DNA of 64,000 bases. Origin: Sipunculus nudus. Lineage: Eukaryota; Annelida; Sipuncula; Golfingiida; Sipunculidae. Location of the stretch: NCBI GenBank assembly GCA_026874595.1, contig CM049316.1, positions 51,779,676 through 51,843,675 on the forward strand. The letters are read 5' to 3'. The position numbers and the translations under genes are program-made. Below, one piece after another: positions 1 to 64,000 of this stretch. Each line of letters starts with the position of its first letter. The stretch's first letter is position 1. The notes under the pieces are model-generated. The model saw only the letters and a list, made by a program, of their open reading frames with translations. It was not told the origin of the DNA and searched no databases.

Positions 1-1635
1 AAGTCTGAGCGGTCCTCAGGCATAGTGTGTGACGGTGTAGAGTCACAAAAGGAGGTGTCGTCCGCGGTGGAGACACGGAGCGCTGCACGAGAGAAACAGA
101 TACCGACGCGTAGCTTGAATGTTGCAAGCCCAGTTGCCGATGTGAGTCCGGCCGAATTTTTGAAGGCGCAGGAGGAGGATGGGTCTTTAGCGCCGTATTG
201 GAGGCTAGCTAGAGAGGCTAGAAATGATAGTCCATTTAGAATTGAGGACGGATATTTAGTTCGGGTTGTGAGTGATAAACGGGGAGATCAAGATGGATCT
301 CGAGTGGTGGTACCTCAGACGTTACGGTACGACGTAATGAGGATGGGCCACGAAGCGGTTATGGCGGGCCATCAGGGCATAGACAAAACGCACGACCGCG
401 TGAGAACTCAGTTTTTCTGGAAAGGGATGTATAATGACATTGCTGAGTTTTGCAAGTCCTGTCCCATTTGCCAGAAAACCATACCGAAAGGTAAGGTGCC
501 TGGAGCTACGTTAGGCCAGATGCCATTAATTGATGAGCCCTGGCGTAGAATTTCGATGGATCTGGTTGGGCCGATCCATCCAGCGTCTGAGAGAGGTCAC
601 AGGTATATTCTGACCGTTATGGATTATGCCACTAGATATCCGGAGGCTGTTGCTTTAAAGAACATAGATACAGTCTCTGTGGCTGACGCGCTAGTTGATA
701 TTTATGCGCGGTTAGGAGTGCCGTCAGAGGTGCTTACTGACATGGGAACACAATTTACGTCAGACCTCATGCGAGAAGTTAGCCGTGTTTTGTCTGTAAG
801 ACAGCTCACCACTACTCCTTACCATCCTATGTGCAAAGGAATGGTGGAGAGATTCAATGGAACGTTAAAGTTAATGTTGAAACGGATGTGCGAGGAAAGA
901 CCGCGAGATTGGGATCGGTACCTCAGCGCCGTGCTTTTTGCGTACCGAGAAGCGCCGCATGAGAGCACAGGGTTCTCACCCTTTGAGTTGCTCTATGGTA
1001 GGATCGTTAGAGGACCGATGCGGATTCTAAGGGATCTGTGGACCAAGCGAGATACTAGCGTCGAGACTAAAACCACGTACCAATACGTCCTGGACCTACA
1101 AGACAAACTAAGCGACACATGCGCGTTAGCTAGAGAGGCGTTGAACAAATCAGCGAACAGACACAAACTGGTATATGATAGAGGTAAATGCACGCGCAGG
1201 TTTGAGGCCGGAGACGAAGTTTTGTTGTTACTCCCGACGGAGCGGAACAAATTAATGGTACAGTGGAAAGGCCCCTATACTATTGTAAACAGGGTTGGGG
1301 ACTTAGACTATCGGATTAAGATTGGCGATAAGGTTAAAACCTTCCACGTGAATATGCTGAAACGGTACCATGCTAGAAACGAGCCCCAGCATATTCTGGC
1401 AGCGGTAGCCAAGGGCGCACCTGATTCTATACATAATCCTGACGGTGTAGACGGGGAAACAGAGCCTCCCGTGTTCGGAGAGTTAAACCCAGAAGGGATT
1501 GATGAGGATGCCCACATGTCGTTACCGTCGTATGCGCGCCGCCAGACTGAGCGAGATGTTCAGGTAAATGCTGACCTAGGCAAGTGTCAGCGCCGTGAAA
1601 TACTCAGTCTGCTTAGGCAATATGGGGATGTATAG
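1..1635 (+). CDS. Retrotransposon pol fragment: integrase followed by the truncated start of reverse transcriptase
   Basis: The frame is open from the first base, so the true start lies upstream; the first possible initiator inside is a GTG at 25, used here for numbering (536 aa). Integrase inserts the element cDNA into host DNA. The HHCC zinc finger uses H109, H116, C146 and C149, with FFWKGMYNDI between the pairs. The catalytic core has D179 (ISMDL), D239 (TDMGTQF) and E275 (MVERFNGTLK); 35 residues separate the last two, the classic D,D(35)E spacing. A GPY/F-like module follows (WKGPYTIV at 414-421, HVNMLK at 441-446), with no obvious chromodomain. After an acidic linker, CQRREILSLLRQYGDV (521-536) resembles the N-terminal lead-in of gypsy RTs, then a TAG ends the frame. 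The integrase looks intact, but the pol is broken at its 3' end. Family assignment is firm; the Gmr1-like subgroup is inferred from domain order. Confidence 0.93.
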   Translation, partial: KSERSSGIVCDGVESQKEVSSAVETRSAAREKQIPTRSLNVASPVADVSPAEFLKAQEEDGSLAPYWRLAREARNDSPFRIEDGYLVRVVSDKRGDQDGSRVVVPQTLRYDVMRMGHEAVMAGHQGIDKTHDRVRTQFFWKGMYNDIAEFCKSCPICQKTIPKGKVPGATLGQMPLIDEPWRRISMDLVGPIHPASERGHRYILTVMDYATRYPEAVALKNIDTVSVADALVDIYARLGVPSEVLTDMGTQFTSDLMREVSRVLSVRQLTTTPYHPMCKGMVERFNGTLKLMLKRMCEERPRDWDRYLSAVLFAYREAPHESTGFSPFELLYGRIVRGPMRILRDLWTKRDTSVETKTTYQYVLDLQDKLSDTCALAREALNKSANRHKLVYDRGKCTRRFEAGDEVLLLLPTERNKLMVQWKGPYTIVNRVGDLDYRIKIGDKVKTFHVNMLKRYHARNEPQHILAAVAKGAPDSIHNPDGVDGETEPPVFGELNPEGIDEDAHMSLPSYARRQTERDVQVNADLGKCQRREILSLLRQYGDV

Positions 1636-1646
1636 CGGAGCCCTTG
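1622..1646 (+). other. Deletion junction that removed the RT catalytic core
   Basis: Immediately left of about 1630 the frame encodes an RT lead-in ending in RQYGDV. Immediately right, in another frame, the translation resumes at the RT-RNase H connection (AEPLTDLT). In gypsy pol proteins these two points are separated by fingers and palm, on the order of 250 residues, including YxDD. None of that is present here. The exact breakpoint cannot be fixed without an intact relative. The event leaves a stop codon at 1633-1635 in the integrase frame. Confidence 0.8.
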
Positions 1647-2147
1647 ACTGATCTAACGCGTAAAGGTCAACCTAACAAACTAGACTGGAAACCCGTACAC
1701 GAGAACGCGTACTGTTCTCTAAAGGCTAAACTGTCAGACCCTCCCATACTGAAGCTACCTGATTTCAGTAAACGATTTTATTTGAAATGTGATGCATCTG
1801 ATGTGGGTATTGGCTGTATCCTGTTGCAAAGACACGAGGGGATCATGCACCCAGTAGCTTATGCCAGTCGTAAACTATTGCCCAGGGAGAGAAATTACTC
1901 CACCATCGAGAAAGAGTCATTAGCAATTGTATGGTCTGTACAGAAATTTGAGATGTACCTGGCTTGTAGACCGTTCACCATTCAGACCGACCACAAACCA
2001 TTAAAGTGTATTAGCAAATCAAAATGTGCTAATAAGAGAGTAATGAAATGGGCACTGGTTCTACAAGAGTTTAGATTTGATATTGAAGCAGTGTCAGGTA
2101 AACTAAACCATGGACCTGATTTTCTTAGCAGACTGCCTGAGTGTTAG
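1632..2147 (+). CDS. Retrotransposon RNase H domain (3' end of a deleted pol)
   Basis: This is the gypsy-type RNase H that degrades RNA in the RNA-DNA hybrid during reverse transcription. Numbering is from the TTG at 1644, but there is no genuine start: the reading enters from the deletion junction near 1630 and is shifted relative to the integrase frame. Residues 1-40 are the connection segment that follows the RT palm (LTDLTRKGQ, LDWKP, PILKLPDF). RNase H motifs follow: LKCDASDVGIG (D50), YSTIEKESLAIVW (E89/E91), FTIQTDHKPL (D116) and LNHGPDFLSRL (D159), so the acidic active-site set appears present. The frame ends at a TAG-free natural stop (TAG absent, TTA GG context preceded by GAG TGT, stop at 2145-2147) 206 bp before the polypurine tract, with no integrase downstream. 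The upstream RT palm, including the YxDD motif, is missing, so it can only be a relic. Confidence 0.9.
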   Translation: MAEPLTDLTRKGQPNKLDWKPVHENAYCSLKAKLSDPPILKLPDFSKRFYLKCDASDVGIGCILLQRHEGIMHPVAYASRKLLPRERNYSTIEKESLAIVWSVQKFEMYLACRPFTIQTDHKPLKCISKSKCANKRVMKWALVLQEFRFDIEAVSGKLNHGPDFLSRLPEC

Positions 2148-2353
2148 GATGTAATGAGCTATAATGTTTAGCCAGTTAAGTCTAAACATGTACAAGATTT
2201 TTGCCCTGTGTCATAGACCGTGGGCATGTACTAATGACAACTTGTTACATGACCCTTATGTATTGCTATGTATTGCTACATGTAAATATGTTTAGCTGGA
2301 CCCTGTAAGATAGAACGATACGATGTATCGAGAAAATACTGTGTATTTTCCTT
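2148..2353 (+). other. Non-coding spacer between RNase H and polypurine tract
   Basis: This 206-bp AT-rich segment has no supportable reading frame. It contains a short direct repeat (TATGTATTGC twice in a row near 2257-2276). Its place between the last pol domain and the polypurine tract is that of a retrotransposon 3' untranslated region. Confidence 0.6.
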
Positions 2354-2365
2354 AAAAGGAGGGGG
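2354..2365 (+). other. Polypurine tract (plus-strand primer site)
   Basis: Twelve consecutive purines (AAAAGGAGGGGG) sit directly before a TG dinucleotide. In LTR retrotransposons such a tract resists RNase H, primes plus-strand DNA synthesis, and abuts the 3' LTR. Its place after RNase H and before TGATGTCACC fits this role. Confidence 0.8.
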
Positions 2366-2484
2366 TGATGTCACCAGAAATCGGTGACAATATGTACGGT
2401 GTTTTGTATCATAGTTTAACGAAGTCTGTTCTCTATTGATATTGACGTGAAACGTCATCCTAAAGCGTTGACAGGTCTTGATTG

Positions 2485-2499
2485 TATATATATATATAT
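2485..2499 (+). promoter_or_regulatory. TA-dinucleotide run in the LTR, TATA-like
   Basis: An uninterrupted alternating TA tract lies about 120 bp inside the LTR. It could act as a TATA element or be a simple microsatellite. The stronger promoter-motif cluster is downstream, so its function is uncertain. Confidence 0.3.
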
Positions 2500-2624
2500 T
2501 GTGTATTCTTGTATGGAATCCCATCGGCTATCAGCTGATTTATCCGTGTCACGCATCGTGTGTAATTATTTCTGGTATGTGGGTCGCCAAGGTGACGCTA
2601 ACAGTCAAACTAGGTCACATATAT

Positions 2625-2735
2625 CCTTATATGGGACACTTGAGAAATGAGCCAATCAGAGAACCGGATCGCCGTATTGTGACGACGATTGTGACGTCAG
2701 AGTTCAGGGAGAGACGCTGGGAGCTGCCTTCAGTT
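2625..2735 (+). promoter_or_regulatory. Putative LTR U3 promoter: CArG box, CCAAT box, CRE and initiator
   Basis: Four consensus motifs lie within 111 bp. A CArG box (CCTTATATGG, 2625-2634) exactly fits the SRF consensus CC(A/T)6GG. A CCAAT box lies at 2652-2656. A full palindromic CRE (TGACGTCA, 2692-2699) would bind CREB/ATF-family factors. An initiator-like TCAGTT (2730-2735) would place the start of transcription near 2732. Order and spacing fit an RNA polymerase II promoter in U3, with R starting near 2732. Individual motifs can occur by chance; the cluster within a probable LTR is what supports the call. Confidence 0.5.
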
Positions 2736-3235
2736 GGGTCTTGTAGCTTGAGGTGGCAGCACGCACGCACGAACATTGAAACGCCAGGAACGGCATAGAA
2801 GCAAGCTTCTACATGAGGCAAAGACCCAGCTCATGAGAACTCAGCCGTGCTGCCGACAGAGCTTCGTATTGGCGATAAAGTGAGAGAGCGTTTGTCACCT
2901 ACAGGCCTAGTTCAGCTTGACCTAGAAACATAACCGCCGTAAGCCGTGAACCCATTGCTACACGAGCAAGGTCAAGGACTCTAAGCTCAACGTAAACAAA
3001 GGGCGCTATTGCATTCATGTGATCGTAAACCTACCCGGGTCGCTGACAAGCAAGATCAGTTGAAGATCGCTAAACTCAGAAAGACTATATGCTGCTAACC
3101 ATACGCTAGATTCTACACAAAACAGTAACCAGAGATCTCTGAAGGAACTGGACTTTATTGGTTTTTATACAAACCACGGACTCAGTATAAATATCCTGTA
3201 TTTTTAATGTGAAGGACTATCGTATTGACACATCA

Positions 3236-3480
3236 ACGCACACACACATCTACATCTCTGTAAGTATTGTCTTGACTTATATTTGTGAATTTAACCTGAT
3301 GTCTCATAGTTTCTATTGATCTAGGTGTATGATTGTCTGGTATTTTTAATACACGTCCTTAAAAGAACCTGGAAATGTCACCTGTAATGACCGGGATCTA
3401 ATTTCTTGATGAGTGAAATCAAGTGGCGAGCGTAAACCCATCCTATTGTTTTATAGGATATATCCGTTGTAAAGTTTTCA
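3236..3480. other. Transition between the retroelement and the satellite array
   Basis: I see no gene, RNA or clear repeat in these 245 bp. A perfect GTAAGT splice-donor-like sequence lies at 3260-3265, and TGTCACC near 3375 echoes the LTR start. If the LTR ends further right than 3235, part of this stretch belongs to it. The right side grades into degenerate satellite from about 3470. Confidence 0.5.
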
Positions 3481-3511
3481 CGTTAAGCTTCTAAGTTGTT
3501 TTCTTTAATTC
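3481..3511 (+). repeat. Degenerate left edge of the satellite array
   Basis: This stretch aligns loosely with the monomer tail (GTTAA followed by a T-rich segment and TTTAATTCACTCTAG), with many substitutions relative to interior copies. The first full monomer, from 3512, is also divergent. Decay at array edges is expected where unequal exchange no longer homogenises repeats. Confidence 0.65.
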
Positions 3512-3680
3512 ACTCTAGAACGTCGAAAAACTAGTCAAGGTCTCTAATCTTCGAACTTAACCAAGATTTTGTTAACATACATCAGCACCGAAGAAATAAA
3601 ATACCTACGGTAAATACTTTTTCAAGATATCCCGCTCACATTGTAAATGTTAACACATGCCAGTTTTTTCCTATAATTGG
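3512..3680 (+). repeat. Monomer class E (169 bp)
   Basis: Its diagnostic segment after AAGGT reads CTCTAATCTTCGAACTT and it often has GACCAAG and GTTAAC further on. The tail is ATTTTTCGAGATATCCCGC followed by CACATTGTAAATG. The nuclear-receptor-like motif is broken in this class (TCAAGGTCT). This copy is the divergent array-edge example. Confidence 0.85.
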
Positions 3681-3849
3681 CTCTAAAACGTCGAAAAAGA
3701 TAAGTCAAGGTCACCAATCTTCGAACTTGACCGAGATTTTGTTAATATACATCAGCAGCGAAGAAATAAAATTCCTACAGTAAATCTATTTTGAGATATC
3801 CCGCTCACAAGGTAAATGTTAACACATGCCAGTGTGTTCCTATAATTCG
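3681..3849 (+). repeat. Monomer class A (167-169 bp)
   Basis: Its diagnostic segment is CACCAATCTTCGAACTTGAC, with ATTCCTACAGTAAATCTATT downstream and a GTGTGTTCC tail. It carries a perfect TCAAGGTCA. The 169-bp form has two extra A residues after CGTCG. A is the commonest class and has multiplied between B-C-D groups in the 4.3-9 kb stretch. Confidence 0.85.
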
Positions 3850-4017
3850 CTCTAAAACGTCGAAAAATAAGTCAAGGTCACCCATCTTTGAACTTGACCG
3901 AGCATTTGTTAATATATATCAACACCGAAGAAATAAAATTCCTACAGTAAATCCTTTTTGAGATATCCCGCTCACAAGGTAAATGTAAACACATGCCAGT
4001 TATTTTCCTATAATTCG
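3850..4017 (+). repeat. Monomer class B (168 bp)
   Basis: Its diagnostic features are CACCCATCTTTGAACTTGAC, GAGCATTTGTTAATATATAT and AACACCGAAG, with AAATGTAAACACATGCC in the tail. It carries a perfect TCAAGGTCA. Some later copies have an expanded TA run here. Confidence 0.85.
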
Positions 4018-4183
4018 CTCTAAAAAGTCGAAAATAAGTCAAGGTCAAACATCTTTGAACGTGACCGAGATTTTGTTAATATACATCAGCACCGAAGAAA
4101 TAAAATACCTACGGTAAATCCTTTTTGAGATATCCCGCTCACATTGTAAATGTGAACACATGCCAGTTTTTTCCTATAATTCG
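4018..4183 (+). repeat. Monomer class C (166 bp)
   Basis: Its diagnostic features are CTCTAAAAAGTCGAAAATAAG at the start and AAACATCTTTGAACGTGACC after AAGGTC. It carries a perfect TCAAGGTCA and the ACCTACGGTAAATCC tail. Confidence 0.85.
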
Positions 4184-4346
4184 CTCTAAAACGTCGAAAA
4201 GTAAGTCAAGGTTACCCATCTTAGAATTTGACCGAGATTTTGTTAATATACATCAGCACAGAAGAAATAAAATTCTTACGGTAAATCCTTTTCGAGATAT
4301 CCTGCTCACAAGGCAAATGTTAAAATACACTTTTTTTCTAATTTGG
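4184..4346 (+). repeat. Monomer class D (163 bp)
   Basis: Its diagnostic features are GAAAAGTAAGTCAAGGTTA, CCCATCTTAGAATTTGACC, CAGAAG, ATTCTTACGG, GATATCCTGCTCACAAGGC and a shortened tail (TTAAAATACACTTTTTTTC). The nuclear-receptor-like motif is altered (TCAAGGTTA). It is the shortest main class. Confidence 0.85.
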
Positions 4347-7300
4347 CTCTAAAACGTCGAAAAATAAGTCAAGGTCTCTAATCTTCGAACTTGACCAAGA
4401 TTTTGTTAATATACATCAGCACCGAAGAAATAAAATACCTAAGGTAAAACCTTTTTCGAGATATCCCGCTCACATTGTAAATGTTAACACATGCCAGTTT
4501 TTTTCCTATAATTGGCTCTAAAACGTCGAAAAAAATAAGTCAAGGTCACCAATCTTCGAACTTGACCGAGATTTTGTTAATATACATCAGCACCGAAGAA
4601 ATAAAATTCCTACAGTAAATCTATTTTGAGATATCCCGCTCACAAGGTAAATGTTAACACATGCCAGTGTGTTCCTATAATTCGCTCTAAAACGTCGAAA
4701 AATAAGTCAAGGTCACCAATCTTCGAACTTGACCGAGATTTTGTTAATATACATCAGCACAGAAGAAATAAAATTCTTACGGTAAATACTTTTCGAGATA
4801 TCATGCTTACAAGGTAAATGTTAACACATGCCAGTGTGTTCCTATAATTCGCTCTTAAACGTCGAAAAAAATAAGTCAAGGTCACCAATCTTCGAACTTG
4901 ACCGAGATTTTGTTAATATACATCAGCACCGGAGAAATAAAATTCCTACAGTAAATCTATTTTGAGATATCCCGCTCACAAGGTAAATGTTAACAAATGC
5001 CAGTGTGTTCCTATAATTCGCTCTAAAACGTCGATAAATAAGTCAAGGTCACCCATCTTTGAACTTGACCGAGCATTTGTTAATATATATCAACACCGAA
5101 GAAATAAAATTCCTACAGTAAATCCTTTTTGAGATATCCCGCTCACAAGGTAAATGTAAACACATGCCAGTTTTTTTCCAATAGTTCGCTCTAAAAAGTC
5201 GAAAATAAGTCAAGGTCAAACATCTTTGAACGTGACCGAGATTTTGTTTATATACATCAGCACCGAAGAAATAAAATACCTACGGTAAATCCTTTTTGAG
5301 ATATCCCGCTCACATTGTAAATGTTAACACATGCCAGTTTTTTTCCTATAATTCGTTCTAAAACGTAGAAAAGTAAGTCAAGGTTACCCATCTTAGAATT
5401 TGACCGAGATTTTGTTAATATACATCAGCACAGAAGAAATAAAATTCTCACGGTAAATCCTTTTCGAGATATCCTGCTCAAAAGGCAAATGTTAAAATAA
5501 ACTTTTTTTCTAATTTGGCTCTAAAACGTCGAAAAATAAGTCAAGGTCTCTAATCTTCGAACTTGACCGAGATTTTGTTAACATACATCAGCACCGAAGA
5601 AATAAAATACCTACGGTAAATCATTTTTCGAGATATCCCGCTCACATTGTAAATGTTAATACATGCCAGTTTTTTCCTATATATGGCTCTAAAACGTCGA
5701 AAAAAATAAGTCAAGGTCACCAATCTTCGAACTTGACCGAGATTTTGTTAATATACATCAGCACCGAAGAAATAAAATTCCTACAGTAAATCTATTTTGA
5801 GATATCCCGCTCACAAGGTAAATGTTAACACATGCCAGTGTGTGTTCCTATAATTCGCTCTAAAACGTCGAAAAATAAGTCAAGGTCACCAATCTTCGAA
5901 CTTGACCGAGATTTTGTTAATATACATCAGCACAGAAGAAATAAAATTCTTACGATAAATCCTTTTCGAGAAATCATGCTTACAAGGTAAATGTTAACAC
6001 ATGCCAGTGTGTTCCTATAATTTGCTCTAAACCGTCGAAAAAAATAAATCAAGGTCACCAATCTTCGAACGTGACCGAGATTTTGTTAATATACATCAGC
6101 ACCGAAGAAATAAAATTCCTACAGTAAATCTATTTTGAGATATCCCGCTCACAAGGTAAATGTTAACACATGCTAGTGTGTTCCTATAATTCGCTCTAAA
6201 ACGTCGAAAATAAGTCAAGGTCAAACATCTTTGAACGTGACCGAGATTTTGTTATTATACATCAGCACAGAAGAAATAAAATTCTTACGGTAAATCCTTT
6301 TCGAGATATCATGCTTACAAGGTAAATGTTAACACATGCCAGTGTGTTCCTATAATTCGCTCTAAAACGTCGAAAAATAAGTCAAGGTCACCAATCTTCG
6401 AACTTGACCGAGATTTTGTTAATATACATCAGCACCGAAGAAATAAAATTCCTACAGTAAATCCTTTTCGAGATATCATGCTTACAAGGTAAATGTTAAC
6501 ACATGCCAGTGTGTTCCTATAATTCGCTCTAAAACGTCGAAAAATAAGGCAAGGTCACCAATCTTCGAATTTGACCGAGATTTTGTTAATATACATCAGC
6601 ACCGAAGAAATAAAATTCCTACAGTAAATCTATTTTGAGATATCCCGCTCACAAGGTAAATGTTAACACATGCCAGTGTGTTCCTATAATTCGCTCTAAA
6701 ACGTCGAAAAAAATAAGTCAAGGTCACCAATCTTCGAACTTGACCGAGATTTTGTTAATATACATCTGCACCGGAGAAATAAAATTCCTACAGTAAATCT
6801 ATTTTGAGATATTCCGCTCACAAGGTAAATGTTAACACATGCCAGTGTGTTCCTATAATTCGCTCTAAAACGTCGATAAATAAGTCAAGGTCACCCATCT
6901 TTGAACTTGACCGAGCATTTGTTAATATATATCAACACCGAAGAAATAAAATTCCTACAGTAAATCCTTTTTGAGATATCCCGCTCACAAGGTAAATGTA
7001 AACACATGCCAGTTTTTTTCCTATAGTTCGCTCTAAAAAGTCGAAAATAAGTCAAGGTCAAACATCTTTGAACGTGACCGAGATTTTGTTAATATACATC
7101 AGCACCGAAGAAATAAAATACCTACGGTAAATCCTTTTTGAGATATCCCGCTCACATTTTAAATGTTACCACATGCCAGTTTTTTTTCCTATAATTCGCT
7201 CTAAAACGTCGAAAAGTAAGTCAAGGTTACCCATCTTAGAATTTGACCGAGATTTTGTTAATATACATCAGTACAGAAGAAATAAAATTCTTACGGTAAA

Positions 7301-10300
7301 TCCTTTTCGAGATATCCTGCTCACAAGGCAAATGTTAAAATACAATTTTTTCTAATTTGGCTCTAAAACGTCGAAAAATAAGTCAAGGTCTCTAATCTTC
7401 GAACTTGACCAAGATTTTGTTAACATACATCAGCACCGAAGAAATAAAATACCTACGGTAAATCATTTTTCGAGATATCCCGCTCACATTGTAAATGTTA
7501 ACACATGCCAGTTTTTTCCTATAATTGGCTCTAAAACGTCGAAAAAAATAAGTCAAGGTCACCAATCTTCGAACTTGACCGAGATTTTGTTAATATACAT
7601 AAGCTCCGAAGAAATAAAATTCCTACAGTAAATCTATTTTGAGATATCCCGCTCACAAGGTAAATGTTACACATGCCAGTGTGTTCCTATAATTCGCTCT
7701 AAAACGTCGAAAAATAAGTCAAGGTCACCAATCTTCGAACTTGACCGAGATTTTGTTAATATACATCAGCACAGAAGAAATAAAATTCTTACCGTAAACG
7801 CTTTTCGAGAAATCATGCTTACAAGGTAAATGTTAACACATGCCAGTGTGTTCCTATAATTCGCTCTAAAACGTCGAAAAATAAGTCAAGGTCACCAATC
7901 TTCGAACTTGACCGAGATTTTGTTAATATACATCAGCACCGAAGAAATAAAATTCCTACAGTAAATCTATTTTGAGATATCCCGCTCACAAGGTAAATGT
8001 TAACACATGCCAGTGTGTTCCTAAAATTCGCTCTAAAACGTCGAAAAATAAGTCAAGGTCACCCATCTTTGAACTTGACCGAGCATTTGTTAATATATAT
8101 CAACACCGAAGAAATAAAATTCCTACAGTAAATCCTTTTTGAGATATCCCGCTCACAAGGTAAATGTAAACACATGCCATTTTTTTTCCTATAATTCGCT
8201 CTAAAAAGTCGAAAATAAGTCAAGGTCAAACATCTTTGAACGTGACCGAGATTTTGACAATATACATCAGCACAGAAGAAATAAAATTCTTACGGTAAAT
8301 CCTTTTCGAGATATCATGCTTACAAGGTAAATGTTAACACATGCCAGTGTGTTCCTATAATTCGCTCTAAAACGTCGAAAAATAAGTCAAGGTCACCAAT
8401 CTTCGAACTTGACCGAGATTTTGTTAATATACATCAGCACCGAAGAAATAAAATTCCTACAGTAAATATATTTTGAGATATCCCGCTCACAAGGTAAATG
8501 TTAACAAATGCCAGTGTGTTCTTATAATTCGCTCTAAAACGTCGAAAAATAAGTCAAGGTCACCCATCTTTGAACTTGACCGAGCATTTGTTAATATATA
8601 TCAACACCGAAGAAATAAAATTCCTACAGTAAATCCTTTTTGAGATATCCCGCTCACAAGGTAAATGTAAACACATGCCAGTTTTTTTCCAATAGTTCGC
8701 TCTAAAAAGTCGAAAATAAGTCAAGGTCAAACATCTTTGAACGTGACCGAGATTTTGTTTATATACATCAGCACCGAAGAAATAAAATACCTACGGTAAA
8801 TCCTTTTTGAGATATCCCGCTCACATTGTAAATGTTAACACATGCCAGTTTTTTTTCCTATAATTCGTTCTAAAACGTAGAAAAGTAAGTCAAGGTTACC
8901 CATCTTAGAATTTGACCGAGATTTTGTTTATATACATCGGCACAGAAGAAATAAAATTCTCACGGTAAATCCTTTTCGAGATATCCTGCTCACAAGGCAA
9001 ATGTTAAAATACACTTTTTTTTCTAATTTGGCTCTAAACGTCGAAAAATAAGTCAAGGTCTCTAATCTTCGAACTTGACCAAGATTTTGTTAACATACAT
9101 CAGCACCGAAGAAATAAAATACCTACGGTAAATCATTTTTCGAGATATCCCGCTCACATTGTAAATGTTAACACATGCCAGTTTTTTCCTATAATTGGCT
9201 CTAAAACGTCGAAAAAAATAAGTCAAGGTCACCAATCTTCGAACTTGACCGAGATTTGTTAATATACATAAGCACCGAAGAAATAAAATTCCTACAGTAA
9301 ATCTATTTTGAGATATCCCGCTCACAAGGTAAATGTTAACACATGCCAGTGTGTTCCTATAATTCGCTCTAAAACGTCGAAAAATAAGTCAAGGTCACCA
9401 ATCTTCGAACTTGACCGAGATTTTGTTAATATACATCAGCACAGAAGAAATAAAATTCCTACAGTAAATCTATTTTGAGATATCCCGCTCACAAGGTAAA
9501 TGTTAACACATGCCAGTGTGTTCCTAAAATTCGCTCTAAAACGTCGAAAAATAAGTCAAGGTCACCCATCTTTGAACTTGACGGAGCATTTGTTAATATA
9601 TATCAACACCGAAGAAATAAAATTCCTACAGTAAATCCTTTTTGAGATATCCCGCTCACAAGGTAAATGTAAACACATGCCAGTTTTTTACCTATAATTC
9701 GCTCTAAAAAGTCGAAAATAAGTCAAGGTCAAACATCTTTGAACGTGACCGAGATTTTGTTAATATACATCAGCACAGAAGAAATAAAATTCTTACGGTA
9801 AATCCTTTTCGAGATATCATGCTTACAAGGTAAATGTTAACACATGCCAGTGTGTTCCTATAATTCGCTCTAAAACGGCGAAAAATAAGTTAAGGTCACC
9901 AATCTTCTAACTTGACCGAGATTTTGTTAATATACATCAGCACCGAAGAAATAAAATTTCTACAGTAAATATATTTTGAGATATCCCGCTCACAAGGTAA
10001 ATTTTAACACATGCCAGTGTGTTCCTATAATTCGCTCTAAAACGTCGAAAAATAGGTCAAGGTCACCGATCTTTGAACTTGACCGAGCATTTATTAATAT
10101 ATATCAACACCGAAGAAATAAAATTCCTACAGTAAATCCTTTTTGAGATATCCCGCTCACAAGGTAAATGTAAACACATGGTAGTTTTTTTCCTATAATT
10201 CGCTCTAAACAGTCGAAAATAAGTCAAGGTCAAACATCTTTGAACGTGACCGAGATTTTGTTAATATACATCAGCACCGAAGAAATAAAATACCTACGGT

Positions 10301-11004
10301 AAATCATTTTTCGAGATATCCCGCTCACATTGTTAATGTTAACATATGCCAGTTTTTTCCTATAATTGGCTCTAAAACGTCGAAAAAAATAAGTCAAGGT
10401 CACCAATCTTCGAACTTGACCGAGATTTTGTTAATATACATCAGCACCGGAGAAATAAAATTCCTACAGTAAATCCTTTTTGAGATATCCCGCTCACAAG
10501 GTAAATGTTAACACATGCCAGTGTGTTCCTATAATTCGCTCTAAAACGTCGAAAAATAAGTCAAGGTCACCCATCTTTGAACTTGACCGAGCATTTGTTA
10601 ATATATATATACACCGAAGAAATAAAATTCCTACAGTAAATCCTTTTTGAGATATCCCGCTCACAAGGTAAATGTAAACACATGCCAGTTTTTTCCTATA
10701 ATTCGCTCTAAAAAGTCGAAAATAAGTCAAGGTCAAACATCTTTGAACGTGACCGAGATTTTGTTAATATACATAAGCACAGAAGAAATAAAATTCTTAC
10801 AGTAAATCCTTTTTGAGATATCCCGCTCACAAGGTAAATGTAAACACATGCCAGTTTTTTTCCTATAGTTCGCTCTAAAAAGTCGAAAATAAGTCAAGGT
10901 CAAACATCTTTGAACGTGACCGAGATTTTGTTAATATACATCAGCACCGAAGAAATAAAATACCTACGGTAAATCCTTTTCGAGATATCATGCTTACAAG
11001 GTAA
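4347..11004 (+). repeat. Irregular pentamer-derived region with inserted A-like and A/D mosaic monomers
   Basis: E-class monomers recur at 4347, 5519, 7361 and 9032, so the E-to-E interval grows from 5 to 7, 11 and 10 monomers by multiplication of A-like units. Many inserted units have an A-class head but a D-like CAGAAG/ATTCTTACGG middle and a GATATCATGCTTACAAGG tail. There is no non-satellite insertion. A copy with TAAAACGGCG and CTTCTAACTTGACC appears near 9875-9920 and recurs further right as a lineage marker. Confidence 0.8.
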
Positions 11005-12240
11005 ATGTTAACACATGCCAGTGTGTCCCTATAATTCGCTCTAAAACGTCGAAAAATAAGTCAAGGTCACCAATCTTCGGACTTGACCGAGATTTTGTTA
11101 ATATACATCAGCACCGAAGAAATAAAATTCCTACAGTAAATCTATTTTGAGATATCCCGCTCACAAGGTAAATGTTAACACATGCCAGTGTGTTCCTATA
11201 ATTCGCTCTAAAACGTCGAAAAAAATAAGTCAAGGTCACCAATCTTCGAACTTGACCGAGATTTTGTTAATATACATCAGCACCGGAGAAATAAAATTCC
11301 TACAGTAAATCTATTTTGAGATATTCCGCTCACAAGGTAAATGTTAACACATGCCAGTGTGTTCCTATAATTCGCTCTAAAACGTCGATAAATAAGTCAA
11401 GGTCACCCATCTTTGAACTTGACCGAGCATTTGTTAATATATATCAACACCGAAGAAATAAAATTCCTACAGTAAATCCTTTTTGAGATATCCCGCTCAC
11501 AAGGTAAATGTAAACACATGCCAGTTTTTTTCCTATAGTTCGCTCTAAAAAGTCGAAAATAAGTCAAGGTCAAACATCTTTGAACGTGATCGAGATTTTG
11601 TTAATATACATCAGCACCGAAGAAATAAAATACCTACGGTAAATCCTTTTTGAGATATCCCGCTCACATTTTAAATGTTACAACATGCCAGTTTTTTTTT
11701 CCTATAATTCGCTCTAAAACACATTCGAAAAGTAAGTCAAGGTTACCCATCTTAGAATTTGACCGAGATTTTGTTAATATACATCAGTACAGAAGAAATA
11801 AAATTCTTACGGTAAATCCTTTTCGAGATATCCTGCTCACAAGGCAAATGTTAAAATACACTTTTTTTCAAATTTGGCTCTAAAACGTCGAAAAATAAGT
11901 CAAGGTCTCTAATCTTCGAACTTGACCAAGATTTTGTTAACATACATCAGCACCGAAGAAATAAAATACCTACGGTAAATCATTTTTCGAGATATCCCGC
12001 TCACATTGTAAATGTTAACACATGCCAGTTTTTTCCTATAATTGGCTCTAAAACGTCGAAAAAAATAAGTCAAGGTCACCAATCTTCGAACTTGACCGAG
12101 ATTTTGTTAATATACATAAGCACCGAAGAAATAAAATTCCTACAGTAAAAATCTATTTTGAGATATCCCGCTCACAAGGTAAATGTTAACACATGCCAGT
12201 GTGTTCCTATAATTCGCTCTAAAACGTCGAAAAATAAGTC
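11005..12240 (+). repeat. Copy 1 of a block repeated 2513 bp downstream (15-monomer offset)
   Basis: The marker CTTCGGACTTGACC at about 11,078 recurs at 13,591, and a long-T-tract monomer at 11,650 recurs at 14,163; both are offset by 2513 bp. The first copy carries a small local change (CACATTCG instead of CGTCG) near 11,718. Boundaries were judged by loss of matching and are approximate. Confidence 0.75.
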
Positions 12241-13517
12241 AAGGTCTCTAATCTTCGAACTTGACCGAGATTTTGTTAATATACATCAGCACCGGAGAAA
12301 TAAAATTCCTACAGTAAATCTATTTTGAGATATTCCGCTCACAAGGTAAATGTTAACACATGCTAGTGTGTTCCTATAATTCGCTCTAAAACGTCGATAA
12401 ATAAGTCAAGGTCACCCATCTTTGAACTTGACCGAGCATTTGTTAATATATATCAACACCGAAGAAATAAAATTCCTACAGTAAATCCTTTTTGAGATAT
12501 CCCGCTCACAAGGTAAATGTAAACACATGCCAGTTTTTTTCCTATAGTTCGCTCTAAAAAGTCGAAAATAAGTCAAGGTTAGCCATCTTAGAATTTGACC
12601 GAGATTTTGTTAATATACATCAGCACAGAAGAAATAAAATTCTTACGGTAAATCCTTTTCGAGATATCCTGCTCACAAGGCAAATGTTAAAATACACTTT
12701 TTTTCTAATTTGGCTCTAAACAGTCGAAAATAAGTCAAGGTCAAACATCTTTGAACGTGACCGAGATTTTGTTAATATACATCAGCACCGAAGAAATAAA
12801 ATACCTACGGTAAATCATTTTTCGAGATATCCCGCTCACATTGTTAATGTTAACATATGCCAGTTTTTTCCTATAATTGGCTCTAAAACGTCGAAAAAAA
12901 TAAGTCAAGGTCACCAATCTTCGAACTTGACCGAGATTTTGTTAATATACATCAGCACCGGAGAAATAAAATTCCTACAGTAAATCCTTTTTGAGATATC
13001 CCGCTCACAAGGTAAATGTTAACACATGCCAGTGTGTTCCTATAATTCGCTCTAAAACGTCGAAAAATAAGTCAAGGTCACCCATCTTTGAACTTGACCG
13101 AGCATTTGTTAATATATATATATACACCGAAGAAATAAAATTCCTACAGTAAATCTATTTTGAGATATCCCGCTAACAATGTAAATGTTAACACATGCCA
13201 GTGTTTTCCTATAATTCGCTCTAAAAAGTCGAAAATAAGTCAAGGTCAAACATCTTTGAACGTGACCGAGATTTTGTTAATATACATCAGCACAGAAAAA
13301 ATAAAATTCTTACGGTAAATCCTTTTCGAGATATCATGCTTACAAGGTAAATGTTAACACATGCCAGTGTGTTCCTATAATTCGCTCTAAAACGTCGAAA
13401 AATAAGTCAAGGTCACCAATTTTCGAACCTGACCAAGATTTTGTTAATATACATCAGCACCGAAGAAATAAAATACCTACGGTAAATCCTTTTTGAGATA
13501 TCCCGCTCACATTGTAA
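12241..13517 (+). repeat. Satellite segment that prefigures the 14-monomer unit
   Basis: The succession D-type (AAGGTTAGCC, 12,578), C-type with CTCTAAACAG (12,716) and B-type with an expanded TA run (about 13,115) is the one repeated inside each 2341-bp unit at 17.7, 20.1, 24.1 and 26.4 kb. It differs from them by few substitutions, for example GTTAATATAC here against GTTAAAATAC there. Confidence 0.7.
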
Positions 13518-15009
13518 ATGTTAACACATGCCAGTGTGTCCCTATAATTCGCTCTAAAACGTCGAAAAATAAGTCAAGGTCACCAATCTTCGGACTTGAC
13601 CGAGATTTTGTTAATATACATCAGCACCGAAGAAATAAAATTCCTACAGTAAATCTATTTTGAGATATCCCGCTCACAAGGTAAATGTTAACACATGCCA
13701 GTGTGTTCCTATAATTCGCTCTAAAACGTCGAAAAAAATAAGTCAAGGTCACCAATCTTCGAACTTGACCGAGATTTTGTTAATATACATCAGCACCGGA
13801 GAAATAAAATTCCTACAGTAAATCTATTTTGAGATATTCCGCTCACAAGGTAAATGTTAACACATGCCAGTGTGTTCCTATAATTCGCTCTAAAACGTCG
13901 ATAAATAAGTCAAGGTCACCCATCTTTGAACTTGACCGAGCATTTGTTAATATATATCAACACCGAAGAAATAAAATTCCTACAGTAAATCCTTTTTGAG
14001 ATATCCCGCTCACAAGGTAAATGTAAACACATGCCAGTTTTTTTCCTATAGTTCGCTCTAAAAAGTCGAAAATAAGTCAAGGTCAAACATCTTTGAACGT
14101 GATCGAGATTTTGTTAATATACATCAGCACCGAAGAAATAAAATACCTACGGTAAATCCTTTTTGAGATATCCCGCTCACATTTTAAATGTTACAACATG
14201 CCAGTTTTTTTTTCCTATAATTCGCTCTAAAACGTCGAAAAGTAAGTCAAGGTTATCCATCTTAGAATTTGACCGAGATTTTGTTAATATACATCAGTAC
14301 AGAAGAAATAAAATTCTTACGGTAAATCCTTTTCGAGATATCCTGCTCACAAGGCAAATGTTAAAATACACTTTTTTTCAAATTTGGCTCTAAAACGTCG
14401 AAAAATAAGTCAAGGTCTCTAATCTTCGAACTTGACCAAGATTTTGTTAACATACATCAGCACCGAAGAAATAAAATACCTACGGTAAATCATTTTTCGA
14501 GATATCCCGCTCACATTGTAAATGTTAACACATGCCAGTTTTTTCCTATAATTGGCTCTAAAACGTCGAAAAAAATAAGTTAAGGTCACCAATCTTCGAA
14601 CTTGACCGAGATTTTGTTTATATACATCAGCACCGAAGAAATAAAATTCCTACAGTAAATCTATTTTGAGATATCCCGCTCACAAGGTAAATGTTAACAC
14701 ATGCCAGTGTGTTCCTATAATTCGCTCTAAAACGTCGAAAAATAAGTCAAGGTCACCAATCTTCGAACTTGACCGAGATTTTGTTAATATACATCAGCTC
14801 CGAAGAAATAAAATTCCTACAGTAAATCTATTTTGAGATATCCCGCTCACAAGGTAAATGTTAACACATGCCAGTGTGTTCCTATAATTCGCTCTAAAAC
14901 GTCGAAAAATAAGTCAAGGTCACCCATCTTTGAACTTGACCGAGCATTTATTAATATATATCAACACCGAAGAAATAAAATTCCTACAGTAAATCCTTTT
15001 TGAGATATC
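13518..15009 (+). repeat. Copy 2 of the 2513-bp-offset block and lead-in to the 38-mer duplication
   Basis: It matches 11,005-12,240 up to about 14,752. The whole stretch recurs at an offset of 13,858 bp (27.4-28.87 kb), including the long T-tract monomer at 14,163/28,021. Confidence 0.75.
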
Positions 15010-18000
15010 CCGCTCACAAGGTAAATGTAAACACATGCCAGTTTTTTCCTATAGTTCGCTCTAAAAAGTCGAAAATAAGTCAAGGTTAGCCATCTTAGAA
15101 TTTGACCGAGATTTTGTTAATATACATCAGCACAGAAGAAATAAAATTCTTACGGTAAATCCTTTTCGAGATATCCTGCTCACAAGGCAAATGTTAAAAT
15201 ACACTTTTTTTCTAATTTGGCTCTAAAACGTCGAAAAATAAGTAAAGGTCTCTAATCTTCGAACTTGACCAAGATTTTGTTAACATACATCAGCACCGAA
15301 GAAATAAAATACCTACAGTAAATCATTTTTCGAGATATTCCGCTCACATTGTAAATGTTAACACATGCCAGTTTTTTCCTATAATTGGCTCTAAAACGTC
15401 GAAAAAAATAAGTCAAGGTCACCAATCTTCGAACTTGACCGAGATTTTGTTAATATACATCAGCACCGAAGAAATAAAATTCCTACAGTAAATCTATTTT
15501 GAGATATCCCGCTCACAAGGTAAATGTTAACACATGCCAGTGTGTTCCTATAATTCGCTCTAAAACGTCGAAAAATAAGTCAAGGTCACCAATCTTCGAA
15601 CTTGACCGAGATTTTGTTAATATACATCAGCACCGAAGAAATAAAATTCCTACAGTAAATCTATTTTGAGATATCCCGCTAACAATGTAAATGTTAACAC
15701 ATGCCAGTGTTTTCCTATAATTCGCTCTAAAACGTCGAAAAAAATAAGTCAAGGTCAAACATCTTTGAACGTGACCGAGATTTTGTTAATATACATCAGC
15801 ACAGAAAAAATAAAATTCTTACGGTAAATCCTTTTCGAGATATCATGCTTACAAGGTAAATGTTAACACATGCCAGTGTGTTCCTATAATTCGCTCTAAA
15901 ACGTCGAAAAATAAGTCAAGGTCACCAATTTTCGAACCTGACCAAGATTTTGTTAATATACATTAGCACCGAAGAAATAAAATTCCTACAGTAAATCTAT
16001 TTTGAGATATCCCGCTCACAAGGTGAATGTAAACACATGCCAGTTTTTTTCCTATAATTCGCTCTAAAAGGTCGAAAATAAGTCAAGGTCAAACATATTT
16101 GAACGTGACCGAGATTTTTCTTACCGAAGAAATAAAATACCTAGGGTAAATCATTTTTCGAGATATCCCGCTCACATTGTAAATGTTAACACATGCCAGT
16201 TTTTTCCTATAATTGGCTCTAAAACGTCGAAAAACATAAGTTAAGGTCACCAATCTTCGAACTTGACCGAGATTTTGTTTATATACATCAGCACCGAAGA
16301 AATAAAATTCCTACAGTAAATCTATTTTGAGATATCCCGCTCACAAGGTAAATGTTAACACATGCCAGTGTGTTCCTATAATTCGCTCTAAAACGTCGAA
16401 AAATAAGTCAAGGTCACCAATCTTCGAACTTGACCGAGATTTTGTTAATATACATCAGCTCCGAAGAAATAAAATTCCTACAGTAAATCTATTTTGAGAT
16501 ATCCCGCTCACAAGGTAAATGTTAACACATGCCAGTGTGTTCCTATAATTCGCTCTAAAACGTCGAAAAATAAGTCAAGGTCACCCATCTTTGAACTTGA
16601 CCGAGCATTTATTAATATATATCAACACCGAAGAAATAAAATTCCTACAGTAAATCCTTTTTGAGATATCCCGCTCACAAGGTAAATGTAAACACATGCC
16701 AGTTTTTTTCCAATAGTTCGCTCTAAAAAGTCGAAAATAAGTCAAGGTCAAACATCTTTGAACGTGACCGAGATTTTGTTTATATACATCAGCACCGAAG
16801 AAATAAAATACCTACGGTAAATCCTTTTTGAGATATCCCGCTCACATTGTAAATGTTAACACATGCCAGTTTTTTTCCTATAATTCGTTCTAAAACGTAG
16901 AAAAGTAAGTCAAGGTTACCCATCTTAGAATTTGACCGAGATTTTGTTAATATACATCGGCAGAGAAGAAATAAAATTCTCACGGTAAATCCTTTTCGAG
17001 ATATCCTGCTCAAAAGGCAAATGTTAAAATACACTTTTTTTCTAATTTGGCTCTAAAACGTCGAAAAATAAGTCAAGGTCTCTAATCTTCGAACTTGACC
17101 GAGATTTTGTTAACATACATCAGCACCGAAGAAATAAAATACCTTCGGTAAATCATTTTTCGAGATATCCCGCTCACATTGTAAATGTTAACACATGCCA
17201 GTTTTTTCCTATAATTGGCTCTAAAACGTCGAAAAAAATAAGTCAAGGTCACCAATCTTCGAACTTGACCGAGATTTTGTTAATATACATCAGCACCGAA
17301 GAAATAAAATTCCTACAGTAAATCTATTTTGAGATATCCCGCTCACAAGGTAAATGTTAACACATGCCAGTGTGTGTTCCAATAAATCGCTCTAAAACGT
17401 CGAAAAATAAGTCAAGGTCACCAATCTTCGAACTTGACCGAGATTTTGTTAATATACATCAGCACCGGAGAAATAAAATTCCTACAGTAAATCTATTTTG
17501 AGATATTCCGCTCACAAGGTAAATGTTAACACATGCCAGTGTGTTCCTATAATTCGCTCTAAAACGTCGATAAATAAGTCAAGGTCACCCATCTTTGAAC
17601 TTGACCGAGCATTTGTTAATATATATCAACACCGAAGAAATAAAATTCCTACAGTAAATCCTTTTTGAGATATCCCGCTCACAAGGTAAATGTAAACACA
17701 TGCCAGTTTTTTTCCTATAGTTCGCTCTAAAAAGTCGAAAATAAGTCAAGGTTAGCCATCTTAGAATTTGACCGAGATTTTGTTAAAATACATCAGCACA
17801 GAAGAAATAAAATTCTTACGGTAAATCCTTTTCGAGATATCCTGCTCACAAGGCAAATGTTAAAATACACTTTTTTTCTAATTTGGCTCTAAACAGTCGA
17901 AAATAAGTCAAGGTCAAACATCTTTGAACGTGACCGAGATTTTGTTAATATACATCAGCACCGAAGAAATAAAATACCTACGGTAAATCATTTTTCGAGA

Positions 18001-21000
18001 TATCCCGCTCACATTGTTAATGTTAACATATGCCAGTTTTTTCCTATAATTGGCTCTAAAACGTCGAAAAAAATAAGTCAAGGTCACCAATCTTCGAACT
18101 TGACCGAGATTTTGTTAATATACATCAGCACCGGAGAAATAAAATTCCTACAGTAAATCCTTTTTGAGATATCCCGCTCACAAGGTAAATGTTAACACAT
18201 GCCAGTGTGTTCCTATAATTCGCTCTAAAACGTCGAAAAATAAGTCAAGGTCACCCATCTTTGAACTTGACCGAGCATTTGTTAATATATATATATACAC
18301 CGAAGAAATAAAATTCCTACAGTAAATCTATTTTGAGATATCCCGCTAACAATGTAAATGTTAACACATGCCAGTGTTTTCCTATAATTCGCTCTAAAAA
18401 GTCGAAAATAAGTCAAGGTCAAACATCTTTGAACGTGACCGAGATTTTGTTAATATACATCAGCACAGAAAAAATAAAATTCTTACGGTAAATCCTTTTC
18501 GAGATATCATGCTTACAAGGTAAATGTTAACACATGCCAGTGTGTTCCTATAATTCGCTCTAAAACGTCGAAAAATAAGTCAAGGTCACCAATTTTCGAA
18601 CCTGACCAAGATTTTGTTAATATACATCAGCACCGAAGAAATAAAATACCTACGGTAAATCCTTTTTGAGATATCCCGCTCACATTGTAAATGTTAACAC
18701 ATGCCAGTGTGTCCCTATAATTCGCTCTAAAACGTCGAAAAATAAGTCAAGGTCACCAATCTTCGGACTTGACCGAGATTTTGTTAATATACATCAGCAC
18801 CGAAGAAATAAAATTCCTACAGTAAATCTATTTTGAGATATCCCGCTCACAAGGTAAATGTTAACACATGCCAGTGTGTTCCTATAATTCGCTCTAAAAC
18901 GTCGAAAAAAATAAGTCAAGGTCACCAATCTTCGAACTTGACCGAGATTTTGTTAATATACATCAGCACCGGAGAAATAAAATTCCTACAGTAAATCTAT
19001 TTTGAGATATTCCGCTCACAAGGTAAATGTTAACACATGCCAGTTTTTTTCCAATAGTTCGCTCTAAAAAGTCGAAAATAAGTCAAGGTCAAACATCTTT
19101 GAACGTGACCGAGATTTTGTTTATATACATCAGCACCGAAGAAATAAAATACCTACGGTAAATCCTTTTTGAGATATCCCGCTCACATTGTAAATGTTAA
19201 CACATGCCAGTTTTTTTCCTATAATTCGTTCTAAAACGTAGAAAAGTAAGTCAAGGTTACCCATCTTAGAATTTGACCGAGATTTTGTTAATATACATCG
19301 GCAGAGAAGAAATAAAATTCTCACGGTAAATCCTTTTCGAGATATCCTGCTCAAAAGGCAAATGTTAAAATACACTTTTTTTCTAATTTGGCTCTAAAAC
19401 GTCGAAAAATAAGTCAAGGTCTCTAATCTTCGAACTTGACCGAGATTTTGTTAACATACATCAGCACCGAAGAAATAAAATACCTTCGGTAAATCATTTT
19501 TCGAGATATCCCGCTCACATTGTAAATGTTAACACATGCCAGTTTTTTCCTATAATTGGCTCTAAAACGTCGAAAAAAATAAGTCAAGGTCACCAATCTT
19601 CGAACTTGACCGAGATTTTGTTAATATACATCAGCACCGAAGAAATAAAATTCCTACAGTAAATCTATTTTGAGATATCCCGCTCACAAGGTAAATGTTA
19701 ACACATGCCAGTGTGTGTTCCAATAAATCGCTCTAAAACGTCGAAAAATAAGTCAAGGTCACCAATCTTCGAACTTGACCGAGATTTTGTTAATATACAT
19801 CAGCACCGGAGAAATAAAATTCCTACAGTAAATCTATTTTGAGATATTCCGCTCACAAGGTAAATGTTAACACATGCCAGTGTGTTCCTATAATTCGCTC
19901 TAAAACGTCGATAAATAAGTCAAGGTCACCCATCTTTGAACTTGACCGAGCATTTGTTAATATATATCAACACCGAAGAAATAAAATTCCTACAGTAAAT
20001 CCTTTTTGAGATATCCCGCTCACAAGGTAAATGTAAACACATGCCAGTTTTTTTCCTATAGTTCGCTCTAAAAAGTCGAAAATAAGTCAAGGTTAGCCAT
20101 CTTAGAATTTGACCGAGATTTTGTTAAAATACATCAGCACAGAAGAAATAAAATTCTTACGGTAAATCCTTTTCGAGATATCCTGCTCACAAGGCAAATG
20201 TTAAAATACACTTTTTTTCTAATTTGGCTCTAAACAGTCGAAAATAAGTCAAGGTCAAACATCTTTGAACGTGACCGAGATTTTGTTAATATACATCAGC
20301 ACCGAAGAAATAAAATACCTACGGTAAATCATTTTTCGAGATATCCCGCTCACATTGTTAATGTTAACATATGCCAGTTTTTTCCTATAATTGGCTCTAA
20401 AACGTCGAAAAAAATAAGTCAAGGTCACCAATCTTCGAACTTGACCGAGATTTTGTTAATATACATCAGCACCGGAGAAATAAAATTCCTACAGTAAATC
20501 CTTTTTGAGATATCCCGCTCACAAGGTAAATGTTAACACATGCCAGTGTGTTCCTATAATTCGCTCTAAAACGTCGAAAAATAAGTCAAGGTCACCCATC
20601 TTTGAACTTGACCGAGCATTTGTTAATATATATATATACACCGAAGAAATAAAATTCCTACAGTAAATCTATTTTGAGATATCCCGCTAACAATGTAAAT
20701 GTTAACACATGCCAGTGTTTTCCTATAATTCGCTCTAAAAAGTCGAAAATAAGTCAAGGTCAAACATCTTTGAACGTGACCGAGATTTTGTTAATATACC
20801 TCAGCACAGAAAAAATAAAATTCTTACGGTAAATCCTTTTCGAGATATCATGCTTACAAGGTAAATGTTAACACATGCCAGTGTGTTCCTATAATTCGCT
20901 CTAAAACGTCGAAAAATAAGTCAAGGTCACCAATTTTCGAACCTGACCAAGATTTTGTTAATATACATCAGCACCGAAGAAATAAAATACCTACGGTAAA

Positions 21001-21359
21001 TCCTTTTTGAGATATCCCGCTCACATTGTAAATGTTAACACATGCCAGTGTGTCCCTATAATTCGCTCTAAAACGTCGAAAAATAAGTCAAGGTCACCAA
21101 TCTTCGGACTTGACCGAGATTTTGTTAATATACATCAGCACCGAAGAAATAAAATTCCTACAGTAAATCTATTTTGAGATATCCCGCTCACAAGGTAAAT
21201 GTTAACACATGCCAGTGTGTTCCTATAATTCGCTCTAAAACGTCGAAAAAAATAAGTCAAGGTCACCAATCTTCGAACTTGACCGAGATTTTGTTAATAT
21301 ACATCAGCACCGGAGAAATAAAATTCCTACAGTAAATCTATTTTGAGATATTCCGCTCA
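15010..21359 (+). repeat. 38-monomer higher-order unit, copy 1 (6344 bp)
   Basis: Markers in this block recur exactly 6344 bp downstream: AAGGTTAGCC at 15,081/21,425 and 17,751/24,095, and the CGGCAGAGAAG monomer at about 16,970/23,314. The two copies are directly adjacent, so this is a tandem duplication. The unit is about 10 monomers followed by two 14-monomer subunits. Few differences were seen by eye, for example AGTAAAGGTC near 15,243 against AGTCAAGGTC in copy 2. Confidence 0.88.
16690..19030 (+). repeat. 14-monomer subunit (2341 bp), copy 1
   Basis: Anchor positions from 16,721 to 19,062 give 14 intervals of 163-171 bp, totalling 2341 bp. The next subunit repeats it in tandem with near identity. 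Confidence 0.88.
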
Positions 21360-21371
21360 CAAGGTAAATGT
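19031..21371 (+). repeat. 14-monomer subunit (2341 bp), copy 2
   Basis: It repeats the preceding subunit base for base over long stretches. One private difference is ATATACCTCAGC near 20,800, where the others have ATATACATCAGC. Confidence 0.88.
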
Positions 21372-24300
21372 AAACACATGCCAGTTTTTTTCCTATAGTT
21401 CGCTCTAAAAAGTCGAAAATAAGTCAAGGTTAGCCATCTTAGAATTTGACCGAGATTTTGTTAATATACATCAGCACAGAAGAAATAAAATTCTTACGGT
21501 AAATCCTTTTCGAGATATCCTGCTCACAAGGCAAATGTTAAAATACACTTTTTTTCTAATTTGGCTCTAAAACGTCGAAAAATAAGTCAAGGTCTCTAAT
21601 CTTCGAACTTGACCAAGATTTTGTTAACATACATCAGCACCGAAGAAATAAAATACCTACAGTAAATCATTTTTCGAGATATTCCGCTCACATTGTAAAT
21701 GTTAACACATGCCAGTTTTTTCCTATAATTGGCTCTAAAACGTCGAAAAAAATAAGTCAAGGTCACCAATCTTCGAACTTGACCGAGATTTTGTTAATAT
21801 ACATCAGCACCGAAGAAATAAAATTCCTACAGTAAATCTATTTTGAGATATCCCGCTCACAAGGTAAATGTTAACACATGCCAGTGTGTTCCTATAATTC
21901 GCTCTAAAACGTCGAAAAATAAGTCAAGGTCACCAATCTTCGAACTTGACCGAGATTTTGTTAATATACATCAGCACCGAAGAAATAAAATTCCTACAGT
22001 AAATCTATTTTGAGATATCCCGCTAACAATGTAAATGTTAACACATGCCAGTGTTTTCCTATAATTCGCTCTAAAACGTCGAAAAAAATAAGTCAAGGTC
22101 AAACATCTTTGAACGTGACCGAGATTTTGTTAATATACATCAGCACAGAAAAAATAAAATTCTTACGGTAAATCCTTTTCGAGATATCATGCTTACAAGG
22201 TAAATGTTAACACATGCCAGTGTGTTCCTATAATTCGCTCTAAAACGTCGAAAAATAAGTCAAGGTCACCAATTTTCGAACCTGACCAAGATTTTGTTAA
22301 TATACATTAGCACCGAAGAAATAAAATTCCTACAGTAAATCTATTTTGAGATATCCCGCTCACAAGGTGAATGTAAACACATGCCAGTTTTTTTCCTATA
22401 ATTCGCTCTAAAAGGTCGAAAATAAGTCAAGGTCAAACATATTTGAACGTGACCGAGATTTTTCTTACCGAAGAAATAAAATACCTAGGGTAAATCATTT
22501 TTCGAGATATCCCGCTCACATTGTAAATGTTAACACATGCCAGTTTTTTCCTATAATTGGCTCTAAAACGTCGAAAAACATAAGTTAAGGTCACCAATCT
22601 TCGAACTTGACCGAGATTTTGTTTATATACATCAGCACCGAAGAAATAAAATTCCTACAGTAAATCTATTTTGAGATATCCCGCTCACAAGGTAAATGTT
22701 AACACATGCCAGTGTGTTCCTATAATTCGCTCTAAAACGTCGAAAAATAAGTCAAGGTCACCAATCTTCGAACTTGACCGAGATTTTGTTAATATACATC
22801 AGCTCCGAAGAAATAAAATTCCTACAGTAAATCTATTTTGAGATATCCCGCTCACAAGGTAAATGTTAACACATGCCAGTGTGTTCCTATAATTCGCTCT
22901 AAAACGTCGAAAAATAAGTCAAGGTCACCCATCTTTGAACTTGACCGAGCATTTATTAATATATATCAACACCGAAGAAATAAAATTCCTACAGTAAATC
23001 CTTTTTGAGATATCCCGCTCACAAGGTAAATGTAAACACATGCCAGTTTTTTTCCAATAGTTCGCTCTAAAAAGTCGAAAATAAGTCAAGGTCAAACATC
23101 TTTGAACGTGACCGAGATTTTGTTTATATACATCAGCACCGAAGAAATAAAATACCTACGGTAAATCCTTTTTGAGATATCCCGCTCACATTGTAAATGT
23201 TAACACATGCCAGTTTTTTTCCTATAATTCGTTCTAAAACGTAGAAAAGTAAGTCAAGGTTACCCATCTTAGAATTTGACCGAGATTTTGTTAATATACA
23301 TCGGCAGAGAAGAAATAAAATTCTCACGGTAAATCCTTTTCGAGATATCCTGCTCAAAAGGCAAATGTTAAAATACACTTTTTTTCTAATTTGGCTCTAA
23401 AACGTCGAAAAATAAGTCAAGGTCTCTAATCTTCGAACTTGACCGAGATTTTGTTAACATACATCAGCACCGAAGAAATAAAATACCTTCGGTAAATCAT
23501 TTTTCGAGATATCCCGCTCACATTGTAAATGTTAACACATGCCAGTTTTTTCCTATAATTGGCTCTAAAACGTCGAAAAAAATAAGTCAAGGTCACCAAT
23601 CTTCGAACTTGACCGAGATTTTGTTAATATACATCAGCACCGAAGAAATAAAATTCCTACAGTAAATCTATTTTGAGATATCCCGCTCACAAGGTAAATG
23701 TTAACACATGCCAGTGTGTGTTCCAATAAATCGCTCTAAAACGTCGAAAAATAAGTCAAGGTCACCAATCTTCGAACTTGACCGAGATTTTGTTAATATA
23801 CATCAGCACCGGAGAAATAAAATTCCTACAGTAAATCTATTTTGAGATATTCCGCTCACAAGGTAAATGTTAACACATGCCAGTGTGTTCCTATAATTCG
23901 CTCTAAAACGTCGATAAATAAGTCAAGGTCACCCATCTTTGAACTTGACCGAGCATTTGTTAATATATATCAACACCGAAGAAATAAAATTCCTACAGTA
24001 AATCCTTTTTGAGATATCCCGCTCACAAGGTAAATGTAAACACATGCCAGTTTTTTTCCTATAGTTCGCTCTAAAAAGTCGAAAATAAGTCAAGGTTAGC
24101 CATCTTAGAATTTGACCGAGATTTTGTTAAAATACATCAGCACAGAAGAAATAAAATTCTTACGGTAAATCCTTTTCGAGATATCCTGCTCACAAGGCAA
24201 ATGTTAAAATACACTTTTTTTCTAATTTGGCTCTAAACAGTCGAAAATAAGTCAAGGTCAAACATCTTTGAACGTGACCGAGATTTTGTTAATATACATC

Positions 24301-27300
24301 AGCACCGAAGAAATAAAATACCTACGGTAAATCATTTTTCGAGATATCCCGCTCACATTGTTAATGTTAACATATGCCAGTTTTTTCCTATAATTGGCTC
24401 TAAAACGTCGAAAAAAATAAGTCAAGGTCACCAATCTTCGAACTTGACCGAGATTTTGTTAATATACATCAGCACCGGAGAAATAAAATTCCTACAGTAA
24501 ATCCTTTTTGAGATATCCCGCTCACAAGGTAAATGTTAACACATGCCAGTGTGTTCCTATAATTCGCTCTAAAACGTCGAAAAATAAGTCAAGGTCACCC
24601 ATCTTTGAACTTGACCGAGCATTTGTTAATATATATATATACACCGAAGAAATAAAATTCCTACAGTAAATCTATTTTGAGATATCCCGCTAACAATGTA
24701 AATGTTAACACATGCCAGTGTTTTCCTATAATTCGCTCTAAAAAGTCGAAAATAAGTCAAGGTCAAACATCTTTGAACGTGACCGAGATTTTGTTAATAT
24801 ACATCAGCACAGAAAAAATAAAATTCTTACGGTAAATCCTTTTCGAGATATCATGCTTACAAGGTAAATGTTAACACATGCCAGTGTGTTCCTATAATTC
24901 GCTCTAAAACGTCGAAAAATAAGTCAAGGTCACCAATTTTCGAACCTGACCAAGATTTTGTTAATATACATCAGCACCGAAGAAATAAAATACCTACGGT
25001 AAATCCTTTTTGAGATATCCCGCTCACATTGTAAATGTTAACACATGCCAGTGTGTCCCTATAATTCGCTCTAAAACGTCGAAAAATAAGTCAAGGTCAC
25101 CAATCTTCGGACTTGACCGAGATTTTGTTAATATACATCAGCACCGAAGAAATAAAATTCCTACAGTAAATCTATTTTGAGATATCCCGCTCACAAGGTA
25201 AATGTTAACACATGCCAGTGTGTTCCTATAATTCGCTCTAAAACGTCGAAAAAAATAAGTCAAGGTCACCAATCTTCGAACTTGACCGAGATTTTGTTAA
25301 TATACATCAGCACCGGAGAAATAAAATTCCTACAGTAAATCTATTTTGAGATATTCCGCTCACAAGGTAAATGTTAACACATGCCAGTTTTTTTCCAATA
25401 GTTCGCTCTAAAAAGTCGAAAATAAGTCAAGGTCAAACATCTTTGAACGTGACCGAGATTTTGTTTATATACATCAGCACCGAAGAAATAAAATACCTAC
25501 GGTAAATCCTTTTTGAGATATCCCGCTCACATTGTAAATGTTAACACATGCCAGTTTTTTTCCTATAATTCGTTCTAAAACGTAGAAAAGTAAGTCAAGG
25601 TTACCCATCTTAGAATTTGACCGAGATTTTGTTAATATACATCGGCAGAGAAGAAATAAAATTCTCACGGTAAATCCTTTTCGAGATATCCTGCTCAAAA
25701 GGCAAATGTTAAAATACACTTTTTTTCTAATTTGGCTCTAAAACGTCGAAAAATAAGTCAAGGTCTCTAATCTTCGAACTTGACCGAGATTTTGTTAACA
25801 TACATCAGCACCGAAGAAATAAAATACCTTCGGTAAATCATTTTTCGAGATATCCCGCTCACATTGTAAATGTTAACACATGCCAGTTTTTTCCTATAAT
25901 TGGCTCTAAAACGTCGAAAAAAATAAGTCAAGGTCACCAATCTTCGAACTTGACCGAGATTTTGTTAATATACATCAGCACCGAAGAAATAAAATTCCTA
26001 CAGTAAATCTATTTTGAGATATCCCGCTCACAAGGTAAATGTTAACACATGCCAGTGTGTGTTCCAATAAATCGCTCTAAAACGTCGAAAAATAAGTCAA
26101 GGTCACCAATCTTCGAACTTGACCGAGATTTTGTTAATATACATCAGCACCGGAGAAATAAAATTCCTACAGTAAATCTATTTTGAGATATTCCGCTCAC
26201 AAGGTAAATGTTAACACATGCCAGTGTGTTCCTATAATTCGCTCTAAAACGTCGATAAATAAGTCAAGGTCACCCATCTTTGAACTTGACCGAGCATTTG
26301 TTAATATATATCAACACCGAAGAAATAAAATTCCTACAGTAAATCCTTTTTGAGATATCCCGCTCACAAGGTAAATGTAAACACATGCCAGTTTTTTTCC
26401 TATAGTTCGCTCTAAAAAGTCGAAAATAAGTCAAGGTTAGCCATCTTAGAATTTGACCGAGATTTTGTTAAAATACATCAGCACAGAAGAAATAAAATTC
26501 TTACGGTAAATCCTTTTCGAGATATCCTGCTCACAAGGCAAATGTTAAAATACACTTTTTTTCTAATTTGGCTCTAAACAGTCGAAAATAAGTCAAGGTC
26601 AAACATCTTTGAACGTGACCGAGATTTTGTTAATATACATCAGCACCGAAGAAATAAAATACCTACGGTAAATCATTTTTCGAGATATCCCGCTCACATT
26701 GTTAATGTTAACATATGCCAGTTTTTTCCTATAATTGGCTCTAAAACGTCGAAAAAAATAAGTCAAGGTCACCAATCTTCGAACTTGACCGAGATTTTGT
26801 TAATATACATCAGCACCGGAGAAATAAAATTCCTACAGTAAATCCTTTTTGAGATATCCCGCTCACAAGGTAAATGTTAACACATGCCAGTGTGTTCCTA
26901 TAATTCGCTCTAAAACGTCGAAAAATAAGTCAAGGTCACCCATCTTTGAACTTGACCGAGCATTTGTTAATATATATATATACACCGAAGAAATAAAATT
27001 CCTACAGTAAATCTATTTTGAGATATCCCGCTAACAATGTAAATGTTAACACATGCCAGTGTTTTCCTATAATTCGCTCTAAAAAGTCGAAAATAAGTCA
27101 AGGTCAAACATCTTTGAACGTGACCGAGATTTTGTTAATATACATCAGCACAGAAAAAATAAAATTCTTACGGTAAATCCTTTTCGAGATATCATGCTTA
27201 CAAGGTAAATGTTAACACATGCCAGTGTGTTCCTATAATTCGCTCTAAAACGTCGAAAAATAAGTCAAGGTCACCAATTTTCGAACCTGACCAAGATTTT

Positions 27301-27710
27301 GTTAATATACATCAGCACCGAAGAAATAAAATACCTACGGTAAATCCTTTTTGAGATATCCCGCTCACATTGTAAATGTTAACACATGCCAGTGTGTCCC
27401 TATAATTCGCTCTAAAACGTCGAAAAATAAGTCAAGGTCACCAATCTTCGGACTTGACCGAGATTTTGTTAATATACATCAGCACCGAAGAAATAAAATT
27501 CCTACAGTAAATCTATTTTGAGATATCCCGCTCACAAGGTAAATGTTAACACATGCCAGTGTGTTCCTATAATTCGCTCTAAAACGTCGAAAAAAATAAG
27601 TCAAGGTCACCAATCTTCGAACTTGACCGAGATTTTGTTAATATACATCAGCACCGGAGAAATAAAATTCCTACAGTAAATCTATTTTGAGATATTCCGC
27701 TCACAAGGTA
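21360..27710 (+). repeat. 38-monomer higher-order unit, copy 2 (6344 bp)
   Basis: This is the second tandem copy of the 6344-bp unit, with its own pair of 14-monomer subunits (about 23,035-25,375 and 25,375-27,715). The copy ends where ATTCCGCTCACAAGG is followed by ATGTTAACACATG rather than ATGTAAACACATG. Confidence 0.88.
23035..25374 (+). repeat. 14-monomer subunit (2341 bp), copy 3
   Basis: It matches the subunit at 16,690 at an offset of 6344 bp and the following subunit at 2341 bp. Confidence 0.85.
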
Positions 27711-27715
27711 AATGT
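25375..27715 (+). repeat. 14-monomer subunit (2341 bp), copy 4
   Basis: It matches the subunits at 19,031 (offset 6344 bp) and 23,035 (offset 2341 bp). It leads into sequence that matches 13.86 kb rather than a further subunit. Confidence 0.85.
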
Positions 27716-30700
27716 TAACACATGCCAGTGTGTTCCTATAATTCGCTCTAAAACGTCGATAAATAAGTCAAGGTCACCCATCTTTGAACTTGACCGAGCA
27801 TTTGTTAATATATATCAACACCGAAGAAATAAAATTCCTACAGTAAATCCTTTTTGAGATATCCCGCTCACAAGGTAAATGTAAACACATGCCAGTTTTT
27901 TTCCTATAGTTCGCTCTAAAAAGTCGAAAATAAGTCAAGGTCAAACATCTTTGAACGTGATCGAGATTTTGTTAATATACATCAGCACCGAAGAAATAAA
28001 ATACCTACGGTAAATCCTTTTTGAGATATCCCGCTCACATTTTAAATGTTACAACATGCCAGTTTTTTTTTCCTATAATTCGCTCTAAAACGTCGAAAAG
28101 TAAGTCAAGGTTATCCATCTTAAAATTTGACCGAGATTTTGTTAATATACATCAGTACAGAAGAAATAAAATTCTTACGGTAAATCCTTTTCGAGATATC
28201 CTGCTCACAAGGCAAATGTTAAAATACACTTTTTTTTCAAATTTGGCTCTAAAACGTCGAAAAATAAGTCAAGGTCTCTAATCTTCGAACTTGACCAAGA
28301 TTTTGTTAACATACATCAGCACCGAAGAAATAAAATACCTACGGTAAATCATTTTTCGAGATATCCCGCTCACATTGTATATGTTAACACATGCCAGTTT
28401 TTTCCTATAATTGGCTCTAAAACGTCGAAAAAAATAAGTTAAGGTCACCAATCTTCGAACTTGACCGAGATTTTGTTTATATACATCAGCACCGAAGAAA
28501 TAAAATTCCTACAGTAAATCTATTTTGAGATATCCCGCTCACAAGGTAAATGTTAACACATGCCAGTGTGTTCCTATAATTCGCTCTAAAACGTCGAAAA
28601 ATAAGTCAAGGTCACCAATCTTCGAACTTGACCGAGATTTTGTTAATATACATCAGCTCCGAAGAAATAAAATTCCTACAGTAAATCTATTTTGAGATAT
28701 CCCGCTCACAAGGTAAATGTTAACACATGCCAGTGTGTTCCTATAATTCGCTCTAAAACGTCGAAAAATAAGTCAAGGTCACCCATCTTTGAACTTGACC
28801 GAGCATTTATTAATATATATCAACACCGAAGAAATAAAATTCCTACAGTAAATCCTTTTTGAGATATCCCGCTCACAAGGTAAATGTAAACACATGCCAG
28901 TTTTTTTCCTATAGTTCGCTCTAAAAAGTCGAAAATAAGTCAAGGTTAGCCATCTTAGAATTTGACCGAGATTTTGTTAATATACATCAGCACAGAAGAA
29001 ATAAAATTCTTACGGTAAATCCTTTTCGAGATATCCTGCTCACAAGGCAAATGTTAAAATACACTTTTTTTCTAATTTGGCTCTAAAACGTCGAAAAATA
29101 AGTCAAGGTCTCTAATCTTCGAACTTGACCAAGATTTTGTTAACATACATCAGCACCGAAGAAATAAAATACCTACAGTAAATCATTTTTCGAGATATTC
29201 CGCTCACATTGTAAATGTTAACACATGCCAGTTTTTTCCTATAATTGGCTCTAAAACGTCGAAAAAAATAAGTCAAGGTCACCAATCTTCGAACTTGACC
29301 GAGATTTTGTTAATATACATCAGCACCGAAGAAATAAAATTCCTACAGTAAATCTATTTTGAGATATCCCGCTCACAAGGTAAATGTTAACACATGCCAG
29401 TGTGTTCCTATAATTCGCTCTAAAACGTCGAAAAATAAGTCAAGGTCACCAATCTTCGAACTTGACCGAGATTTTGTTAATATACATCAGCACCGAAGAA
29501 ATAAAATTCCTACAGTAAATCTATTTTGAGATATCCCGCTAACAATGTAAATGTTAACACATGCCAGTGTTTTCCTATAATTCGCTCTAAAACGTCGAAA
29601 AAAATAAGTCAAGGTCAAACATCTTTGAACGTGACCGAGATTTTGTTAATATACATCAGCACAGAAAAAATAAAATTCTTACGGTAAATCCTTTTCGAGA
29701 TATCATGCTTACAAGGTAAATGTTAACACATGCCAGTGTGTTCCTATAATTCGCTCTAAAACGTCGAAAAATAAGTCAAGGTCACCAATTTTCGAACCTG
29801 ACCAAGATTTTGTTAATATACATTAGCACCGAAGAAATAAAATTCCTACAGTAAATCTATTTTGAGATATCCCGCTCACAAGGTGAATGTAAACACATGC
29901 CAGTTTTTTTCCTATAATTCGCTCTAAAAGGTCGAAAATAAGTCAAGGTCAAACATATTTGAACGTGACCGAGATTTTTCTTACCGAAGAAATAAAATAC
30001 CTAGGGTAAATCATTTTTCGAGATATCCCGCTCACATTGTAAATGTTAACACATGCCAGTTTTTTCCTATAATTGGCTCTAAAACGTCGAAAAAAATAAG
30101 TTAAGGTCACCAATCTTCGAACTTGACCGAGATTTTGTTTATATACATCAGCACCGAAGAAATAAAATTCCTACAGTAAATCTATTTTGAGATATCCCGC
30201 TCACAAGGTAAATGTTAACACATGCCAGTGTGTTCCTATAATTCGCTCTAAAACGTCGAAAAATAAGTCAAGGTCACCAATCTTCGAACTTGACCGAGAT
30301 TTTGTTAATATACATCAGCTCCGAAGAAATAAAATTCCTACAGTAAATCTATTTTGAGATATCCCGCTCACAAGGTAAATGTTAACACATGCCAGTGTGT
30401 TCCTATAATTCGCTCTAAAACGTCGAAAAATAAGTCAAGGTCACCCATCTTTGAACTTGACCCAGCATTTATTAATATATATCAGCACCGAAGAAATAAA
30501 ATTCCTACAGTAAATCCTTTTTGAGATATCCCGCTCACAAGGTAAATGTAAACACATGCCAGTTTTTTTCCAATAGTTCGCTCTAAAAAGTCGAAAATAA
30601 GTCAAGGTCAAACATCTTTGAACGTGACCGAGATTTTGTTTATATACATCAGCACCGAAGAAATAAAATACCTACGGTAAATCCTTTTTGAGATATCCCG

Positions 30701-31325
30701 CTCACATTGTAAATGTTAACACATGCCAGTTTTTTTTCCTATAATTCGTTCTAAAACGTAGAAAAGTAAGTCAAGGTTACCCATCTTAGAATTTGACCGA
30801 GATTTTGTTAATATACATCGGCACAGAAGAAATAAAATTCTCACGGTAAATCCTTTTCGAGATATCCTGCTCAAAAGGCAAATGTTAAAATACACTTTTT
30901 TTCTAATTTGGCTCTAAAACGTCGAAAAATAAGTCAAGGTCTCTAATCTTCGAACTTGACCGAGATTTTGTTAACATACATCAGCACCGAAGAAATAAAA
31001 TACCTTCGGTAAATCATTTTTCGAGATATCCCGCTCACATTGTAAATGTTAACACATGCCAGTTTTTTCCTATAATTGGCTCTAAAACGTCGAAAAAAAT
31101 AAGTCAAGGTCACCAATCTTCGAACTTGACCGAGATTTTGTTAATATACATCAGCACCGAAGAAATAAAATTCCTACAGTAAATCTATTTTGAGATATCC
31201 CGCTCACAAGGTAAATGTTAACACATGCCAGTGTGTGTTCCAATAAATCGCTCTAAAACGTCGAAAAATAAGTCAAGGTCACCAATCTTCGAACTTGACC
31301 GAGATTTTGTTAATATACATCAGCA
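27716..31325 (+). repeat. Partial second copy of a ~13.86-kb superrepeat
   Basis: Positions here match sequence 13,858-13,861 bp upstream: T-tract monomer 14,163/28,021, AAGGTTAGCC 15,081/28,941, and TGTGTGTTCCAATAAATCG near 17,375/31,236. The match starts further left (about 12,250/26,110) because copy 2 of the 38-mer ends in the same monomers. It breaks at about 31,325, so only the first 2.45 kb of a third 38-mer is present. Confidence 0.82.
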
Positions 31326-34300
31326 CAGAAGAAATAAAATTATTACGGTAAATCCTTTTCGAGAAATCATGCTTACAAGGTAAATGTTAACACATGCCAG
31401 TGTGTTCCTATAATTCGCTCTAAAACGTCGAAAAAAATAAATCAAGGTCACCAATCTTCGAACGTGACCGAGATTTTGTTAATATACATCAGCACCGAAG
31501 AAATAAAATTCCTACAGTAAATCTATTTTGAGATATCCCGCTCACAAGGTAAATGTTAACACATGCCAGTGTGTTCCTATAATTCGCTCTAAAACGTCGA
31601 AAAAAATAAGTCAAGGTCACCAATCTTCGAACTTGACCGAGATTTTGTTAATATACATCAGCACCGGAGAAATAAAATTCCTACAGTAAATCTATTTTGA
31701 GATATTCCGCTCACAAGGTAAATGTTAACACATGCCAGTGTGTTCCTATAATTCGCTCTAAAACGTCGATAAATAAGTCAAGGTCACCCATCTTTGAACT
31801 TGACCGAGCATTTGTTAATATATATCAACACCGAAGAAATAAAATTCCTACAGTAAATCCTTTTTGAGATATCCCGCTCACAAGGTAAATGTAAACACAT
31901 GACAGTTTTTTTCCTATAGTTCGCTCTAAAAAGTCGAAAATAAGTCAAGGTCAAACATCTTTGAACGTGACCGAGATTTTGTTAATAAACATCAGCACCG
32001 AAGAAATAAAATACCTACGGTAAATCCTTTTTGAGATATCCCGCTCACATTTTAAATGTTACCACATGCCAGTTTTTTTTCCTATAATTCGCTCTAAAAC
32101 GTAGAAAAGCAAGTCAAGGTTACCCATCTTAGAATTTGACCGAGATTTTGTTAATATACATCGGCACAGAAGAAATAAAATTCTCACGGTAAAATCTTTT
32201 CGAGATATCCTGCTCAAAAGGCAAATGTTAAAATACACTTTTTTTCTAATTTGGCTCTAAAACGTCGAAAAATAAGTCAAGGTCTCTAATCTTCGAACTT
32301 GACCGAGATTTTGTTAACATACATCAGCACCGAAGAAATAAAATACCTACGGTAAATCATTTTTCGAGATATCCCGCTCACATTGTAAATGTTAACACAT
32401 GCCAGTTTTTTCCTATAATTGGCTCTAAAACGTCGAAAAAAATAAGTCAAGGTCACCAATCTTCGAACTTGACCGAGATTTTGTTAATATACATCAGCAC
32501 CGAAGAAATAAAATTCCTACAGTAAATCTATTTTGAGATATCCCGCTCACAAGGTAAATGTTAACACATGCCAGTGTGTGTTCCAATAATTCGCTCTAAA
32601 ACGTCGAAAAATAAGTCAAGGTCACCAATCTTCGAACTTGACCGAGATTTTGTTAATATACATCAGCACAGAAGAAATAAAATTCTTACGGTAAATCCTT
32701 TTCGAGAAATCATGCTTACAAGGTAAATGTTAACACATGCCAGTGTGTTCCTATAATTCGCTCTGAAACGTCGAAAAAAATAAATCAAGGTCACCAATCT
32801 TCGAACGTGACCGAGATTTTGTTAATATACATCAGCACCGAAGAAATAAAATTCCTACGGTAAATCTATTTTGAGATATCCCGCTCACAAGGTAAATGTT
32901 AACACATGCCAGTGTGTTCCTATAATTCGCTCTAAAACGTCGAAAAAAATAAGTCAAGGTCACCAATCTTCGAACTTGACCGAGATTTTGTTAATATACA
33001 TCAGCACCGGAGAAATAAAATTCCTTCAGTAAATCTATTTTGAGATATTCCGCTCACAAGGTAAATGTTAACACATGCCAGTGTGTTCCTATAATTCGCT
33101 CTAAAACGTCGATAAATAAGTCAAGGTCACCCATCTTTGAACTTGACCGAGCATTTGTTAATATATATCAACACCGAAGAAATAAAATTCCTACAGTAAA
33201 TCCTTTTTGAGATATCCCGCTCACAAGGTAAATGTAAACACATGCCAGTTTTTTTCCTATAGTTCGCTCTAAAAAGTCGAAAATAAGTCAAGGTCAAACA
33301 TCTTTGAACGTGACCGAGATTTTGTTAATATACATCAGCACCGAAGAAATAAAATACCTACGGTAAATCCTTTTTGAGATATCCCGCTCACATTTTAAAT
33401 GTTACCACATGCCAGTTTTTTTCCCTATAATTCGCTCTAAAACGTCGAAAAGTAAGTCAAGGTTACCCATCTTAGAATTTGACCGAGATTTTGTTAATAT
33501 ACATCAGTACAGAAGAAATAAAATTCTTACGGTAAATCCTTTTCGAGATATCCTGCTCACAAGGCAAATGTTAAAATACACTTTTTTTCTAATTTGGCTC
33601 TAAACGTCGAAAAATAAGTCAAGGTCTCTAATCTTCGAACTTGACCAAGATTTTGTAACATACATCAGCACCGAAGAAATAAAATACCTACGGTAAATCA
33701 TTTTTCGAGATATCCCGCTCACATTGTAAATGTTAACACATGCCAGTTTTTTCCTATAATTGGCTCTAAAACGTCGAAAAAAATAAGTCAAGGTCACCAA
33801 TCTTCGAACTTGACCGAGATTTTGTTAATATACATCAGCACCGAAGAAATAAAATTCCTACAGTAAATCTATTTTGAGATATCCCGCTCACAAGGTAAAT
33901 GTTAACACATGCCAGTGTGTGTTCCAATAATTCGCTCTAAAACGTCGAAAAATAAGTCAAGGTCACCAATCTTCGAACTTGACCGAGATTTTGTTAATAT
34001 ACATCAGCACAGAAGAAATAAAATTCTTACGGTAAATCCTTTTCGAGAAATCATGCTTACAAGGTAAATGTTAACACATGCCAGTGTGTTCCTATAATTC
34101 GCTCTGAAACGTCGAAAAAAATAAATCAAGGTCACCAATCTTCGAACGTGACCGAGATTTTGTTAATATACATCAGCACCGAAGAAATAAAATTCCTACG
34201 GTAAATCTATTTTGAGATATCCCGCTCACAAGGTAAATGTTAACACATGCCAGTGTGTTCCTATAATTCGCTCTAAAACGTCGAAAAAAATAAGTCAAGG

Positions 34301-35180
34301 TCACCAATCTTCGAACTTGACCGAGATTTTGTTAATATACATCAGCACCGGAGAAATAAAATTCCTACAGTAAATCTATTTTGAGATATTCCGCTCACAA
34401 GGTAAATGTTAACACATGCCAGTGTGTTCCTATAATTCGCTCTAAAACGTCGATAAATAAGTCAAGGTCACCCATCTTTGAACTTGACCGAGCATTTGTT
34501 AATATATATCAACACCGAAGAAATAAAATTCCTACAGTAAATCCTTTTTGAGATATCCCGCTCACAAGGTAAATGTAAACACATGCCAGTTTTTTTCCTA
34601 TAGTTCGCTCTAAAAAGTCGAAAATAAGTCAAGGTCAAACATCTTTGAACGTGACCGAGATTTTGTTAATATACATCAGCACCGAAGAAATAAAATACCT
34701 ACGGTAAATCCTTTTTGAGATATCCCGCTCACATTTTAAATGTTACCACATGCCAGTTTTTTTTCCTATAATTCGCTCTAAAACGTCGAAAAGTAAGTCA
34801 AGGTTACCCATCTTAGAATTTGACCGAGATTTTGTTAATATACATCAGTACAGAAGAAATAAAATTCTTACGGTAAATCCTTTTCGAGATATCCTGCTCA
34901 CAAGGCAAATGTTAAAATACACTTTTTTTCTAATTTGGCTCTAAACGTCGAAAAATAAGTCAAGGTCTCTAATCTTCGAACTTGACCAAGATTTTGTAAC
35001 ATACATCAGCACCGAAGAAATAAAATACCTACGGTAAATCATTTTTCGAGATATCCCGCTCACATTGTAAATGTTAACACATGCCAGTTTTTTCCTATAA
35101 TTGGCTCTAAAACGTCGAAAAAAATAAGTCAAGGTCACCAATCTTCGAACTTGACCGAGATTTTGTTAATATACATAAGC
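30740..35180 (+). repeat. 8-monomer higher-order block, about three copies (1341-1343 bp)
   Basis: The TGTGTGTTCCAATA monomer occurs at about 31,227, 32,570 and 33,911 (spacings 1343 and 1341 bp). A GAGAAATCATGC variant follows each. The second and third copies are nearly identical, including the shared CTCTGAAACG near 32,761 and 34,102. The fourth repetition fails at about 35,180. Confidence 0.83.
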
Positions 35181-35606
35181 ACCGAAGAAATAAAATTCCT
35201 ACAGTAAATCTATTTTGAGATATCCCGCTCACAAGGTAAATGTTAACACATGCCAGTGTGTTCCTATAATTCGCTCTAAAACGTCGAAAAATAAGTCAAG
35301 GTCACCAATCTTCGAACTTGACCGAGATTTTGTTAATATACATCAGCACAGAAGAAATAAAATTCCTACAGTAAATCTATTTTGAGATATCCCGCTCACA
35401 AGGTAAATGTAAACACATGCCAGTGTGTTCCTAAAATTCGCTCAAAAACGTCGAAAAATAAGTCAAGGTCACCCATCTTTGAACTTGACCGAGCATTTGT
35501 TAATATATAACAACACCGAAGAAATAAAATTCCTACAGTAAATCCTTTCGAGATATCATGCTTACAAGGTAAATGTTAACACATGCCAGTGTGTTCCTAT
35601 AATTCG

Positions 35607-35723
35607 CTCTAAAACGGCGAAAAATAAGTTAAGGTCACCAATCTTCTAACTTGACCGAGATTTTGTTAATATACATCAGCACCGAAGAAATAAAATTTCA
35701 GTCATTTTTTTTCCTATAATTCG
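35607..35723 (+). repeat. Truncated 117-bp monomer, copy 1
   Basis: It runs anchor to anchor in 117 bp against the usual 163-171. The middle region carrying the GATATC and CACATGCC blocks is deleted. Confidence 0.8.
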
Positions 35724-37076
35724 CTCTAAAAAGTCGAAAATAAGTGAAGGTCAAACATCTTTGAACGTGACCGAGATTTTGTTAATATACATCAGCACAG
35801 AAGAAATAAAATTCTTACGGTAAATCCTTTTCGAGATATCATGCTTACAAGGTAAATGTTAACACATGCCAGTGTGTTCCTATAATTCGCTCTAAAACGG
35901 CGAAAAATAAGTTAAGGTCACAAATCTTCTAACTTGACCGAGATTTTGTTAATATACATCAGCACCGAAGAAATAAAATTTCTACAGTAAATATATTTTG
36001 AGATATCCCGCTCACAAGGTAAATTTTAACACATGCCAGTGTGTTCCTATAATTCGCACTAAAACGTCGAAAAATAGGTCAAGGTCACCGATCTTTGAAC
36101 TTGACCGAGCATTTATTAATATATATCAACACCGAAGAAATAAAATTCCTACAGTAAATCCTTTTTGAGATATCCCGCTCACAAGGTAAATGTAAACACA
36201 TGGTAGTTTTTTTCCTATAATTCGCTCTAAACAGTCGAAAATAAGTCAAGGTCAAACATCTTTGAAGTGACCGAGATTTTGTTAATATACATCAGCACCG
36301 AAGAAATAAAATACCTACGGTAAATCATTTTTCGAGATATCCCGCTCACATTGTTAATGTTAACATATGCCAGTTTTTTCCTATAATTGGCTCTAAAACG
36401 TCGAAAAAAATAAGTCAAGGTCAACAATCTTCGAACTTGACCGAGATTATATTGACCGAGATTTTGTTAATATACATCAGCACCGGAGAAATAAAATTCC
36501 TACAGTAAATCCTTTTTGAGATATCCCGCTCACAAGGTAAATGTTAACACATGCCAGTGTGTTCCTATAATTCGCTCTAAAACGTCGAAAAATATAAGTC
36601 AAGGTCACCCATCTTTGAACTTGACCGAGCATTTGTTAATATATATATACACCGAAGAAATAAAACTCCTACAGTAAATCCTTTTTGAGATATCCCGCTC
36701 ACAAGGTAAATGTAAACACATGCCAGTTTTTTCCTATAATTCGCTCTAAAAAGTCGAAAATAAGTCAAGGTCAAACATCTTTGAACGTGACCGAGATTTT
36801 GTTAATATACATAAGCACAGAAGAAATAAAATTCTTACAGTAAATCCTTTTTGAGATATCCCGCTCACAAGGTAAATGTAAACACATGCCAGTTTTTTTC
36901 CTATAGTTCGCTCTAAAAAGTCGAAAATAAGTCAAGGTCAAACATCTTTGAACGTGACCGAGATTTTGTTAATATACATCAGCACCGAAGAAATAAAATA
37001 CCTACGGTAAATCCTTTTCGAGATATCATGCTTACAAGGTAAATGTTAACACATGCCAGTGTGTCCCTATAATTCG

Positions 37077-37193
37077 CTCTAAAACGTCGAAAAATAAGTC
37101 AAGGTCACCAATCTTCGAACTTGACCGAGATTTTGTTAATATACATCAGCACCGAAGAAATAAAATTTCAGTCAGTTTTTTTCCTATAATTCG
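37077..37193 (+). repeat. Truncated 117-bp monomer, copy 2
   Basis: It has the same internal deletion as the copy at 35,607, which points to one deletion event followed by block duplication. Confidence 0.8.
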
Positions 37194-38660
37194 CTCTAAA
37201 AAGTCGAAAATAAGTCAAGGTCAAACATCTTTGAACGTGACCGAGATTTTGTTAATATACATCAGCACAGAAGAAATAAAATTCTTACGGTAAATCCTTT
37301 TCGAGATATCATGCTTATAAGGTAAATGTTAACACATGCCAGTGTGTTCCTATAATTCGCTCTAAAACGGCGAAAAATAAGTTAAGGTCACCAATCTTCT
37401 AACTTGACCGAGATTTTGTTAATATACATCAGCACCGAAGAAATAAAATTTCTACAGTAAATCTATTTTGAGATATCCCGCTCACAAGGTAAATTTTAAC
37501 ACATGCCAGTGTGTTCCTATAATTCGCTCTAAAACGTCGAAAAATAGGTCAAGGTCACCGATCTTTGAACTTGACCGAGCATTTATTAATATATATCAAC
37601 ACCGAAGAAATAAAATTCCTACAGTAAATCCTTTTTGAGATATCCCGCTCACAAGGTAAATGTAAACACATGGTAGTTTTTTTCCTATAATTCGCTCTAA
37701 ACAGTCGAAAATAAGTCAAGGTCAAACATCTTTGAACGTGACCGAGATTTTGTTAATATACATCAGCACCGAAGAAATAAAATACCTACGGTAAATCATT
37801 TTTCGAGATATCCCGCTCACATTGTTAATGTTAACATATGCCAGTTTTTTCCTATAATTGGCTCTAAAACGTCGAAAAAAATAAGTCAAGGTCACCAATC
37901 TTCGAACTTGACCGAGATTTTGTTAATATACATCAGCACCGAAGAAATAAAATTCCTACAGTAAATCCTTTTTGAGATATCCCGCTAACAAGGTAAATGT
38001 AAACACATGCCAGTTTTTTTCCTATAGTTCGCTCTAAAAAGTCGAAAATAAGTCAAGGTCAAACATCTTTGAACGTGACCGAGATTTTGTTAATATACAT
38101 CAGCACCGAAGAAATAAAATACCTACGGTAAATCATTTTTCGAGATATCCCGCTCACATTGTTAATGTTAACATATGCCAGTTTTTTCCTATAATTGGCT
38201 CTAAAACGTCGAAAAAAATAAGTCAAGGTCACCAATCTTCGAACTTGACCGAGATTTTGTTAATATACATCAGCACCGGAGAAATAAAATTCCTACAGTA
38301 AATCCTTTTTGAGATATCCCGCTCACAAGGTAAATGTTAACACATGCCAGTGTGTTCCTATAATTCGCTCTAAAACGTCGAAAAATAAGTCAAGGTCACC
38401 CATCTTTGAACTTGACCGAGCATTTGTTAATATATATATACACCGAAGAAATAAAATTCCTACAGTAAATCCTTTTTGAGATATCCCGCTCACAAGGTAA
38501 ATGTAAACACATGCCAGTTTTTTCCTATAATTCGCTCTAAAAAGTCGAAAATAAGTCAAGGTCAAACATCTTTGAACGTGACCGACATTTTGTTAATATA
38601 CATAAGCACAGAAGAAATAAAATTCTTACAGTAAATCCTTTTTGAGATATCCCGCTCACA

Positions 38661-41600
38661 AGGTAAATGTAAACACATGCCAGTTTTTTTCCTATAGTTC
38701 GCTCTAAAAAGTCGAAAATAAGTCAAGGTCAAACATCTTTGAACGTGACCGAGATTTTGTTAATATACATCAGCACCGAAGAAATAAAATACCTACGGTA
38801 AATCCTTTTCGAGATATCATGCTTACAAGGTAAATGTTAACACATGCCAGTGTGTCCCTATAATTCGCTCTAAAACGTCGAAAAATAAGTCAAGGTCACC
38901 AATCTTCGAACTTGACCGAGATTTTGTTAATATACATCAGCACCGAAGAAATAAAATTCCTACAGTAAATCTATTTTGAGATATCCCGCTCACAAGGTAA
39001 ATGTTAATACATGCCAGTGTGTTCCTATAATTCGCTCTAAAACGTCGAAAAAAATAAGTCAAGGTCACCAATCTTCGAACTTGACCGAGATTTTGTTAAT
39101 ATACATCAGCACCGGAGAAATAAAATTCCTACAGTAAATCTATTTTGAGATATTCCGCTCACAAGGTAAATGTTAACACATGCCAGTGTGTTCCTATAAT
39201 TCGCTCTAAAACGTCGAAAAATAAGTCAAGGTCACCAATCTTCGAACTTGACCGAGATTTTGTTAATATACATCAGCACCGAAGAAATAAAATTCCTACA
39301 GTAAATCCTTTTTGAGATATCCCGCTAACAAGGTAAATGTAAACACATGCCAGTTTTTTTCCTATAGTTCGCTCTAAAAAGTCGAAAATAAGTCAAGGTC
39401 AAACATCTTTGAACGTGACCGAGATTTTGTTAATATACATCAGCACAGAAGAAATAAAATTCTTACGGTAAATCCTTTTCGAGATATCATGCTTACAAGG
39501 TAAATGTTAACACATGCCAGTGTGTTCCTATAATTCGCTCTAAAACGTCGAAAAATAAGTCAAGGTCACCAATTTTCGAACTTGACCGAGATTTTGTCAA
39601 TATACATCAGCACCGAAGAAATAAAATTCCTACAGTAAATCTATTTTGAGATATCCCGCTCACAAGGTAAATGTTACCACATGCCAGTTTTTTTCCTATA
39701 ATTCGCTCTAAAACGTCGAAAAGTAAGTCAAGGTTAGCCATCTTAGAATTTGACCGAGATTTTGTTAATATTCATCAGCACAGAAGAAATAAAATTCTTA
39801 CGATAAATCCTTTTCGAGATATCCTGCTCACAAGGCAAATGCTAAAATACACTTTTTTTCTAATTTGGCTCTAAAACGTGGAAAAATAAGTCAAGGTCTC
39901 TAATCTTCGAACTTGACCAAGATTTTGTTAACATACATCAGCACCGAAGAAATAAAATACCTACGGTAAATCATTTTTCGAGATATTCCGCTCACATTGT
40001 AAATGTTAACACATGCCAGTTTTTTCCTATAATTGGCTCTAAAACGTCGAAAAATAAGTCAAGGTCACCAATCTTCGAACTTGACCGAGATTTTGTTAAT
40101 ATACATCAGCACCGAAGAAATAAAATTCCTACAGTAAATCTATTTTGAGATATCCCGCTCACAAGGTAAATGTTAACACATGCCAGTGTGTTCCTATAAT
40201 TCGCTCTAAAACGTCGAAAAATAAGTCAAGGTCACCAATCTTCGAACTTGACCGAGATTTTGTTAATATACATCAGCACCGAAGAAACAAAATTCCTACA
40301 GTAAATCTATTTTGAGATATCCCGCTAACAAGGTAAATGTTAACACATGCCAGTTTGTTCCTATAATTCGCTCTAAAACGTCGAAAAATAAGTCAAGGTC
40401 ACCAATCTTCGAACTTGACCGAGATTTTGTTAATATACATCAGCACCGAAGAAACAAAATTCCTACAGAAAATCTATTTTGAGATATCCCGCTAACAAGG
40501 TAAATGTTAACACATGCCAGTGTTTTCCTATAATTCGCTCTAAAACGTCGAAAAAAATAAGTCAAGGTCAAACATCTTTGAACGTGACCGAGATTTTGTT
40601 AATATACATCAGCACAGAAGAAATAAAATTCTTACGGTAAATCCTTTTCGAGATATCATGCTTACAAGGTAAATGTTAACACATGCCAGTGTGTTCCTAT
40701 AATTCGCTCTAAAACGTCGAAAAATAAGTCAAGGTCACCAATTTTCGAACTTGACCGAGATTTTGTTAATATACATCAGCACCGAAGAAATAAAATTCCT
40801 ACAGTAAATCTATTTTGAGATATCCCGCTCACAAGGTAAATGTGAACACATGCCAGTTTTTTTTTTCCTATAATTCGCTCTAAAAGGTCGAAAAAAAGTC
40901 AAGGTCAAACATATTTGAACGTGACCGAGATTTTGTTAATATACATCAGCACCGAAGAAATAAAATACCTAGGGTAAATCATTTTTCGAGATATCCCGCT
41001 CACATTGTAAATGTTAACACATGCCAGTTTTTTCCTAAATTGGCTCTAAAACGTCGAAAAAAATAAGTTAAGGTCACCAATCTTCGAACTTGACCGAGAT
41101 TTTGTTTATATACATCAGCACAGAAGAAATAAAATTCCTACAGTAAATCTATTTTGAGATATCCCGCTCACAAGGTAAATGTTAACACATGCCAGTGTGT
41201 TCCTATAATTCGCTCTAAAACGTCGAAAAATAAGTCAAGGTCACCCATCTTTGAACTTGACCGAGCATTTATTAATATATATCAACACCGAAGAAATAAA
41301 ATTCCTACAGTAAATCCTTTTTGAGATATCCCGCTCACAAGGTAAATGTAAACACATGGTAGTTTTTTTCCTATAATTCGCTCTAAACAGTCGAAAATAA
41401 GTCAAGGTCAAACATCTTTGAACGTGACCGAGATTTTGTTAATATACATCAGCACCGAAGAAATAAAATACCTACGGTAAATCATTTTTCGAGATATCCC
41501 GCTCACATTGTTAATGTTAACATATGCCAGTTTTTTCCTATAATTGGCTCTAAAACGTCGAAAAAAATAAGTCAAGGTCACCAATCTTCGAACTTGACCG

Positions 41601-41984
41601 AGATTTTGTTAATATACATCAGCACCGGAGAAATAAAATTCCTACAGTAAATCCTTTTTGAGATATCCCGCTCACAAGGTAAATGTTAACACATGCCAGT
41701 GTGTTCCTATAATTCGCTCTAAAACGTCGAAAAATAAGTCAAGGTCACCCATCTTTGAACTTGACCGAGCATTTGTTAATATATATATACACCGAAGAAA
41801 TAAAATTCCTACAGTAAATCCTTTTTGAGATATCCCGCTCACAAGGTAAATGTAAACACATGCCAGTTTTTTCCTATAATTCGCTCTAAAAAGTCGAAAA
41901 TAAGTCAAGGTCAAACATCTTTGAACGTGACCGACATTTTGTTAATATACATAAGCACAGAAGAAATAAAATTCTTACAGTAAA
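38661..41984 (+). repeat. Satellite segment related to 41.4-43.5 kb
   Basis: A monomer at 38,323 recurs at 41,672 (3349 bp), one at 39,671 recurs at 42,517 (2846 bp), and ACATGGTAG at 37,672 recurs at 41,358 (3686 bp). The changing offsets are whole monomers (2-3 units), so the two segments are one duplication altered by gain and loss of units. A TCTAAAAGGTCG monomer with a long T tract at 40,878 recurs at 47,063 and 55,619. Confidence 0.72.
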
Positions 41985-44900
41985 TCCTTTTTGAGATATC
42001 CCGCTCACAAGGTAAATGTAAACACATGCCAGTTTTTTTCCTATAGTTCGCTCTAAAAAGTCGAAAATAAGTCAAGGTCAAACATCTTTGAACGTGACCG
42101 AGATTTTGTTAATATACATCAGCACCGAAGAAATAAAATACCTACGGTAAATCCTTTTCGAGATATCATGCTTACAAGGTAAATGTTAACACATGCCAGT
42201 GTGTCCCTATAATTCGCTCTAAAACGTCGAAAAATAAGTCAAGGTCACCAATCTTCGAACTTGACCGAGATTTTGTTAATATACATCAGCACCGAAGAAA
42301 TAAAATTCCTACAGTAAATCTATTTTGAGATATCCCGCTCACAAGGTAAATGTAAATACATGCCAGTGTGTTCCTATAATTCGCTCTAAAACGTCGAAAA
42401 ATAAGTCAAGGTCACCAATTTTCGAACTTGACCGAGATTTTGTCAATATACATCAGCACCGAAGAAATAAAATTCCTACAGTAAATCTATTTTGAGATAT
42501 CCCGCTCACAAGGTAAATGTTACCACATGCCAGTTTTTTTCCTATAATTCGCTCTAAAACGTCGAAAAGTAAGTCAAGGTTAGCCATCTTAGAATTTGAC
42601 CGAGATTTTGTTAATATACATCAGCACAGAAGAAATAAAATTCTTACGGTAAATCCTTTTCGAGATATCCTGCTCACAAGGCAAATGCTAAAATACACTT
42701 TTTTTCTAATTTGGCTCTAAAACGTGGAAAAATAAGTCAAGGTCTCTAATCTTCGAACTTGACCAAGATTTTGTTAACATACATCAGCACCGAAGAAATA
42801 AAATACCTACGGTAAATCATTTTTCGAGATATTCCGCTCACATTGTAAATGTTAACACATGCCAGTTTTTTCCTATAATTGGCTCTAAAACGTCGAAAAA
42901 TAAGTCAAGGTCACCAATCTTCGAACTTGACCGAGATTTTGTTAATATACATCAGCACCGAAGAAATAAAATTCCTACAGTAAATCTATTTTGAGATATC
43001 CCGCTCACAAGGTAAATGTTAACACATGCCAGTGTGTTCCTATAATTCGCTCTAAAACGTCGAAAAATAAGTCAAGGTCACCAATCTTCGAACTTGACCG
43101 AGATTTTGTTAATATACATCAGCACCGAAGAAACAAAATTCCTACAGTAAATCTATTTTGAGATATCCCGCTAAAAAGGTAAATGTTAACACATGCCAGT
43201 GTTTTCCTATAATTCGCTCTAAAACGTCGAAAAAAATAAGTCAAGGTCAAACATCTTTGAACGTGACCGAGATTTTGTTAATATACATCAGCACAGAAGA
43301 AATAAAATTCTTACGGTAAATCCTTTTCGAGATATCATGCTTACAAGGTAAATGTTAACACATGCCAGTGTGTTCCTATAATTCGCTCTAAAACGTCGAA
43401 AAATAAGTCAAGGTCACCAATTTTCGAACTTGACCGAGATTTTGTTAATATACATCAGCACCGAAGAAATAAAATTCCTACAGTAAATCCTTTTTGAGAT
43501 ATCCCGCTCACAAGGTAAATGTAAACACATGGTAGTTTTTTTCCTGTAATTCGCTCTAAACAGTCGAAAATAAGTCAAGGTCAAACATCTTTGAACGTGA
43601 CCGAGATTTTGTTAATATACATCAGCACCGAAGAAATAAAATACCTACGGTAAATCATTTTTGAGATATCCCGCTCACAAGGTAAATGTAAACACATGCC
43701 AGTTTTTTTCCTATAGTTCGCTCTAAAAAGTCGAAAATAAGTCAAGGTCAAACATCTTTGAACGTGACCGAGATTTTGTTAATATACATCAGCACCGAAG
43801 AAATAAAATACCTACGGTAAATCCTTTTCGAGATATCATGCTTACAAGGTAAATGTTAACACATGCCAGTGTGTCCCTATAATTCGCTCTAAAACGTCGA
43901 AAAATAAGTCAAGGTCACCAATCTTCGAACTTGACCGAGATTTTGTTAATATACATCAGCACCGAAGAAATAAAATTCCTACAGTAAATCTATTTTGAGA
44001 TATCCCGCTCACAAGGTAAATGTTAATACATGCCAGTGTGTTCCTATAATTCGCTCTAAAACGTCGAAAAATAAGTCAAGGTCACCAATTTTCGAACTTG
44101 ACCGAGATTTTGTCAATATACATCAGCACCGAAGAAATAAAATTCCTACAGTAAATCTATTTTGAGATATCCCGCTCACAAGGTAAATGTTACCACATGC
44201 CAGTTTTTTTCCTATAATTCGCTCTAAAACGTCGAAAAGTAAGTCAAGGTTAGCCATCTTAGAATTTGACCGAGATTTTGTTAATATACATCAGCACAGA
44301 AGAAATAAAATTCTTACGGTAAATCCTTTTCGAGATATCCTGCTCACTAGGCAAATGCTAAAATACACTTTTTTTCTAATTTGGCTCTAAAACGTGGAAA
44401 AATAAGTCAAGGTCTCTAATCTTCGAACTTGACCAAGATTTTGTTAACATACATCAGCACCGAAGAAATAAAATACCTACGGTAAATCATTTTTCGAGAT
44501 ATTCCGCTCACATTGTAAATGTTAACACATGCCAGTTTTTTCCTATAATTGGCTCTAAAACGTCGAAAAATAAGTCAAGGTCACCAATCTTCGAACTTGA
44601 CCGAGATTTTGTTAATATACATCAGCACCGAAGAAATAAAATTCCTACAGTAAATCTATTTTGAGATATCCCGCTCACAAGGTAAATGTTAACACATGCC
44701 AGTGTGTTCCTATAATTCGCTCTAAAACGTCGAAAAATAAGTCAAGGTCACCAATCTTCGAACTTGACCGAGATTTTGTTAATATACATCAGCACCGAAG
44801 AAACAAAATTCCTACAGTAAATCTATTTTGAGATATCCCGCTAAAAAGGTAAATGTTAACACATGCCAGTGTTTTCCTATAATTCGCTCTAAAACGTCGA

Positions 44901-46510
44901 AAAAAATAAGTCAAGGTCAAACATCTTTGAACGTGACCGAGATTTTGTTAATATACATCAGCACAGAAGAAATAAAATTCTTACGGTAAATCCTTTTCGA
45001 GATATCATGCTTACAAGGTAAATGTTAACACATGCCAGTGTGTTCCTATAATTCGCTCTAAAACGTCGAAAAATAAGTCAAGGTCACCAATTTTCGAACT
45101 TGACCGAGATTTTGTTAATATACATCAGCACCGAAGAAATAAAATTCCTACAGTAAATCCTTTTTGAGATATCCCGCTCACAAGGTAAATGTAAACACAT
45201 GGTAGTTTTTTTCCTGTAATTCGCTCTAAACAGTCGAAAATAAGTCAAGGTCAAACATCTTTGAACGTGACCGAGATTTTGTTAATATACATCAGCACCG
45301 AAGAAATAAAATACCTACGGTAAATCATTTTTGAGATATCCCGCTCACAAGGTAAATGTAAACACATGCCAGTTTTTTTCCTATAGTTCGCTCTAAAAAG
45401 TCGAAAATAAGTCAAGGTCAAACATCTTTGAACGTGACCGAGATTTTGTTAATATACATCAGCACCGAAGAAATAAAATACCTACGGTAAATCCTTTTCG
45501 AGATATCATGCTTACAAGGTAAATGTTAACACATGCCAGTGTGTCCCTATAATTCGCTCTAAAACGTCGAAAAATAAGTCAAGGTCACCAATCTTCGAAC
45601 TTGACCGAGATTTTGTTAATATACATCAGCACCGAAGAAATAAAATTCCTACAGTAAATCTATTTTGAGATATCCCGCTCACAAGGTAAATGTTAATACA
45701 TGCCAGTGTGTTCCTATAATTCGCTCTAAAACGTCGAAAAATAAGTCAAGGTCACCAATTTTCGAACTTGACCGAGATTTTGTCAATATACATCAGCACC
45801 GAAGAAATAAAATTCCTACAGTAAATCTATTTTGAGATATCCCGCTCACAAGGTAAATGTTACCACATGCCAGTTTTTTTCCTATAATTCGCTCTAAAAC
45901 GTCGAAAAGTAAGTCAAGGTTAGCCATCTTAGAATTTGACCGAGATTTTGTTAATATACATCAGCACAGAAGAAATAAAATTCTTACGGTAAATCCTTTT
46001 CGAGATATCCTGCTCACAAGGCAAATGCTAAAATACACTTTTTTTCTAATTTGGCTCTAAAACGTGGAAAAATAAGTCAAGGTCTCTAATCTTCGAACTT
46101 GACCAAGATTTTGTTAACATACATCAGCACCGAAGAAATAAAATACCTACGGTAAATCATTTTTCGAGATATTCCGCTCACATTGTAAATGTTAACACAT
46201 GCCAGTTTTTTCCTATAATTGGCTCTAAAACGTCGAAAAATAAGTCAAGGTCACCAATCTTCGAACTTGACCGAGATTTTGTTAATATACATCAGCACCG
46301 AAGAAATAAAATTCCTACAGTAAATCTATTTTGAGATATCCCGCTCACAAGGTAAATGTTAACACATGCCAGTGTGTTCCTATAATTCGCTCTAAAACGT
46401 CGAAAAATAAGTCAAGGTCACCAATCTTCGAACTTGACCGAGATTTTGTTAATATACATCAGCACCGAAGAAACAAAATTCCTACAGTAAATCTATTTTG
46501 AGATATCCCG
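41985..46510 (+). repeat. 10-monomer higher-order block, about 2.7 copies (1670 bp)
   Basis: Identical monomers recur at 42,517, 44,187 and 45,857, exactly 1670 bp apart, which is twice the 835-bp pentamer. The copies share private variants such as TTCCTGTAATTCG (43,543/45,213), AAACAAAATTCC and AAAACGTGG. One substitution was spotted (CACTAGGC at 44,346 against CACAAGGC). The block starts where the match fails left of 41,985 and ends at about 46,510, where an extra monomer appears. Confidence 0.86.
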
Positions 46511-49500
46511 CTAACAAGGTAAATGTTAACACATGCCAGTGTGTTCCTATAATTCGCTCTAAAACGTCGAAAAATAAGTCAAGGTCACCAATCTTCGAAC
46601 TTGACCGAGATTTTGTTAATATACATCAGCACAGAAGAAACAAAATTCCTACAGTAAATCTATTTTGAGATATCCCGCTAAAAAGGTAAATGTTAACACA
46701 TGCCATTGTTTTCCTATAATTCGCTCTAAAACGTCGAAAAAAATAAGTCAAGGTCAAACATCTTTGAACGTGACCGAGATTTTGTTAATATACATCAGCA
46801 CAGAAGAAATAAAATTCTTACGGTAAATCCTTTTCGAGATATCATGCTTACAAGGTAAATGTTAACACATGCCAGTGTGTTCCTATAATTCGCTCTAAAA
46901 CGTCGAAAAATAAGTCAAGGTCACCAATTTTCGAACTTGACCGAGATTTTGTTAATATACATCAGCACCGAAGAAATAAAATTCCTACAGTAAATCTATT
47001 TTGAGATATCCCGCTCACAAGGTAAATGTGAACACATGCCAGTTTTTTTTTCCTATAATTCGCTCTAAAAGGTCGAAAAAAAGTCAAGGTCAAACATATT
47101 TGAACGTGACCGAGATTTTGTTAATATACATCAGCACCGAAGAAATAAAATACCTAGGGTAAATCATTTTTCGAGATATCCCGCTCACATTGTAAATGTT
47201 AACACATGCCAGTTTTTTCCTATAATTGGCTCTAAAACGTCGAAAAAAATAAGTTAAGGTCACCAATCTTCGAACTTGACCGAGATTTTGTTTATATACA
47301 TCAGCACAGAAGAAATAAAATTCCTACAGTAAATCTATTTTGAGATATCCCGCTCACAAGGTAAATGTTAACACATGCCAGTGTGTTCCTATAATTCGCT
47401 CTAAAACGTCGAAAAATAAGTCAAGGTCACCCATCTTTGAACTTGACCGAGCATTTATTAATATATATCAACACCGAAGAAATAAAATTCCTACAGTAAA
47501 TCCTTTTTTAGATATCCCGCTCACAAGGTAAATGTAAACACATGCCAGTTTTTTTCCTATAATTCGCTCTAAAAAGTCGAAAATAAGTCAAGGTCAAACA
47601 TCTTTGAACGTGACCGAGATTTTGTTAATATACATCAGCACAGAAGAAATAAAATTCTTACGGTAAATCCTTTTCGAGATATCATGCTTACAAGGTAAAT
47701 GTTAACACATGCCAGTGTGTTCCTATAATTCGCTCTAAAACGGCGAAAAATAAGTTAAGGTCACCAATCTTCTAACTTGACCGAGATTTTGTTAATATAC
47801 ATCAGCACCGAAGAAATAAAATTTCTACAGTAAATATATTTTGAGATATCCCGCTCACAAGGTAAATTTTAACACATGCCAGTGTGTTCCTATAATTCGC
47901 TCTAAAACGTCGAAAAATAGGTCAAGGTCACCGATCTTTGAACTTGACCGAGCATTTATTAATATATATCAACACCGAAGAAATAAAATTCCTACAGTAA
48001 ATCCTTTTTGAGATATCCCGCTCACAAGGTAAATGTAAACACATGGTAGTTTTTTTCCTATAATTCGCTCTAAACAGTCGAAAATAAGTCAAGGTCAAAC
48101 ATCTTTGAACGTGACCGAGATTTTGTTAATATACATCAGCACCGAAGAAATAAAATACCTACGGTAAATCATTTTTCGAGATATCCCGCTCACATTGTTA
48201 ATGTTAACACATGCCAGTTTTTTCCTATAATTGGCTCTAAAACGTCGAAAAAAATAAGTCAAGGTCACCAATCTTCGAACTTGACCGAGATTTTGTTAAT
48301 ATACATCAGCACCGGAGAAATAAAATTCCTACAGTAAATCCTTTTTGAGATATCCCGCTCACAAGGTAAATGTTAACACATGCCAGTGTGTTCCTATAAT
48401 TCGCTCTAAAACGTCGAAAAATAAGTCAAGGTCACCCATCTTTGAACTTGACCGAGCATTTGTTAATATTTATATACACCGAAGAAATAAAATTCCTACA
48501 GTAAATCCTTTTTGAGATATCCCGCTCACAAGGTAAATGTAAACACATGCCAGTTTTTTCCTATAATTCGCTCTAAAAAGTCGAAAATAAGTCAAGGTCA
48601 AACATCTTTGAACGTGACCGAGATTTTGTTAATATACATAAGCACAGAAGAAATAAAATTCTTACAGTAAATCCTTTTTGAGATATCCCGCTCACAAGGT
48701 AAATGTAAACACATGCCAGTTTTTTTCCTATAATTGGCTCTAAAACGTCGACAAAAATAAGTCAAGGTCACCAATCTTCGAACTTGACCGAGATTTTGTT
48801 AATATACATCAGCACCGAAGAAATAAAATACCTACGGTAAATCCTTTTCGAGATATCATGCTTACAAGGTCAATGTTAACACATGCCAGTGTGTCCCTAT
48901 AATTCGCTCTAAAACGTCGAAAAATAAGTCAAGGTCAAACATCTTTGAACGTGACCGAGATTTTGTTAATATACATCAACACCGAAGAAATAAAATTCCT
49001 ACAGTAAATCCTTTTTGAGATATCCCGCTCACAAGGTAAATGTAAACACATGCCAGTTTTTTTCCTATAATTGGCTCTAAAACGTCGACAAAAATAAGTC
49101 AAGGTCACCAATCTTCGAACTTGACCGAGATTTTGTTAATATACATCAGCACCGAAGAAATAAAATACCTACGGTAAATCCTTTTCGAGATATCATGCTT
49201 ACAAGGTCAATGTTAACACATGCCAGTGTGTCCCTATAATTCGCTCTAAAACGTCGAAAAATAAGTCAAGGTCAAACATCTTTGAACGTGACCGAGATTT
49301 TGTTAATATACATCAACACCGAAGAAATAAAATTCCTACAGTAAATCCTTTTCGAGATATCATGCTTACAAGGTAAATGTTAACACATGCCAGTGTGTTC
49401 CTATAATTCGCTCTAAAACGTCGAAAAATAAGTCAAGGTCACCAATTTTCGAACTTGACCGAGATTTTGTTAATATACATCAGCACCGAAGAAATAAAAT

Positions 49501-49540
49501 TCCTACAGTAAATCTATTTTGAGATATCCCGCTCACAAGG
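46511..49540 (+). repeat. Block matched at 55.2-57.8 kb (offset 8556-8557 bp)
   Basis: Anchors at 46,724/55,280, 47,063/55,619 and 47,733/56,290 share one offset. Beyond 49.0 kb the offset falls to 8219 bp, exactly 337 bp less, because only this copy has the local two-monomer duplication. Confidence 0.8.
48664..49337 (+). repeat. Tandem two-monomer duplication (2 x 337 bp)
   Basis: The run starting ACAGTAAATC at 48,664 is repeated from 49,001. It includes the private variants GTCGACAAAAATAAG and AAGGTCAATGTTAACAC. The related block at 57 kb has a single copy, so this is a recent local event. Confidence 0.85.
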
Positions 49541-49806
49541 TAAATGTTACCACATGCCAGTTTTTTTCCTAGAATTCGCTCTAAAACGTCGAAAAGTAAG
49601 TCAAGGTTAGCCATCTTAGAATTTGACCGAGATTTTGTTAATATACATCAGCACAGAAGAAATAAAATTCTTACGGTAAATCCTTTTCGAGATATCCTGC
49701 TCACAAGGCAAATGTTAAAATACACTTTTTTTCTAATTCGGCTCTAAAACGTCGAAAAATAAGTCAAGGTCTCTAATCTTCGAACTTAACCAAGATTTTG
49801 TTAACA

Positions 49807-51770
49807 TACATCAGCACCGAAGAAATAAAATACCTACGGTAAATCATTTTTCGAGATATTCCGCTCACATTGTAAATGTTAACACATGCCAGTTTTTTCC
49901 TATAATTGGCTCTAAAACGTCGAAAAATAAGTCAAGGTCACCAATCTTCGAACTTGACCGAGATTTTGTTAATATACATCAGCACCGAAGAAATAAAATT
50001 CCTACAGTAAATCTATTTTGAGATATCCCGCTAACAAGGTAAATGTTAACACATGCCAGTGTTTTCCTATAATTCGCTCTAAAACGTCGAAAAAAATAAG
50101 TCAAGGTCAAACATCTTTGAATGTGACCGAGATTTTGTTAATATACATCAGCACAGAAGAAATAAAATTCTTACGGTAAATCCTTTTCGAGATATCATGC
50201 TTACAAGGTAAATGTTAACACATGCCAGTGTGTTCCTATAATTCGCTCTAAAACGTCGAAAAATAAGTCAAGGTTACCAATTTTCGAACTTGACCGAGAT
50301 TTTGTTAATATACATCAGCACCGAAGAAATAAAATTCCTACAGTAAATCTATTTTGAGATATCCCGCTCACAAGGTAAATGTAAACACATGCCAGTTTTT
50401 TTCCTATAATTCGCTCTAAAAGGTCGAAAATAAGTCAAGGTCAAAGATATTTGAACGTGACCGAGATTTTGTTAATATACATCAGCACCGAAGAAATAAA
50501 ATACCTAGGGTAAATCATTTTTCGAGATATCCCGCTCACATTGTAAATGTTAACACATGCCAGTTTTTTCCTATAATTGGCTCTAAAACGTCGAAAAAAA
50601 TAAGTTAAGGTCACCAATCTTCGAACTTGACCGAGATTTTGTTTATATACATCAGCACCGAAGAAATAAAATTCCTACAGTAAATCTATTTTGAGATATC
50701 CCGCTCACAAGGTAAATGTTAACACATGCCAGTGTGTTCCTATAATTCGCTCTAAAACGTCGAAAAATAAGTCAAGGTCACCAATCTTCGAACTTGACCG
50801 AGATTTTGTTAATATACATCAGCACCGAAGAAATAAAATTCCTACAGTAAATCTATTTTGAGATATCCCGCTCACAAGGTAAATGTTAACACATGCCAGT
50901 GTGTTCCTATAATTCGCTCTAAAACGTCGAAAAATAAGTCAAGGTCACCCATCTTTGAACTTGACCGAGCATTTATTAATATATATCAACACCGAAGAAA
51001 TAAAATTCCTACAGTAAATCCTTTTTGAGATATCCCGCTCACAAGGTAAATGTAAACACATGCCAGTTTTTTTCCTATAATTCGCTCTAAAAAGTCGAAA
51101 ATAAGTCAAGGTCAAACATCTTTGAACGTGACCGAGATTTTGTTAATATACATCAGCACCGAAGAAATAAAATACCTACGGTAAATCTATTTTAAGATAT
51201 CCCGCTCATATTGAAAATGTTAACACATGGTAGTTTTTTTCCTATAATTGGCTCTAAAACGTCGAAAAAAATAAGTCAAGGTCACCAATCTTCGAACTTG
51301 ACCGAGATTTTGTTAATATACATCAGCACCGGAGAAATAAAATTCCTACAGTAAATCCTTTTTGAGATATCCCGCTCACAAGGTAAATGTAAACACATGC
51401 CAGTTTTTCCCTATAATTCGCTCTAAAAAGTCGAAAATAAGTCAAGGTCAAACATCTTTGAACGTGACCGAGATTTTGTTAATATACATAAGCACAGAAG
51501 AAATAAAATTCTTACAGTAAATCCTTTTTGAGATATCCCGCTCACAAGGTAAATGTAAACACATGCCAGTTTTTTCCTATAATTGGCTCTAAAACGTCGA
51601 AAAAAATAAGTCAAGGTCACCAATCTTCGAACTTGACCGAGATTTTGTTAATATACATCAGCACCGAAGAAATAAAATACCTAGGGTAAATCATTTTTCG
51701 AGATATCCCGCTCACATTGTAAATGTTAACACATGCCAGTTTTTTCCTATAATTGGCTCTAAAACGTCGA
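49807..51770 (+). repeat. 16-monomer-offset block, copy 1 (recurs at +2683 and +8222 bp)
   Basis: Markers GAATGTGACC (50,119/52,802/58,341) and TCAAAGATATTTG (50,441/53,124/58,663) give offsets of 2683 and 5539 bp. The left 270 bp also match the far right end of the window at an offset of 13,925 bp. Confidence 0.8.
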
Positions 51771-52194
51771 AAAATAAGTCAAGGTCACCCATCTTTGAAC
51801 TTGACCGAGCATTTATTAATATATATCAACACCGAAGAAATAAAATTCCTACAGTAAATCCTTTTTGAGATATCCCGCTCACAAGGTAAATGTAAACACA
51901 TGCCAGTTTTTTTCCTATAATTCGCTCTAAAAAGTCGAAAATAAGTCAAGGTCAAACATCTTTGAACGTGACCGAGATTTTGTTAATATACATCAGCACA
52001 GAAGAAATAAAATTCTTACGGTAAATCCTTTTCGAGATATCATGCTTACAAGGTAAATGTTAACACATGCCAGTGTGTTCCTATAATTCGCTCTAAAACG
52101 GCGAAAAATAAGTTAAGGTCACCAATCTTCTAACTTGACCGAGATTTTGTTAATATACATCAGCACCGAAGAAATAAAATTTCTACAGTAAATA

Positions 52195-55100
52195 TATTTT
52201 GAGATATCCCGCTCACAAGGTAAATTTTAACACATGCCAGTGTGTTCCTATAATTCGCTCTAAAACGTCGAAAGATAGGTCAAGGTCACCGATCTTTGAA
52301 CTTGACCGAGCATTTATTAATATATATCAACACCGAAGAAATAAAATTCCTACAGTAAATCCTTTTTGAGATATCCCGCTCACAAGGTAAATGTAAACAC
52401 ATGGTAGTTTTTTTCCTATAATTCGCTCTAAACAGTCGAAAATAAGTCAAGGTCAAACATCTTTGAACGTGACCGAGATTTTGTTAATATACATCAGCAC
52501 CGAAGAAATAAAATACCTACGGTAAATCATTTTTCGAGATATTCCGCTCACATTGTAAATGTTAACACATGCCAGTTTTTTCCTATAATTGGCTCTAAAA
52601 CGTCGAAAAATAAGTCAAGGTCACCAATCTTCGAACTTGACCGAGATTTTGTTAATATACATCAGCACCGAAGAAATAAAATTCCTACAGTAAATCTATT
52701 TTGAGATATCCCGCTAACAAGGTAAATGTTAACACATGCCAGTGTTTCCCTATAATTCGCTCTAAAACGTCGAAAAAAATAAGTCAAGGTCAAACATCTT
52801 TGAATGTGACCGAGATTTTGTTAATATACATCAGCACAGAAGAAATAAAATTCTTACGGTAAATCCTTTTCGAGATATCATGCTTACAAGGTAAATGTTA
52901 ACACATGCCAGTGTGTTCCTATAATTCGCTCTAAAACGTCGAAAAATAAGTCAAGGTTACCAATTTTCGAACTTGACCGAGATTTTGTTAATATACATCA
53001 GCACCGAAGAAATAAAATTCCTACAGTAAATCTATTTTGAGATATCCCGCTCACAAGGTAAATGTAAACACATGCCAGTTTTTTTCCTATAATTCGCTCT
53101 AAAAGGTCGAAAATAAGTCAAGGTCAAAGATATTTGAACGTGACCGAGATTTTGTTAATATACATCAGCACCGAAGAAATAAAATACCTAGGGTAAATCA
53201 TTTTTCGAGATATCCCGCTCACATTGTAAATGTTAACACATGCCAGTTTTTTCCTATAATTGGCTCTAAAACGTCGAAAAAAATAAGTTAAGGTCACCAA
53301 TCTTCGAACTTGACCGAGATTTTGTTTATATACATCAGCACCGAAGAAATAAAATTCCTACAGTAAATCTATTTTGAGATATCCCGCTCACAAGGTAAAT
53401 GTTAACACATGCCAGTGTGTTCCTATAATTCGCTCTAAAACGTCGAAAAATAAGTCAAGGTCACCAATCTTCGAACTTGACCGAGATTTTGTTAATATAC
53501 ATCAGCACCGAAGAAATAAAATTCCTACAGTAAATCTATTTTGAGATATCCCGCTCACAAGGTAAATGTTAACACATGCCAGTGTGTTCCTATAATTCGC
53601 TCTAAAACGTCGAAAAATAAGTCAAGGTCACCCATCTTTGAACTTGACCGAGCATTTATTAATATATATCAACACCGAAGAAATAAAATTCCTACAGTAA
53701 ATCCTTTTTGAGATATCCCGCTCACAAGGTAAATGTAAACACATGCCAGTTTTTTCCTATAATTCGCTCTAAAAAGTCGAAAATAAGTCAAGGTCAAACA
53801 TCTTTGAACGTGACCGAGATTTTGTTAATATACATCAGCACCGAAGAAATAAAATACCTACGGTAAATCTATTTTAAGATATCCCGCTCACATTGAAAAT
53901 GTTAACACATGGTAGTTTTTTTCCTATAATTGGCTCTAAAACGTCGAAAAAAATAAGTCAAGGTCACCAATCTTCGAACTTGACCGAGATTTTGTTAATA
54001 TACATCAGCACCGGAGAAATAAAATTCCTACAGTAAATCCTTTTTGAGATATCCCGCTCACAAGGTAAATGTAAACACATGCCAGTTTTTTCCTATAATT
54101 CGCTCTAAAAAGTCGAAAATAAGTCAAGGTCAAACATCTTTGAACGTGACCGAGATTTTGTTAATATACATAAGCACAGAAGAAATAAAATTCTTACAGT
54201 AAATCCTTTTTGAGATATCCCGCTCACAAGGTAAATGTAAACACATGCCAGTTTTTTTCCTATAATTGGCTCTAAAACGTCGAAAAAAATAAGTCAAGGT
54301 CACCAATCTTCGAACTTGACCGAGATTTTGTTAATATACATCAGCACCGAAGAAATAAAATACCTAGGGTAAATCATTTTTCGAGATATCCCGCTCACAT
54401 TGTAAATGTTAACACATGCCAGTTTTTTCCTATAATTGGCTCTAAAACGTCGAAAAAAATAAGTTAAGGTCACCAATCTTCGAACTTGACCGAGATTTTG
54501 TTTATATACATCAGCACAGAAGAAATAAAATTCCTACAGTAAATCTATTTTGAGATATCCCGCTCACAAGGTAAATGTTAACACATGCAAGTGTGTTCCT
54601 ATAATTCGCTCTAAAACGTCAAAAAATAAGTCAAGGTCACCAATCTTTGAACTTGACCGAGCATTTATTAATATATATCAACACCGAAGAAATAAAATTC
54701 CTACAGTAAATCCTTTTTGAGATATCCCGCTCACAAGGTAAATGTAAACACATGCCAGTTTTTTTCCTATAATTCGCTCTAAAAAGTCGAAAATAAGTCA
54801 AGGTCAAACATCTTTGAACGTGACCGAGATTTTGTTAATATACATCAGCACCGAAGAAATAAAATACCTACGGTAAATCTTTTTTGAGATATACCGCTCA
54901 CATTGAAAATGTTAACACATGGTAGTTTTTTTCCTATAATTCGCTCTAAAAAGTCGAAAATAAGTCAAGGTCAAACATCTTTGAACGTGACCGAGATTTT
55001 GTTAATATACATCAGCACCGAAGAAATAAAATACCTACGGTAAATCATTTTTCGAGATATCCCGCTCACATTGTAAATGTTAACACATGCCAATTTTTTC

Positions 55101-57734
55101 CTATAATTCGCTCTAAAACGTCGAAAAAAATAAGTTAAGGTCACCAATCTTCGAACTTGACCGAGATTTTGTTAACATACATCAGCACCGAAGAAATAAA
55201 ATTTCTGCAGTAAATCTATTTTGAGATATCCCGCTAACAAGGTAAATGTTAACACATGCCATTGTTTTCCTATAATTCGCTCTAAAACGTCGAAAAAAAT
55301 AAGTCAAGGTCAAACATCTTTGAACGTGACCGAGATTTTGTTAATATACATCAGCACAGAAGAAATAAAATTCTTACGGTAAATCCTTTTCGAGATATCA
55401 TGCTTACAAGGTAAATGTTAACACATGCCAGTGTGTTCCTATAATTCGCTCTAAAACGTCGAAAAATAAGTCAAGGTCACCAATTTTCGAACTTGACCGA
55501 GATTTTGTTAATATACATCAGCACCGAAGAAATAAAATTCCCTCAGTAAATCTATTTTGAGATATCCCGCTCACAAGGTAAATGTGAACACATGCCAGTT
55601 TTTTTTTCCTATAATTCGCTCTAAAAGGTCGAAAAAAAGTCAAGGTCAAACATATTTGAACGTGACCGAGATTTTGTTAATATACATCAGCACCGAAGAA
55701 ATAAAATACCTAGGGTAAATCATTTTTCGAGATATCCCGCTCACTTTGTAAATGTTAACACATGCCAGTTTTTTCCTATAATTGGCTCTAAAACGTCGAA
55801 AAAAATAAGTTAAGGTCACCAATCTTCGAACTTGACCGAGATTTTGTTTATATACATCAGCACAGAAGAAATAAAATTCCTACAGTAAATCTATTTTGAG
55901 ATATCCCGCTCACAAGGTAAATGTTAACACATGCCAGTGTGTTCCTATAATTCGCTCTAAAACGTCGAAAAATAAGTCAAGGTCACCCATCTTTGAACTT
56001 GACCGAGCATTTATTAATATATATCAACACCGAAGAAATAAAATTCCTACAGTAAATCCTTTTTGAGATATCCCGCTCACAAGGTAAATGTAAACACATG
56101 CCAGTTTTTTTCCTACAATTCGCTCTAAAAAGTCGAAAATAAGTCAAGGTCAAACATCTTTGAACGTGACCGAGATTTTGTTAATATACATCAGCACAGA
56201 AGAAATAAAATTCTTACGGTAAATCCTTTTCGAGATATCATGCTTACAAGGTAAATGTTAACACATGCCAGTGTGTTCCTATAATTCGCTCTAAAACGCC
56301 GAAAAATAAGTTAAGGTCACCAATCTTCTAACTTGACCGAGATTTTGTTAATATACATCAGCACCGAAGAAATAAAATTTCTACAGTAAATATATTTTGA
56401 GATATCCCGCTCACAAGGTAAATTTTAACACATGCCAGTGTGTTCCTATAATTCGCTCTAAAACGTCGAAAAATAGGTCAAGGTCACCGATCTTTGAACT
56501 TGACCGAGCATTTATTAATATATATCAACACCGAAGAAATAAAATTCCTACAGTAAATCCTTTTTGAGATATCCCGCTCACAAGGTAAATGTAAACACAT
56601 GGTAGTTTTTTTCCTATAATTCGCTCTAAACAGTCGAAAATAAGTCAAGGTCAAACATCTTTGAACGTGACCGAGATTTTGTTAATATACATCAGCACCG
56701 AAGAAATAAAATACCTACGGTAAATCATTTTTCGAGATATCCCGCTCACATTGTTAATGTTAACACATGCCAGTTTTTTCCTATAATTGGCTCTAAAACG
56801 TCGAAAAAAATAAGTCAAGGTCACCAATCTTCGAACTTGACCGAGATTTTGTTAATATACATCAGCACCGGAGAAATAAAATTCCTACAGTAAATCCTTT
56901 TTGAGATATCCCGCTCACAAGGTAAATGTTAACACATGCCAGTGTGTTCCTATAATTCGCTCTAAAACGTCGAAAAATAAGTCAAGGTCACCCATCTTTG
57001 AACTTGACCGAGCATTTGTTAATATTTATATACACCGAAGAAATAAAATTCCTACAGTAAATCCTTTTTGAGATATCCCGCTCACAAGGTAAATGTAAAC
57101 ACATGCCAGTTTTTTCCTATAATTCGCTCTAAAAAGTCGAAAATAAGTCAAGGTCAAACATCTTTGAACGTGACCGAGATTTTGTTAATATACATAAGCA
57201 CAGAAGAAATAAAATTCTTACAGTAAATCCTTTTTGAGATATCCCGCTCACAAGGTAAATGTAAACACATGCCAGTTTTTTTCCTATAATTGGCTCTAAA
57301 ACGTCGAAAAAAATAAGTCAAGGTCACCAATCTTCGAACTTGACCGAGATTTTGTTAATATACATCAGCACCGAAGAAATTAAATACCTACGGTAAATCC
57401 TTTTCGAGATATCATGCTTACAAGGTCAATGTTAACACATGCCAGTGTGTCCCTATAATTCGCTCTAAAACGTCGAAAAATAAGTCAAGGTCAAACATCT
57501 TTGAACGTGACCGAGATTTTGTTAATATACATCAACACCGAAGAAATAAAATTCCTACAGTAAATCCTTTTCGAGATATCATGCTTACAAGGTAAATGTT
57601 AACACATGCCAGTGTGTTCCTATAATTCGCTCTAAAACGTCGAAAAATAAGTCAAGGTCACCAATTTTCGAACTTGACCGAGATTTTGTTAATATACATC
57701 AGCACCGAAGAAATAAAATTCCTACAGTAAATCT
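52195..57734 (+). repeat. Large tandem duplication, copy 1 (~5540 bp, 33 monomers)
   Basis: ACATGGTAG at 52,403/57,942, GAATGTGACC at 52,802/58,341 and TCAAAGATA at 53,124/58,663 are all 5539 bp apart. The two copies abut at about 57,735. Confidence 0.82.
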
Positions 57735-60700
57735 ATTTTGAGATATCCCGCTCACAAGGTAAATTTTAACACATGCCAGTGTGTTCCTATAATTCGCTCT
57801 AAAACGTCGAAAAATAGGTCAAGGTCACCGATCTTTGAACTTGACCGAGCATTTATTAATATATATCAACACCGAAGAAATAAAATTCCTACAGTAAATC
57901 CTTTTTGAGATATCCCGCTCACAAGGTAAATGTAAACACATGGTAGTTTTTTTCCTATAATTCGCTCTAAACAGTCGAAAATAAGTCAAGGTCAAACATC
58001 TTTGAACGTGACCGAGATTTTGTTAATATACATCAGCACCGAAGAAATAAAATACCTACGGTAAATCATTTTTCGAGATATTCCGCTCACATTGTAAATG
58101 TTAACACATGCCAGTTTTTTCCTATAATTGGCTCTAAAACGTCGAAAAATAAGTCAAGGTCACCAATCTTCGAACTTGACCGAGATTTTGTTAATATACA
58201 TCAGCACCGAAGAAATAAAATTCCTACAGTAAATCTATTTTGAGATATCCCGCTAACAAGGTAAATGTTAACACATGCCAGTGTTTCCCTATAATTCGCT
58301 CTAAAACGTCGAAAAAAATAAGTCAAGGTCAAACATCTTTGAATGTGACCGAGATTTTGTTAATATACATCAGCACAGAAGAAATAAAATTCTTACGGTA
58401 AATCCTTTTCGAGATATCATGCTTACAAGGTAAATGTTAACACATGCCAGTGTGTTCCTATAATTCGCTCTAAAACGTCGAAAAATAAGTCAAGGTTACC
58501 AATTTTCGAACTTGACCGAGATTTTGTTAATATACATCAGCACCGAAGAAATAAAATTCCTACAGTAAATCTATTTTGAGATATCCCGCTCACAAGGTAA
58601 ATGTAAACACATGCCAGTTTTTTTCCTATAATTCGCTCTAAAAGGTCGAAAATAAGTCAAGGTCAAAGATATTTGAACGTGACCGAGATTTTGTTAATAT
58701 ACATCAGCACCGAAGAAATAAAATACCTAGGGTAAATCATTTTTCGAGATATCCCGCTCACATTGTAAATGTTAACACATGCCAGTTTTTTCCTATAATT
58801 GGCTCTAAAACGTCGAAAAAAATAAGTTAAGGTCACCAATCTTCGAACTTGACCGAGATTTTGTTTATATACATCAGCACCGAAGAAATAAAATTCCTAC
58901 AGTAAATCTATTTTGAGATATCCCGCTCACAAGGTAAATGTTAACACATGCCAGTGTGTTCCTATAATTCGCTCTAAAACGTCGAAAAATAAGTCAAGGT
59001 CACCAATCTTCGAACTTGACCGAGATTTTGTTAATATACATCAGCACCGAAGAAATAAAATTCCTACAGTAAATCTATTTTGAGATATCCCGCTCACAAG
59101 GTAAATGTTAACACATGCCAGTGTGTTCCTATAATTCGCTCTAAAACGTCGAAACATAAGTCAAGGTCACCCATCTTTGAACTTGACCGAGCATTTATAT
59201 ATATATATCAACACCGAAGAAATAAAATTCCTACAGTAAATCCTTTTTGAGATATCCCGCTCACAAGGTAAATGTAAACACATGCCAGTTTTTTTCCTAT
59301 AATTCGCTCTAAAAAGTCGAAAATAAGTCAAGGTCAAACATCTTTGAACGTGACCGAGATTTTGTTAATATACATCAGCACCGAAGAAATAAAATACCTA
59401 CGGTAAATCTATTTTAAGATATCCCGTTCACATTGAAAATGTTAACACATGGTAGTTTTTTTCCTATAATTGGCTCTAAAACGTCGAAAAAAATAAGTCA
59501 AGGTCACCAATCTTCGAACTTGACCGAGATTTTGTTAATATACATCAGCACCGGAGAAATAAAATTCCTACAGTAAATCCTTTTTGAGATATCCCGCTCA
59601 CAAGGTAAATGTTAACACATGCCAGTGTGTTCCTATAATTCGCTCTAAAACGTCGAAAAATAAGTCAAGGTCACCCATCTTTGAACTTGACCGAGCATTT
59701 GTTAATATTTATATACACCGAAGAAATAAAATTCCTACAGTAAATCCTTTTTGAGATATCCCGCTCACAAGGTAAATGTAAACACATGCCAGTTTTTTCC
59801 TATAATTCGCTCTAAAAAGTCGAAAATAAGTCAAGGTCAAACATCTTTGAACGTGACCGAGATTTTGTTAATATACATAAGCACAGAAGAAATAAAATTC
59901 TTACAGTAAATCCTTTTTGAGATATCCCGCTCACAAGGTAAATGTAAACACATGCCAGTTTTTTTCCTATAATTGGCTCTAAAACGTCGAAAAAAATAAG
60001 TCAAGGTCACCAATCTTCGAACTTGACCGAGATTTTGTTAATATACATCAGCACCGAAGAAATAAAATACCTAGGGTAAATCATTTTTCGAGATATCCCG
60101 CTCACATTGTAAATGTTAACACATGCCAGTTTTTTCCTATAATTGGCTCTAAAACGTCGAAAAAAATAAGTTAAGGTCACCAATCTTCGAACTTGACCGA
60201 GATTTTGTTTATATACATCAGCACAGAAGAAATAAAATTCCTACAGTAAATCTATTTTGAGATATCCCGCTCACAAGGTAAATGTTAACACATGCCAGTG
60301 TGTTCCTATAATTCGCTCTAAAACGTCGAAAAATAAGTCAAGGTCACCCATCTTTGAACTTGACCGAGCATTTATTAATATATATCAACACCGAAGAAAT
60401 AAAATTCCTACAGTAAATCCTTTTTGAGATATCCCGCTCACAAGGTAAATGTAAACACATGCCAGTTTTTTTCCTATAATTCGCTCTAAAAAGTCGAAAA
60501 TAAGTCAAGGTCAAACATCTTTGAACGTGACCGAGATTTTGTTAATATACATCAGCACCAAAGAAATAAAATACCTACGGTAAATCTTTTTTGAGATATA
60601 CCGCTCACATTGAAAATGTTAACACATGGTAGTTTTTTTCCTATAATTCGCTCTAAAAAGTCGAAAATAAGTCAAGGTCAAACATCTTTGAACGTGACCG

Positions 60701-63461
60701 AGATTTTGTTAATATACATCAGCACCGAAGAAATAAAATACCTACGGTAAATCATTTTTCGAGATATCCCGCTCACATTGTAAATGTTAACACATGCCAA
60801 TTTTTTCCTATAATTCGCTCTAAAACGTCGAAAAAAATAAGTCAAGGTCACCAATCTTCGAACTTGACCGAGATTTTGTTAACATACATCAGCACCGAAG
60901 AAATAAAATTTCTGCAGTAAATCTATTTTGAGATATCCCGCTAACAAGGTAAATGTTAACACATGCCATTGTTTTCCTATAATTCGCTCTAAAACGTCGA
61001 AAAAAATAAGCCAAGGTCAAACATCTTTGAACGTACCCGAGCATTTGTTAATATATATCAACACCGAAGAAATAAAATTCTTACGGTAAATCCTTTTCGA
61101 GATATCATGCTTACAAGGTAAATGTTATCACATGCCAGTGTGTTCCTATAATTCGCTCTAAAACGTCGAAAAATAAGTCAAGGTCACCAATCTTCGAACT
61201 TGACCGAGATTTTGTTAATATACATCAGCACCGAAGAAATAAAATTCCTACAGTAAATCTATTTTGAGATATCCCGCTAACAAGGTAAATGTTAACACAT
61301 GCCAGTGTTTTCCTATAATTCGCTCTAAAACGTCGAAAAAAATAAGTCAAGGTCAAACATCTTTGAACGTGACCGAGATTTTGTTAATATACATCAGCAC
61401 AGAAGAAATAAAATTCTTACGGTAAATCCTTTTCGAGATATCATGCTTACAAGGTAAATGTTAACACATGCCAGTGTGTTTCTATAATTCGCTCTAAAAC
61501 GTCGAAAAATAAGTCAAGGTCACCAATTTTCGAACTTGACCGAGATTTTGTTAATATACATCAACACCGAAGAAATAAAATTCCTACAGTAAATCCTTTT
61601 TGAGATATCCCGCTCACAAGGTAAATGTAAACACATGCCAGTTTTTTTCCTATAATTCGCTCTAAAAAGTCGAAAATAAGTCAAGGTCAAACATCTTTGA
61701 ACGTGACCGAGATTTTGTTAATATACATCAGCACAGAAGAAATAAAATTCTTACGGTAAATCCTTTTCGAGATATCATGCTTACAAGGTAAATGTTAACA
61801 CATGCCAGTGTGTTCCTATAATTCGCTCTAAAACGGCGAAAAATAAGTTAAGGTCACCAATCTTCTAACTTGACCGAGATTTTGTTAATATACATCAGCA
61901 CCGAAGAAATAAAATTTCTACAGTAAATATATTTTGAGATATCCCGCTCACAAGGTAAATTTTAACACATGCCAGTGTGTTCCTATAATTCGCTCTAAAA
62001 CGTCGAAAAATAGGTCAAGGTCACCGATCTTTGAACTTGACCGAGCATTTATTAATATATATCAACACCGAAGAAATAAAATTCCTACAGTAAATCCTTT
62101 TTTAAGATATCCCGCTCACAAGGTAAATGTAAACACATGGAAGTTTTTTTCCTATAATTCGCTCTAAACAGTCGAAAATAAGTCAAGGTCAAACATCTTT
62201 GAACGTGACCGAGATTTTGTTAATATACATCAGCACCGAAGAAATAAAATACCTACGGTAAATCATTTTTCGAGATATCCCGCTCACATTGTTAATGTTA
62301 ACACATGCCAGTTTTTTCCTATAATTGGCTCTAAAACGTCGAAAAAAATAAGTCAAGGTCACCAATCTTCGAACTTGACCGAGATTTTGTTAATATACAT
62401 CAGCACCGGAGAAATAAAATTCCTACAGTAAATCCTTTTTGAGATATCCCGCTCACAAGGTAAATGTTAACACATGCCAGTGTGTTCCTATAATTCGCTC
62501 TAAAACGTCGAAAAATAAGTCAAGGTCACCCATCTTTGAACTTGACCGAGCATTTGTTAATATTTATATACACCGAAGAAATAAAATTCCTACAGTTAAT
62601 CCTTTTTGAGATATCCCGCTCACAAGGTAAATGTAAACACATGCCATTTTTTTTCCTATAATTCGCTCTAAAAAGTCGAAAAATAAGTCAAGGTCACCCA
62701 TCTTTGAACTTGACCGAGCATTTGTTAATATTTATATACACCGAAGAAATAAAATTCCTACAGTAAATCCTTTTTGAGATATCCCGCTCACAAGGTAAAT
62801 GTAAACACATGCCAGTTTTTTCCTATAATTCGCTCTAAAAAGTCGAAAATAAGTCAAGGTCAAACATCTTTGAACGTGACCGAGATTTTGTTAATATACA
62901 TAAGCACAGAAGAAATAAAATTCTTACAGTAAATCCTTTTTGAGATATCCCGCTCACAAGGTAAATGTAAACACATGCCAGTTTTTTTCCTATAATTGGC
63001 TCTAAAACGTCGAAAAAAATAAGTCAAGGTCACCAATCTTCGAACTTGACCGAGATTTTGTTAATATACATCAGCACCGAAGAAATAAAATACCTACGGT
63101 AAATCCTTTTCGAGATATCATGCTTACAAGGTAAATGTTAACACATGCCAGTGTGTCCCTTTAATTCGCTCTAAAACGTCGAAAAATAAGTCAAGGTCAA
63201 ACATCTTTGAACGTGACCGAGATTTTGTTAATATACATCAACACCGAAGAAATAAAATTCCTACAGTAAATCCTTTTCGAGATATCATGCTTACAAGGTA
63301 AATGTTAACACATGCCAGTGTGTTCCTATAATTCGCTCTAAAACGTCGAAAAATAAGTCAAGGTCACCAATTTTCGAACTTGACCGAGATTTTGTTAATA
63401 TACATCAGCACCGAAGAAATAAAATTCCTACAGTAAATCTATTTTGAGATATCCAGCTCAC
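57735..63461 (+). repeat. Large tandem duplication, copy 2 (~5727 bp) with monomer gain and replaced segment
   Basis: It follows copy 1 at an offset of 5539 bp until an extra B-type monomer appears near 59,600-59,770, after which the offset is 5707 bp (ATACCGCTCA at 54,891/60,598). The segment 61.02-61.7 kb differs in monomer succession from the expected partner. The match then resumes at 5536-5538 bp and ends at 5706 bp. Confidence 0.78.
61012..61140 (+). repeat. Mosaic monomer joining C, B and D-like segments
   Basis: It has a C-class head (AAACATCTTTGAACGT), a B-class middle (GAGCATTTGTTAATATATAT, AACACCGAAG) and a D-like tail (ATTCTTACGG, GATATCATGCTTAC). The join shows a private GTACCCGAGC. 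It is the clearest single chimera and looks like an exchange product. Confidence 0.7.
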
Positions 63462-64000
63462 AAGGTAAATGTTACCACATGCCAGTTTTTTTCCTAGAAT
63501 TCGCTCTAAAACGTCGAAAAGTAAGTCAAGGTTAGCCATCTTAGAATTTGACCGAGATTTTGTTAATATACATCAGCACAGAAGAAATAAAATTCTTACG
63601 GTAAATCCTTTTCGAGATATCCTGCTCACAAGGCAAATGTTAAAATACACTTTTTTTCTAATTCGGCTCTAAAACGTCGAAAAATAAGTCAAGGTCTCTA
63701 ATCTTCGAACTTAACCAAGATTTTGTTAACATACATCAGCACCGAAGAAATAAAATACCTACGGTAAATCATTTTTCGAGATATTCCGCTCACATTGTAA
63801 ATGTTAACACATGCCAGTTTTTTCCTATAATTGGCTCTAAAACGTCGAAAAATAAGTCAAGGTCACCAATCTTCGAACTTGACCGAGATTTTGTTAATAT
63901 ACATCAGCACCGAAGAAATAAAATTCCTACAGTAAATCTATTTTGAGATATCCCGCTAACAAGATAAATGTTAACACATGCCAGTGTTTTCCTATAATTC
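62945..64000 (+). repeat. Right-end block matching 49,020-50,075 (offset 13,925 bp)
   Basis: A monomer with the private variant TTCCTAGAATTCGC at 63,491 recurs at 49,566. The following D and E monomers share CTAATTCGGCTC and AACTTAACCAAG. The array continues past the window edge with no sign of ending. Confidence 0.8.

Follow-up and report, generated by a model that had tools for sequence, protein, structure and literature searches.

A one-strand 167-bp satellite array with irregular, nested higher-order structure, plausibly centromeric or pericentromeric

The locus described here raises the question of whether a long array of a ~167-bp tandem repeat belongs to a centromere or to some other heterochromatic block. 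By the window we mean the whole stretch of 64,000 nucleotides that was analysed. A first-pass annotation had proposed that it carries about 60 kb of satellite in one orientation, beginning at 3481 and comprising about 360 monomers of ~167 bp, without insertion or inversion, and that this array is a candidate centromeric domain. The extent, the unit length and the number of monomers were borne out, with the array running on one strand from about 3494 to the end of the window.

3494..64000, forward strand: satellite array of 361 complete monomers, modal length 167 bp, G+C 34%, continuing past the right end of the window

When the window was searched with TRF, six rows were returned, three with a period of 167 (3497-35697, 35711-37167 and 37177-64000), one with a period of 334 (3494-64000) and two with a period of 116. 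The anchor AGAAATAAAAT, with up to 2 mismatches allowed, matched 362 times beyond position 3400, and 173 of the 361 spacings between successive matches were exactly 167 bp, the full range being 116-185 bp. All the complete monomers lie on one strand and are arranged head to tail, and three anchors gave 0 matches on the reverse strand of the entire window, in agreement with the claim that inversions are absent. The companion claim, that there is no insertion, holds for anything larger than ~18 bp, but small indels are present. Six monomers carry the larger of these: two of 116 bp (starting at 35686 and 37156), and three of 155 bp (starting at 15973, 22317 and 29833). The sixth, at 36302, measures 185 bp and duplicates a short stretch of its own sequence. 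Many head-to-tail copies of one unit constitute satellite DNA in the sense of a long tandem array. Arrays built in this way are well known, and this one is real and well preserved.

Comparison of the monomers with one another revealed a second level of organization. The mean identity of all monomer pairs is 89.1%, and the values at lag 1 (88.2%) and lag 2 (88.0%) lie slightly below it. The 334-bp unit was the top-scoring row from TRF, yet it is no real dimer, because the lag-2 identity falls under the all-pairs mean. The nearest neighbour of a monomer, anywhere in the array, is on average 99.6% identical to it (median 100%), values that count only twins within the window, so that monomers near either end may have closer ones outside. 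The 361 monomers comprise 179 distinct sequences, and clustering at 5% distance yielded 25 clusters, 21 with at least 2 members and 4 singletons. Near-identical monomers follow one another without a break for up to 37 units, at lag 38 (15137-21313 against 21481-27657), whereas runs in 100 order shuffles never exceeded 4. Other long runs extend over 31 monomers (lag 83) and 16 monomers (lag 10). Runs of at least 5 near-identical monomers include 70.6% of the monomers, compared with 0.0% as the rounded mean of 10 order shuffles. Six of the 120 lags tested (83, 16, 38, 69, 107 and 45) stand above the 99th percentile that shuffling gives for the largest lag. When lags 1-120 were scanned, no single dominant n-mer period of the kind seen in alpha satellite was found; pairs exceeding 97% identity made up a fraction of 0.205 at most, at lag 83, and several lags compete. 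The higher-order structure that had been claimed therefore stands far above chance, and its form is irregular and nested, without a single period.

This structure resolves into tandem duplications of whole blocks of monomers, the larger of which are as follows.

3762..5936, forward strand: edge block with a 7-monomer unit, 1.86 copies, 97.6% alike
14971..27657, forward strand: 38-monomer unit (6343 bp) in two tandem copies, 99.9% alike
30158..35352, forward strand: 8-monomer unit (1341 bp), 3.88 copies, 98.8% alike, appearing also as 16
41796..46468, forward strand: 10-monomer unit (1669 bp), 2.8 copies, 99.5% alike

Between the two copies of the 38-monomer unit, 2 of 6177 bases are different in a comparison that takes in 37 of the monomers. 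Nested in each copy is a tandem duplication of 14 monomers (2341 bp; 99.8%), which is accordingly seen twice. Additional tandem duplications of 2 and 3 monomers range from 95 to 99.7% identity. The monomer register is preserved in the duplicated blocks of 7, 8, 10, 14 and 38 monomers. With block copies of 7 to 38 monomers that are 97.6-99.9% alike, set against 89.1% for all pairs, these are higher-order repeats.

The near-identical pairs are not distributed evenly along the array, and two differently composed domains adjoin near 35.4-37.3 kb.

35353..37271, no strand assigned: border zone between two higher-order domains, containing both 116-bp monomers and the 185-bp monomer

The strongest depletion was obtained with a split at 35353, across which near-identical pairs occur at 0.59 of expectation, and the depletion is nearly as strong for splits from there to ~36136. 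In the initial test, which allowed splits over the wide range 20-340 and used 500 order shuffles, at least one shuffle fell below the observed ratio (lowest 0.548), and only after this were the splits restricted to monomers 100-260. Within the restricted range, no order shuffle and no shuffle of 20-monomer blocks came down to 0.59 (0 of 1000 each), as against 2 of 1000 shuffles of 40-monomer blocks. When the wide range was then repeated, the value was reached twice in 1000 order shuffles, at splits 20 and 27, and three times in 1000 shuffles of 40-monomer blocks. Monomers belonging to classes confined to one side number 57 of 349, compared with a shuffle mean of 6.9 and a maximum of 24 (n=1000), in a count that favours this result in that the border was taken from the data and the 12 border-zone monomers were excluded. 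The left edge of the array is also distinct, being less homogenised than the remainder. By the same in-window measure used above, nearest-neighbour identity is 98.7% in the first 20 monomers and 99.7% elsewhere, and stepping a 20-monomer block along the array by 5 gave no second value this low. Somewhat reduced values, 99.1% and 99.2%, were seen in the blocks that begin at 33675 and 60395.

Inspection of the variants suggests that many of them look mosaic. For 12 of the 21 classes and 2 of the 4 singletons, no more than 5 in 1000 column permutations did as well as the two-parent fit, in a test whose permutations, like the order shuffles, ignore shared descent and in which parents are indistinguishable from offspring. 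At this level the other 9 classes and 2 singletons fail. Among the clearest apparent mosaics is class N, with 11 differences when fitted to one parent and 1 when fitted to two. A single monomer provides a further example.

51668..51835, forward strand: probable mosaic monomer, its start like class B and the remainder like class C, with 2 differences for two parents and 10 for one

To the left of the array, the first 3.4 kb of the window belongs to a Ty3/gypsy-type retroelement.

1..1635, forward strand: integrase frame with Integrase_H2C2, rve, SH3_Tf2-1 and Integrase_p58_C, truncated by the window start
1617..2147, forward strand: RNase H frame (RT_RNaseH, E 7.6e-40), downstream of the integrase
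2354..2365, forward strand: purine-rich tract immediately preceding the probable 3' LTR
2366..3413, forward strand: probable 3' LTR, opening with TG, its end not fixed
3414..3493, forward strand: junction, either degenerate satellite or the end of the retroelement LTR

The status of the region from 2366 as an LTR is one that we infer. No core domain of a reverse transcriptase was among the Pfam matches in frames 1-1635 and 1617-2147, and the element therefore appears to be broken there. Its order of domains recalls the Gmr1 clade of Ty3/gypsy elements, in which integrase is reported to lie upstream of RT/RNase H (PMC6238403) and which occurs in several phyla (PMC8556966). The flank is alike in that integrase precedes RNase H, a likeness of domain order, and unlike in that a reverse transcriptase core was not reported in it. 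The position at which satellite gives way to retroelement is approximate. BLAST similarity to the monomer consensus begins at 3494, and the earlier start of 3481 falls inside the uncertain interval 3414-3494 without coinciding with the BLAST start. Extension of the array back to 3414 reveals a weak, borderline resemblance. Its global score was matched or exceeded in 0 of the 167 windows taken from the flank and in 1 of the 150 shuffles, its local score in 3 and 8 of them respectively. Since the retroelement adjoins the left edge, either this edge is a true one or the element was inserted inside a longer array.

How far this anatomy bears on a centromeric role may be judged by comparison with known systems. 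Primate alpha satellite (~171 bp) is similar in unit length and in its head-to-tail arrangement, and there too block copies are far closer than single monomers. The monomers of an alpha higher-order repeat are more divergent from each other, and one fixed n-mer usually rules the array; in the present array the monomers are 89% alike, no period rules, and the CENP-B box does not rise above chance. For this last comparison we scored the motif NTTCGNNNNANNCGGGN, which we take to be the CENP-B box. The best site in the consensus carries 6 of the 9 essential bases, a score reached by 1617 of 2000 shuffles and thus no better than chance, and across the array the best sites carry 7 of 9 (109 forward, 14 reverse), with no full match. 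Many centromeres are without a CENP-B box. In Arabidopsis CEN178 the block sizes are irregular, as they are here. CEN178 also resembles the present array in its nucleosome-scale unit, in its long one-family arrays and in having higher-order repeats definable as consecutive runs of near-identical monomers; CEN178 is centromere-associated (PMC10199239), which the present array, viewed over 60 kb, may or may not be.

Among invertebrates, the comparisons with the limpet and beetle satellites rest on their description. The bivalve satellites BIV160 and Cg170 belong to the same length class, ~160-170 bp (PMC5139131, PMC7348941), and when two printed BIV160 primers were scored against the consensus, 338 of 1000 and 952 of 1000 of their own shuffles reached the score, a comparison that covers the primers only (PMC5139131). 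In Crassostrea gigas, the 170-bp Cg170 is reported at the primary constrictions of several chromosomes, where its signal overlaps CenH3 in part, yet it falls below the ChIP enrichment cut-off; the CenH3 ChIP recovered DNA transposons, rDNA, LTR and non-LTR elements, an integrated virus, satDNA and unidentified sequences (PMC7348941). Oyster satellites are reported as widely scattered and linked to Helitrons (PMC12692304). PcH-sat of the limpet Patella caerulea is likewise AT-rich and of nucleosome length, differs in its 179-bp unit, and is regarded by its authors as leaning toward the centromeric class (PMC11121367). Tribolium TCAST is an invertebrate satellite with higher-order structures, and its variants are linked to CenH3 chromatin; its higher-order repeats are described as heterogeneous and mixed with extraneous sequence, none of which was seen in the present array (PMC7598501). 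Nucleosome-length units have been found in centromeric, pericentromeric and telomeric satellites alike (PMC8122249), so that a length of 167 bp is not specific to centromeres. With precedents among invertebrates on both sides, neither the size of the unit nor the length of the array is decisive by itself.

Within the unit itself, the consensus contains a weak 10-bp series of AA/TT, reached by 34 of 2000 shuffles and 52 of 2000 4-mer-block shuffles with a spacing measure that was picked after the counts had been seen, and this may be at most a hint of nucleosome positioning. The single orientation, the nucleosome length, the higher-order repeats and the lack of any mobile element seen inside fit a centromeric or pericentromeric array. 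They fit other heterochromatic blocks as well. We therefore regard a centromeric or pericentromeric location as plausible, the two together drawing about half of our confidence.

In the reading that we favour, to which we assign a probability of about one half, the stretch of satellite seen here would be the leftmost 60 kb, starting at its edge, of a large heterochromatic array that is most likely centromeric or pericentromeric. As we read the anatomy, a 167-bp unit is set head to tail, and whole blocks of 7 to 38 monomers were later duplicated in register, repeatedly and in nested fashion. Monomer variants look like mosaics of each other, each of the two adjoining domains was homogenised on its own, and homogenisation went less far at the left edge. 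The molecular process suggested by this anatomy is unequal crossing-over together with conversion between copies in the array, and the array would be packaged as heterochromatin within or beside the centromere. In-register blocks of many sizes and identities, mosaics, a less homogenised edge and separate domains are expected from unequal exchange and conversion, processes that have been proposed for satellites (PMC10199239, PMC8122249). Rolling-circle amplification of excised circles, followed by reinsertion, would also be expected to give in-register block repeats such as the 2.8 copies of the 10-mer and the 3.88 copies of the 8-mer; in our judgement, nested duplications of unequal identity and mosaics are explained more simply by repeated exchange, and the rolling-circle route is rather unlikely. 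A part of the block structure might instead be an artefact of assembly, for instance a false duplication of the 6.3-kb 38-mer. That its copies differ so little speaks for this, but they do differ, and the 7-, 8-, 10- and 14-mer duplications, at 97.6 to 99.8% identity, lie elsewhere or are nested, so that we consider such an error distinctly improbable.

The explanations that concern the location of the array overlap and are not all mutually exclusive. A narrower form of the favoured reading is that the array is an active centromere core, with CENP-A nucleosomes on it and kinetochore-linked recombination driving the recent block duplications. The nucleosome-length unit, the long array in which no mobile elements were seen and the very high similarity of the interior block copies are in keeping with this, but with a CENP-B box at chance level and a view limited to 60 kb beside an apparent edge it is doubtful. 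A more specific picture still, modelled on the layered expansion of primate centromeres, is that of an animal (perhaps invertebrate) centromere with two adjacent, separately homogenised domains, the interior being the kinetochore site and the left edge an older margin; this is speculative, and we think it unlikely. A block of non-centromeric heterochromatin, whether subtelomeric, interstitial or on a sex or B chromosome, could have grown by the same exchanges, and it is a substantial if tentative alternative, in that the anatomy records growth rather than location and nothing specific to centromeres was found in the window. TTAGGG and CCCTAA are absent from the window, which counts against a block of this kind, although weakly given so short a stretch. 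A Helitron-type mobile element carrying tandem repeats, as described for the oyster Cg170 repeats, is favoured by the similar unit length in oysters (PMC7348941) and by the retroelement that adjoins the array. It is nevertheless very improbable, since 361 monomers are free of any insertion above ~18 bp, the Helitron-linked arrays of oyster are described as short (PMC12692304), and the neighbouring element is no Helitron, because it carries integrase and RNase H domains. Should the favoured centromeric reading hold, the locus would add an irregular higher-order array to a field in which information on such centromeric arrays comes mostly from primates and plants. An assembled satellite of 60 kb has the further merit that duplication sizes, relative ages, a domain border and mosaic variants are directly readable from it.

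Several searches bear on the identity of the two sequence types. Exact satellite patterns gave 0 matches in viral and prokaryotic contig collections, which says little for an animal satellite, and a pattern scan of the same kinds of collection with the integrase piece gave two matches, neither a confirmed relative. Among the matches listed, only the shortest of four satellite fragments matched the text of papers, with unrelated titles. The monomer is likewise unnamed, among the matches listed, in titles and abstract openings on mollusc, bivalve, gastropod, invertebrate, Tribolium and CEN178 satellites, where sequences are seldom printed, and neither 167 nor 166 begins a word in the main text of one mussel satellitome (PMC12818792). 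ARAGORN predicted no tRNA genes in the whole window. A single Rfam match in 1-8000, to SNORD49, lies within the integrase frame below the gathering score and was taken as chance. Open frames overlapping 3494-4000, the stretch of the array that was scanned for frames, reach at most 82 aa from stop to stop. CpG is present in the array without depletion, the ratio of observed to expected being 1.34, compared with 0.93 in the flank.

The satellite array (3494-64000, + strand) is richer in CpG than the sequence to its left, with an observed/expected ratio of 1.34, computed over copies that are not independent, versus 0.93 in that flank. This over-representation would fit a repeat that lacks heavy germ-line methylation, or a young one. 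TCAAGGTCA, an extended nuclear-receptor half-site, was present in 279 of the 361 monomers, and the array's reverse strand had 0 copies of it. In 198/361 monomers there is a GTCAAG...CTTGAC dyad, and in 87/361 a variant of it with CGTGAC. The recurrence of TCAAGGTCA and the dyad across monomers may reflect mere descent from a single ancestral unit.

When monomers were fitted as mosaics of two parents, the first-found best breakpoints of monomer classes N and M and of the probable mosaic monomer starting at 51668 shared one alignment column, consensus position 88. This coincidence may mark a preferred exchange site or just the location of informative differences. Two short monomers and a flanking element were also noted:

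35686, 116-bp monomer, about 51 bp short, in the border zone between two higher-order domains
37156, 116-bp monomer, about 51 bp short, in the same border zone
1-2147, Ty3/gypsy-type retroelement, integrase and RNase H domains by Pfam

Pfam reported no RT core in the two frames of this retroelement that were searched, and it is apparently broken. Its integrase lies first with RNase H downstream, an arrangement that is also reported for Gmr1-clade elements.
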